Part shown: piece after piece, positions 1 through 64,000 of the stretch | How the letters are laid out: the number at the start of each line of letters is the position of its first letter | Position numbering within the stretch: position 1 is the first letter of the stretch | Origin: Pycnopodia helianthoides | Taxonomy: Eukaryota; Echinodermata; Asteroidea; Forcipulatida; Asteriidae | Direction of reading: 5' to 3' | Assembly (NCBI GenBank): GCA_032158295.1 | Contig: CM063262.1 | Coordinates: forward strand, 9,023,394-9,087,393 | Length of the DNA stretch: 64,000 bases | Program-made: the position numbers and the translations under genes | Notes under the pieces: generated by a model | What the model saw: only the letters and a program-made list of their open reading frames with translations | What the model was told of the DNA's origin: nothing | Database searches by the model: none

Positions 1-60
1 GAAACGAGCATTTCATGTTGTTAAAGGGATGTTAAGTTTTGCATCGGGAATAACAAAATA

Positions 61-265
61 ATAATTTGGTTTTACCATTACACCGATGTGTATTAAGCAC
101 TGTATACTCAGTGCTTTCCCAAGCTCTGTGAAAAAAAATACAAATGCAAATCACTCGGGTGGGATGAGCAGATGTCTTACCACTACACCACCGAACTAGC
201 CCGATGGCTAGAGGTAGTTCGAATCCTTCGCGGCGTGTACTGAAACGATTGAATAGATAGTAGGA
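61..265 (-). repeat. Degenerate tRNA-derived SINE fragment
   Basis: This stretch resembles 60,880-61,045: a shared TGTGT(A/G)TTA(A/G)GCACT segment, an A-rich run, then a minus-strand tRNA-like head with an A-box-like GTGGT..TGGTAAGACATCTGCTC. The B-box half that the other copy keeps has been lost here. I read it as a decayed SINE, not a tRNA gene. Confidence 0.45.
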
Positions 266-804
266 GACCAGCCTGTAGGTCCCGCGAACAAATTCTGGAA
301 ACAAAGGTTTGAAAGTGTTTGCGTGTGTTTCCTGATGAATACTAAACATTTTGACTTGGGCTGCCCCCTTAAAAATGTCAGGCACTTCCGGGAGGGGTCA
401 ACAAAGGTCATACAGGGGTCAAAATTCAAGTATATTCCAATCGTGTCGATTTGCATATCAATTTACTCGTCTAGTCAATAATGAGGATTCCAAAAATGTA
501 TAGTTTGTTATACCTCCGACTTTAAATGAGGACTCTATGGTCAAAAACGTTGAAAGGTCAACGCACTTTTGACTGGCAGTAAAATTTACCAACATGCGAT
601 TCTAATGATTTTTGTGTATAATAATGTGTTTTCTGACATTCAACTAAGCAACTTTTGAAAAAGAAAGTGGTTGCCATAACCTTGAAATTTCAAAAAGGGA
701 CAACGCACGCTATACACATCATTGCATACGCAGGGCAAAACAAATAAATGAATCCTCAAATACGGCATATGGTTATAAACATGTACTTCTATATAGAGTA
801 TGAT
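266..804. other. Gene-free sequence
   Basis: I see no coding exon, RNA gene or clear repeat boundary here. The open frames across it are short and have no recognisable motif. Confidence 0.5.
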
Positions 805-1150
805 TCACAAACGAATCGTAGGTGGGCCGGGAGCAGGGGTTCAGCACGGGTGGCTGGGGCCTCCCGCCGGTAGCCCCCCCCCGACCCACACACCACAGTT
901 ACACCACTGTATTATAGGATCAACAACACCCCCTTTCCGGGGTAGCATTTTCACCCGGCAAAAACAGAGGTAAGCTCACCTAGAAATGTTTACGACCAAC
1001 TGGAAGACACATCAAGCTCGGGTCTTACATATTCGGACTTTTAACATCTCAACGACCTAAGATCCATCATAATCTTATTTTCTCTTTTTGTTGACACACC
1101 ATTTTTAGTGAATGAACTGTTTGAAAGATTATTGTCATACTTGTGTTTAC
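805..1150. repeat. Dispersed repeat with G-rich head
   Basis: A GGTGGGCCGGGAGCAGGGG-type head is followed by a C-run, then AGCTCACCTAGAAATG and GACCAACTGGAA. The same order occurs at 25,258-25,600, and the head alone occurs at 4,845-4,925. It is an unclassified interspersed repeat. Confidence 0.5.
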
Positions 1151-1299
1151 TTTTTAATTTAGTAATAAGTTAGTTTGAAAGCGTACTGTACCATTTCAAT
1201 AGATGACTATGTTCAACACATTTAACGTAAATTTAAGGTAAAACAATTCAACAATTTTTTATTTATTAACATTTTTCATAGCTCAATTTGTATTTATAA

Positions 1300-1985
1300 T
1301 TTCAACATGATAGTTGACGTTCCATGCCAAGACAAGACAAGGCACTATCTGCTTAATCATGTCCAATCCCACCACCGTTATGTGTACAAAACAGCTTTAC
1401 CCAAAACAAGGATTGAAGATAAGTTTCATGCACTAGTTATTCATAAACTTTGGCCAATCATTTTTTGGGTCGGCCATCCAATCAGTGAGACACTAGCAGC
1501 GTTTCTTTCTAGTGAAAAAAAGTGCAATCAGCCAATCAGGAGAGGCACTATTGATGTGGATTTAGAGCATATGTTTCACTCTTTCACAGTTTTTCATTCT
1601 AGCTGATCACCCCCCCCTGCACCCTTTCATTGCCTTGGCTTCTTGCTGCTGTTACTACATGAAAAATTGCGTTTTTATATGATGTCAAGGGAACCAAATC
1701 TAAATTTACACACAATAACCTTTAGAAGTATTTTTGATTATTGTTGCCCAACTTTTCTTGGTTTCTAATACAGCGTATTATTGTTATTTGTCAGGCGTTA
1801 ACGACTTCCCTTTATGTACCTATTGGGGGTTCTGTTTGATGTTTTTTTTTCCATTGCATAATTATTACGGCCTGCCTCAACAGGTACAATTTGTGTTTAT
1901 TGTTAAGGGTTTCACATTTCCGTTAAAGCGTCATGGGGGCGGGGTCTACGATGAACAGTGCTGTAGTCAAGCCCATGAGATCAGT
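1300..1985. repeat. Diverged copy of the 8.1-8.6 kb segment
   Basis: Similar in order to 8,085-8,565, 10,975-11,480 and 31,060-31,560: ACAAAACAGCTTT, AAACAAGG, a GCCAATCAGGAG block, then TTGATTATTGTTGCCCAA and GGCCTGCCTCAACAGGTACAATTTGT. It marks the left edge of the duplicated cluster, just downstream of gene A. No protein is supported. Confidence 0.5.
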
Positions 1986-1987
1986 CT

Positions 1988-2509
1988 CTAGAGGGCGAAC
2001 GGACTCGGACTCCCCTCGTCTGAGGATGACCACTCCAAGCAAATCCGTCCCAGACTCAACATCATGTAACTCTCTAGGGAATTGAGAAAGTTAAAACTGT
2101 AAATACACGATAACAACAACACCATAAATCTACAAAGAAAGTATGCAATTTATGAATTTTAAATTGCAGGTTGCAAAACACAAGTGTGATGTTGTTGCTT
2201 CTGGTTCGTTGCCCGTATTTTATTAAACGGGCACTCTCGTCATGATCAAAGCAAGCCTGTGGCTCTGTACATCGACTATGAACTCTCCGCCATGGTTTTG
2301 CACGCGCTAACTCCTCAAAAACAAAACCGCTCTTGTCACTGACCTGCAAAATCAGCCTGTGTCGATTTACTACTTCGGTTCCTTCCTCTTCCTCTCTTGG
2401 CGAGTTCCTTAAGGTCTTGCGCTGGGAGGTATTCCGCCTCTTTATCAGCCACGACGAAGGCAGTCATGACGGCAAGAGCCATAAGAGCAAGAAGCAACTT
2501 GGCAGCCAT
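1988..2509 (-). CDS. Gene A: secreted dibasic-processed peptide precursor, single-Cys type
   Basis: Two coding exons are read: exon 2 coding 2509-2344 (acceptor at 2524-2525) and exon 3 2073-1988, giving 83 residues. Residues 1-21 form a hydrophobic signal peptide ending Val-Val-Ala before Asp. An acidic spacer follows, then Lys-Arg at 38-39 and a basic RGRGRNR stretch. Exon 3 starts Glu-Ser-Tyr and has one cysteine in an ICL context, matching gene C over 16 codons before A runs 12 codons longer. Exon 2 is five codons shorter than in the other copies. The donor is GCAG/GTCAGT; intron 2 is only 270 bp. An alternative acceptor two bases on would change the exon 3 frame. I found no AATAAA like those of C-F. 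Function is unknown. Confidence 0.6.
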
Positions 2510-3572
2510 CTTTTAGAGGAATTCTGCACGAATGCAACATTTTGAAACCATGGATTTTGACACATTGTTGTTTTTGTTTTTCTGGTACACTTAGATACAA
2601 AATATATGTGCTCTGTGCGCCACTTGTTAAAAAACTTTCCAGCGCTTGTATGGCGCTTTTCCGGCGCTCAGCAAACAAAATGAAGCTGACGCAATCTTCT
2701 TCAAATGAATCACGTTTTCACTACCAGGGCCCAATTTCATAGAACTGTTTAACGGCCAATTTTCGCCCACTGCACGATTTTCTTTTGTTTATAGTGCTGC
2801 TAACCCAAGCACACGAAAATGCCTGCTATCATCCCAGTGCTTACTGCACGAAAACGAATGATGTAACATTGCAAATACATGGTGACTGCGCAAGATGACC
2901 ACCTTATTTCCTTGCTAACCTGTGAAATACGCTTATGCGTAATAAGCATTTTTTTCTGCCACAGTTAGCACGACAATTTGCTTACCGTTAAGCACCGCTG
3001 TGATATTGGGCCATGGTCAACATAAACTTCATACAGTTGGACACAGCCTCGCTACCATGGGCAGCGCGCCCTGTCGAAACTTCTCGTCACTAACCCCTAT
3101 AGAAGGGAAGCACTGAACAACAATGCTAATTAGGTTACGTACGGTTGTTAACAACTTTCGAACGTTTGTAGGGCAATTGTCGAGTGCTGAGTTCGTGCGT
3201 GTCAACATGAACGTACTTTTTTTATGAAATATACATCAAATGGATCTTGTTTTTACATGCTCACCCTAAATTGCATACACTTAGACATATCAAAAGATCA
3301 ACAAATAATGAGAGGGGACTAGCTGCTCTGTGACTTGATGCGTCTTTTGGTAGCTCAATATATTTGGATATTTCAAAATCACACTTCCAAAGTTACGATC
3401 AAGCAAGGCATTTATACAAACTAATTCAAACATGGAAATATTTCCTACGAATGACATGAAATATTTTCTATGTGTGGAGATAAGTAACACTCGAAAAAAG
3501 GTAAAAGTAAACAATTAAGTTAACAAATACAATTATTGAGATGCAGAACAAAATGAGATTGGTTAAACTTAC

Positions 3573-3740
3573 CGTTCGTAGTTCTCAAAGAAAAAAAAAA
3601 ACTATGAAAATAAAGCGAGGAAACGGATCTGTTTTGAGGGTGTCCTTGTGGATGGTCTTATAAAGGATCCCGGTACCCCATTACCAGCACGAAGAAGCTC
3701 AATTACTAGTCAGTAAAGTGTGTCATTGCCGACACACTGT
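3573..3740 (-). promoter_or_regulatory. Gene A promoter and untranslated exon 1
   Basis: A minus-strand TATA box lies at 3664-3657 (TTTATAAG). Exon 1 should start near 3633 and ends at 3573 before a GTAAGT donor (3572-3567). Upstream at 3718-3737 is an inverted repeat, GTGTGTCATTGCCGACACAC, also seen before the other genes. Intron 1 would be about 1.05 kb. The start site is inferred from TATA spacing. Confidence 0.7.
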
Positions 3741-4120
3741 CATCGACTTTGATTTAATTACTAGAGATGTTTTTAGTCAGGCATAACCATCTTTCATTTA
3801 TTCATACATGCTAAAGACGAGACAATATTGCTTGATTTCTTTCTTTGTTTCGCATGATCCGCATTCAACTGAACTGATTTTCAACCCAGATATATAATAC
3901 GCCCGAACGTATTCAATACTTTAAACAACACGAGACATTCAGAATCATTATTAGTGTTCCAATTTTATTTAATTTGAAACCAGCTCAAAAATTAAATATT
4001 AACTAATTTAAAAATAAAATGTTAAAGCACGACCAAGAAGCGAGCATTTCATGTTGCTAAAAGGGACCGTACGATTTGATATATTTTGTATATCTAGTTC
4101 ATTAACCTTTCCTTTGAAGG

Positions 4121-4380
4121 CCCTGTACACTATTGGTAAGATCGAAAAACACAAATGTTCACAGATTCACACATATTTTACATGTTTTTAAGTTCCTCAA
4201 AATATTTCTGCATAAAAATGCTATCGTTTCTGAGAAATGAGTAAAACAATAATTTTTATCACGCGTGACCTCAATGACCAATTGAGCTCAAACAGGTTTG
4301 TTTGTTCATGCACATATTGAATCACACAAAATGTTGACACTGATTTTGAGCTGTTACCAAAAGTGTACAATACCTTTAAA
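4121..4380. mobile_element. MITE-like element with terminal inverted repeats
   Basis: The ends are inverted: CCTGTACACTATTGGTAA on the left against TTACCAAAAGTGTACAATAC on the right, about 260 bp apart with no coding capacity. A near-identical copy lies at 24,525-24,795 in the same place between genes, so it predates the block duplication. Confidence 0.65.
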
Positions 4381-4518
4381 GATACTTTCTGAAGCTATTT
4401 TTTAACTGAATAAAAACATTGTAATAATAACTGAAGACAAAATACAAAGGGGTAGAGTAACTCCCTATCAAATGTTAATGACAATCAGATGAGTGCAATT
4501 TCAGTTAAATATAGGATG

Positions 4519-4752
4519 CTATTTTGTTCTTCCTTTGTGTATACCAATTGTGCCAGCAGGAAGTCCAGGCTCTATGGCTCTGGGTTTGTCAAGAGGTTTA
4601 ATTAAGACAGGTACGGGCCATGACTTAATGAACGGGTCGATGCCTGTATTTATGATGCTTCGAGCATTACGTAAGGTTCCACTAACATTTTGGGATGAGC
4701 GTGTTGTAGTTGATTCTGGTCCAGGGTTAAGTTCAATTGCCATCACAAGCAA
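4519..4752 (-). pseudogene. Non-LTR retrotransposon fragment with 2A-like motif
   Basis: The 77-residue frame begins with a 2A-like LLVMAIELNPGP, then a low-complexity STTT stretch and NARSII, which resembles the start of the endonuclease region of CR1/L2-type elements. The usual Gly-Asp before Val/Ile-Glu is Met-Ala here. The frame is preceded by a stop and ends after Gly-Arg-Thr-Lys, so no endonuclease or reverse transcriptase follows. The same fragment sits at 24,933-25,166. Class assignment is from motifs only. Confidence 0.5.
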
Positions 4753-4831
4753 ATATTACACACTCCAGTTGAATTTTGATGTGAGTAGTACCTGACTGGG
4801 ACATTTCCAAACATTGCAGTCCTTCCAGTTC

Positions 4832-5734
4832 TCAAAAGTATAATGCAGAAACGAATCCAGGGTGGGGCGGGAGCAGGCGCTCTGAGAAGGTGGCTTGGGA
4901 AGGTGCTCGTGCCCGTTCCCCCCCTTTTATGCTCAACAAGCACACCTCCCACCTCAGGTAAAAATCTGGAAAAGTACGAAAATGAAAACTGTAATTATAT
5001 GATGGCAATAATAGTTACTGTAAATTTTGTGAAATTGTCCTTGTGCTAATTAGTGTAAACACGAAACTGTAACGTTTTATCACTTGCGACTTGGGGAAAT
5101 ATGATGATGTCTAATGATAAAATCCAAAGTGCAGTTCGGCAGCCAAAAGCCACTTTTTACCTAAACCTTGCATCGGAGGATGAATAACAGGTTTTGATTG
5201 ATCAATATCAGTAGACCTTGTATAAACAGATGTTTTTCATAATTTTAGACTTGATTTTCAAACCATACTGCTCACTATGTTTCACACGAGTACCATTCAC
5301 AGAGACAACAAAATTACAAGTCACTTTCAATAAACAAACCAAAATATTACTTTGGCCACAGCAAATGAAGTAAACACGTATATGAAAATGAACGATATAG
5401 TCTTTACCAAAATAAAACCCAATACTTGGTTGTTTTGTTGTTTTTCAAGTTAAATCTCCAATAACAATTGGTGATTTTTACAAAAACAGTTTATTAACGA
5501 GAGGGAAGGTATTGGGATCAATTTGTTCCTCTAAAAAACATATTGTCACTGACCTGCAAGTTCAGCCCGTGTAAGAGCGTCAACGTCTTGTTGTCTACCT
5601 CGTTTACTTTCTTTTCCTCTCTTAAAAAAATGCACGAAGTCTTCCGCTGGTGAATACTTCTCCTCCTCATCGGCCATGACGAAGGCAGTCATGACGGCAA
5701 GAGCCATAAGAGCAAGGAGCAGCTTGGCAGCCAT
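4832..5734 (-). CDS. Gene B: secreted dibasic-processed peptide precursor with altered C-terminus
   Basis: Coding exon 2 is 5734-5554 (exon starts 5748) and exon 3 is 4965-4832, giving 104 residues. Residues 1-21 are a signal peptide ending Val-Met-Ala. The acidic spacer DEEEKYSPAEDFVHFF leads to Lys-Arg at 38-39 and a basic KESKRGR segment. Exon 3 begins Asp-Phe-Tyr and shares the Arg-Trp-Glu-Val-Cys-Leu core with gene D, but after Gly-Gly the two part: D stops within one codon, while B continues 27 residues into a dispersed repeat. The break lies at a C-run (plus strand about 4918-4924), where B lacks roughly 1 kb present in D, including the D-type AATAAA. B may therefore have a new tail and a different 3' end. 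Confidence 0.55.
4845..4925. repeat. G-rich repeat head joined to exon 3 of gene B
   Basis: Matches 25,258-25,335 (GGTGGGGCGGGAGCAGG). In block II this repeat is about 850 bp from exon 3 of gene D; here it abuts exon 3, which shows a deletion in block I. Confidence 0.6.
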
Positions 5735-5748
5735 ATTTTAGGGAAATT

Positions 5749-6080
5749 CTGCATGATTGCAAAAAGTTGAAACCACCGTCGTAACAAATCGGAATAATTG
5801 ATTTTCTGGTACAATTGAGAGCAAAGAGCAGCTTGGCAGCCACTTTTTAGTGAAATTCTGCATGATTGCAAAAAAGTTGAAACCAATGTCGTAACCAATC
5901 GGAATAATTGTTTTTCTTGTACAATTGAGAGCAAGGAGCAGCTTGGCAGCCATCTTTCAGTGAATTTCTGCACGATTGCAAAAAGTTAAAACCAGTGTCG
6001 TAACAAATCGGATCAATTGTTTTTCTGGTACAACTGAGAGCAAGGAACAGCTTGGCAGCCATCTTTTAGGGAAATTCTGC
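5749..6080 (-). repeat. Three-unit splice-acceptor repeat in intron 1 of gene B
   Basis: Three extra copies of the intron 1 end plus the first bases of exon 2 lie upstream of the true exon 2. The shared GCAGCTTGGC core sits at 5719 (true exon), 5828, 5938 and 6047 (first base varies), 109-110 bp apart. The unit nearest the exon has GTG where the start codon would be; the two outer units keep ATG. This is the short form of the array in gene D. Confidence 0.85.
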
Positions 6081-6790
6081 ACGATCGCAAAAGGTTGAAA
6101 CCAATGTTATAACAAATCGGAGTAAAGGATTTTGTGGTACAATTAAATACAAAATAATTGTGTGGTTTTACAAAATCTTCAGAAGAAATGCGGGGGGGGG
6201 GGCTATTTTTCAACAACTACAAGTTACACAGAAAGACGAACTTAAATAAATGCTCCTCTGTACTTGAAGGACTACCATACTTACTTAATAAAAAAAGCAA
6301 AATCTATTATTTTAAAACTAATATTGTCATCACTAATCACTAAATACGGATCAATTAATTTCTTCAATTTTATTGGAATATTGCTATTCTGTTTATCGCA
6401 AACTAGACGATATGAACGAGTTTACTCATCACAAACAAATTAATGACATGATCGAGTGTGGAACGGTCGTTTATTACTATTTTGTGTACAGGTGATAATT
6501 TGGTGGGATTTATACAAATATTTGTCGTCTTTTATATTAAATGTCTTTTATTGGTATTGGTGCCAGTGATGATAAACAAAAAATCAAAAAGAATTTCTCG
6601 CAGCCGGTAACGCCTTTCAACATTTAAACAAAATACGTTCAAACTGAACATAATTTTAACAAATGCCTGGAGATAAAACAAATCCTGATAATTTGCTATG
6701 TGGAGAGACCATTTTAATTTGAATTAAATCACGAAAAAATCAAACAAATACAATAAACAAATACAAACATAAGCAATTGAATCAACTTAC

Positions 6791-6950
6791 CGCTTGTGTC
6801 TCTCGGACGAAAAGCTTGGAAAATTCAGCGAGGAAAGCGGATCTGTGAGGAGGGTGTACTAGGGACTGGTCTTATATAGGATCCTGGTATCCCATTATTA
6901 GCACGAATAAGCTTAGTTAAAGGTCAGTAACGTGTGTAACACACTACTGT
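6791..6950 (-). promoter_or_regulatory. Gene B promoter and untranslated exon 1
   Basis: The TATA box is at 6879-6871 (CTATATAAG). Exon 1 runs from about 6848 to 6791, followed by GTAAGT at 6790-6785. A shorter inverted repeat, GTGTGTAACACAC, sits at 6932-6944. Intron 1 is 1,042 bp. Confidence 0.7.
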
Positions 6951-7679
6951 CGACCTTGATTCAATTACCAGGGGTGCTATTAATCAGGCATATCCACATT
7001 TTTTGTATTGATACCTGCTAAAGACATTATGACGAGACCAAACTTTATATTTTTTTCTATGTTTTCGCATGATCCAGTTTCAAATGAACTGATTTCCAAC
7101 CCCGATATAAATACACCCGAACGTATTACTTTAAACAACACGAAGCATTCAAACTCTTAATTCACGAATTAAAAAAGTACAACAACAACAGCAGCTGAAC
7201 AAGTTTTAAGATGTGCCCCTTTCTTCTTATCAAAAGTTGAAACCAATCAGACAGTGCAATCTCAATCAAATATACGATGTCATGTTTTCTTCCACAGGTG
7301 TATACTAATTGTGCCTGCAGGAAGTTTGGATTTCGTTTCTCTTTGTTAGACGAGTGATGTCATATTGACTATAAGCTGGCACCACAAGAGTGAGTGAAGT
7401 AAATACCGATTAGAGGTGGGTGGTATAGTTATTACCACTTGTCAGATTAATTATAAAAAACAAACAATTAAATAGTCTTTACATGGGGCTCACCCTTTCT
7501 TATCAAAAGTCGATACAAATGGTACTAGATGGAATATCTCTATAAAGTGTAAGATTATAGTTATGTTTTGTCAAATCGAGCTTTAAACAATTGGGCATTT
7601 GGAAAACCCTGACTCTGTTAAGAAAACATGTTTCGTTACCGGTACATCATGGTTCAATTATAAAACAAGGGCCAGAACT

Positions 7680-8062
7680 TATAAATGTGGAGCGGGTAAC
7701 GGGTTTCAACATTTAAACAAATTAAATTGGACATGGAAAACAGTTCAACGAATGCCTGGAATTTAAACAGATCGTGACGTAAAATTAATGTGCTTTTGGT
7801 GTGTGGAGATACCATTCTAGCCCATTGTCAGCACGAAGGATCTAGCTTTAATGCAGGTCAGTAAAGTGTGTCATTGCCTACTCGATGTCATCGACTTTGA
7901 TTTCGTTTCCAGGGATTCTGTTAATCAGGCATATCCAACTTTCCTATAAAGATACTTGCTAATGACGAGACAACATTTGGTATGTCTTCCTTTGTTTCGC
8001 ATGATCTGGTTTCTAATGAACTGATTACCAACCACGACATTTTACGCCCGAACGTATTGCCA
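7680..8062 (-). pseudogene. Orphan intron 1 and distal promoter, core deleted
   Basis: Start-of-intron-1 sequence (GTGTGGAGATACCATTCT) is joined directly to distal promoter sequence (CAGCACGAAG..GTCAGTAAAGTGTGTCATTGCC), then the TTTGTTTCGCATGATC block. The TATA box and exon 1 found in the six genes are missing. It is a remnant of a lost gene copy, repeated at 10,560 and 30,680. Confidence 0.6.
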
Positions 8063-8084
8063 GTCTCACCATTGGTAAGTGTAC

Positions 8085-8565
8085 AAAACAGCTTTGTGCA
8101 AAACAAGGTTTGGAGAAAAGTTTCAGGCACTAATTATCTATAAACTTCGGCAAATCATCTAGTAATTTCTAACCAGGAATCAACCAATCAGGAGCGGCAA
8201 TATTGGCGTGGATTTAGAGCACATGTGTAATTATGGTACACATTTTCAATTAGGCTGGTCAAAATCCCAGCACCACTCCTACATCCGCCTTGGTTTGTTC
8301 CATGCTGTTTATACTCAATGGTTGGCGTTTTTACAGGACGTCAAGGAAACCAACCAAAAACTTAAACACAGTAAACTTGAAAAGTGTTGTTTGATTATTG
8401 TTGCCCAAATGTTATTGGTTTATAGTACACATAACAGTATTTTGTAAGGGACTCCCCCGTATGAACTTATTTAGGCTTCTGTGTGCTTTATTTTCTTAGC
8501 ACGTTGTGCTAAGAAAATAGCCTATGGTTGGCCTCAACGGGTACAATTTGTATGTGTTTTTAGCG
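8085..8565. repeat. Cluster-specific repeated segment
   Basis: Near-identical to 10,975-11,480 and 31,060-31,560, and related to 1,300-1,985. It includes a hairpin around 8,495-8,520 (TTTTCTTAGCAC..GTGCTAAGAAAA). Short open frames occur but differ between copies by stops, so I do not call a protein. Confidence 0.6.
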
Positions 8566-8644
8566 GTCTCGAACGTTCCCTGTAAAACATGTAGTCGAGT
8601 CCGAGCGAGTTCAGGGTTGGATCGGGCGAGTTTAAAGGAATATA

Positions 8645-9715
8645 AATGTAGGTAGGACCTGGGAGTCCAATGATTGAGGACCTGTGAACGTACATTGAGG
8701 GTACACTTTTGACCTAGGAGTCCATTGACGATATTTCTGTGGACCTTGGAGTCAATTGGTAGTTTGGGACCTGGGAGTCAATTGGCGATAATGTTTGACC
8801 TGGGAGTCCATTGATATAAGAACTTGGAGTCCATTGAGGGTATACCTTTGGACCTGGGAGTTTAATTGACGACGAGGCTAGACCTGGAAGTTTATTGATT
8901 TATGAGCTTGGCGTTCACTAAAGGTAAAACTTTGGACCTTGGAGTTCATTGCTAGTTTTGGACCTGGTGCGTACATTGAAGATACAAACTTAGACCTGGG
9001 AGTCACTTGACGATAAGGTTAGACCTTGCAGTCCATTGATTGAAGACCTGGGCGTCCATTGAGGAAGTACTTTTGGACCTGGGAATTCGAAGATAGGTTT
9101 GACCTGGGAGTAGATTGATTTAAGAGCTTGGTGTCCATTGAGGGTATACTTTTGGACCTGGGAGTCCATTGACGATGAGGCTGGACCTGGAAGTTCATTG
9201 ATTTAGGACCTGGGATTTCACTAAGGGTATAGTTTTGGGCCTTGGAGTTCATTAAGGATACAAACTTGGACCTTTGTGTCAATTAACGTTAAGGATGGAC
9301 CTGGCAGGCCATTGATTTAGGACATTGACGTCCATTGAGGGTGCACGTTTGGACCTGGGAGACCATTGCTAGTTTAGGACGTGGAAGTCCATTGCAGATA
9401 CAAACTTGGACCTTTGTGTCAACTAACGATAAGGTTGGACCTGGCAACCTACAGATTGGAACAGTGGCATCCTTTAAAGATATACTTTTGGACATGGGAA
9501 TCCATTGGTAGTTTGGGACATGGTGGTCCATTGAATATACAAACTTGGATTTGGGAATCAAAAGACGATAAGGTTGGACCTGGGAGTCCATTGATTTAGG
9601 ACCTGGGCGTCCTTTGAGGGTGTACGTTTGGACCTGGGAGATCATTGCTAGTTTGGGACATGGGGGTCCATTGAAGATACAAACTTGGACCTGGGGGTCG
9701 ATTGTCAATAAGGTA
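8645..9715. repeat. Minisatellite, 28-30 bp subunits
   Basis: Imperfect tandem units on a GGACCTGGGAGTCCATTGA core alternate with a small set of linkers (GATTTAGG, AGGGTATACTTTT, GTAGTTTG, AGATACAAACTT, CGATAAGGTT). The linkers recur in the same order, giving a higher-order unit of about 140 bp. The long frames across it result from periodicity. Confidence 0.85.
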
Positions 9716-9789
9716 GTTTTCTTATACAAAATAAATGTGCTTTTTTTCTTTTGGTTGTACAGTGTTTAAATTGTAAAGTGTTAACTAAG

Positions 9790-10060
9790 TCTTCCACGAT
9801 GAAGCCGTTTGCTTTCGGTAGAGGTGCTTCAGAATGTCTGAAGAAGCCGTGACTTGGAGGCAATTGTGTGATGTATGCAAAACAACACGCATTTCGCTGG
9901 TATACGCTTCATGTGATCCAAACATTAAATGTAAACGTAGTACCAGTTTATGCAAAGCCACATTTCACTGGAAACCTGAGTTTAGTAGTCAATACAAGCA
10001 TTTGTATTTATATATACGGAGCACCAGTCAGTGCTAAGGCACGTCGATGGCCCGAATGAT
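9790..10060 (+). repeat. Detached intron 1 fragment with conserved frame
   Basis: The sequence matches intron 1 of genes E (about 37,370-37,640, inverted), F (39,540-39,850) and, more diverged, C (23,460-23,790). The frame 9,834-10,037 starts MSEEAVTWRQLCDVCK and is open here and in E, but broken in F and C. It sits between two minisatellite-bearing repeats as a duplication leftover. Confidence 0.55.
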
Positions 10061-10559
10061 ATCGCTTGCAAATTTAAACGCAATTTCATAGCACGATATA
10101 TATTTTCTTTCTGTATTTTCATTGATGAAACAATCAGACAGTGCAATCTCAATCATATACGATGTCATGTTTTCTTCCACAGGTGACTACTTATTGTGCC
10201 TGCAGGACGTTTGGATTTCGTTTCTCTTTTGTAGACGAGTGATGTCACATTGGTTATAAGCTGGCACCACAAGATTTAGTGAAGTAAATACCGATTAGTT
10301 CCATCAAAGTCTACAACACCCAAAGAGGTGGGTGGTATAGTTATTACCACATGTCAGATTAATTATAAAAAACAACAATTAAATAGTCTTTACATGGGGC
10401 TCACCCTTTCTTATCAAAAGTTGATAAAAATGGTACTAGATGGAATATCTCTATAAAGTGTAAGAATATAGTTATGTTTTGTCACATCGAGCTTTAAACA
10501 ATTGGGCATTTGGAAAACCCTGACTCTGTTAAGAAAATATGTATCGTTACCGGTACATC

Positions 10560-10972
10560 ATGGTTCAATTATAAAACAAGGGCCAGAACTTATAAATGTG
10601 GAGCGGGTAACGGGTTTCAACATTTAAACAAACTAAATTGGACATGGAAAACATTTCAACGAATGCCTGGAATTTAAACAGATCGTGACGTAAAATTAAT
10701 GTGCTTTTGGTGTGTGGAGATACCATTCTAGCCCATTGTCAGCACGAAGGATCTAGCTTTAATGCAGGTCAGTAAAGTGTGTCATTGCCTACTCAATGTC
10801 ATCGACTTTGATTTCGTTTCCAGGGATTCTGTTAATCAGGCTTATCCAACTTTCCTATAAAGATACCTGCTAATGACGAGACAACATTTGGTATGTCTTC
10901 CTTTGTTTCGCATGATCTGGTTTCTAATGAACTGATTACCAACCACGACATTTTGCGCCCGAACGTATTGCC
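10560..10972 (-). pseudogene. Second orphan intron 1 and distal promoter
   Basis: Near-identical to 7,680-8,062, with the same loss of TATA box and exon 1. The 7.2-9.7 kb and 10.1-13.0 kb segments are therefore tandem copies of about 2.9 kb. Confidence 0.6.
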
Positions 10973-10974
10973 AG

Positions 10975-11480
10975 TCTCACCATTGGTAAGTGTACAAAAC
11001 AGCTTTGTGCAAAACAAGGTTTGGAGAAAAGTTTCAGGCACTAATTATCTATAAACTTCGGCAAATCATCTAGTAATTTCTAACTGGTAATCAACCAATT
11101 AGGAGCGGCAATATTGGCGTGAATTTAGAGAACATGTGTAATTATGGTACACATTTTCAATTAGGCTGGTCAAAATCCCAGCACCACTCCTACATCCGCC
11201 TTGGTTTGTTCCATGCTGTTTATACTCAATGGTTGGCGTTTTTACAGGACGTCAAGGAAACCAACCAAAAACTTAAACACAGTAAACTTGAATAGTGTTG
11301 TTTGATTATTGTTGCCCAAATGTTATTGGTTTATAGTACACATAACAGTATTTTGTAAGGGACTCCCCCGTATGAACTTATTTAGGCTTCTGTGTGCTTT
11401 ATTTTCTTAGCACAACTGTAGTTATGCTGAGAAAATAGCCAATGGTTGGCCTCAACGGGTACAATTTGTATGTATTTTTA
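10975..11480. repeat. Cluster-specific repeated segment, second copy
   Basis: Copy of 8,085-8,565, with a slightly different hairpin near 11,400-11,440. Confidence 0.6.
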
Positions 11481-11569
11481 ACGGTCTCAAACATTCTGTA
11501 AAACCTGTGGTCGAGTCAAAGCGAGTTCAGGGTTGGATCTATACGAGTTTAAAGGGAGATACATGTTCA

Positions 11570-12198
11570 TAGGGAGGACCTGGGAGTCCAATGATTGAGG
11601 ACCTGGACGTAAATGAACGATATCTTTGTGGACCTTGGAGTCAATTGGTAGTTTGGGACCTGGGAGTCAATTGGCGATAAGGTTTGACCTGGGAGTCAAT
11701 TGATATAAGAGCTTGGGGTTCATTGAGGGTATACTTTTGACGATGAGGCTAACGATGAGGCTGGATCTTGAAGTTCATTGATTTATGACCAGGGCGTTCA
11801 CTAAAGGTACAGTTTTTGGACCTTGGAGTTCATTGGTAGTTTGGAACCTGGGACGTACATTGAAGAAAAAACTTAGACCTGGAGATCACTTGACGATAAG
11901 GATGGACCTTGCAGTCCATTGATTGTGGACGTGGGCATCCATTGAGGAAGTACTTTTGGACCTGGGAATTCGAAGATAGGTTTGACCTGGGAGTCCATAG
12001 ATTTAGGAGCTTGGCGTCCATTGAAGGTATACTTTTGGACCTGGGAGTCCATTGACGATGAGGCTGGACCTGGAAGTTCATTGGTTTAGGACCTGGGATT
12101 TCACTAAGGGTATAAATTTGGGCCTTGGAGTTAATTGGTAGTTCGGGACCTGGAAGTCCATTAAAGATACAAACTTGGACCTTTGTGTCAATTAACGT
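11570..12198. repeat. Minisatellite, left part
   Basis: Same 28-30 bp family as 8,645-9,715. It is interrupted at 12,199 by a MITE and resumes at 12,591. Confidence 0.85.
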
Positions 12199-12590
12199 TA
12201 AAGGAACATTACAGAATTGGTAAGAAAAAAATTGTAAAATATACTTCTTGATCACAGATTTACATAAAACTTATAGGGTCTAATGAGGATGATAGTAGAA
12301 AACATCCCTTGAAATATTTCTGTCTGAAATGCCATATTTGATGAGAAATGAACAAACTAATTTTCCGATTGGAGTTTATCGCTCAGTGAGCGTTTTATTC
12401 ATTTGTTGAATCTATATGATTTCATGCAAATGTGTAATCGGTTTTTCACTATTTTCTCGTGACCCAGATGGCAGATCGATCTCAAACTTCTACAGGTTTG
12501 TCAGTTTATGTATATGGTGGATTACATAAAGTGCTTACACTGCCAGCAACTGTTTTGTTAGCAAAAACCAATTCTGTAATGTTCCTTTAA
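12199..12590. mobile_element. MITE-like element, AAAGGAACATTACAG family
   Basis: Terminal inverted repeats TTAAAGGAACATTACAGAAT and ATTCTGTAATGTTCCTTTAA bound about 390 bp without coding capacity. Other copies: 16,719-17,110, 32,129-32,440 and 56,109-56,504. Here it is inserted in the minisatellite. Confidence 0.85.
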
Positions 12591-13012
12591 GGATGGACCT
12601 GTCAGGCCATTGATTTAGGACATTGGCGTCCATTGAGGGTGCACGTTTGGACCCGGGAGACCATTGCTAGTTTAGGTCGTGGAAGTCCATTGAAGATACA
12701 AACTTGGACCTTTGTGTCAACTAACGATAATGTTGGACCTGGCAATCTACATATTGGGACAGTGGCATCCTTTAAAGATATACTTTTGGACATGGGAGTC
12801 CATTGGTAATTTGGGACATGGCGGTCCATTGAATATACAAACTTGGATTTGGGAATCAAATGACGATAAGGTTGGACCTGGGAGTCCATTGATTTAGGAC
12901 ATGGGCTTCCTTCGAGGGTGTACGTTTGGACCTGGGAGACCATTGCTAGTTTGGGACATGGGGGTCCATTGACGATACAAACTTGGACCTGGGGGTCAAT
13001 TGACAATAAGGT
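12591..13012. repeat. Minisatellite, right part
   Basis: Continuation of the array at 11,570 beyond the MITE, with the same linkers. Confidence 0.85.
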
Positions 13013-14061
13013 CGTTTTCTAAAAAATAAATGTGCTTTTTTTCTTTTGCCTTTGCGTCATTTGGTTGGATAGTGTTTAAATTGTAAAGTGTTTGTAGTTT
13101 TTATTTGTTCGAAGGTTTTAAGTTTCCCAACTTCCCAAAACATTTCAGTATCTGGCGAAAAATGATGGGAAAATACGGTGGCGAACAACAATTAGAAGTT
13201 GTCTCTTGCTCTTTCCCCCGAGTGCAAGTGGAAAGCGCCCGTTAACCAAAACAGGGTCGAAAGGCGCTCAACAGAAATATAAATACCCAAAAGCGGGGTT
13301 TTTAGCAAGGATTTTTCCTCGGCGTTAGATTATATAGGTAAACCACCCTCGTTCAAGTTGCCAATGTCGTCAGATGCTATAAGTATCCTGAGGAGATGTC
13401 GACAGTATTTGTTAAATTTTGGAAGAAAATATTTAAAACACTCACTTAAATACTGTATATGGGCAGCAATTTCCCAAGACAGGCGCTGATGGACTAACTA
13501 GCTGTTTTTCTCTGACCCCAGTTGGGCAGCTATGTCTGCAATTCAACTTTGAGGTGTTGACAGGTTAAACTGAAATTGCAGGTCCAGTGTTTTTTTTTCC
13601 AGGGGTGGCAGATTAAAAGCCAATTGGTTGGGGACAGCTATCCCCATAGGACTTGTTCAAGGGTTAAGTTCTATCCTCAGAGAGGCTCGATTGACATGGC
13701 CTTTGACCCTGAAGGCAGTTTGACCCATGAACTCCGAATCCAAAACAATTTCTATATATGGAAATGTAAAAACAAAACAAAAAAAACACCAAAAAAAAAA
13801 CACGCAGTTTTGCAATATAAAAACATCAGAATTTTCAAAGCAAAAATTATTTTATCTTTTGCTTAACTATCTCTTTAACGTTTTGAAAGGTTATTAACTT
13901 TGAAGAGATAGTTAAGCACGTACAACACGCTGCTGTCTTGTATGGTATCCAAAAACTAATTAACAATTAAAGGCGTCGCAGGGTTCTTTAAAAGGTCAAA
14001 GTACTTCAATACCAGTATACGTCAATCCCATACAATCCTTGTTCCGTGTCATTATCTAAGA
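13013..14061. other. Duplicated gene-free spacer
   Basis: Matches 32,871-33,900 and, inverted, 43,050-43,480; its first part also resembles 18,266-18,600. It lies between the minisatellite and the 3' side of the peptide gene unit. No exon or RNA gene is supported. Confidence 0.5.
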
Positions 14062-14565
14062 CAATACACTTTAAAAACTCAAAAGTCAAAATTGACCCGG
14101 ATTCAGGTTGCCTTTGGACCTAAACCATTTCTTCATTTAATTTCAAAGAAGTGTTCATTTTTGGTTCTCATTGAATGTAGTTTTTCCTGGCCTTTTTCAA
14201 CAACAAAGTCATTGTTTTAAAGTCCTGCTCATCCAATTCTTTTTACCCAGAACGACTTTCCCACATCCTGGAGTCCAAAGCACTCCTCGTTTCAGTCACA
14301 CACAGGCCAGTTGCTAACAGACGGACTTTGAGCAAAATTGTTGTGCTTTCAAATTGTTCCAACGTCTCCCGAATGCTCAGGAGATCTCGCTTTAACATTA
14401 TGCTGTCACGCAAACAAAAACCTCCCGGGTCAGAGATGACCTGGATTCCCGGACCATGTGGAGCCTGAACTATTTCTGGTGCAGTATTACAAGGATTTGG
14501 GGTCAAATTTAAAATTATTTTTTTATATACCAATATTCCGGTCAATTCTGACCCAGGAGTTCTTA
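14062..14565. mobile_element. Composite inverted-repeat element, GTCAATTCTGACC ends
   Basis: It starts AAAACTCAAAAGTCAAAATTGACC and ends GGTCAATTCTGACCCAGGAGTT. Related copies lie at 33,900-34,405, 42,535-43,035 (inverted) and 60,178-60,403, with pieces near 19,640 and 25,610. A 100-residue minus-strand frame inside is a by-product of the repeat. Confidence 0.6.
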
Positions 14566-14644
14566 TACTGAAAATAATTCACTAAAACCACTTGTTAATA
14601 AATGCACACAAAGACAGATATTTATATTTGCTTTTAAAAGTAAC

Positions 14645-14650
14645 TTTATT
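14645..14650 (-). terminator. Polyadenylation signal of the exon-3 remnant
   Basis: AATAAA on the minus strand in a GAAATAAAGTTACTTTTAAA context also found downstream of C, D, E and F. It is about 610 bp past the stop at 15,259. Confidence 0.65.
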
Positions 14651-15258
14651 TCAAACCAATCAAAAATAAGACAAAATGTTTCATGTTTGACTCAACTTAT
14701 TTAGAAACTATACCTCTTTCATTTGTACGTTACTCTATTTGTAATTCTAGCATGCCACTATCTCATAGTAGTACATGCATTGATCTTATGGGTGTTGGAA
14801 TACTGGCGCAGGACTCTTTCGTTGAAAATTTCGAAGAAGTTGCTTCCAAATCAATCTTAGTGAGTTATTGAAGTTAAGTACACACAACAGTTTGGGGACA
14901 CGCGTACTCTTGACAAATCTAAATGTTAAGAACAGATGGATGTAGTCGTACATTTTGACCTCATTGAACGATTGGAATAAACTAGAACCACACGCACGGC
15001 TCGGGTTTACTTTCACTCGTGCCGCAGCAATGCCATGACAGTTCAATAGTCGTATTAAATGACGTCATAGTGACGTGATGGAAACAAGGTATGGTTTCTA
15101 AGATAATGGTAACACTCCCACATCCAACTGTGCTACAAATTAACTTCGTCTGCTTAGGTGGGTGGTTTTTAAGAGTTCAACAAAAATGAAGAGAGCAGAC
15201 TTTAAAACGTCATCGGGGCGGGGTCTATAGATGTCTAATGTCGGATCGGTGTAGGAGT

Positions 15259-15341
15259 TTAAGCATCGTTGCAGACTAGAAATCGGTCCTCGCCAAACTT
15301 TCTCCTGTCGCACACGCAACGCTGGCCAAACTTGTAGCACT
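15259..15341 (-). pseudogene. Gene E': isolated four-cysteine exon 3
   Basis: This 83-nt exon matches exon 3 of genes E and F base for base, with the same CTTCTAG acceptor and TAA stop, and encodes the C-x6-C-x-C-x12-C ending. Flanking 3'UTR and intron 2 match gene E up to about 16,578. There, just after GGTCGGTATGG, the sequence jumps to distal promoter sequence (ACAACACGAGACATTC). Exon 2, intron 1, exon 1 and the TATA box, about 1.8 kb, are missing. A short TTAA-type match at the join suggests a microhomology deletion. The exon has no start codon or promoter of its own. Confidence 0.8.
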
Positions 15342-16718
15342 CTAGAAGAGTAAAAAAATGTGAAAACTGTAAGTGCATGACAACAACAGCATAAACATGA
15401 ACAAGAAACAAATACAACACAACACAGACCACGGTTGTTGAATTGTTGCTGGTCTTTATTAAAGGGGCACTGTCGTCATGGGATTATGAACTCTCCGTCT
15501 GCCAATTACTGTTAGCCCACGCCCTCTCCTGTACCATAGGCCTATCAATCGACAGCTCGCGCGCGAAGTAACTGGGTGAGAGTTCAAACTCCGTTTTCAT
15601 CCACAGTTTGCTCATGACTATAGTGCCTCTTTAAGTAATATTTTAATCTTTATTTATTAATAATTTGATAACAGCAAGATGTTTTAGGAATACTCGCTGG
15701 TTCAAATGATATATATATATGCATCTAAGATCGGCATACTGCTTGTAAAGTTTAATAAATCAAGCACATCTTTAGGTCTTCACTTGAAATAAAACATTAT
15801 TCTCGAACCGAATGATGAAAACTAATTCAGCAACAAACAAACAAAACCAATCTATAAAACATATTGGTACATGGACTGTTGAAGGGGGAGAGGGGCTGAT
15901 ATGCCCAACATTTGACAGGGGTAAACATCAGTTGGTCCCTGCTCCCTGGGTCGCATGCTTTTTGACAGAACACAATTAAAAAACGTATTAAGAGTAGATT
16001 CACCAGACGGTAAAAAAAAACAAAAAAACAAAAAAAACATTGCAGTTGTTTGTTAAAATAACCAGAAAATAATATAGTTTGACCCTAGTGTTCACAAACT
16101 TCACAACAGCCCTGTTCTACCAAAAACATAATTGCATATAACTTGTAGTAAACGTCGAAACTCTATTAAAAAAAAACTCAAAACCAGATATTATTTTGAA
16201 TGAAGCAACTGGAATATTTACGTATACAAAATTGAGTGATAAAAAATTTACCTTTACAAAAAAAGAAAAAAGGACACGAAAACACTACATCTGTTGTTAT
16301 TCAAGTTATTTTTTCCATAACTATATATTTTGTGTATTATTTTTGTTTTCTGTTCAGTATTTGATTGAGAGCTAGATGAGGTAACTATAACTAGTAAACT
16401 TGCGGACACAGAGTGTATTGATCGAAACGTCGATACCATACCAGCTCTCTCAGAGCCAAAACTCTTCCAAAATGAGATTTCGTCAAAGGTTGTACCTACA
16501 TAATTACTAGTTAAATTACTCTCTATTTTCAGCACCATTCAAAGCTTAAAACATCGCTTTGAACTAGAGGGTCGGTATGGCGATTAAACAACACGAGACA
16601 TTCAAAATCATTATTAGTGTTCCAATTTTATTTAATTTGAAACCAGCTCAAAAATTACATGTTAACTAAAATGAAATTAAATGTTAAAGCATGACCAGAA
16701 AGCGAGCATTTCATGTTG

Positions 16719-17110
16719 TTAAAGGAACATTACAGAATTGATAAGAACAAAACTTGTAAAATATACTTTTTGATCACAGATTTACATTAAACTTAGACGG
16801 TCTAATGATGACGATAGTAGAAAACATCTCTTGAAATATTTCTGCATAAAATGCCATATTTGATGAGAAATGAATACACCAATTTTCCGATTGGAGTTTA
16901 TCGCTCAGTGAGCGTTTTATTCATTTGTTGAATCTATATGATTTCATGCAAATGTGTAATCGGTTTTTCACTATTTTCTCGTGACCCAGATGGCCGATCG
17001 ATCTCAAACTTCTACAGGTTTGTCAGTTTATGTATGTGGTGGATTACATAAAGTGCTTACACTGCCAGCAACTGTTTTGTTAGCAAAAACAGTAATGTAA
17101 TGTTCTTTTA
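16719..17110. mobile_element. MITE-like element, AAAGGAACATTACAG family
   Basis: About 390 bp with the same terminal inverted repeats as 12,199-12,590, inserted in distal promoter sequence next to the E' deletion join. Confidence 0.8.
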
Positions 17111-17176
17111 AAGGGACTATACGATTATAAATAAAGTGTAATTGTTTAGTATGTTTTTTGTTTATTAAATCTTTTT

Positions 17177-17589
17177 TTAAAGGCACGGTACACGTTTGGG
17201 TAATGACTCTGTAAATTAATGGCAACGAAAACTTACTTGGTAAGAAGTACAGCAGCTTCGGGTAGTATAATGATTTTTTTGAAACTTTTAACTTCGAAGT
17301 ACTAAGGTTATGGAAAATTTATCACCTTTTATTCCCAAAAATTTGAACCTGAGAAGCGTTTCTGTCGAAACGCTTCTCAGACTGTGAATTTCTATGGGGA
17401 ATATTCTTCCTACGTGGAAATATTCGTGGAAAAGCTTCACCCCGACATTCGCCTTGCTTTGTCCGTGCTGTTTACACTTAGCGTTTTTACACGTTGTCAA
17501 GGAAACCAACCCCACATTTACACACAATGATCTTGATAAGTAGTTTTGATTAGTGTTGCTCGACTTGTCTTGGCTTCTAATAAAACGTA
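17177..17589. mobile_element. Partial MITE of the GGCACGGTACACGTTTGG type
   Basis: The left end matches the inverted ends of the element at 51,716-52,303 (ACACGTTTGG..TAAT). It contains the hairpin GAGAAGCG..CGCTTCTC near 17,350-17,380. No matching right end is seen, so it looks truncated. Confidence 0.45.
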
Positions 17590-18265
17590 CTAATACCTGG
17601 GAATGAGGACATCGGCAGTAATTGAGGGTATACTTTTGGACCTAGTAGTCCATTGACGATAAGGTTGGATCTGGGAGTCCATTGATTTAGGACAAGTGTG
17701 GCCATTGTCGGTATATATTTTGTTGACATGGGATTCCATTGTTAGTTTTGGCCCTGATATTCAATTGAAGATACAAACTTGGACCTAGGAGACCATTACC
17801 TAAGGACCTGTGCGTCTATTTAGGGTATACTTTGGACCTGTGAGTCCATTGATAGTTTGGGACTTGGGAGTCCATTAAAGTTACAAACTTAGACCTAGGA
17901 GTCAATTGCAATAATGAAAGATTCGGGAGTCTATTAATTTAGAACCTGGACGTCCATTTACAGTAATTTTTTTTGTTGACATGGAAGTCCATTGGTAGTT
18001 TGGTACCTGAGAGTCAATGGAAGTTACAATCTTGGACCTGGGAGTCAGTTGACGATAAGGTTTGGTCCGGGAGTCCATTTATTTAAGACATGGTCGTCCG
18101 ATGAGGGTATACTTTTGGATCAGTGACTTCATTGGTAGTTTGGGACCTGGGAGTCCAATGAAGATAAAATTGCACCCAGGAGTCATGGAACTCGGAGTCA
18201 ATTGGACCTGGGGTAGATTTCTTATAAAAGTTTGTTGGCCTTGGCGTCCATTGGTTATAGTGTTC
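17590..18265. repeat. Minisatellite downstream of gene C
   Basis: Same 28-30 bp family, more diverged than the other arrays. Confidence 0.8.
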
Positions 18266-18620
18266 AAAGCTGTATAGTGTTTGAAGGTTTTATGTTGAAG
18301 ATTTTAAGTCAGGCAGTTGCAAAGTATAATCAGTATCGGGCGAAAGAAAATTTTATTAAAAAACGTCGTCTCTTGCTCTCCCCTCCGAGTCCAAGTGGAA
18401 AGCGTCCTTAACCCAAACAGGGCCACCAGGTGCTTTACAGATAATTTTTTATAGCAATACCAAAAGCTGGGCTTCTTGCAAGGATTTTTCCTCGGCGTTA
18501 GACAATTATTTAACCAAACCTCCTTCATTGAACGTCATTAAACCCTTTAAAAAGTTGAAAAACCTTAATCCCAGTACGTCATTCCATATAATCCTTGTTT
18601 CGATACATAACAAAACACCA

Positions 18621-18956
18621 TAAAGCCCTTTTCACACTGCATCTCTTATCCCCGTGCAATACAGCCCCGGGGAGGCCCTGGTGTTTTTTTTCCACCCTAC
18701 GGTTACCCCGGCGCACTTTCACTCTAACCTCGCCTGGGTCCCAATTCCACAGTATTTCTGCTGCATGTTTCAAGAATACCCCGGGGTTTTACCGCTTACC
18801 CCTACTCAGGAGCAGGGGTGGCTATTCCCCGGGGTAAGCCCATTGCCGGGGAAGACATGGGGGCAGACAGGGGGTAAAGCGATCATAGTGTGAAAAGGCC
18901 AACCGTTATTCCACGGGGTTGCCCACGGTGAATAGAGTAGTGTGAAAAGGGCTAAA
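18621..18956. mobile_element. MITE-like element with TAAAGCCCTTTTCACAC ends
   Basis: Left end TAAAGCCCTTTTCACAC; right end GTGTGAAAAGGGCT; about 336 bp, GC-rich and non-coding. Open frames inside are incidental. Confidence 0.75.
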
Positions 18957-20594
18957 GACTCCCGGGTCAAAATTGCCCAATACTCCCCTGTGGTCTGACA
19001 ATGTCTTCTTGTATTTTTTAAAGTAGTTTCTTTGTTCGCATCCATTCTAGGTTTTCCCCGCCAAATTGAACAAAAAATCATCTTATTTAACATACGGTTC
19101 AATCAGTTTCTTTTGAAGATGACTGCTCCATTGCACCAGCATTCAACAGTCGAAAGGAGTAATTCAGTTTCGACAGTTTAGCATAAGACCAAGTCAAATA
19201 AGACCACTTAAATTCATCAGGTCGCAAAGATCATTCAATTTCACAAAAGCCAACAGCAAGAGGCTGGTCATCTGTTCAGTTTTATTAGTGTTGTAAATAG
19301 GCAGTAGAAATTCAACTATCGAATGGTGAAAATGTAGTCTTGGATTTCTATCAATGAAATTGAATTGCTGAAACGAACCTGAATGAAAATAATGATATAA
19401 TGTGTGCACAAAAAAAGAAATTGATTGCAAAAGTAGTAAAAAACGGATTTTTTAGTTTGAATGATATAGGAGAAAATGCGTGAATTTGATTGTGTTAATA
19501 AAACTGAATTAATTGTTTGCTGAAATTGGCTGGGGAAACCTGTACTAGCTTTGATTCCCATAGATTGCATAATCGTTCAGACGTCAGAGCAAACCATCCG
19601 CAAGAATTCCGATACCCTTTTTCGTCCTTCCTTTTTTTCCCCCCAAGTACAACTTTCCCATCCCGGAATCCAAAGCACTCCTTGTTTGAGTCACACACTG
19701 GTTATATATGCAAACAGGCAGACTTTGGGCAAAAGTGTTCTGCTTTCATAGTGTTCCAAAGTCTCAGGATATCTCGCTTTATTACGGTCGGAAGTGACTT
19801 GGATTCCAAGACCCTGTTGGACCCGAACTATTTCTAGGGCGGTATGATCCAGATTTGTATCAAATTGACGAGAAAAAAAAATGGTCAGACTAACGAATAA
19901 TCCGAGTCAAAAGGCTTCTACGGGTCAGGCTCTTTCCACTCACCCCCCCCCCCCATTTTCCACGGATTTGCGAAGAAAAACAATGAAACACATAAGACCC
20001 GGAAGTGTACAAGATCGTCAAGGCTGTGAGCCTGACGGCACACGGGCTAGGATTGTGGGCGATAGCGGTGTGTGGACAATAGCGGTGTGTGTGTGTGGGG
20101 CTGTGTACAGGCGCTGTGTGTGTGCATGGTGAGAGTGCGGTGTGCTATTTTTTTTAGAGTCAGTCGGGGACTGGGGTTGTATCGCATTCGGGCGGCGGAG
20201 GTTTTAGTATCCTTGCTCTAAGGTTTTAGCTAGAGTACTTGTCTACACAGCGTTGATATCAAGGCTAGGCTCTTTGTGACCTGAAATCGGGGTTAATGGA
20301 CCTTTCCTATAAAATATGCTCATCACATTTTTATACACAATTGTTTGGCACACGCGGTAGAGTTGTGCACTAGACAGACGCACAAACGCGTTTGCGTCAC
20401 GCCACATTCAGTTCATTACAAAAAAGTGCGATATTCACTCCTTTTGCCAACCAGTAACCAATGCTCAATTATTTACATTCTTCATGGGATAGGTCTATTT
20501 TGGCCCAGGAGTTACTAGTGTAATAACTGTCACAAAACCACTTGTTAATAAAACACGTAGAGACAAACAGTTCTACATGCTTTTTAAAGGTAAC
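18957..20594. other. Gene-free sequence downstream of gene C
   Basis: It contains a diverged piece of the GTCAATTCTGACC element near 19,640-19,860, a C-run at 19,943-19,954 and a GT-rich stretch at 20,040-20,140. No exon is recognised. Confidence 0.5.
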
Positions 20595-20600
20595 TTTATT
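20595..20600 (-). terminator. Polyadenylation signal of gene C
   Basis: AATAAA (minus strand) in a GGAATAAAGTTACCTTTAAA context about 780 bp after the gene C stop, the same context as in D-F. Confidence 0.6.
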
Positions 20601-21379
20601 CCAAACCAATCAGAAATAAGACAATATGTTTTATGTTCAACTCAATTAAATTAGAAACTACATCTCTTTCATTTGTACGTTACTCTATTTGTAATTGCCA
20701 TTATTTTATAGTAGTACATGCATTGATCTTATGAGTGTTGGAATACTGACGCAGGACTCTTTTGTTGAGTTATTGGACACAATTTCGGAGAAGTTGCTTC
20801 CAAATCCACCGAATGCGCCCTACGTCAGTTATTGAAGTTAAATACACTGAAAAGTTCGGAGACACGCGTACTCTTTGCAAATCTAAATGTTAAAAACGGC
20901 TGCATGTAGGCCTACACTTCGATGTCATTGGACACTAAAAATACACCTTGTGCATTGACGTCATCCATCCGCCATCTTAGAGATAAACCGATGAGGAAAC
21001 AATGGACACGCTCAGATTTGTACGCACGGCGTACCACACTAGAGCCAATGCATACACGCATAAGGTATGGGCGCTTTCCCGGATCACTTCACTGTTGACC
21101 CCCTGTCTCAAGTGTGGTACGAAAGAAAAAATTGCGCGAGGCGCATGGGATGGGCCAATGAACAGCCTCCGTTTGACCTTTAGGCGAGGGCGCCCTACTC
21201 AAATGACGTCATAATTATGCTTGTAAACATGAGTTATAAACAAGGTATGGTTTCTACGATGATGGTAACACTCCCATTTACAACCGTGGTAGACATTAAT
21301 TTCGTCTGTTTAGGTGGATGGTTCTTAAGAGTTAAACAAGAAGACAGAAGCACACTCTCAAAGGTCCTCGGGTTTGGGT

Positions 21380-22379
21380 CTAGGACCACGTCAAGCAAAT
21401 CCGTCCTTGACTCAACATCGCATAACTCTCTGAAAAAGTAAGAAAGTGTAAACGGTGAATACACAATAAAAAAAGAGAAAAAAGAAAGATAAAAATACTT
21501 TATGTGACTGACAAATGTTTAATTGTAGGTCGCAAAACACACACACAAGTTTAGGGTTGTTGCTTGTCGTTCGTTACCCGTCTTTTATCAAAGGAGCACT
21601 GTCGTCACGTCACGATCAAAGCAAGTGTGTGGCGCTGTACATGGAATTATGAACTCTCCGCTAGTTAATGCATGCGCACATCCTCCCCTTATCATATATT
21701 TGGTAACTGGGTGAGAGTTCATAATTCCATTTTAATACATCCACAGAGGAAATAACTATAACTGGTAAACTTGCGATTGTAAGAGTAAAGTCTCCTTTGG
21801 AAGATGTGAGCCGAGTGTCCTGTTCGAAAGATCGAGACCACACCAGCTCTTTTCAGAGCCAACACTCCTCCCATGCGTGGTTTTCCTTGAACTTTGCAAA
21901 CTTACACGGTCGGCCATTTTGTGGAGTCAAAAGTTTGACTCCATAAAATGGCCGACTGTGTTAGTTCACTATGTAAAAGGAAAACCACGCACTTTCGAGG
22001 CTTATTTGTGTGGATCATTGTTTCTACTTTTAAAACATCTTTCTAACCATATGCATTTTATAACAAACGGTTTACAAACGCTTTTTATAGACCAACTCGG
22101 CCGATTGAAGGCAACGTGTACCTTTAAAACATCACTTTGAACTAGAGGTTCGTATGGGGATTAATGATGCTCTTCTAAAAGACCCTCTCGTCACTGACCT
22201 AGCAGATCAGCTTGTGTCGCATATCCCATCCTTGGTTTTCCACCCTGGTTCCTTCCTCTTCCCCTCTTGACAAATTCCATGAGGTGTTGTGCTGGGAGGT
22301 ATTCCTCCTCCTCATCGGCCATGACGAAGGCAGTCATGACGGCAAGAGCCATAAGAGCAAGGAGCAACTTGGCAGCCAT
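21380..22379 (-). CDS. Gene C: secreted dibasic-processed peptide precursor, single-Cys type
   Basis: Coding exon 2 is 22379-22199 (exon starts 22394) and exon 3 is 21429-21380, giving 76 residues. The signal peptide ends Val-Met-Ala at 21, the spacer is DEEEEYLPAQ-like, and Lys-Arg at 38-39 precedes a basic RGRGRNQGGKPR segment. Exon 3 encodes Glu-Ser-Tyr then an ICLTWS ending with one cysteine, and shares 13 of 16 residues with gene A. A longer frame across exon 3 is reached by an acceptor two bases later. I prefer the shorter one because all copies then start exon 3 with Glu/Asp-x-Tyr. Intron 2 is 769 bp and the donor is TAG/GTCAGT. Confidence 0.6.
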
Positions 22380-23999
22380 CTTTTAGGGGAAATTCTGCAC
22401 AAATGCAACATTTTGAAACCATTGTTGTAAAACAACTTTGTAATTAGTTTTTTTTCTGATAGAAACACCATGAATTTGAGGTTCTAGAGGTGCAGCAGTG
22501 AGCTTTTTTGTTAAACAGTGAAGCCTCTGCAAGACTCGCAAGTATTCTTACATTTTTGAGATCCTTCGTGTTTTGACCTTATCCACCCTCGACTAGAGGT
22601 CAAAAGGAAATTGTTCATTTGCCAACCATGTTAGACGCTCGTACAAATCTGTGCGTTGTCATTGTTTCATGAACGATTTGCATCCAAGATGGCGGTTGGA
22701 TGACGTTAATGCATAACTAGTCTCGCTACCACGGGCAGCGTGCCAAGTCAACACCTCTCGTGTCACTAACCCATGGAAGGGATGTACTTAAAAACACCGC
22801 CGATTGGTTACAAAAAGTGACTGCTCGTCGCGCACGCTTGGTAAAAATGGTTTAGCATAAATATATAATATAATGGTCTATATCTGTGCTTCCAAGCAGT
22901 TCTATGGCATATTTCGGCACTTAGTACGCGCCTGTCAAAATGCACGTATCATGTTTTCACATGGTCAATCTCAACTCAACCTCTTTCCCAGATATGGACA
23001 TTCTCGCTGCGCCATTTTTCCCCCCCCCCGAATTCCTTTTTCGATTATAACCACTGTAAGTGTAAATTAGAATTATCAAAATATATTATATATTTTAATT
23101 GGTCCAGTGGTCTATCCATTCTGTGTTAGAGACTACACGGAGTTCGTGAAGTCATTGAGCGACTGGTCCCCTGTCACTATTTGTTTTTCTTGTAATTATG
23201 TCGAATTGTATGCAGTTGAGGGTGACCATGTAAAAATGTTATTCCAGTATTTTACTGGAAGGGAAGCACTGAAAAACAATTCTGATTGGCTATACACTTC
23301 AAATGAATCATGTTTTTAGATGATCACTCTAAACTTCATACACTAAGGCCAACCACACTACTAATTAAAATATCAAATTAATTTAAAATCAAGTGCGATA
23401 GAAAACGAAATACTTTACCACACCAAGACCGCTTATGTCCGAATTAGTTAATTGTTTCTTCGGTAGATCATGCAATCATTATGGGCCATCGAAGTGCCTT
23501 AGCAGTAACTGGTGCTCCGAATATAACAACATATAAATTGACTATACAAGCTGAATGCCAGCGAAATGTGGCTTTGCGTTAACTGGTACTCCGTAAAAAA
23601 AATGTTTGGATCATATAGAACGCATGCCAGTGGTATGCGTCCTGTTTTCCCCAATCTCACAACTACCTCATAGTCAAGACTTCTTCAGACATTCTGAAAC
23701 ACTTCAGCCAGAAGCAACAGGTTTCATCATGGAAGACATAGTTAAAATTGAAATTACACCAATGATTCATGAAGTAGCAAACCTTGTAGCGGGTAACGCG
23801 TTTCAACATTTCAACAAAGTAAATTATGAATGGAAATAATTTCAACGAATGCCAGGAGTTGAAACAGATCGTGACGTGAAATATTCTTTGGTGTTCTGGA
23901 GGGAAACAAAATTTACATTAAAATAAGATAAAAGTGCAAACATAAATCAACAAATACAAACATTAAGATGTGGAACAAAATGATATTGGTTAAACTTAC

Positions 24000-24165
24000 C
24001 GTTGGTGGTTCTCAAACAAAAAGCTCGGAAAATTCAGCGAGAAAAGCGGATCGGTGTGGAAGGTGTCCTTGTGGTTGGTCTTATAAAGGATCCCGGTACC
24101 CCATTACCAGCACGAAGAAGCTAAATTACTAGTCAGTAAAGTGTGTCCTTGCCCACACACTGTCA
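24000..24165 (-). promoter_or_regulatory. Gene C promoter and untranslated exon 1
   Basis: TATA box at 24087-24080 (TTTATAAG); exon 1 from about 24,056 to 24,000; GTAAGT donor at 23999-23994. The inverted repeat GTGTGTCCTTGCCCACACAC is at 24141-24160. Intron 1 is 1,605 bp and includes a broken copy of the 9,790-type frame. Confidence 0.7.
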
Positions 24166-24524
24166 TCGACTTTGATTTAATCACTAGAGATGCTATTATT
24201 CGGGCGTAACCATCTTTCCTTTATGAAAAAAGACGAGACAACATTGCTTGATTTCTTTCTTTGTTTCGCATGATCCGCATTCAACTGAACTGATTTCCAA
24301 CCCCGATATAATACGCCCGAACGTATTCAATACTTTAAACAACACGAGACATTCAGAATCATTAATAGTGTGCCAATTTAATTTAATTTGAAACCAGCTC
24401 AAAAATTCAATATTAACTAATTAAAAAATTAAATGTTAAAGCATGACCAAGAAGCGAGCATTTCATGTTGCTAAAAGCGACCGTACGATTTGATATATTT
24501 TGTATATCTAGTTCATTAACCTTT

Positions 24525-24795
24525 CCTTTGAAGGCCCTGTACACTATTGGTAAGATCGAAAAACACAAATGTTCACAGATTCACACATATTTTACATGTT
24601 TTTAAGTTCCTCAAAATATTTCTGCATAAAAATGCTATCGTTTCTGAGAAATGAGTAAAACAATAATTTTTATCACGCGTGACCTCAATGACCAATTGAG
24701 CTCAAACAGGTTTGTTTGTTCATGCACATATTGAATCACACAAAATGTTGACACTGATTTTGAGCTGTTACCAAAAGTGTACAATACCTTTAAAG
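24525..24795. mobile_element. MITE-like element, second copy
   Basis: Near-identical to 4,121-4,380, at the equivalent site in block II. Confidence 0.65.
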
Positions 24796-24932
24796 ATACT
24801 TTCTGAAGCTATTCTTTAACTGAATAAAAACATTGTAATAATAACTGAAGACAAAATACAAAGGGGGAGAGTAACTCCCTATCAAATGTTAATGACAATC
24901 AGATGAGTGCAATTTCAGTTAAATATAGGATG

Positions 24933-25166
24933 CTATTTTGTTCTTCCTTTGTGTATACCAATTGTGCCAGCAGGAAGTCCAGGCTCTATGGCTCTGGGTT
25001 TGTCAAGAGGTTTAATTAAGACAGGTATGGGCCATGACTTAATGAACGGGTCGATGCCTGTATTTATGATGCTTCGAGCATTACGTAAGGCTCCACTAAC
25101 ATTTTGGGATGAGCTTGTTGTAGTTGATTCTGGTCCAGGGTTAAGTTCAATTGCCATCACAAGCAA
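24933..25166 (-). pseudogene. Non-LTR retrotransposon fragment with 2A-like motif, second copy
   Basis: Same 77-residue frame as 4,519-4,752 with a few substitutions. It keeps IELNPGP and NARSII and carries no downstream enzyme domain. Confidence 0.5.
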
Positions 25167-25257
25167 ATATTACACACTCCAGTTGAATTTTGATGTGAGT
25201 AGTACCTGACTGGGACATTTCCAAACATTGCAGTCCTTCCAGTTCTCAAAAGTATAA

Positions 25258-25600
25258 TGCAGAAACAAATCTAGGGTGGGGCGGGAGCAGGGGCTCTGAG
25301 CGGGTGGCTGGGGAAGGTGTTCGTGCCCGTTCCCCCTGCCCCCCCCCCCCCGTTATGGCGTTATGAACTTTTTCCGGGAAGCATTTTCTGCTTGTAAAAA
25401 AAAAAAAAAAAAACAGGCTAGCTCACCTAAAAATGTTTATGACCAACTGGAACACACTTTCAGCTAGGGTCTTATTTTATATATATTTTTTTACTTACAA
25501 GTGTTCCTATGTCTCCTTTTTAATACAGTATTTTGAATGATATGAACTGTTTTGACAGGTGAACATAATGCCATATATGTGTCTTGTTTAAATGAAATAG
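25258..25600. repeat. Dispersed repeat with G-rich head, block II copy
   Basis: Matches 805-1,150, including the AGCTCACCTA and GACCAACTGGAA parts. It contains long C and A runs. In block I only its head survives, fused to exon 3 of gene B. Confidence 0.55.
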
Positions 25601-25942
25601 GTGACAAACTGGCAGACTTTTAGCAAAAGTGTTCCGTTTTATAGTGTTCCAAAGTCTCCCAAATGCTCAGGATATCTCGCTTTTTAACATTATGCTTTCA
25701 CGCAAATAAAAACTCTCGGGCAGAAATGACCTAGAATTCCGATCCTGTGGGACCTGAACTATTTCTAAGGCAGTGTGACCCGGATGTGTGTCAAATTGAC
25801 CCGCAAATGGGTCAAACTAACGCATATAATTTCCGAGTCAAAAATGATCAGCCTACGGGTCAGGCTCCTTGGGATCCAGAATCCTGGTAAATCCTGGCCA
25901 TAAAGTTCTTAGAATGTACTTCTACAAGCTTTTAAAAGTTAC

Positions 25943-25948
25943 TTTATT
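25943..25948 (-). terminator. Polyadenylation signal of gene D
   Basis: AATAAA on the minus strand (GAATAAAGTAACTTTTAAA), about 230 bp past the gene D stop. Confidence 0.65.
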
Positions 25949-26175
25949 CTAAACAATCAACATTGAGACAACATGTTTTGTGTTTACTTTAGGTAATTTA
26001 GAAACTATACCTCTTCCAATTGTACGTTACTCTATTTGTAATTGAAACATGCCACTATCTCATAGTAGTACATGCATTGATCTTATAAGTGTTGGAATAC
26101 TGGCGCAGAACTCTTTCGTTGAGTTATTGAACACAATTTCGGAGAAGTTGCTTCCAAATCCACTGAATACGCCCG

Positions 26176-26997
26176 TCAATTCCCCCCTTTTATGCTCAAC
26201 AAGCACACCTCCCACCTCTGGTAAAAATCTGGAAAAGTACGAAAATGAAAACTGTAATTATATGATGGCAATAATAGTTACTGTAAATTTTGTGAAATTG
26301 TCCTTGTGCTAATTAGTGTAAACACGAAACTGTAACGTTTTATCACTTGCGACTTGGGGAAATATGATGATGTCTAATGATAAAATCCAAAGTGCAGTTC
26401 GGCAGCCGAAAGCCACTTTTTACCTAAACCTTGCATCGGAGGATGAATAACAGGTTTTGATTGATCAATATCAGTAGACCTTGTATAAACAGATGTTTTT
26501 CATAATTTTAGACTTGATTTTCAAACCATACTGCTCACTATGTTTCACACGAGTACCATTCACAGAGACAACAAAATTACAAGTCACTTTCAATAAACAA
26601 ACCAAAATATTACTTTGGCCACAGCAAATGAAGTAAACACGTATATGAAAATGAACGATATAGTCTTTACCAAAATAAAACCCAATACTTGGTTGTTTTT
26701 ATGTCTTTCAAGTTAAATCTCCAATAACAATTGGTGATTTTTACAAAAACAGTTTATTAACGAGAGGGAAGGTATTGGGATCAATTTGTTCCTCTAAAAA
26801 ACATATTGTCACTGACCTGCAAGTTCAGCCCGTGTAAGAGCGTCAATGTCTTGTTGTCTACCTCGTTTACTTTCTTTTCCTCTCTTAAAAAAATGCACGA
26901 AGTCTTCCGCTGGTGAATACTTCTCCTCCTCATCAGCCGTAACGAAGGCAGTCATGACGGCAAGAGCCATAAGAGCAAGGAGCAGCTTGGCAGCCAT
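26176..26997 (-). CDS. Gene D: secreted dibasic-processed peptide precursor, single-Cys type
   Basis: Coding exon 2 is 26997-26817 (exon starts 27011) and exon 3 is 26228-26176, giving 77 residues. It is the block II partner of gene B: exon 2 differs by only two residues (Met20 to Thr, Val51 to Ile), so the signal peptide here ends Val-Thr-Ala. The acidic spacer, Lys-Arg at 38-39 and KESKRGR are kept. Exon 3 runs Asp-Phe-Tyr-Gln-Arg-Trp-Glu-Val-Cys-Leu and stops after Gly-Gly-Asn. This is probably the ancestral ending, from which B departs by deletion. Intron 2 is 588 bp, as in B; intron 1 is 2,801 bp because of the 110-bp array. Confidence 0.65.
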
Positions 26998-27011
26998 CTT
27001 TTAGGGAAAAT

Positions 27012-29085
27012 CTGCATGATTGCAAAAAGTTGAAACCACCGTCGTAACAAATCGGAATAATTGATTTTCTGGTACAATTGAGAGCAAAGAGCAGCTTGGC
27101 AGCCACTTTTTAGTGAAATTCTGCATGATTGCAAAAAAGTTGAAACCAATGTCGTAACCAATCGGAATAATTGTTTTTCTGGTACAATTGAGAGCAAAGA
27201 GCAGCTTGGCAGCCACTTTTTAGTGAAATTCTGCATGATTGCAAAAAAGTTGAAACCAATGTCGTAACCAATCGGAATAATTGTTTTTCTGGTACAATTG
27301 AGAGCAAAGAGCAGCTTGGCAGCCACTATTTAGTGAAATTATGCATGATTGCAAAAAAGTTGAAACCAATGTCGTAACCAATCGGAATAATTGTTTTTCT
27401 GGTACAATTGAGAGCAAAGAGCAGCTTGGCAGCCACTTTTTAGTGAAATTCTGCATGATTGCAAAAAAGTTGAAACCAATGTCGTAACCAATCGGAATAA
27501 TTGTTTTTCTGGTACAATTGAGAGCAAAGAGCAGCTTGGCAGCCACTTTTTAGTGAAAATCTGCATGATTGAAAAAAATTTGAAACCAATGTCGTAACCA
27601 ATCGGAATAATTGTTTTTCTGGTACAATTGAGAGCAAAGAGCAGCTTGGCAGCCACTTTTTAGTGAAATTCTGCATGATTGCAAAAAAGTTGAAACCAAT
27701 GTCGTAACCAATCGGAATAATTGTTTTTCTGGTACAATTGAGAGCAAGGAGCAGCTTGGCAGCCACTTTTTAGTAAAATTCTGCATGATTGCAAAAAAGT
27801 TGAAACCAATGTCGTAACCAATCGGAATAATTGTTTTTCTGGTACAATTGAGAGCAAAGAGCAGCTTGGCAGCCACTTTTTAGTGAAATTCTGCATGATT
27901 GCAAAAAAGTTGAAACCAATGTCATAACCAATCGGAATAATTGTTTTTCTGGTACAATTGAGAGCAAAGAGCAGCTTGGCAGCCACTATTTAGTGAAATT
28001 ATGCATGATTGCAAAAAAGTTGAAACCAATGTCGTAACCAATCGGAATAATTGTTTTTCTGGTACAATTGAGAGCAAAGAGCAGCTTGGCAGCCACTTTT
28101 TAGTGAAATTCTGCATGATTGCAAAAAAGTTGAAACCAATGTCGTAACCAATCGGAATAATTGTTTTTCTGGTACAATTGAGAGCAAAGAGCAGCTTGGC
28201 AGCCACTATTTAGTGAAATTATGCATGATTGCAAAAAAGTTGAAACCAATGTCGTAACCAATCGGAATAATTGTTTTTCTGGTACAATTGAGAGCAAAGA
28301 GCAGCTTGGCAGCCACTTTTTAGTGAAATTCTGCATGATTGCAAAAAAGTTGAAACCAATGTCGTAACCAATCGGAATAATTGTTTTTCTGGTACAATTG
28401 AGAGCAAAGAGCAGCTTGGCAGCCACTTTTTAGTGAAATTCTGCATGATTGCAAAAAAGTTGAAACCAATGTCGTAACCAATCGGAATAATTGTTTTTCT
28501 GGTACAATTGAGAGCAAAGAGCAGCTTGGCAGCCACTTTTTAGTGAAATTCTGCATGATTGCAAAAAAGTTGAAACCAATGACGTAACCAATCGGAATAA
28601 TTGTTTTTCTGTTACAATTGAGAGCAAAGAGCAGCTTGGCAGCCACTTTTTAGTGAAATTCTGCATGATTGCAAAAAAGTTGAAACCAATGTCGTAACCA
28701 ATCGGAATAATTGTTTTTCTGGTACAATTGAGAGCAAAGAGCAGCTTGGCAGCCACTTTTTAGTGAAATTCTGCATGATTGCAAAAAAGTTGAAACCAAT
28801 GTCGTAACCAATCGGAATAATTGTTTTTCTGGTACAATTGAGAGCAAAGAGCAGCTTGGCAGCCACTTTTTAGTGAAATTCTGCATGATTGCAAAAAAGT
28901 TGAAACCAATGTCGTAACCAATCGGAATAATTGTTTTTCTGGTACAATTAAGAGCAAGGAGCAGCTTGGCATCCATCTTTCAGTGAAATTCTGCACGATT
29001 GCAAAAAGTTAAAAACCAGTGTCGTAACCAATCGGAATAATTGTTTTTCTGGTACAACTGAGAGCAAGGAACAGCTTGGCAGCCA
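27012..29085 (-). repeat. Array of 19 splice-acceptor/exon-start units, 110 bp each
   Basis: The core GCAGCTTGGC recurs at 27091 and every 110 bp to 29071 (first base varies in the last), 19 copies beyond the true exon 2 at 26981. In gene sense each unit has a pyrimidine-rich tract, ATCATGCAG/AATTTC as acceptor, then the first bases of exon 2. Seventeen units carry GTG at the start-codon position; the two outermost keep ATG. Variant units (CACTATTTAG) occur at 27311, 27971 and 28191. Because 110 is not a multiple of three, roughly 108-residue frames recur in all frames; they are artefacts, not proteins. Confidence 0.9.
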
Positions 29086-29812
29086 TCTTTTAGGGAAATT
29101 CTGCACGATCGCAAAATGTTGAAACCAATGTTATAACGAATCGGAGTAAAGGATTTTGTGGTACAATTAAATACAAAATAATTGTGTGGTTTTACAAAAT
29201 CTTCAGAAGAAATGCGGGGGGGGGCTATTTTTCAACAACTACAAGTTACACAGAAAGACGAACTTAAATAAATGCTCCTCTGTACTTGAAGGACTACCAT
29301 ACTTACTTAATAAAAAAAGCAAAATCTATTATTTTAAAACTAATATTGTCATTACTAATCACTAAATACGGATCAATTAATTTCTTCAATTTTATTGGAA
29401 TATTGCTATTCTGTTTATCGCAAACTAGACGATATGAACGAGTTTACTCATCAAAAACCGATTATTGGCATGATCGAGTATAGGACGGTCGTTTATTACT
29501 ATTCCGTGTACAGGTGATAATTTGGTGGGATTCATACAAATATTTGTCGTCTTTTATATTAAATGTCTTTTATTGATATTGGTGCCAGTGATGATAAACA
29601 AAAAATCAAAAAGAATTCCTCGCAGCCGGTAACGCCTTTCAACATTTAAACAAAATACGTTCAAACTGAACATAATTTTAACAAATGCCTGAAGATAAAA
29701 CAAATCCTGATAATTTGCTATGTGGAGAGACCATTTTAATTTGAATTAAATCACGAAAAAAGCAAACAAATACAATAAACAAATACAAACATAAGCAATT
29801 GAATCAACTTAC

Positions 29813-29970
29813 CGCTTGTGTCTCTCGGACGAAAAGCTTGGAAAATTCAGCGAGGAAAGCGGATCTGTGAGGAGAGTGTACTAGGGACTGGTCTTATATA
29901 GGATCCTGGTACCCCATTATTAGCACGAATAAGCTTAGTTAAAGGTCAGTAACGTGTGTCACACACCACC
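29813..29970 (-). promoter_or_regulatory. Gene D promoter and untranslated exon 1
   Basis: TATA box at 29901-29893 (CTATATAAG); exon 1 from about 29,870 to 29,813; GTAAGT donor at 29812-29807. The short inverted repeat GTGTGTCACACAC is at 29954-29966, as in gene B. Confidence 0.7.
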
Positions 29971-30679
29971 GTCGACCTTGATTCAATTACCAGGGGTGCT
30001 ACTAATCAGGCATATCCACATTTTCTGTATTGATACCTGCTAAAGACATTATGACGAGACCAAACTTTATATTTTTTTCTATGTTTTCGCATGATCCAGT
30101 TTCAAATGAACCGATTTCCAACCCCGATATAAATACACCCGAACGTATTACTTTAAACAACACGAAGCATTCAAACTCTTAATTCACGAATTAAAAAAGT
30201 ACAACAACAACAGCAGCTGAACAAGTTTTAAGATGTGCCCCTTTCTTCTTATCAAAAGTTGAAACCAATCAGACAGTGCAATCTCAATCAAATATACGAT
30301 GTCATGTTTTCTTCCACAGGTGTATACTAATTGTGCCTGCAGGAAGTTTGGATTTCGTTTCTCTTTGTTAGACGAGTGATGTCATATTGACTATAAGCTG
30401 GCACCACAAGAGTGAGTGAAGTAAATACCGATTAGAGGTGGGTGGTATAGTTATTACCACTTGTCAGATTAATTTAAAAAAACAATAATTAAATAGTCTT
30501 TACATGGGCTCACCCTTTCTTATCAAAAGTTGATACAAATGGTACTAGATGGAATATCTCTATAAAGTGTAAGATTATAGTTATGTTTTGTCAAATCGAG
30601 CTTTAAACAATTGGGCATTTGGAAAACCCTGACTCTGTTAAGAAAACATGTTTCGTTACCGGTACATCATGGTTCAATT

Positions 30680-31054
30680 ATAAAACAAGGGCCAGGTTTC
30701 AACATTTAAACAAACTAAATTGGACATGGAAAACATTTCAACGAATGCCTGGAATTTAAACAGATCGTGACGTAAAATTAATGTGCTTTTGGTGTGTGGA
30801 GATACCATTCTAGCCCATTGTCAGCACGAAGGATCTAGCTTTAATGCACGTCAGTAAAGTGTGTCATTGCCTACTCAATGTCATCGACTTTGATTTCGTT
30901 TCCAGGGATTCTGTTAATCAGGCATATCCAACTTTCCTATAAAGATACTTGCTAATGACGAGACAACATTTTCTATGTCTTCCTTTGTATCGCATGATCT
31001 GGTTTCTAATGAACTGATTACCAACCACGACATTTTGCGCCCGAACGTATTGCC
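30680..31054 (-). pseudogene. Third orphan intron 1 and distal promoter
   Basis: Copy of 7,680-8,062 and 10,560-10,972 with the same missing core. It has a further small deletion near 30,690 (the TATAAATGTGGAGCGGG stretch is absent). Confidence 0.6.
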
Positions 31055-31059
31055 AGTCT

Positions 31060-31560
31060 CACCATTGGTAAGTGTACAAAACAGCTTTGTGCAAAACAAG
31101 GTTTGGAGAAAAGTTTCAGGCACTAATTATCTATAAACTTCGGCAAATCATCTAGTAATTTCTAACCAGGAATCAACCAATCAGGAGCGGCAATATTGGC
31201 GTGGATTTAGAGAACATGTGTCATTATGGTACACATTTTCAATTAGGCTGGTCAAAATCCCAGCACCACTCCTACATCCGCCTTGGTTTGTTCCATGATG
31301 TTTATACTCAATGGTTGGCGTTTTTACAGGACGTCAAGGAAACCAAACAAAAACTTAAACACAGTAAACTTGAAAAGTGTTGTTTGATTATTGTTGCCCA
31401 AATGTTATTGGTTTATAGTACACATAACATTATTTTGTAAGGGACTCCCCCGTATGAACTTATTTAGGCTTCTGTGTGCTTTATTTTCTTAGCACAACTG
31501 TAGTTGTGCTAAGAAAATAGTCAATGGTTGGCCTCAACGGGTACAATTTGTATGTATTTT
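31060..31560. repeat. Cluster-specific repeated segment, third copy
   Basis: Copy of 8,085-8,565. The hairpin TTTTCTTAGCACAAC..GTTGTGCTAAGAAAA near 31,481-31,518 is nearly perfect here. Confidence 0.6.
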
Positions 31561-31644
31561 TAACGGTCTCAAACATTCTGTAAAACCTGTGGTCGAGTCA
31601 AAGCGAGTTCAGGGTTGGATCTATACGAGTTTAAAGGGAGATAC

Positions 31645-32128
31645 ATGTTCATAGGTAGGACCTGGGAGTCCAATGATTGAGGACCTGGACGTAAATGGAC
31701 GATATCTTTGTGGACCTTGGAGTCAATTGGTAGTTTGGGACCTGGGAGTCAATTGGCGATAAGGTTTGACCTGGGAGTCAATTGATATAAGAGCTTGGGG
31801 TCCATTGAGGGTATTCTTTTGACGATGAGGCTGACGATGAGGCTGGATCTGGAAGTTCATTGATTTATGACCTGGGCGTTCACTAAAGGTACAGTTTTTG
31901 GACCTTGGAGTTCATTGGTAGTTTGGAACCTGGGACGTACATTGAAGAAAAAACTTAGACCTGGGGGTCACTTGACGATAAGGATGGACCTTGCAGTCCA
32001 TTGATTGAGGACGTGTGCATCCATTGAGGAAGTACTTTTGAGCCTGGGAATTCGAAGGAGTTAATTGGTAGTTCGGGACCTGGAAGCCCATTAAAGATAC
32101 AAACTTGGACCTTTGTGTCAATTAACGT
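31645..32128. repeat. Minisatellite, left part, block II
   Basis: Same family and order as 11,570-12,198 but shorter by several units. Confidence 0.85.
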
Positions 32129-32440
32129 TAAAGGAACATTACAGAATTGGTAAGAAAAAAATTGTAAAATATACTTTTTGATCACAGATTTACATGAAAC
32201 TTACACGGTCTAATGATGATGATAGTAGAAAACATCCCTTGAAATATTTCTGTCTGAAATGCCATATTTGATGAGAAATGAACAAACTAATTTTCCGATT
32301 GGAGTTTATCGCTCAGTGAGCGTTTTATTCATTTGTTGAATCTATATGATTTCATACAAATGTGTAATCGGTTTTTCACTATTTTCTCGTGACCCAGCAA
32401 CTGTTTGTTAGCAAAAACCAATTCTGTAATGTTCCTTTAA
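32129..32440. mobile_element. MITE-like element with internal deletion
   Basis: Same insertion site and ends as 12,199-12,590, but about 80 bp shorter: sequence between GTGACCCAG and CAACTG is missing. Confidence 0.85.
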
Positions 32441-32870
32441 GGATGGACCTGTCAGGCCATTGATTTCGGACCTTGGCGTCCATTGAGGGTGCACGTTTGG
32501 ACCCGGGAGACCATTGCTAGTTTAGGTCGTGGAAGTCCATTGAAGATACAAACTTGGACCTTTGTGTCAACTAACGATAATGTTGGACCTGGCAATCTAC
32601 ATATTGGGACAGTGGCATCCTTTAAAGATATACTTTTGGACATGGGAGTCCATTGGTAGTTTGGGACATGGTGGTCCATTGAATATACAAACTTGGATTT
32701 GGGAATCAAATGACGATAAGGTTGGACCTGGGAGTCCATTGATTTAGGACCCGGGCTTCCTTTGAGGGTGTACGTTTGGACCTGGGAGACCATTGCTAGT
32801 TTGGGACCTGGGGGTCCATTGAAGATACAAACTTGGACCTGGGGGTCAATTGACAATAAGGTAGTTTTCT
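32441..32870. repeat. Minisatellite, right part, block II
   Basis: Counterpart of 12,591-13,012. Confidence 0.85.
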
Positions 32871-33899
32871 TATAAAAAATAAATTAGCTTTTTTTCTTTT
32901 GCCTTTGCGTCATTTGGTTGTAAAGTGTTTAAATTGTAAAGTGTTGGAAGTTTTTTATTTCGAAGATTTTAAGTTTCCCAACTTCCCAAAAGATTTCAGT
33001 ATCTGGCGAAAAATGATGGGAAAATACGGTGGCGAACAACAATTAGAAGTTGTCTCTTGCTCTTTCCCCCGAGTGCAAGTGGAAAGCGCCCGTTAACCAA
33101 AACAGGGTCGAAAGGCGCTCAACAGAAATATAAACACCCAAAAGCGGGGTTTTTAGCAAGGATTTTCTCTCGGCGTTAGATTATTTAGGTAAACCACCCT
33201 CGTTCAAGTTGCCAATGTCGTCAGATGCTATAAGTATCCTGAGGAGATGTCGACAGTATTTATTTAATTTTGGAAGAAAATATTTAAAACACTCACTTAA
33301 ATACTGTATATGGGCAGCAATTTCCCAAGACAGGCGCTGATGGACTAACTAGCTGTTTTTCCCTGACCCCAGGCTAAATTGGGCAGCTATGTCTGCAATT
33401 CAACTTTGAGGTGTTGACAGGATAAACTGAAATTGCAGGTCCAGTGTTTTTTTTTCCAGGGGTGGCAGATTAAAAGCCAATTGGTTGGGGACAGCTATCC
33501 CCATAGGACTTGTTAAAGGGTTAAGTTCTATCCTCAGAGAGGCTCAATTGACATGGCCTTTGACCCTGAAGGCAGTATGACCCATGAACTCCGAATCCCA
33601 AAAAATTTCTATATATGGAAAAAAACACACAACAAAAACACGCAGTTTTGCAATATAAAAACATCAGAATTTTCAAAGCAAAAATTATTTTATCTTTTGC
33701 TTAACTATCTCTTTAACGTTTTGAAAGGTTATTAACTTTGAAGAGATTGTTAAGCACGTACAACACGCTGCTGTCTTGTATGGTATCCAAAAACTAATTA
33801 ACAATTAAAGGCGTCGCAGGGTTCTTTAAAAGGTCAAAGTACTTCAATACCAGTATACGTCAATCCCATACAATCCTTGTTTCGTATCATTATTTAAGA

Positions 33900-34405
33900 C
33901 AATACACTTTAAAAACTCAAATGTCAAAATTGACCCAGATTCAGGTTGCCTTTGGACCTAAACCATTTCTTCATTTAATTTCAAAGAAATGTTCATTTTT
34001 GGTTCTCATTTAATGTAGTTTTTCCTGGCCTTTTTCAACAACAACAGAGTCATTGTTTTAAAGTCCTGCTCATCAAACTCTTTTTACCCAGAACGACTTT
34101 CCCACATCCTGGAGTCCAAAGCACTCCTCGTTTCAGTCACACACAGGCCAGTTGCTAACAGACGGACTTTGAGCAAAAGTGTTGTGCTTTCAAATTGTTC
34201 CAACGTCTCCCGAATGCTCAGGAGATCTCGCTTTAACATTATGCTGTCACGCAAACAAAAACCTCCCGGGTCAGAGATGACCTGGATTCCCGGACCATGT
34301 GGAGCCTGAACTATTTCTGGTGCAGTATTACAAGGATTTGGGGTCAAATTTAAAATTATTTTTTTATATACCAATATTCCGGTCAATTCTGACCCAGGAG
34401 TTCTT
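33900..34405. mobile_element. Composite inverted-repeat element, block II copy
   Basis: Counterpart of 14,062-14,565 with the same ends. Confidence 0.6.
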
Positions 34406-34495
34406 ATACTGAAAATAATTCACTAAAACCACTTGTTAATAAATGCACACAAAGACAGATATTTATATTTGCTTTTAAAAGTAACTTTATTTCAA

Positions 34496-34501
34496 ACCAA
34501 T
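34496..34501 (-). terminator. Polyadenylation signal of gene E
   Basis: AATAAA on the minus strand, about 600 bp past the gene E stop, in the shared AAATAAAGTTACTTTTAAA context. Confidence 0.7.
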
Positions 34502-35100
34502 CAAAAATAAGACAAAATGTTTCATGTTTGACTCAAGTTATTTAGAAACTATACCTCTTGCATTTGTACGTTACTCTATTTGTAATTCTAGCATGCCACT
34601 ATCTCATAGTAGTACATGCATTGATCTTATGGGTGTTGGAATACTGGCGTAGGACTCTTTCGTTGAAAATTTCGAAGAAGTTGCTTCCAAATCAATCTTA
34701 GTGAGTTATTGAAGTTAAGTACACACAACAGTTTGGGGACACGCGTACTCTTGGCAAATCTAAATGTTAAGAACAGATGGATGTAGTCGTACATTTTGAC
34801 CTCATTGAACAATTGGAATAAACTAGAACCACACGCACGGCTTTGGTTTACTTTCACTCGTGCCGCAGCAATGCCATGACAGTTCAACAGTCGTATTAAA
34901 TGACGTCATAGTGACGTGATGGAAACAAGGTATGGTTTCTAAGATAATGGTAACACTCCCACATCCAACTGTGCTACAAATTAACTTCGTCTGCTTAGGT
35001 GGGTGGTTCTTAAGAGTTCAACAAAAATTGAAGAGAGCAGACTTTAAAACGTCATCGGGGCGGGGTCTATAGATGTCTAATGTCGGATCGGTGTAGGAGT

Positions 35101-36638
35101 TTAAGCATCGTTGCAGACTAGAAATCGGTCCTCGCCAAACTTTCTCCTGTCGCACACGCAACGCTGGCCAAACTTGTAGCACTCTAGAAGAGTAAAAAAT
35201 GTGAAAACTGTAAGTGCATGACAACAACAGCATAAACATGAACAAGAAACAAATACAACACAACACAGACCGCGGTTGTTGAATTGTTGCTGGTCTTTAT
35301 TTAAGGGGCACTGTCGTCATGGGATTATGAACTCTCCGTCTGCCAATTACTGTTAGCCCACGCCCTCTCCTGTACCATAGGCCTATCAATCGACAGCTCG
35401 CGCGCGAAGTAACTGGGTGAGAGTTCAAACTCCGTTTTCATCCACAGTTTGCTCATGACTATAGTGCCTCTTTAAGTAATATTTTAATCTTTATTTATTA
35501 ATAATTTGATAACAGCAAGATGTTTTAGGAATACTCGCTGGTTCAAATGATATATATATATGCATCTAAGATCGGCATACTGCTTGTAAAGTTTAATAAA
35601 TCAAGCACATCTTTAGGTCTTCACTTGAAATAAAACATTATTCTCGAACCGAATGATGAAAACTAATTCAGCAACAAACAAACAAAACCAATCTATAAAA
35701 CATATTGGTACATAGGGACTGTTGAAGGGGGAGAGGGGCTGATATGCCCAACATTTGACAGGGGTAAACATCAGTTGGTCCCTGCTCCCTGGGTCGCATG
35801 CTTTTTGACAGAACACAATTAAAAAATGTATTAAGAGTAGATTCAACAGACGGTAAAAAACAAAAAAAACAAAACATTGCAGTTGTTTGTTAAAATAACC
35901 AGAAATAATATAGTTTGACCCTAGTGTTCACAAACTTCACAACAGCCCTGTTCTACCAAAAACATAATTGCATCTAACTTGTAGTAAACGTCGAAACTCT
36001 ATTAAAAAAAAACCTCAAAACCAGATATTATTTTGAATGAAGCAACTGGAATATTTACGTATACAAAATTGAGTGATTAAAAATTTACCTTTACAAAAAA
36101 GAAAAAAGGACACGAAAACACTACATCTGTTGTTATTCAAGTTATTTTCTTCCATAACTATATATTTTTTGTATTATTTTTGTTTTCTGTTCAATATTTG
36201 ATTGAGAGCTAGATGAAGTAACTATAACTAGTAAACTTGCGGATACAGAGTGTATTGACCGAAACGTCGATACCACACCAGCTCTCTCAGAGCCAAAACT
36301 CTTCCAAAATGAGATTTTATCAAAGGTTGTAACTACATCATTACTAGTTAATTTCCTTTCTATTTTCAGCACCATTCAATGCTTCAGAAACTACTTTGAA
36401 CTAGAGGGTCGGTATGGGGATTAATATGCTTCTTTAAAAGACTCTCTTGTCACTGACCTGTAAGATCATCTTTTGTCAATGGTCCCATTCTTCCCTTTCC
36501 ACCTCGGTTTCTTCCCTTTCCTCTCTTGACGAGTTCCATGAGGTCTTCCGCTGGGAAGTATTCTTCCTCCTCATCGGCCATGACGAAGGCGGTCATGACG
36601 GCAAGAGCCATAAAAGCAAGGAGCAGCTTGGCAGCCAT
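35101..36638 (-). CDS. Gene E: secreted four-cysteine peptide precursor
   Basis: Coding exon 2 is 36638-36458 (exon starts 36652) and exon 3 is 35183-35101, giving 87 residues. The parts are a signal peptide 1-21 ending Val-Met-Ala, acidic spacer DEEEEYFPAEDLMELV, Lys-Arg at 38-39, a Gly/Lys/Arg-rich segment at 40-51, then an exon 3 ending with cysteines spaced C-x6-C-x-C-x12-C and a KFG motif used twice. Cleavage after Lys-Arg would give a basic 48-residue product with room for two disulfides. Intron 2 is 1,274 bp with donor ACAG/GTCAGT and acceptor CTTCTAG. An upstream in-frame ATG at 36,680 lies in intron 1 and is not used. The product is identical to that of F. It could be an antimicrobial, venom-like or signalling peptide; I cannot assign a family. 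Confidence 0.75.
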
Positions 36639-37358
36639 CTTGTAGGGGAATTCTGCACGAATGCACAATTTTGAAACCATGGTTTATAACACATTGTTGC
36701 TACTGTTTTTATTGTACAATTAGATACAAAATAAACGTGTGGTTCTCCAGAGTTGCAGCAGTAGGATGTTTTTGTTAAACAGTGAAGCCACTGCAAGACT
36801 CACACGCAGTCAAACATTAATTAGAGGAACATTTGTATATTGACCTTATTCAACATATACTAGAAGTCAAAAGGAGATCGCTCATTTGTCCACCATGTTT
36901 GCCGCACGTCCAATTCGTGCGTTTTAATTGTTTCATCAACAATTTGCATTCAAGATGGCGGTTGGATGACGTCAATGCAAAAGCAGCATCGCTACCAAGG
37001 GTAGCGCACCGTATCAATACCACTTGATACCACTAATCTTTACAACTGGATCAACTAATTTATAGATTTTGTTCGGGATTTTTATGCGTTTTACTGCAAA
37101 CTAGGCGATGTAAACGAGTTTACTCTTTGAAAAAAATTATTAACATTGTGATCTAGTTTTTGACGGTTATTTGTGCATCTCCACCCCCCCAAAAAAAAAA
37201 TATTGCTATTTTGAATTGTGTATAATGTTGGTCGAATGTCCCGTATTAATGTGCTTGTCTGCATTCAGAAACTTGTTTTGATATCGGTTACAGTCTTTAA
37301 ACAAAATGAAAGTACAGAAAAAAATAAAATATCGTGCAACGAAATTCCGTTTAAATTT

Positions 37359-37592
37359 TCAAGCGATACCATTAAGGCCATCGACGCGCCTTAGCACTGA
37401 CTGGTGCTCCGAATTTAACAAGAAATGCTTGTATTGCTTACTATAATCAGGTTGACAGCGAAATGTGGCTTTGCATAAACTGGTACCACGTTTACATTTA
37501 ATGTTTGGATCACATGAAGCGTATACCAGCGAAATGCGTGTTGTTTTGCATACATCACACAATTGCCTCCAAGTCACGGCTTCTTCAGACAT
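37359..37592 (-). other. Open frame in intron 1 of gene E
   Basis: A 77-residue frame (MSEEAVTWRQLCDVCK start, several Cys) lies within intron 1 on the sense strand. It is also open at 9,834-10,037, but stops after 11 codons in gene F and is disrupted in gene C. It is more likely conserved intron sequence than a gene; an alternative exon cannot be excluded. Confidence 0.25.
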
Positions 37593-37883
37593 TCTGAAGC
37601 ACCTCTACCGAAAGCAAACGGCTTCATCGTGGAAGACTTAGTCAAAAGTGAAATCACAACATTGGTTTATGAAGCGAGTAAAACGTTTCACCATTTTAAA
37701 TAAAATACTTAAAAAAATGAAATAATTTCAACGAATGCCTGGAGTTGAAACAGATCTTGATAATTTGCTTTTGGTGTATTGAGATACCATTCTAAGTCGA
37801 AGTCAAATAGTGTAATAAATAAAAAAGATAAAGAAACAATTAAATACAAAGAATAGAAACGACGTGGAAGTGGTTCAACTTAC

Positions 37884-38045
37884 CCTTGGTGATTCACGAA
37901 GAAAAAGCTATGAAAATTCAACTGGAATCCGGTTGTGTGAGGAGGGTGTACTTGGGACTGGTCTTATATAGGATCCGGTATCCCATTACCAGCACGAAGA
38001 ATCTAGATTATAGGTCAGTAAAGTGTGTCCTTGCCCACACACTGT
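37884..38045 (-). promoter_or_regulatory. Gene E promoter and untranslated exon 1
   Basis: TATA box at 37981-37973 (CTATATAAG); exon 1 from about 37,950 to 37,884; GTAAGT donor at 37883-37878. The inverted repeat GTGTGTCCTTGCCCACACAC is at 38023-38042. The divergent promoter of gene F is about 1.2 kb away. Confidence 0.75.
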
Positions 38046-38326
38046 CATCGACTTTGATTTAATTACCAGGGATGCTATTATTCAGGCATATCCACCTTTC
38101 TGTTATTGATACCTGCTAAATGACGAGGCGAAACTTTTGATTTCTTTCTTTGTTTCGCGTGATCCAGTTTCAAATGAACTGATTTCCAACCCCGATGTAA
38201 TTAATACGTGGCACGTATTACTTGAAACAACACGGGGCATTCATATTCATTATTGGTGTTCCAATTAAATCAATTTGAAACCAGTTCAAAAATTAAGCAT
38301 GACCAAGAAGCGAGCATTTCAAATTG

Positions 38327-38835
38327 TTAAAGAGACTGTACGATTAGATACATTTTTTGAATTTGTAAGTGTATAATTAAAGATTAAATATTTCTTATGT
38401 AATCATTTTTTTTTAAAGCTATTATAAATGGTTTCTTACATGAAATGCTACTCAAAATTAATTGGATAACAACATTGTTATCAACTAAAGGCAAAATAGA
38501 TAGTGGAAGTAACAATACGTTTAATAAATGTGCCTTTCACCATTACATTTGTAGATAAGATTTTTTCAATAAATTCGTCAACAACTTGGTTTTTTGATGG
38601 AAAGATATTTAAGAATTGTAGGTTACAGTCCTACCTTTTTACACAAGCATTTCAGATTTACATATTTTATTAAACTTCCCCCTTTTTATTTTGCCTTTTA
38701 ATAGTTAATAACAACGTAGCTATCCAGTACGAAAACTTTCATAATAGCTTGAAAGCTGATCCTAAAAGAAATTGTTAATCTTAAGTTATAAACTAAAATA
38801 AAATTAATCTAAATATAATCGTACAGGTCCTTTAA
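38327..38835. mobile_element. Inverted-repeat element at the palindrome centre
   Basis: The left end GTTAAAGAGACTGTACGATTA matches the inverted right end TAATCGTACAGGTCCTTTAAC. The interior is AT-rich, non-coding and not symmetric. The E and F arms begin on either side, so this element is the spacer of the large inverted repeat. Confidence 0.55.
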
Positions 38836-39134
38836 CAAATTGAAATGCTCGCTTCCTGGTCATACTTTAGGATATTATTTTACATTTAATTGTTGAACTG
38901 GTTTCAAATTAGATTAAATTGGAGCACCAATAATGAATATGAACGCCCCGAGTTGTTTAAAGTGATACGTCCGGGCGTATTTGTGTCGTGGTTGGAAATC
39001 AGTTCATTCGAAACTGGATCACGCGAAACAAAGAAAGAAATCAAAAGTTTCGCCTCGTCATTTATCAGGTATCAATAACAGAAAGGTGGATATGCCTGAA
39101 TAAAAGCATCCTTGACAATTAAATCAAAGTCGAT

Positions 39135-39298
39135 GACAGTGTGTGGGCAAGGACACACTTTAATGACCTTTAACTAAGCTTCTTCGTGCTGGTAATGGGG
39201 TACCGGGATCCTATATAAGACCAGTCCCAAGTACACCCTCCTCACAAATCCACTTTCCCGCTGAATTTTCATAGCTTTTTGTTCGAGAACCACCAAGG
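39135..39298 (+). promoter_or_regulatory. Gene F promoter and untranslated exon 1
   Basis: The inverted repeat GTGTGTGGGCAAGGACACAC at 39139-39158 is followed by CTTCGTGCTGGTAATGGGGT, TATA box CTATATAAG at 39211-39219, and exon 1 from about 39,242 to 39,298 before GTAAGT. No upstream ATG is seen in exon 1. Order and spacing match the other five genes. Confidence 0.8.
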
Positions 39299-40247
39299 GT
39301 AAGTTGAACCACTTCCACGTCGTTTCTATTCTTTGTAGTTAATTGTTTCTTTATATTTTTACTTGTTATCTTATTTGAATTCGACTTAGAATGGTATTGC
39401 CACACATCAAATTATCATGATCTGTTTCAATAACAGGCATTCGCTGAAATTATTATTTTTTTGAAAGTATTTCATTTATTTGTTGAAACGCTTTAATCGC
39501 TTCATAAACTAATCGTGGTATTTCAATTTTGACTAAGTCTTCCACGTTGACGCCGTTCGCTTTCGGTAGAGGTGCTTCAGAATGCCTGAAGAAGCCGTAA
39601 CTTTGAGGCAATTGTGAGATTTATGCAAAATGATCACGTATTTTGCTGGTATACGCTCTATGTGATCCAAACATTAAATGTTAAAGTAGTACCAGTTAAT
39701 GCAAAGCCACATTTCGCTGGCAACCGGATTATATAGTCAATATAAGCATTTCTTGTTGTATTCGGAGTACCAGTCAGTGCTAAGGCACGTCGATGGCCCG
39801 ATATGGTATCGCTTGAACATTTAAGCGCGATTCCATTGCGCTATATACCATAAAAGGGTTACCAACGAAAACGGCGCGCTGCCCTTGGTAGCGACTCTGC
39901 TTTTGCAATGACGTCATCCAACCGCCATCTTTGATGTAAACCGTTGATGAAACAATTAATACGTACATATTTGTACGTGTGGCAAACATGGTGGGCCAAT
40001 GAGCGATCTCCTTTTGACTTCTAGTTGATGTTGAATAATTAATGTCAATATACAAATGTTCCCCTAATTATTGCTTGACTGCGTTTGAGTCTTGCAGTGG
40101 CTTCACTGTTTAACAAAAAACATCCTACTGCTGCAACTCTGTAGAACCACCCATTTAATTTGCATCTAATTGTACCAGAAAAAAAACCTTTATGTGTTAT
40201 AATCCATGGTTTTACAATTTTCCATTCGTGCAGAATTCCCCTACAAG

Positions 40248-41815
40248 ATGGCTGCCAAGCTGCTCCTTGCTTTTATGGCTCTTGCCGTCATGACTGCCTT
40301 CGTCATGGCCGATGAGGAGGAGGAATACTTCCCAGCGGAAGACCTCATGGAACTCGTCAAGAGAGGAAAGGGAAGGAACCGAGGTGGAAAAGGAAGGATG
40401 GGACCATTGACAAAAGATGATCTTACAGGTCAGTGACAAGAGAGTCTTTTAGAGGAGCATATTAATTGCCATACCGACCCTCTAGTTCAAAGTGATGTCT
40501 GAAGCATTGAATGGTGCTGAAAATAGAGAGTAATTTAACCAGTAATTCTGTAGGTACAACATTTTGATAAAACTCTTTTTGAAAGAGTTGTTTGCCCTGA
40601 GACAGCTGGTGTGGTATCGACGTTTCGATCAGTACACTCTGTACCCGCAGGTTTACTAGTTATAGTTACCTCATCTAGCTCTCAATCAACTATCAGTCCC
40701 TTCCCTGCCTCTTCAATTGAAGTATAGTTATTGAAAATTTAACTTGATTAACGAACAAAGTTAATGTTTAATGTTTTTTTTTTTTTTTTTTTTTCGGTAA
40801 AACTTCAATCATTCAATTTATTATACGTAATTATTTCAGTTGCTTCAATAAAAATTGGATCTGGTTTTCAGGTTTTTTTTTATTTTATAGAGTTCTCGAA
40901 GTTTATTAAAATTTATATGCAATTTTGTCTTTGGTAGCACAGGTTTAGTAAAGTTCTGTTTTGTGAAGTTTTTAATTAGTGAGCACTAGGGTGCAACTAT
41001 GTTTCTGATTAATATAACAAACAACTGCAAAAACAATTTAATTCTGGGTAAACCGTCTGTTGAAGTACTTTAAACACATTTTACCCAGGGAGCAGGGACC
41101 AACTTATGTTTTACCCCTGTCAAATGTTGGGCATATCAGCCCCTCTCCCCCTTCAACAGTCCCCATGTACCAGTATGTTTTATAGATTGGTTGTGTTTGT
41201 TTGTTGCTGAATTAGTTTCCATCATTTGGTTCAAGAAAAATGTTTTATTTCAAAAGAAGACCTAAAGATTTGCTTGATTTATTAAAACTTTACAAACAAT
41301 GTGCTGGTCTTAGATGCATATAGATATAATTTGGACCAGCGAGTATTCCTGATTTGTATTGAAAAATGTTGCTGTTATCAAATTGTTAATACATAAAATT
41401 AAACATTTTACTTATTGGGCACTATAGTTGTGATCAAAGCAGGCCTGTGGGTGTAAATGGAGTTATGAACTCTCACCCAGTTACTTCGCGCACGAGCTGT
41501 CAATTGATATGGTACAGGAGAGGGCTCGGGCAAACAGTAATTGGCGGAGAGTTCCTTTATTCATGTACAGAGCCAAAGGCTTGCTTTGACGACAGAGCCC
41601 TTTAATAAAGACCGGCAACAATTCAACAACCGCGGTCTGTGTTGTGTTGTATTTGTTTCTTTGTCATGTTTATGCTGTTGATGGTATTACTATTATCATG
41701 TATTTACAGTTTTCACTTTCTTACTTTTCTAGAGTGCTACAAGTTTGGCCAGCGTTGCGTGTGCGACAGGAGAAAGTTTGGCGAGGACCGATTTCTAGTC
41801 TGCAACGATGCTTAA
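40248..41815 (+). CDS. Gene F: secreted four-cysteine peptide precursor
   Basis: Coding exon 2 is 40248-40428 (exon starts 40234, after CATTCGTGCAG) and exon 3 is 41733-41815, giving 87 residues identical to gene E. I count five base differences from E in coding exon 2, all synonymous, and none in the 83 bases of exon 3. Just past the stop, 3 of 29 bases differ, and intron 2 has indels. This contrast supports both the join and the four-cysteine frame. Domains: signal peptide 1-21, acidic spacer, Lys-Arg at 38-39, Gly/Arg/Lys segment, C-x6-C-x-C-x12-C. It is the only plus-strand member. Intron 2 is 1,304 bp. Function is not assigned; a secreted effector or defence peptide is an inference. Confidence 0.8.
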
Positions 41816-42444
41816 ACTCCTACACAGATCCAACATTATACATCTATAGACCCCGCCCCGATGACGTTTTAAAGCCTGCCCTCTTCATTTTTTAAGACTC
41901 TTAAGACCCACCCACCTAGGCACAAGAACATTAATTTGTAGCACAGTTGGATGTGGGAGTGTTACCATTATCTTAGAAACCATACCTTGTTGCCATCACG
42001 TCACTATGACGTCATTTAATACGACTATTGAACTGCCATGACATTGCTGCGGCACGAGTGAAAGTAAACCAAAGCCGTGCGTGTGGTTCTAGTTTATTCC
42101 AATTGTTCAATGAGGTCGAAATGTGCGACTACATCCATCTGTTCTTAACATTTAGATTTGCCAAGAGTACGCGTGTCTCCAAACTGTTGTGTGTACTTAA
42201 CTTCAATAACTGACGTAGGGCGCATTTGGTGGATTTGGAAGCAACTTCTCCGAAATTGTGTCCAATAACTCAACGAAAGAGTTCTGCGCCAGTATTCCAA
42301 CACTCATAAGATCAATGCATGAACTGCTATGAGATAATGGCATGTTCAAATTACAAATAGAGTAACGTACAATTGAAAGAGGTGTAGTTTCTAATTTAAT
42401 TGAGTTGAACATAAAACATGTTGTCTTATTTTTGATTGGTTTGG

Positions 42445-42450
42445 AATAAA
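42445..42450 (+). terminator. Polyadenylation signal of gene F
   Basis: AATAAA in TTTGGAATAAAGTTACTTTTAAA, about 630 bp past the stop, matching the other copies. Confidence 0.7.
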
Positions 42451-42534
42451 GTTACTTTTAAAAGCAAAGAGAACTATCTGTCTTTACGTGTTTTTTTTTA
42501 TTAACAATTGGTTTTTTAGTGAAATTATTTTACA

Positions 42535-43035
42535 TTCTAAGAACTCCTTGATAAGAATTGACCTGAATTCCTGTAAAAGAACAACAACAAAAACAAACTG
42601 TAAATTTGACCCAAATTGTTTGTAATACTGCACTAGAAATAGTTCAGGCTCCACAGGATCCGGGAATCCAAGTCAATTCTGCCCGGGATGTTTTTGTTTG
42701 CGTGACAACATGATGTTAACACACGAGAAATCCCGAGACTTTGGATTAATACGAAAGCAGAACACTTTGACTCAAAGTCTGTGTGTAAGCAATTATCCTG
42801 TGTTCGACTGAAACGATGCGTGCTTTGGAGACCGGGAAGGGATCGTAGTTCTGTGTAAAAGGAATTGGATGAGCAGGACTATAAAATAATGATTTTCTGT
42901 TGTTAAAATTGACCAGGAAAACCTACAATAAATGCGAACTAAAAATAGACACTTCTTTGAAATTAAATGAAGAAATGTTTTAGGTCCAAAGGCAACCTGA
43001 TACCGGGTCAAATTTTACCTGGGAATTTTTAGAGT
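42535..43035. mobile_element. Composite inverted-repeat element, inverted copy
   Basis: Inverted and more diverged counterpart of 33,900-34,405, part of the F arm of the palindrome. Confidence 0.5.
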
Positions 43036-43489
43036 GTATTGTCTTAAATTATAATACGAAACAAGGGCTGTATGGGATTGACGTATACTGGGGTTGAAGT
43101 ACTCTGACCTTTAAAGGGTTCTGAGGACGACGTCAAATTCAACGAATGTGGTTTACTTAGATAATTGTCTAACGCTGAGAACAACTCCTTGCAAGAAACC
43201 CCGCTTTTGGTATTTTTATCTCTGTATAGCACCTCTTGGCCCTGTTTGGGTTAAGGACGCTTTCCACTTGGACTCGGAGGGAAGAGCAATAGACGACTTC
43301 GTCACCGTTTTTTTTTTTTTTTTTTTTTTTTACCATCATTTTTCGCCAGATACCAAGATCTTTCGGGAAGTTGGCATAATTAAAATCAAAAAAATAAAAA
43401 ATAATAATAAATAAATTCAAATACTATACATTTTAAAAACACTATAACCAAATGAAGCAAAGGTCAAAACAAACCTTTATAAGAATTCA

Positions 43490-44283
43490 ACTACCAGGTC
43501 AAAAGGAATACCAGATCCCTTGACTCCTATGTCAATTGACTCCAAGGTCCAATCTTATTGTCAATGGACGCCAAAGTCCTAAATCATGACACTGCCAGGT
43601 CCGACCTTACTGCCAATTGACCCCCAGGTCCAAGTTTCTTCAATGCACCATCAGGTCCTAAACTAGCAATTGACTCCCAGGTCCAAACGTATACCCTGGG
43701 CGCCCAGGTCCTTAATCAAATGACTCCATGGTCCAAGTTAGTATCTTCAGTGGACTGCCAGGTTTCAAACTACCAATGGACTCCCAGTTCAAAAAGTATA
43801 CCCTCAATGCACGCAGAGGTCTAAAATCAATGGACCGCCAGGTCCAACCTTTATCGTCAGTTGACTCCCGGGTCTTAGTTTGTATATTCCCTCAATAAAC
43901 GCCATGGGGTCGATTTCACAAAACTCTTCCTAACTTAGGACTAGCCCTAGGCAATGCTAAGAGATAGGACTAGTCCTTAGTACTGATCCTAACTTAGGAC
44001 TAGTCCTATCTCTTAGCATTGCCTAGGACTAGTCCTAAGTTAGGAAGAGTTTTGTGAAATCGACCCCAGGTCCTATTTCAATGGACCCTCAGGTACAACC
44101 TTATCGTCAATTGATTCCCAGGTCCCAAACTATCAAACACTCTCTACCCTCAAAGAACGCCCAGGTACTAAACTCCAGGGTCCAACCTTATAGTCATTTG
44201 ATTTTCAGGTCCAAGTTTGTATCTTCAATGTTCTCCCACGTCCTAAACTACCAATGGACTCCCAGGTTAAAAAATATACCATC
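43490..44283. repeat. Minisatellite in opposite orientation
   Basis: The same 28-30 bp family read as TCAATGGACTCCCAGGTCC, inverted relative to the other arrays as expected for the F arm. It is interrupted by a palindromic element at 43,906-44,067. Confidence 0.85.
43906..44067. mobile_element. Foldback element, 162 bp
   Basis: GGGGTCGATTTCACAAAACT at the left is matched by its exact inverse at the right. The inverted repeat continues inward through ACTTAGGACTAG and CTAAGAGATAGGACTAGTCC, so nearly the whole element can form one hairpin. Inserted in the minisatellite; non-coding. Confidence 0.85.
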
Positions 44284-44640
44284 TAATAATAAGCCAACAA
44301 TTTGGTTCTACAAAATGGCGGACCTTGTTAGTTCACGATGGAAAAAACCACACGATTCCAGGGCATGTTTATGTGGATCATTGTGTTCTACTTTTAAAGC
44401 CTTTTTCCAACCATATTAATTTCTAATAATAAGCCAACAATTTGGTTCTACAAAATGGCGGACCTTGTTAGTTCACGATGGAAAAAACCACTTGATTCCA
44501 GGGCATGTTTATGTGGATCATTGTGTTCTACTTTTAAAACCTTTTTCCAACCATGTTAATTTCATAACAAATGCTTACAAACGCTTTTTATAGCCCAAAG
44601 CACTCAAACCAAGGCAACGTTTCCCTTTAAACTCAAAACT
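44284..44640. repeat. Tandem duplication of a 140-bp unit
   Basis: TAATAATAAGCCAACAATTT starts at 44,284 and again at 44,424, with near-identical sequence between (TACAAAATGGCGGACC, TTATGTGGATCATTGTGTTC). Related to the 21,880-22,140 element, which has a strong hairpin around CGGCCATTTT..AAAATGGCCG. Confidence 0.7.
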
Positions 44641-44654
44641 GGGCTTGTTTGTTA

Positions 44655-44935
44655 TTCAAATAAGTTTAGGGTTTGGGGTTGAACAAAGAAAAATTTACTA
44701 GAGCGGGATTTGAACCAACGACCTCCGGATTAACGTACCGGCGCTCTACCAACTGAGCTATCTAGCCCTATGTTGGCGGTCACCCTATTTTGTCAATATC
44801 TTTGTTCGGGGTGCCAGTCAGAAGCCATGCAACTGTTAACTGCCGTGTAGCCAGGGATCACACCCAAGTTTACGATACATCCTGGGAAGCGGCAGCCACG
44901 GGATCACCATGAGGGGATGCGACTTTTTTATTTTA
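44655..44935 (-). mobile_element. tRNA-derived SINE, copy 1
   Basis: The minus strand at 44769-44699 carries a tRNA-like head with A box TAGCTCAGTTGG and B box GGTTCAAATCC. The acceptor ends do not pair well and the anticodon loop lacks U33. A shared non-tRNA body flanks it (TTGGCGG, TTTGTTCGGGGTGCCAGTCA). Confidence 0.7.
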
Positions 44936-44984
44936 AATGTCAAGTACTGAACCACAAGGGAAACTGACTGGGTAAATTTCAAAT

Positions 44985-45235
44985 GGTTTGGGGTTGAACA
45001 AAGACAAATTGACTAGAGCGGGATTTGAACCAACGACCTCCGGATTAACGTACCGGCGCTCTACCAACTGAGCTATCTAGCCCTATGTTGGCGGCCTCCC
45101 TATTTTGTCAATATCTTTGTTCGGGGTGCCAGTCAGAAGCCATGCAACCGTTAACTGCCGTGTAGCCAGGGATCACACCCAAGTTTACGATACATCCTGG
45201 GAAGCGGCAGCCACGGGATCACCATGAGAGGATGC
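44985..45235 (-). mobile_element. tRNA-derived SINE, copy 2
   Basis: Almost identical to 44,655-44,935 and spaced about 315 bp from it, so it arose by local tandem duplication rather than a second insertion. Confidence 0.7.
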
Positions 45236-46971
45236 GGCTACAGCTACGGCTACGACTGTTGCTAATGGTGTTGCTAAGGACCTCCTACACTTCAACACAT
45301 GATGAAGTGGAAAACTAGCCCTAGCCATAGCTGTATCCACTAATTCTGAGCTGTGTTCCGGCCAAAGCACTTAAAGTAACATCGGCATTGCCTGCTCATT
45401 TCCCAACATAAGGGGAAAAGGGGGTAATTTTTACAGTCACCACAGTCAACACACTTGTTAAAGAATTCCTCCTCAAAATTGTAAAACTCAGACAATGTGC
45501 ATAAATGATGAGTAAAATGACTAGCAAGCTGTGTCAATTTAACTAACTTAGTGAGTAATATGTGTGTTTTCAATAAACGCATGTGGTGCGTCAATAATCA
45601 AAATACGCTTTGTTTTGTGTGTCATTTCAAATGCGTCAAGAATAAGGTGTGTCAAATAAATTTAAACACTATCTTAAAAACAACTTAATCGGGGCCTATA
45701 ATGTAATAATTTCCTTTTGATTACGTGCTTTGCATTGAGTCCAATAATACTATTTTGTTCTCGACTCGACCACCGACCTCTTGGTTCACCTACTTGTAAT
45801 TGTTATTCTCTGTCTCAATGCAAATGCATGTCTTCAGGGACCATTGCCTGCAAGCTCTGCTTCTAAAATGGATCCCTCTGCAGTGGTCATGTTTGTTTTC
45901 ATCTATACTGCGTAGTTGTGTTCTTCAAACAAACAGATCGCTCTTGAGTGACAATGGTTTTATTATTGTTTAATACTGTGGAAAATAAATGAACCTTGAA
46001 CCTTGAATCATTTCTCAACATGTTTGAGATATTACATGACACATTGATATTAGGACATTTTAGTCACATTCACTGTTATTTATAATTATTTATTTACACA
46101 TCCAACAGCGCAAGCGCCAAAAACAAGATGGTGAATAGGAAACGAGAATAAATGTCAAGTTTTAGATGTGGGCACACAACCTCAAACGGGGAAAATCCAC
46201 ACAATAAGATAGGAATCCATATACAAGGTTTTAATATGAGGTGGGATTCGAACCGGGTTCCACAGAGGTGAAAGGCAGGGAAAGGGATCTGGAACTCTTT
46301 ATGTAATTTCATTATTTCAGAGGAGATGATTGTTTCATCACCACTTATCTGTTTAGTTTCCTACTTTGTGGCAGTAACATACTGGTTCTTTTAATCGAGA
46401 CTGGAAGCCAATAATCTTCCGGGTCGTCCTTGCTATTATTATAAGATTAAGCAGTCATTATTGCTTTTAAAAACATTTCTGATCAAAATGTTATTATAAT
46501 TTGTGCAACGAAACAAAAACAAATAAATGTACATTTAATACAAAATTATAACCAGACACTTCTTGTTACAATCAATTAATGGGAAGTGTTTTCTTGATGT
46601 TTGAGAATGTTGGTCTGCTTTCAATTGTGCGACTCTCCCCAATTATAATGTAATAAGGAGTGTGTTATGTGTTGGACAATTTAAACTGCCGTGCAAAATT
46701 GTTCACATAGATTGTAGCAATTTACTTTGGTAAATTTTAATATCAACAATCCAGATTTCAATTGTTTGGCACTGGGGTTGGGGCACTGACATCAATGGAG
46801 GCCAATCGAAGGTGGCTCTTTTGTAAACATGTGATGTCACAGGTCACATCGTCTATATTCGGTTGCATTGGCGGGTAACACCCCAGCTCTCGCTGGTACC
46901 CATTTGTACTACCAGGTGAAGAGAAGCATCTATAACAAAGTGCCTTTCTAAAAGGACACACGTGTTGAGAC
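45236..46971. other. Gene-free sequence
   Basis: No exon or RNA gene is supported. A B-box-like GGGATTCGAACC near 46,242 may be a SINE scrap. The sequence is otherwise AT-rich and unique-looking. Confidence 0.5.
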
Positions 46972-47047
46972 TGACCAAGCCAGAATTCGAACTCACATTC
47001 TGTAAATTACAGAACTTGAGTCTATCGTCCCGGATCGGCCACGACCC
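46972..47047 (-). repeat. Degenerate tRNA-Leu-like sequence
   Basis: On the minus strand GGTCGTGGCCGA begins an A-box region, CTCAAG gives a CAA-like anticodon, and AGTTCGAATTC resembles a B box. The D arm is mutated (GATCCGGGA), so it is a SINE head or tRNA pseudogene rather than a working tRNA. Confidence 0.45.
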
Positions 47048-47832
47048 CCCGTCTTGTTACAGATTTACGAAGAAAAAGAAGAACACAAATAAAACACCTT
47101 GCACTTGTTTTTATTGGTTTCAAAACTGGGCCAAATGCCAGCGTAATATCAAAATCAATTACTCCATGTTGTCTATACACAAACATCCAAGTAGTGATCG
47201 GTGACGCAGTTACCGCTTTCGTCACCCACAGCAGTTAGTCTCATCTAACCGAGGAGCCGGTTCGTAATTAGACACGGTGTGCTACACCCAAGAATCACCC
47301 AAGTGCGAACCCCCATACTCGAGCCGTCATACTTTAATTCATTACCACCGACTGTCAAGGGCCCTGGTAAGGTTTCTTTTAATAACGTCTTCATTGCTAG
47401 CTCCCCGAGGACGCGCGTCAAGGAGGAGCCTGTGTTTTATTTTGACATGTGGGGAATTTACTTTGCAATGGATACAGGAAACAGTGACATTTTGACATTC
47501 TTGTTATGGAGGGGGTTTTAATGCTTGTCGGGTAAAGCATAGTCATACACCGATTAAACATCTTGAGTGGAGATTGGATAATTGTAGCATTCCTTATAAG
47601 CAATGAACAACTATAAAGTGACAAGCTGATTTTTAGAGAAGGCAAAAAGTGATCAGTATTCATCACCGTTTATCGTTGATGTTAGCACCTATCTTCTCGT
47701 GAAGTAGTTATGTTCAATTACTGTCATTGCAACATTTCTCTACATAGCAAATTGTACTCCCCCTTATGCAATCTTTGGAGATTTCATTTTTTCCTCGGCA
47801 TACTTTCATTGATTTCTATTCAACGGGGGCAC
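47048..47832. other. Gene-free sequence
   Basis: Short overlapping frames only. No splice-bounded exon, motif or repeat boundary is recognised. Confidence 0.5.
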
Positions 47833-48221
47833 TTAAAGGCACTGGACACTATTGGTAACTACTCAAAATAATTGTTAGCATAAAAACTTACTTGGTAACG
47901 AGCAATGGAGAGCTGTTGATAGTATACAAAAATTGTGAGAAACGGCTCCCTCTGAAGTAACGTAGTTTTTGAGAAAGAAGTAATTTCTCAGTGAAATATT
48001 TGAATTGATTTTGATACCTCAAGCGTGAGGTCTCGAAATCAAGCATCTGAAAGCACACAACTTCGTGTGACAAGGGTGTTTTTTCATCCATTATTATCTC
48101 GCAACTTCGACGACAAATTGAGTTCAAATTTTCACAGGTTTGTTATTTTGTGCATATGTTGAGATACACCGAGTGAGAAGACTGGTCTTTGACAATTACC
48201 AAAGGTGTCCAGTGTCTTTAA
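47833..48221. mobile_element. MITE-like element, GGCACTGGACACTATTGGTAA family
   Basis: Left end TTAAAGGCACTGGACACTAT and right end TACCAAAGGTGTCCAGTGTC are inverted matches about 389 bp apart. It is non-coding. I associate this family with echinoderm genomes from memory. Confidence 0.8.
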
Positions 48222-48398
48222 GACGAAATCATTTCACAACCATTACTATCTTTTTTAAATAGTAGACCAAGGGTTTCGGGGATACAAGTTACGCTTTTTA
48301 TTGGGTCATTACCAATGGATGACCTTTATATTAACAGCTACAGCAGTATTTCTGAAAGACAGACGGGTGCTGTTTTATTTGTTGTCTCCTTCCGAAGC

Positions 48399-48662
48399 TT
48401 AACCATAGCCACACTTTAAAAAACAGATTTGCTGAAGCTTCGCCGTGTACTTCTCCCAATAATCAATCATCGAGTTTGTGACGGTGTGATTAGCTGCTCG
48501 ATAACTAATTGCACGTGCCATGTTAAATAATTGTAAAGAAACAGTAAATGCAAGGAACGCCGTTTCTCTCAATGTTGTTGTTCCTATAAGCCAAATAGTG
48601 ACTGTCATAAGCAATCCCTCTGTTTTGCTGGTGCTACTGTTCGGAATAAAATACCTACTCAT
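48399..48662 (-). CDS. Uncertain open frame, one hydrophobic segment
   Basis: An 87-residue frame with a hydrophobic stretch (about residues 18-48) and a plausible composition toward the end (NSMIDYWEKYTAKLQQ), followed by AATAAA on the same strand about 40 bp after the stop. It might be a last exon or a chance frame. I recognise no family and see no upstream exon. Confidence 0.15.
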   Translation of the reverse strand: MSRYFIPNSSTSKTEGLLMTVTIWLIGTTTLRETAFLAFTVSLQLFNMARAISYRAANHTVTNSMIDYWEKYTAKLQQICFLKCGYG

Positions 48663-49028
48663 GTCCAGAATGCCTCCTCTATTGGTAGCTTTGAAAACAT
48701 GTATAAGAAAGTGTAGTTTAAGTAGTTTGTTCTTTTGTGTATATAGTTCATGTACTGTATTTTTTTTTTCTTTTCAATATTCAACTGGGGTGTTTTCCAT
48801 TGTTTGTTTATTTTGCTAGGTTGTTGTTTGTTTACTTGTTAACAGGATTATGATGTAAAACAGCCTCTGAACTGAATTTTGTATCCTGTAAACAAAATAA
48901 AAATAAGGCGATTTAGTTGGGGTCGGCGGGGGTGGGGGAGTTAAAAGATTAGTGTACATTTTGAGACAAATTTGGGGTACAAAACCAAAGGGAACGTTGC
49001 AACGAAGTCAAAATAATAACAACAGAGG

Positions 49029-49215
49029 ATGTGTGGGTTGTGGGGTGTTGGGTTGTGGGGTGTATGTTTTTGTTTGGGGTGTTTGTTGTTGTTGTTTTGT
49101 GGTTTGTGTTTATGGTGTTGGGATGTTGGTGTGCTTGGGGTGTTGAAGTGTTGGGGTGTTGGGTGTTGGGGTGTTGGGGTGTTGGGGTGTTGGGGTGTTG
49201 GGGTGTTGGGGTGTT
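49029..49215 (+). repeat. G/T-rich array of TTGGGGTG-like units
   Basis: Repeats of GTGTTGGGG dominate, densest at 49,139-49,212. The regularly spaced GGGG runs could form G-quadruplexes. Frames across it are low complexity. Confidence 0.85.
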
Positions 49216-51715
49216 TGTTTTTAGGTCGTTTGCTTGTTTTGTTTTTTGCTGGGGACCGAAGGTATTCTCCCTCTTCATGGAGTTCATGGAGTTACACATT
49301 GCCTTCCCATTGGGTAGTTTGTCCCCTCAACCCGCTTCCGTGCCTCCGTGCCCGAATATAAATTTTGTTATGTATAACTATATCCTTATCGAGAAGACGC
49401 AGACTCCAACATTTTTTTACTTTAACAAACATTGTTTAAAGAAAACGAACTTGAGTCCCGGATACGGAAAATTGTTTAAGTTAGAGTTGACATTCATTTC
49501 TATTGAACCGGTCGGGAAGTAGTGAAGCTACTGAGCGTGTGTTACATGGTGCAAGTGCAACTTCTACCCCTTCTACACAGAATGGACTACCTTTCGTATA
49601 ATAATTCCGCAGCCTTAACAAGCAGCGTGACATTCCGCTGATTAATCCATTTTCAATGAGATATTAATTTGTCCAATTAGATGTAACATTTAACAACATT
49701 GCACCACGCTGGACCACGCCATCTGCTTACGTGCTTACCGCTCATCCAATCACAATTCAGACACGCCCACCCATGACGTAACAAGAAGTGATCCACCTTT
49801 TGACCAATCAGCACAGGATGAGTGCGGTCACCGAAGTTTGATCAGCTACAGCTGGATATTTTGCTGTCGTAGAAATTGCAACAACCACGTAGTGACGCGG
49901 CAGCAATGACATTGTGAGTTGGAACGCTACAACTAAATATAGAGAGAAACCTTTCAATGCTTGGCAGAGGCTTTGACTTTGAATCAAATGTGTAGGTATC
50001 AAAGACCGTACATCACCACAAGGCTCAAGGTGGGTAATGAGCGCTCTATCTATTGTTACAACGTGAAGTGTGACATGGGCTTATCTCGGCAAGCAAAATG
50101 TCTGCACTGATCTACCGTTGCATTAAAAAGGTATGCTACTCTGCTTACCGAAAAAGGCGTACAGTTTATACTTCACACTGCAGCCCGTGTTGCCCATACT
50201 GTACCTACGGCGCTATTATACCAGCTTTGGTGGGTACCAGACGATTGGCTGCATAGGGAATGTCGGGAGCGAAATGGTAGGTGGTAAAATCTACTTAGGG
50301 TTGCCATGAGTAGTTTTCACTGCGTTCTACATTGACAAAATATCTCGAACACACGTCGAAAATTATCATTGGTTGACAATTTCACAGTTTAAATTAATAC
50401 AGAAGCGATAACGGGACGAGAGAGATGGAAAGAAAGTTATAATTATGATTTATTTCTCACTTTCATGACTCGGGCTATAGTATCAGCCATAAATATGGCT
50501 TTTAAACTTATGAAACACGTGTATACATCATACTAAAGACTTATATCAACTCATATTTATGAGGTGTTATGTTGTGATTTATGTTTATTCATATCTATGA
50601 GAAATAAGTCATATTACTCGTAATGGTGATTTATCAATAACGCTTTCGTAAAGTAATGATACATATGTGGACAAATATTTGTTCCGAAGTCCAGATAAAA
50701 CTTTCCGTCTGCTTACGGACAAATAAGATGTTAGCAGCTACCTACCATGATTCTGCGTTTGTGAAATCTAGATTAAATATCTCGCCCGATTGGCAAGTTG
50801 TCATAATTTGCATCCAGCATGTTGGACAACAGTACCAGATAACGTTAAATTCGTGGGTTGGCACAGTGCTATCTGCTTTTCTGAGTCCTTAGCTTTACAA
50901 CCAGAAATAAATGAAATGAAAATGAAATGTTCCACTTAGACATAGGACAAATTTTAATTTCTGTTTTACGATGCTCTCAGCGTAGAAGGCGTGCAGTGTC
51001 AGACTGGGCCGTCTAGAGTATCGAACTCAGGGACTTGGTCATCGTGCTGTCGGTTCGAGTCCCGGTCTTACAATTAACTGCAATTGCTTAGCCTCACCCA
51101 GGAGTAGGACGAGTATAGAATTTGTTTATATGAAATATTAGCAGCATGGAGTGTGAGCCCTTTGGGTTTCCGGTGCTGATGGTTTTATAAATGTTTATAG
51201 AATGCCCAAATGAGCAGGAGTGAAACAGCTAGTAAAACAGAAGCTTTGAAGGGCCCACTTAGCTTAGCTTGAACAAATTGCAAAATACAAGTCATGTAAT
51301 TCTTATTAATTCGGTTTAAGAATCGTGATCATTAAAGATTCAAGTCCCGCTTCGTCTGACTACGTGCAGATTATGGCTATACTGTAAAAACAAATAGACT
51401 CCACCTCAGAACTTATTTTTAAAAGGCTGGACAGTTTTATTTAATTTTATGGAAAAGATTCGCTGAATGGTGTGATACCATTTTGCTGAGAAGAAAGGAT
51501 TACGATCCAAACGTGCAGTGCGGTGCTAAGTTTTATGTGTGACTGTTTCCCCGTTCAGTTTTTACTTAAACTTAAAACCCACATTTGTAGAACGAAAGTA
51601 GAGCCTACTGCGGGACCAGATGGAATACAAAATCTACAAATTGATTTATAAAAAATTAATAACTGACTCAGATATTAGAACGTTATTACAAAAATTACTG
51701 GGACGTTAAGGCGAG
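49216..51715. other. Gene-free sequence with a promoter-like patch
   Basis: Mostly unique-looking. At 49,744-49,815 there are two CCAAT motifs, a CACCC motif and TGACGTAA close together, as in some vertebrate-type promoters, but no following exon is recognised. A B-box-like GGTTCGAGTCCC near 51,053 may be a SINE scrap. Confidence 0.35.
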
Positions 51716-52303
51716 TTACACGTTTGGTAATAAATCTGAAAATTAATGCAATAAAGACTAAGGCCTGCGCTAAACGTCACACTTTGCCGAGCCGAACTCA
51801 ATGTTTTCAGTTCGATTCGACACGGCAAGAGCGCGACGTTGTCACCGTGTCGTGCCGCTACCGTGTAGCACGGCAGGCTTGCGTGCTACACGCAGTGCCG
51901 AACTTAAATAAAAGGTTTGCGCTAAACGGCGCTCTTTTGTCGAATTTAATTCCTAATTTTACAACTGTTTGAGTTCGACACGACAAACGTGCGACGTTTA
52001 GCGCAGGCCGAAGCTTTGGTAGTAAAATTGATTTTGAGCAACTTTTAACTTCGAAGTTATGTATGGAACGTACCACTTTTTATTCCCAAATTGAATCTGA
52101 GAAGAAACGCTTCTCAGACTGTGTACTCCTATTGTGAATATTCTTCCTGGGTGGAAATGTTCGCCCCGGTTTTCTGGTGATGTCTCAAAAAAGCTACAAC
52201 CTTTTTAAATGAAATGTTCACAGATTAGTTTTAATGTACCTACATTTATACAGGATTAACACAATCAGTAGGCTCCAATTACCAAACGTGTACTGTGCCT
52301 TTA
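51716..52303. mobile_element. MITE-like element interrupted by a second element
   Basis: The ends TTACACGTTTGGTAATAA and AATTACCAAACGTGTACTG are inverted matches. The host part contains the GAGAAGAAACGCTTCTC hairpin seen near 17,350. A second inverted-repeat element sits inside at 51,762-52,009. Confidence 0.7.
51762..52009. mobile_element. Nested inverted-repeat element, GGCCTGCGCTAAACGTC ends
   Basis: Begins GGCCTGCGCTAAACGTC and ends GACGTTTAGCGCAGGCC, exact inverse ends, 248 bp. It is GC-rich relative to its host and has further internal inverted pairs (TGCCGAGCCGAACTC, GAGTTCGACACGACAAAC). Confidence 0.8.
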
Positions 52304-53753
52304 TTAAAATGACTTTAGGGACCTCTTTTAAACGGAGTTACTGATGAACATGGTTTGACCTGTTAATGTAATGTAATGAGGAGACTTTTAACAGCAACAT
52401 AAAAGCCCTGCCCCCCCCCCCCCAACCCTGAATGTCTAGATTTGAGTTTACAAGAGACGTTGCTGGAATTGAAAGTGCGAGGAGCGTTGTTTAGTATTAC
52501 ATTACCTTATGGAGACCGAGAATAAAACATAAAAGGGAAAACAAAATGTCTCCTTAGGGGAATTCTAAAGACTTGGTTGCTACACAAAGAATTGTGTATA
52601 CAAAGTTTATAGGGGATATTAACTACAGGGACAAAGGAAAGAACAAACGATGTCTCCAAAAGGATGTAACAAAAATAGAATAGGTGTATTCCCAAATAAG
52701 AGCCCCTTAACACTGGAACTTACGGGTCCAGACAGCAACAGAACAATAGATCTCCCAAGGCAATCTCAATAGGAACAATGGATCACAGAAGGAAGTTCTT
52801 TAGAGCGGGACAATGGTTTGAAACAGTGTAGGACTCCACAAACCTTAGGTCTCTAATGTCAAGAACAATGCCGTCGGGTCATTTTACAGCGAGGCATCAA
52901 CTTGTACCTAATTATATAATCAATCGGCTGCACGGAAACAAAAATACATTGTTTGTGTGTTCGGGGCCCACGATAATGGCGCTGCTTAAAACATGGGATA
53001 ATGTGCTTACACCCTGCTGCGACCTAGATACACACGTTAATACAGGACGCCGTTCAGAGCATAATTATTTGTTAAGAGCACTGTGAAATTGGACCCAGGT
53101 GACCGATGTTCAAGACCAAGAGGCCGTCCGAGGACATCTTAGATCAAGCAACTGGCTCCATCAAGCCCCAGTTGTCTTATGCGGTGGAGTGAGTCATTGA
53201 GTGACCAAGCGTGCTACCGGATTTGTGTGTGTGTGTGTGTGGGGGGGGGGGGGGGAGATGCTGAGTGCGAACAATATGATTTATCTGGAGGGAGGGTCAA
53301 TAATAAAGAAGACCATGTTATAACCTGTGGGTTATCTAAACCTTTAAACTATTTTCTTCAGTGGCACTATTCAAAATAGAAACATTGGTAGAATCATAAT
53401 GTATTTTGAATCTACAAATGTTTCTGGTGTGAACTTGAATAAAATAGAAGGCACAATACTAGAAACACCGTGTGTCAGAGAAATTGATGGAAGTTTAAGT
53501 ATCGAAATAAACATCCTAATGTCAACCAGATTCTGCTAGAGTAATTTCAGAGTCACCATTAAGCAGACAAATTTCAATAATATTAAGTTGTGGCATCTTT
53601 TATTTGTACTGATCATTATCCGGTAAAGATAGCAGCGCATGGCCAAAGCAACCCTTGGTATAGTATTCGCATAATAATTTCCCGTTGAGAAATCCAGAAG
53701 ATCGTTAGATGTACACCGCCCTCAAGCGACGGCCCTGGAAGCTAAACTACCCG
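52304..53753. other. Gene-free sequence with simple repeats
   Basis: A C-run lies near 52,412 and a GT run followed by a G-run at about 53,226-53,256. No exon recognised. Confidence 0.5.
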
Positions 53754-54165
53754 TAGACTGGTCCCCTGTCCTTATCCGCAAGAATAAGGCCTCAGAATAA
53801 GGACAGGCACTGGTTTATAATTACGGTAATGTACATTCCTATATATAACTCTATGGTAATGTATGTACATCTATACAAAAGACAACCATGTGAATGGGAT
53901 GCGAGGTCAAAGGTGCGTTTGTCAGGATTCCTCCAAACGCTCGAAGCCGGTCTCTGGCGTTAAACACGAGCTTCGAAGTGTGACGTCAGATGTTCGGGCT
54001 AACCTACCCGTCACACTTCGAGGCTCGTGAAAAACGCCAAAGACCTCGTCTTCCATTGCGGTCTTGCAGATAAAGACAGGGGACCAGTCTAGCAGTGACC
54101 ATCATTTTGATTAATAGACCGGTGCCTGCCCTTATTTTTGCGGATAAGGACAGGGGACCAGTCTA
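53754..54165. mobile_element. MITE-like element with AGACTGGTCCCCTGTCCTTAT ends
   Basis: Left end TAGACTGGTCCCCTGTCCTT; right end AAGGACAGGGGACCAGTCTA. The same end also occurs internally near 54,075-54,092. Inner parts pair as well (AAGTGTGACG with CGTCACACTT). It may be two overlapping elements. Confidence 0.7.
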
Positions 54166-56108
54166 ACCTACGTAATTTGTGACAGATGAGATGAATCTGA
54201 CGCAGCCAAGAATTCTCCCACAGTCTTCAATCATCTAGTCGCCAGGATAAAGGAATAATGGTATTTTTATTGAAAATAATTTATGAAAGTCCAAAATTAA
54301 TCATGTTTATAAATTAAGCTTTTAACCATCAGCGAAATCAAAGACGTCACATAAAGTCGTAATTCTTGTAATACCGCATAAATTCTACTAACCTGACATC
54401 GACGATCCTGTAGAGTGAATAGTGTGTCATTCCCTGTATTTATTTTTTGACCGTGAGAGGGCGCTTTTAACGGCAAATTTCCTTGGGTCACATTGCTAGT
54501 TTTACCTTTCTTTTTCCATAATGTCGTTTTCGAGAAAACCGCTTGTTAACTTGTTCCGCATCACGTTGGTCCACACACGCCCCCACGCAGTCCAAAACGC
54601 GCAAAAGTCTCACAAATAAAATGCAAACCCATATTTTCTGAATTGTTTTCAAATATTGAGCCCCGGGTTTGTTGTTTTTCTGAAAAGGGCCCTATTTTTG
54701 CTGATAGGTTTACTCGTTCGGGGTTTTCATTTTGGTTGAACGTATGGCTCATCTATTCAACGGTTAACCTACTTAATATAGAAAAGAACGAAGAAGTTTC
54801 GTTGTTAAAAAAATATATATAATATATTTTATTATTTTCAATTCGCCCAAAGACAGGTTTTTGGTATTTTCGAAGCATTTAGCATTCGCTACATGCACGG
54901 ATCCGCCATGTGCGTGTAGAGCCTCGACTACATGCTTCATTTGTATTGTATTTATATATCTGTCTGGATGAAACCCTCATGGCATTATCGTGACGTGCTT
55001 ATCTTAATTTTAGTTATATGCTTCTAATCACTGCTGTCCCGAATTCGAGGCTCTACACGCAAATGGCTGACCGTGCAAAGGGGGCGAATTGGTTGATTTG
55101 TTGAACTTTTCGGTGCAGCTACGAAGACACGTCACAGCGCCCTCTGTTTATTCCTTTACCTCCGTATTTTTTGTCACCGGTTAACATGAACAACGCCCTC
55201 TTGTGCAAATAATACTGCACCGTCGTTGGTCATAGACTGGTTTAGGAAAAAACAGCAATAAATAGGCCGATATCAGACTCGAAACTACGACCGTTCCATT
55301 GTCATACCAAAGGAGCGTTCTACCATTTTATCTAACCTGTGATATCTATCTGGGGATTTATTTCTGGTCATTGTTTTCACATTGTTTTGAGAAATTAAAT
55401 AATTAAAACTGGTGGCATAGCTGCAATGCAAACTGTAGTAATAATAAGGGTGTAATCACTTTTGGCAAGCAGTGCCTTCTCAGTTGTACCATTACACCTT
55501 TTAAAAAATTGCGATGTAAGACATGACCCATATCCAAATCCCAGCCGTAGACGTGTTCCATTTTCGGGTCAGTGTGACCAAGAGAATGAGTCAAATTATT
55601 CAAGAAATGGAACAAATTGGCGCAGATTTCTTACTAAAACTATGTAAAACCAGTCTCCGGGTCAGCCTCACCATTTACCCTGTGGGTGAAATCCTTAGAG
55701 GCATAGGGTCTTAAGACACCACTGCAATCAGTTTAGGAAAACAGGAAGGTTTCACCAGTTCGAAACTGCTAAGAAAATCGAACAAATGCTAGAGTGACGC
55801 ACGCTCCCACAGCGTTTAAGTTTTCCCAGCCCTGGGCTCAATTTCACATGGAGATGAGAATATTCTTCAGCTGAATTTCAATATGCCACTATGGCGATTT
55901 GAAATGTAGCGTTATTTTTGTTTAGCCGTTGAGATTGATATGGATAGCCATTTGTTTTGACTAATCTGGGCTCTTCGGGAAATACGATCCACCTGGTGTC
56001 TTCTGGAAACCTCGTGGGGTCTATTGCAAAATGCATTTACTAAGCTGTCGACTTCTGCTCACTGAGCAGCCAACATAGCGTGTTATCTTTACCCAAATAC
56101 GGCTTATT
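54166..56108. other. Gene-free sequence
   Basis: Short frames only. Inverted GAGGCTCTACACGC and GTGTAGAGCCTCG motifs (about 54,913-54,926 and 55,047-55,060) flank a stretch of about 150 bp, possibly a diverged MITE. No gene is supported. Confidence 0.4.
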
Positions 56109-56504
56109 TAAAAGGAACATTACAGAATTGGTAAGAAAAAACTTGTAAAATATACTTTTTGATCACAGACTTACATAAAACTTACACGGTCTAATGATGA
56201 TGATAGTAGAAAACATCCCTTGAAATATTTCTGTCTGAAATGCAATATTTGATGAGAAATGAATAAACTAATTTTCCGATTGGAGTTTATCGCTCAGTGA
56301 GCGTTTTATTCACCTGTTGAATCTATATGATTTCATGTAAATGTGTAATCGGTTTTTCACTATTTTCTCTTGACCCAGATGGCCGATCGATCTCAAACTT
56401 TTACAGGTTTGTCAGTTTATGTATATGGTTGATTACATAAAGTGCTTACACTGCCAGCAACTGCTTTGTTAGCAAAAAAAAACAATTATGTAATGTTCCT
56501 TTAA
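56109..56504. mobile_element. MITE-like element, AAAGGAACATTACAG family
   Basis: The only full copy outside the gene cluster, with the same ends as 12,199-12,590. Confidence 0.85.
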
Positions 56505-57196
56505 AACCCTGCGAGCAGCACCCCCCTTGAATGTCCTCATGCAGCAAAGGGGGAGCTCACAGAAGGCAGTTTCTTAATAAGCGTATATAACATTGTTTGG
56601 ATGACACAATCCCTTTTCTAAGGGTCTATATAGATGAATGGAGGTCCCCCTGGACACACCTAGAAAGGATTGAAGCATTCAGGCAATTTATAGGTTGGTT
56701 CACATGATTTTTTTAACAGTAACTGCCACTTCTTATAAGTACAGTAGGGCCTACACGATTTCTTGTTGTACAGTAACTGCCATACAATATGAGCAGTACA
56801 TCAAACAGTCGTCTGAAACATGGACATAAAACAGTGGTAGACAGCACCTGTGGGAACCGCTGTTTATTTACAACCTGTCACTGGACTAGGATGACTCATA
56901 GCATTGAGCTTTGCTAGCCTAGCTGCAAAAAAACTCAAGGTGATTAGATCTGCACACACTACAATGGGCTTATACTTTCTACACAAATGAATAAGGTTCG
57001 GCTGGAGTCCAGGCTATTCCAAAATTTGCCTGACCTGTACATAGCGCGCAATGTTAAAAGTGACTTTAGAATGTCAAACTAGAGGGTTTCATTGAGGGTT
57101 CCATGTAGTTTCAGCGGAATTGGCCCAAACATTTTTCAGTAATTAAAAAAAGGAAAAAAAGTGCCTTCCGGAGGCTCCCCGTTGTGGCTCGCAAGG
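56505..57196. other. Gene-free sequence
   Basis: No exon, RNA gene or repeat boundary recognised. Confidence 0.5.
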
Positions 57197-57598
57197 TTAA
57201 AGGCAAAGTATACCTTTGGTTTTTGGAACCTCTCGATCGTTTTAATCCGATATAAATGTAGATATATACAATAAAACTAACCTGTGAAAGTTTCATTTCA
57301 AAAGGTGGTAGCGTTTTTGAGATAGGCCTATCGCCAAAAATCTGGAGCGGTTTCGTCCACGCATGAAGAATAATCCCTCATAGGAATACACAATCTGAGA
57401 AACGTTTCTGACAGAAACGTTTCTCAGATTCAAATTTTGGGGGATAAAAACTGACATCTATTTCTATATCCACATTCTTCTGAATTGAAATACTTCTCAA
57501 AATGCTTTATACTATGGAATGTTGCTGTCTAACCAAGTCGGTTTTTATTGCCATACATTTTTTAAGTGATTAACAATACTCCCTTTAAACTGTAAGGA
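57197..57598. mobile_element. MITE-like element, TTAAAGGCAAAGTATAC end
   Basis: Starts TTAAAGGCAAAGTATACCTTT and ends AATACTCCCTTTAAA. The middle has a strong hairpin, TCTGAGAAACGTTTCTGACA and its inverse, like those in related elements at 17.35 kb and 52.1 kb. Confidence 0.65.
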
Positions 57599-58145
57599 AA
57601 AAAATAAAAGCATGCTAACTTGTCGTTGGTTCTCATCAGGGCACGGACGTTTTTAAATAAACTAAGGCAAATCTCTTTGGAAGAACATCCACACATTTTG
57701 CGGCGTAATAAAACCCTCAATTATGCTTCTGTTGTTTCTGATTTCTGGTATTACAGAGGGCAGAGTAAATCAAAGGGTGAACCTACATGATTATGGTCAA
57801 GCATGGGTCATTTTGTCCCATGACACCCAGCACATAAACAAAGACAAAATATCAATCCATGTGGTATTAGCGCATAGCAAACCTTCCCCGGTGAAATAAA
57901 GGGTGTACAAACTTTCCGAACCTAGTCCAATCATGTATTCATTTAACTGCAGTGAAGGAGTATCTAGCTGGAGGATACATGGGCCCATGTAGGAAGGTAA
58001 TAGGTTTCATGAATAATGATTTTGCCACACAGTCGTGCCCCGCAGAAGCAGAGGAGTGACGCCACAGTACTGTCAAATCTTCTTCGCAGTGAAATTTATG
58101 CATTTTCATGATACGAACTTTTTTTGCTGCTATAGGCGGATTGCA
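57599..58145. other. Gene-free sequence
   Basis: No feature supported. Confidence 0.5.
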
Positions 58146-58412
58146 ATAGACCGATCCATTAAGCCCCACCCCTTTAGCATATTGACCAATCACAGCATTG
58201 GCTGCCTCACCACTGCACACGTGTGCAGCACATGTGCGTCTCTCCAATGCCACACTCGCGACATGAACGTGCGCGCTTTAAGTACGCGCGCACGCATGTT
58301 TACTTTTCTAATGGGATTTTAGCGTGTCGGTCTTTGTCGGACTTTCGGTGGCGTATAGCCAAGGTTGTGATTGGTCAACACGTAAGGGGCGGAGCTTAAT
58401 GGATCGGTCTAT
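58146..58412. mobile_element. MITE-like element with ATAGACCGATCCATTAAG ends
   Basis: Left ATAGACCGATCCATTAAGCC; right end is its inverse (GCTTAATGGATCGGTCTAT). The inverted match extends inward through TTGACCAATCACA. About 267 bp, non-coding. Confidence 0.8.
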
Positions 58413-58744
58413 ACGCGTCATGGACCACCATTTTGATGAGTTGTGCACGCGTGAAGAGCTATCATTGGCTGAGAGCCGTGCGTAGCGCGTACACGCGTGC
58501 ACTTTTCCATCGTTTTTAAATCTAAGATGGCGGTCAATGACGCGTATTGCATTCCATCTATAGCAAGCACTATAATTTGCTGACCGTTAGACTAGTTTGT
58601 GCAATTGAACCAATAATATGACGGCCACAGCGATGATCTAACCTACAGCCTTCGCTTTCAACGCAATTACAAAACTTGTTACGTTTTGGAAGGATTCCAC
58701 TTGATTGAAACAAGGTCTTCACTTCATTACTCCTTATGCAAATG

Positions 58745-58935
58745 ACGGCAATGGAGTAGGGCGCCCTCGGCTAGAGGTCAAACGAAGATTTCTCATTGGC
58801 CGATTCTGTGCACCGCGCGTACAAAAACTGTGATTTTTTTTCCATTTGTTAAGTCATCTGTTTGCCTCTAAGATGGCGGCGCGATGACGTCAATGCATAA
58901 GGTATTTTAGAATGACCAGTTGACGCTGCCCCCTA
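58745..58935. repeat. Dispersed repeat with AAGATGGCGG and TGACGTCAATGCATAA
   Basis: Resembles stretches in intron 1 of C (about 22,595-22,760), E (36,840-37,030) and F (39,855-40,050): a CTAGAGGTCAAA start, a TCATTGGCC block, AAGATGGCGG and ATGACGTCAATGCATAA. An unclassified interspersed repeat. Confidence 0.55.
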
Positions 58936-59760
58936 CAATTGGTATTATTTGTGGCCCCATCAAGGCTTAGATTCCAGTTTCATGTGGGATTTTGTCCCCC
59001 CGGTGTGTATGTCCCCATAATTATTACCCGTCAGCTGCAGGAAGTTGGGCCAAAAGAGGGCGCTATCTGATTGATTTCTACAAAATTCATCGGACAGAAT
59101 ACCCTGCAACACCGGGTCCAGTTTTGGCGATTTTAAATTTATGCACCTTGAAATGGGATTCAAAAACAAAGGTGCTGACAAAATTCAAACTGTGGTTCGA
59201 AAAAAAGTCTCCCAGTTGAATTTATCTTTTCCAACCGTTGTTATCCCTTTTATGTGCAACACTGAAGAGACGTCACCCCTCCAGCCACAGTAAAGACAAT
59301 TATTGGATTGAGGGCGCTAAGCTGATTCCATTTCATCCCCTAATTGGACTAAAGTTAGGCTTTCCAAGCGAACATTTCAATCCTAAGATTGAGATAACCC
59401 AACACGCACTCGTCCTCACATTGATAACCTCCTTAAGGCAAACATGATTATTCTACTTGTATTTGCACGCACATCACCGTACAATTTTTAACGCAATAAC
59501 CGATGGATATCCTCAGACGTGAACGTGAATAAAGACTGACTGTTAACAACAACAAAAGCTCGAAGCACCGGCTGAGGGCAATTCTGAATTGACTAATAGA
59601 TTTTGAGGGTTGTTGACTCTACAGCCAATTTGCGATGTTTGTGGTTTTGTGTGAATATTTCTTAGACGTCAACGTTTATATCGCCTTGAGCAATAATGAG
59701 ATCTTCAGTAGTTATTCAACGTCACGTGACATTTCTTTCTTCGCACTTCAATTGGTGCTC

Positions 59761-59927
59761 GATATGGGGCAGAGGGTACCCCCTCCCCCTATTGTGTCTT
59801 AATTGTGTGCTTGAAATCTCAGAAATTCTTTTGAGGATTTTAGGGGGGGGGGGAGTTCTATACAAGAGGAAAATAGTGTGTTATAGTATGGGAATATTGG
59901 GGGGGGGGACACCCTCTGCCCCATATC
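59761..59927. mobile_element. MITE-like element with GATATGGGGCAGAGGGT ends
   Basis: Begins GATATGGGGCAGAGGGT and ends ACCCTCTGCCCCATATC, an exact inverse pair, 167 bp, with internal G-runs. Confidence 0.8.
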
Positions 59928-60177
59928 AGGCAGGCTATATCGCACCTGGGTGAACTATTTCGAAACCCAGACATTTGAGTTTTAAACCTTACGAAGTGTT
60001 GTTTGTTCAACAATTAGGCTCAAGTAGACTCAATTCATTTAGTCTCAGTTGATTTAGAAGTGGGGATGTCGTATCAAAGAAATAAGCTAGTTAGTATAAA
60101 CAAAAATAACAATTTAAATCGAAGTTGATACGCTATAATGCAAGACAATAAGCCAAATGTCGTGGAGACTGCAATCT

Positions 60178-60403
60178 AAAAACTCCCAGTCAGAATTGAT
60201 CCATATTCCAGGTCACGTGAGGCCTGTACTATTTCTGGGTCAGTATGACCCGGCATTTGTCTCACAATGACCCAGAAATGGGTCAAAGTGACGCATGAAT
60301 ATCCGAGTTAAAAATCCCTTTCAAAAACCGATTTCCGGGTCCGCCTGACCAAAACTGGGTCAGGCCCCTTGGTACCCGGAATCAGTTCTGACCTGGGAGT
60401 TTA
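60178..60403. mobile_element. MITE-like element, GTCAGAATTGA ends
   Basis: Left AAAAACTCCCAGTCAGAATTG; right CAGTTCTGACCTGGGAGTTT. Internal GGGTCA and TGACCC motifs repeat. It is the compact form of the composite elements at 14, 34 and 42.5 kb. Confidence 0.75.
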
Positions 60404-60879
60404 TAGTGTATTTTGGTTAGGGTACCAGTGTCTGTATTTATAAACAGTGTTCTCATAGTGTGTCCACCATATCCCCCAAATAGTATTGTGTTATTTTGTT
60501 TTACAATAAGGAACCTCACTCACTTGTGTTTTGTTTTTGTAATGATCACTGCAAATTTAAGTCGAGGTTGTCCCCCCCCCCCCCCGCCGTAAACAGACAC
60601 GATAGTTTTAATACTACGATGGTCAATGCATGACTGCAAAGCTCTTTTACGTAGAGCCAAACCAACGACGGCAACCTCGTGAGTAAGGTGCGGATCTCTT
60701 TATCATAAGGGTCCGGATACCTCCTCCTATATGATGGAGTTGGGGAGTTGGTTTCAATAAATACGTTGACAGACGTAACTGCGTGTCCAAAATGCTTAGT
60801 ATGCTGGTGCTGTTTTGTATGGCGAATGCCTGGATCGACCCTACCAATAGAACGTTCATTATAATCTTATACATTGTTT

Positions 60880-61045
60880 GGTTTGACCTAGACACTGATG
60901 TGTGTTAGGCACTCTATATTCTGTCAGTATACTTTCCCAATTCCTTTTGGAAAAAAAAACAGGCATGTTACTTGGGTGGGTTTCGAACCCACGACCTCTG
61001 TCTTTCTAGAGCAGATGTCTTACCACTCGACCACTTAGACAGTTC
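60880..61045 (-). mobile_element. tRNA-derived SINE
   Basis: A tRNA-like head on the minus strand carries A box TAAGTGGTCGAGTGG and B box GGTTCGAAACC, with an AGA-like anticodon position. The anticodon stem has a mismatch, and an A-run and unique tail follow, shared with 61-265. Confidence 0.6.
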
Positions 61046-61632
61046 GAACCCTATATTTTAGCAACGGCAACAATATATGTTTTAAAAATCCACGTTTGTT
61101 TCAACTTCCAGTTCGGACGGTTAACACGGCCAAATCAGGTCACCACACAAAATAACAGCTGCGGTTCTAGAAACTTTCATGGTTATTTGAAATAAAAACA
61201 TGTCAGTCAGTGTAATTTGATGCAGGGTGACGTCTCCGCATGACTGCTTCTTCAAACATCAAAGCAAACACCGTTAGTTGGCCACAGCTTGGCTCCCATG
61301 TGACTACCCCCTTTCCTTCCGGTCCGCCGTAAGAGTGGCAAGCTAGCCGGCGGTCTCCACCCCGGTGTCTTTCCTCGATACCCTACGAGAACAAAGCTTG
61401 CCTACCTCGCCTTTATCTGCCATGTTTCATCTCCTACTAAACCACTTGGGTGAGCACGGAGCTCAGGGTGTCGCTGCCAGTGTGCCCCGCCAGCTGCATC
61501 TAGAGTGTCGCTATTTTGTCACCCGCCATCGGGAGGTCGACGTAGATGACTAATGGGATAATTTGACTAGTCATATTCTCTCCTAAAAGACTTATTGATC
61601 ATAAGACGTCAACTTGCTGTGATATCTTAACG
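61046..61632. other. Gene-free sequence
   Basis: No feature supported. Confidence 0.5.
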
Positions 61633-62350
61633 ACGAGACATCTCAGTTTCAGTGAGTCGACTTTGGCGCAACAAACTGTCGCGGTGTGTCGACCTAGTCA
61701 TTTTGGCAAGGTTATCAGGACAAAGAGACATCTTACTTTTAGTAGGTCGACTTTTCGAGATGAATTACTGCCGTACGTCGACTTCTTTGATTGAACTTCC
61801 CAAGAAGACTATTAGTAAGTCTTCTTGGAAAGTTAGATTGTCAGAACACGGATATATCTTATTTTAAGTAAGTCGACTTTGCGAGATAAACTATTGCGGT
61901 GTGTCGACTTCTTTGATTCAGTGAGTCTTCTTAGAGAGGTATATTAGAACAATGAGACATCTTAGTTTTAGTACGTCGACTTTGCGAGATAGAGCATTGC
62001 GGTATGTCGACTTGTTTGGTTTCAGTAATTGGTCTTGGCAAGGTACATTATCAGAATAAGGAGACATCTTAGTTTTAGTAAGTCGACTTGGCGAGATAAA
62101 TTCTTACGGTTTGTCGACTTTGGTTGATACAATAAACTGTTTTGGCAAGGTATTTCAAAACAGGGAAACATCTTAGTTTTAGTGAGTCGACTTGGCAGAA
62201 ATATATATGTATTTCAACATCCTTGGTTCGGTAAATCGTCTATTCAGGGTATATTATCAGGACAAGCCGGCATCTTAGTTTTAGTAAGTCGACTTGACAC
62301 GATATATAATTTTGGCATGCCGACTTCCTTGGTTCAGTTAGTCGCCTTCA
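61633..62350. repeat. Tandem satellite, about seven units of 90-125 bp
   Basis: Each unit starts GAGACATCTTAGTTTTAGTA, has GTCGACTT about 20 bp in and most have a second GTCGACTT about 35 bp later, then a TCTTGGCAAGGTATATTATC block. Units differ by substitutions and small indels, so the array is old. Confidence 0.85.
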
Positions 62351-63110
62351 TTGTCAACATTAATTCGTCAATATGGTTATAAATTTGTCAAATTACATAA
62401 GTTTGCCTAGTCCCGAGTCTTCAACTAATTAAGTTTATGCTAAATTTAATTTGCAGTGACTTGTCAATAATTGCCAGCGCGTTGATTAGAGTTTTTGTCG
62501 GCTATTTAAAGTTTTGACTACTTTTGCCTGGTTTAAAGACTTTTCACAAAATTGTTCATATACGGAGCTCCGACTTAAATGGATTGGTCTTTTTCCCGCC
62601 TCGGTTCTCCCGCTTAAAGATCAGAAAGTTGTCACTTCTCCATTCAAAGAAATACTGTAACAGCGAAATTCGGCAAGAGACTGGTACCCTGGTTGTTGTT
62701 GCTGATGCGTTTATACCACATAGGACTATATCTATAGACACACACACACCACCATTGTATCCATGGTCTGGCTGCAAATTTTTGTTCTGCAGCACATGCC
62801 GGCTATGGAGTAAACAGTTAAGGGATAGGGAAGAACAGCCTATCCCTTAACTGTTGACTGTATTGACGAAGTATGCTGCAGACAAAAAAATCGCGGTCTG
62901 GCTAGCTTTGGCTTTGTCTTCATGAACATCTTACCGCGAGGTAGCCCTCATGCAACCAGCGAGCGTGACGAACATTCACTTCTTTTACATGCACATGTGG
63001 CTCCTTCACCTTTCTTAAAAATAAGGTGAAAATTTGAAATCGTTTTGCTTATTTTTTGTAAGGGTAAACAAATCACAGAAATCTAGGCAGCTAGGCCAAA
63101 TGACTGATAA
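62351..63110. other. Gene-free sequence
   Basis: A short inverted pair, TTAAGGGATAGG and CCTATCCCTTAA, lies at 62,818-62,851. Otherwise no supported feature. Confidence 0.5.
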
Positions 63111-63566
63111 AGGAGAGACCTCAATCCCAAACCTCCGGATATCCGGAGGATTCCACCGGTTACCGCTGGGTACTTATCTTTTCTATAATGAGCGAAACAT
63201 CTACGGGTCATATGCATTCAGCCAGCCAGAATCAGCAGCTCCAGAACCCATACAAAAGGACTACTCAACTCTTAGTGGTTTATTACTTGATATTGCCGTT
63301 AATCCATCTCGTGATGCTGAACCTGAACAATGGGACCCCTCGCCTCTCAGTTAACCTCCACAACTTGCCGAACTCTTTTGTGTGAAGGTAATTGACCTTT
63401 TTAAGGTTTGGTGGACTTTCTTAATGAGGCTGTTGGGCATGACCTCTGGGGTATCCGTATGCACAGAGACGGCCAAGTCTATTCTTCAAAACCAAAGTGT
63501 GGAAAACCGGCGGTAACTGGCGGGACCCTCCGGATATCTTGAAGTTGGGGAATGAGGTCTCCCCTA
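63111..63566. mobile_element. Inverted-repeat element with GAGACCTCA..CCGGATAT ends
   Basis: AGGAGAGACCTCAATCCC at the left matches the inverse of GGGGAATGAGGTCTCCCC at the right; both ends carry CCGGATAT just inside. Frames in the interior are not supported as genes. Confidence 0.65.
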
Positions 63567-64000
63567 ATAACAATAATAGTTAAAGAGGTTGGGCCACGCT
63601 AGAGGTCACTCTTGAATAAAAGTTTTACATCCCTCTATCTACCAAGAAAACACTGTGACAGAGTTATAGAATGAATGGGTATTCGTTTACAACGCAGTTT
63701 CCAAGCCTCTTTTTACCCCCGCCTTCAGGCGAAATCAGAACAACAGCAGTCGGTGCCAGAAAGCTGTCTTCAAAAATTCAAAAGAATAGTGACGTCGCAG
63801 TACGTACCCCTCTGTCAAACGGCTGTTTGTTGTTACTCATTGAGCATTGCTCAGTACAGACCATCCGGGCATTCAGTACGTATAGTGACGTCATGTTTGT
63901 TTGCTGCCCTCATTTACTGTATTTTGATAAATAAATTTAGGCGGCGGGCTAGTGTACGGAGTAAAAACTCCCTGCAAATATCACTTCTTTTGTTAATGTA
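63567..64000. other. Gene-free sequence to window end
   Basis: No feature supported. Confidence 0.5.

What the first reader, a model, noticed from the sequence alone, without database searches (positions are those of the whole stretch)
1988..41815. A six-gene cluster of small secreted, dibasic-processed peptide precursors
Six genes share promoter, untranslated exon 1, signal peptide, acidic spacer and Lys-Arg at residues 38-39, over about 40 kb. The part after Lys-Arg differs between members. A conserved leader with a diversified mature region is typical of secreted effector families such as antimicrobial or venom peptides. I recognise no named family. Starfish cysteine-rich antimicrobial peptides are the first comparison I would make, from memory only.
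Basis: partly seen in the sequence, partly recalled or inferred. Interest (0 to 1): 0.85.

Follow-up and report, generated by a model that had tools for sequence, protein, structure and literature searches.

The report
Starfish antimicrobial-type peptide gene cluster
A starfish chromosome stretch carries six copies of a gene for small secreted defence-type peptides; two make a peptide of an already described starfish family (CrAMP), while four have lost the cysteine pattern that defines it, so the cluster is mostly a new member of a known kind with an odd, diverged set of copies.

Summary
Six genes share a TATA promoter with a non-coding exon 1, a signal peptide, an acidic spacer and Lys-Arg at residues 38-39; 1988 and 41815 are the stop codons of genes 1 and 6. 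It is a starfish cysteine-rich antimicrobial peptide (CrAMP) locus, perhaps also that of the published CHUPA peptides. Splicing, expression and antimicrobial action were not testable. Whether genes 1-4 decay or diversify is undecided.

The parts
3520..3760 (-). gene 1 promoter with TATA box and non-coding exon 1
2344..2523 (-). gene 1 exon 2: signal peptide, acidic spacer, Lys-Arg (ATG at 2509); 15-base in-frame gap against the others
   Evidence: 5' end read by eye
1988..2073 (-). gene 1 exon 3 (coding part to stop), one cysteine
6743..7001 (-). gene 2 promoter and exon 1
5554..5748 (-). gene 2 exon 2 (ATG at 5734)
   Evidence: 5' end read by eye
4832..4965 (-). gene 2 exon 3, one cysteine; tail and 3' end differ from gene 4 beyond a break near 4911-4922
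5709..6144 (-). 109-base tandem array, 4 copies, each holding the intron-1 end, 3' splice site and start of exon 2 of gene 2
23949..24215 (-). gene 3 promoter and exon 1
22199..22394 (-). gene 3 exon 2 (ATG at 22379)
   Evidence: 5' end read by eye
21380..21429 (-). gene 3 exon 3, one cysteine
29765..30023 (-). gene 4 promoter and exon 1
26817..27011 (-). gene 4 exon 2 (ATG at 26997)
   Evidence: 5' end read by eye
26176..26228 (-). gene 4 exon 3, one cysteine
26972..29168 (-). 110-base tandem array, 20 copies, of the 3' splice site and start of exon 2 of gene 4
37858..38100 (-). gene 5 promoter and exon 1
36458..36652 (-). gene 5 exon 2 (ATG at 36638)
   Evidence: 5' end read by eye
35101..35183 (-). 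gene 5 exon 3: four-cysteine CrAMP exon
39081..39324 (+). gene 6 promoter and exon 1, head to head with gene 5
40234..40428 (+). gene 6 exon 2 (ATG at 40248)
   Evidence: 5' end read by eye
41733..41815 (+). gene 6 exon 3: four-cysteine CrAMP exon
15259..15341 (-). orphan exon 3 (remnant of a seventh gene), same four-cysteine protein as genes 5 and 6; likeness to gene 5 runs through its intron 2 up to about 16587 and stops short of exon 2
7818..7943 (-). upstream-promoter fragment without the TATA box; like copies at 10729-10854 and 30811-30936

Best explanation
This is a cluster of starfish CrAMP (cysteine-rich antimicrobial peptide) genes in a starfish close to Asterias. Each gene makes a precursor: a signal peptide into the secretory path, an acidic spacer that offsets the basic peptide, and a Lys-Arg where a proprotein convertase would cut. 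Genes 5 and 6 release the same 48-residue basic peptide (net +5) with four cysteines (C-x6-C-x-C-x12-C), most likely two disulfides bracing a beta-hairpin, acting as a defence or injury-response peptide in body fluid. Genes 1-4 are paralogues with the same promoter and leader whose third exon lacks the four-cysteine module; I think it a little more likely that they are relaxed or decaying copies than working variants. Shown: DNA layout, homology, codon pattern. Inferred: splicing, cleavage, disulfides, function. The confidence given is for a secreted CrAMP-family locus with genes 5/6 as members; for a truly antimicrobial role I would say about 0.6.
For: Homologues: A. amurensis P0001, 84% over 100%; A. 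rubens P0006, labelled CrAMP-2 by one source, 61% over 98%, profile E 1.7e-26; Patiria miniata P0012, 78 residues, same leader, Lys-Arg-Gly and four cysteines with CVCDRR, E 2.2e-9. 6 of the 13 hits have the four-cysteine tail. Genes 5/6: 5 synonymous and 0 amino-acid changes in 87 codons; in their 3.3-kb alignment, 89% identical outside gaps, the longest identical run, 99 bases, covers exon 3. AATAAAGTTACTTT follows genes 5, 6 and the orphan, with one-base variants after genes 3 and 4. Charge: spacer -8, mature +5 in genes 5/6. P0001, P0005 and P0006 list the same longest contig length, 15,767,093, so the family is probably linked in Asterias too.
Against: No transcript or peptide data. CrAMP-2 is a database label. 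The AlphaFold model of P0001 was poor (mean pLDDT 54.9; three strands in the cysteine part). Genes 1-4 keep an open exon 2, Lys-Arg, promoter, and in genes 3 and 4 the poly(A) context, which plain decay would not favour. The one paper I read on the similar CHUPA peptides speaks of injury response, not of killing bacteria.
Confidence: 0.85

Rival explanations
1. Injury or wound-response signalling peptides (CHUPA type) rather than microbe-killing peptides: same precursor, but the released peptide acts on starfish cells.
For: CHUPA peptides of A. rubens are described as signal peptide, acidic region, convertase site and a 35-48-residue four-cysteine peptide, raised after injury. Genes 5/6 match that description, with 48 residues and four cysteines.
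Against: The nearest named relative is labelled an antimicrobial peptide. CHUPA sequences stand in a figure that is not held, so identity was not tested. The two readings may be one family.
Confidence: 0.3
2. Genes 1-4 are functional variants: single-cysteine peptides that pair by one disulfide into dimers or act linearly, under diversifying selection.
For: Open exon 2 in all four. In the 8 pairs other than 5/6 and 2/4, dN is 0-0.07 in codons 1-25 but 0.24-0.71 in codons 40-60, and there equals or exceeds dS in 4 of the 8. Genes 1 and 3 share the tail pattern ESY-MLS-GRICL-WS.
Against: Net charge after Lys-Arg is 0, +2, +3 and +1 in genes 1 to 4, against +5 in genes 5/6. dN near dS is also what no constraint gives, and the codons are few. 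Gene 2's tail is read from sequence joined at a break. None of the 10 hits, whose profile included these tails, carries one.
Confidence: 0.3
3. Genes 1-4 are dying copies; only 5 and 6 work.
For: The four-cysteine exon is not there; gene 2 lacks the 3' end that gene 4 has; the doubled AG-AG at the acceptor of genes 1 and 3 leaves the reading frame uncertain.
Against: No stop or frameshift in four exon-2 copies; promoters and TATA kept; poly(A) context kept in genes 3 and 4.
Confidence: 0.55
4. A neuropeptide or hormone precursor family, as dibasic cleavage would suggest.
For: Signal peptide and Lys-Arg site.
Against: One copy of the peptide per precursor, no amidation signal at the end of genes 5/6, homology to CrAMP.
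Confidence: 0.05

Closest known systems
CrAMP-2 of Asterias rubens (P0006, LOC117301867) and the CrAMP family named after PpCrAMP of Patiria pectinifera (Kim et al. 2018, not held, known here only from passages of reviews)
   Same: leader, acidic spacer, VKRGKGRNRG, GPLTKDD, four cysteines with CVCD(K/R)R
   Different: genes 5/6 are 61% identical to it; genes 1-4 lack the cysteines
CHUPA peptides of A. rubens (PMC11891777)
   Same: architecture, length class and four cysteines as described in the text
   Different: sequences not compared; not in the text held
KARTESH/KASH peptides of A. rubens (PMC11891777, PDB 8V2M)
   Same: same precursor plan, four cysteines
   Different: mature 28-30 residues against 48; sequence searches of the PDB did not find them
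Strongylocins and centrocins of sea urchins (PMC11767717, passages)
   Same: echinoderm defence peptides
   Different: strongylocins have six cysteines; centrocins are two-chain peptides, not tested here

Membership tests
starfish CrAMP (genes 5, 6) | sequence homology to a named CrAMP over the full length | tested here: met
   61% over 98% to CrAMP-2, profile E 1.7e-26
starfish CrAMP (genes 5, 6) | signal peptide, acidic spacer, Lys-Arg | tested here: met
   signal peptide judged from sequence, no dedicated predictor
starfish CrAMP (genes 5, 6) | four cysteines in the released peptide | tested here: met
starfish CrAMP (genes 1-4) | four cysteines in the released peptide | tested here: not met
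   one cysteine each; the exon profile scores three places at E about 2e-16, the next best 0.25, none at exon 3 of genes 1-4
starfish CrAMP | beta-hairpin structure | tested here: inconclusive
   model of P0001 at mean pLDDT 54.9
starfish CrAMP | antibacterial activity | not testable with these tools
   none
CHUPA (genes 5, 6) | 35-48-residue mature peptide with four cysteines after an acidic region and dibasic site | tested here: met
   48 residues, description
CHUPA | sequence identity to CHUPA-1 to -3 | not tested
   sequences only in a figure not held
CHUPA | raised in coelomic fluid after injury | not testable with these tools
   none
KARTESH (genes 5, 6) | mature peptide of 28-30 residues | tested here: not met
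   48 residues
strongylocin | six-cysteine pattern | tested here: not met
   four or one, description

The most novel reading that the evidence does not exclude
The orphan four-cysteine exon at 15259-15341 lies downstream, on the same strand, of genes 3 and 4, with an intact acceptor and a matching splice phase. Genes 3 or 4 could therefore skip their own one-cysteine exon and splice to it, so that one locus mixes different leaders and N-terminal parts with a shared cysteine core or with one-cysteine tails.
Probability: 0.1. Interest if true: 0.65.

Novelty: new member of a known kind. Interest (0 to 1): 0.38.

Why it matters
It gives a genomic setting for a starfish defence-peptide family: a duplicated, rearranging cluster in which two identical four-cysteine copies are kept by selection or gene conversion beside four copies without the core. 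That makes it testable whether starfish diversify such peptides at this locus or simply lose copies.

Tried and rejected
Venom: nothing found supports it. Pfam had no match for 3 window products at E 10; of 4 homologues, 3 had one match each far below cut-off and 1 had none. PDB by sequence gave two hits for the gene 5/6 product (E 1.4 and 4.5) and two for the profile (a designed protein at E 0.0081 over the leader, and E 1.6); I take none as a relative. A fold search was not run because the model was poor. A bare cysteine-pattern scan was not above chance (4 hits; 20 shuffles, mean 2.05, maximum 6), so the profile result is what counts. In 18.2-21 kb and 43.5-64 kb I saw only open frames of at most 185 residues and recognised no gene by eye; they were not scanned against Pfam. 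The species was not settled. Listings showed no paper on a CrAMP gene cluster; the library is open-licence only and lacks the key papers.

Full report
Observation. The six copies are real. Exon 2 of gene 1 finds the other five with E from 6e-43 to 1e-65, and genes 2 and 4 match at 98%. The promoter and exon 1 of gene 1 find those of the other five at E 6e-34 or better; a TATA box and the donor GGTAAGTT stand in all six.

What it is. A search with the gene 5/6 product found four homologues, the best named as an uncharacterised protein of Asterias amurensis, 84% identical over the whole length. A profile of nine sequences gave 10 hits, among them P0006, which one source names CrAMP-2 of Asterias rubens. 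A second profile gave 13 hits, down to Patiria miniata P0012 (E 2.2e-9) and P0013 (E 3.9e-6). Six of those 13 have the four-cysteine tail. Of the other seven, six (P0004, P0007-P0011) continue with Gly-Lys, Arg-Lys or Ser-Lys after the exon-2 part, as reading through a donor N|GTAAG would give. That is an inference from protein, but it supports an intron at this place. PpCrAMP is described in reviews as a cysteine-rich antimicrobial peptide of Patiria pectinifera predicted to form a beta-hairpin (passages) and as the prototype of a family in echinoderms (passage).

Also close are the CHUPA peptides of A. rubens. The paper, read in parts 1-4 of 5, describes them as signal peptide, acidic region, convertase site and 35-48 residues with four cysteines, raised after injury. 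Genes 5/6 fit that text (48 residues, four cysteines). I could not compare sequences.

Selection. Between genes 5 and 6, 5 codons of 87 differ and all 5 changes are synonymous. In their 3.3-kb alignment (89% identical outside gaps) the longest identical run is 99 bases and covers exon 3. Purifying selection or gene conversion would explain this. The orphan's identical exon says little, since gene 5 and the orphan are 98-99% alike around it anyway.

Genes 1-4. They keep leader and Lys-Arg but have one cysteine each. A profile of the four-cysteine exon scores three places in the window at E about 2e-16, at genes 5, 6 and the orphan; the next best is 0.25, and none lies at exon 3 of genes 1-4. 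Whether exon 3 has changed faster than its flanks is mixed: between genes 3 and 6 the flanks align at 75-82% and exon 3 only in short pieces with long gaps, but the flanks hold long gaps too; between genes 1 and 6 exon 3 is at 62-66% against 78-82% in the flanks; between genes 4 and 6 exon 3 (80%) is not below the flanks (70-75%). Along exon 2, amino-acid change is low in codons 1-25 and high in codons 40-60. Synonymous change in codons 1-25 is also low in several pairs (0 to 0.27 over the 10 pairs), which hints that this end is homogenised. All this fits both diversification and loss of constraint; few codons are involved. Genes 3 and 4 keep the poly(A) context of genes 5 and 6 with small changes; genes 1 and 2 do not.

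History. Self-comparison shows a direct duplication of about 13 kb, the copies about 20 kb apart (3.45-16.6 kb against 23.9-36.4 kb, 92-96% in the five main pieces), and an inverted pair centred near 38.6 kb holding genes 5 and 6 head to head (80-83% with gaps counted). Against the right copy, the left copy lacks about 0.8 kb after gene 2 exon 3, so the gene 2 tail runs into other sequence, and the counterpart of gene 5 is reduced to an orphan exon 3 with its intron.

Limits. No RNA, no peptide data, no own-genome search (not answered in nine attempts), a poor structure model. Membership of genes 5/6 in the CrAMP family rests on sequence and is strong; function rests on the family name and is inferred. 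That the animal is close to Asterias follows from the 84% match alone.

Noticed in passing
26972-29168 and 5709-6144: A 109-110-base minisatellite (20 copies at gene 4, 4 at gene 2) copies the 3' splice site and start codon region of exon 2; inner copies mostly read GTG where the gene has ATG. It could offer many competing splice sites.
   Followed up: partly
8700-9700, 11600-13000, 17600-18200, 31650-32860, 43400-44300: A satellite-like repeat family around TTGGACCTGGGAGTCCATTG, with periods near 79 and 140, is spread through the cluster.
   Followed up: no
44670-45239: Two tandem 255-base copies, 97% alike, each with a tRNA match (Rfam 46.7 and 56 bits, minus strand); a third, weak one (31.5 bits) at 60975-61034.
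   Followed up: no
16721-17112, 12200-12499, 32130-32429, 56111-56505: A dispersed repeat, 89-96% alike; one copy lies about 130 bases from the point where likeness of the orphan gene to gene 5 ends.
   Followed up: no
44282-44563 and 61814-62338: A 140-base tandem repeat of 2 copies, 97% alike, and a 107-base one of 5 copies.
   Followed up: no
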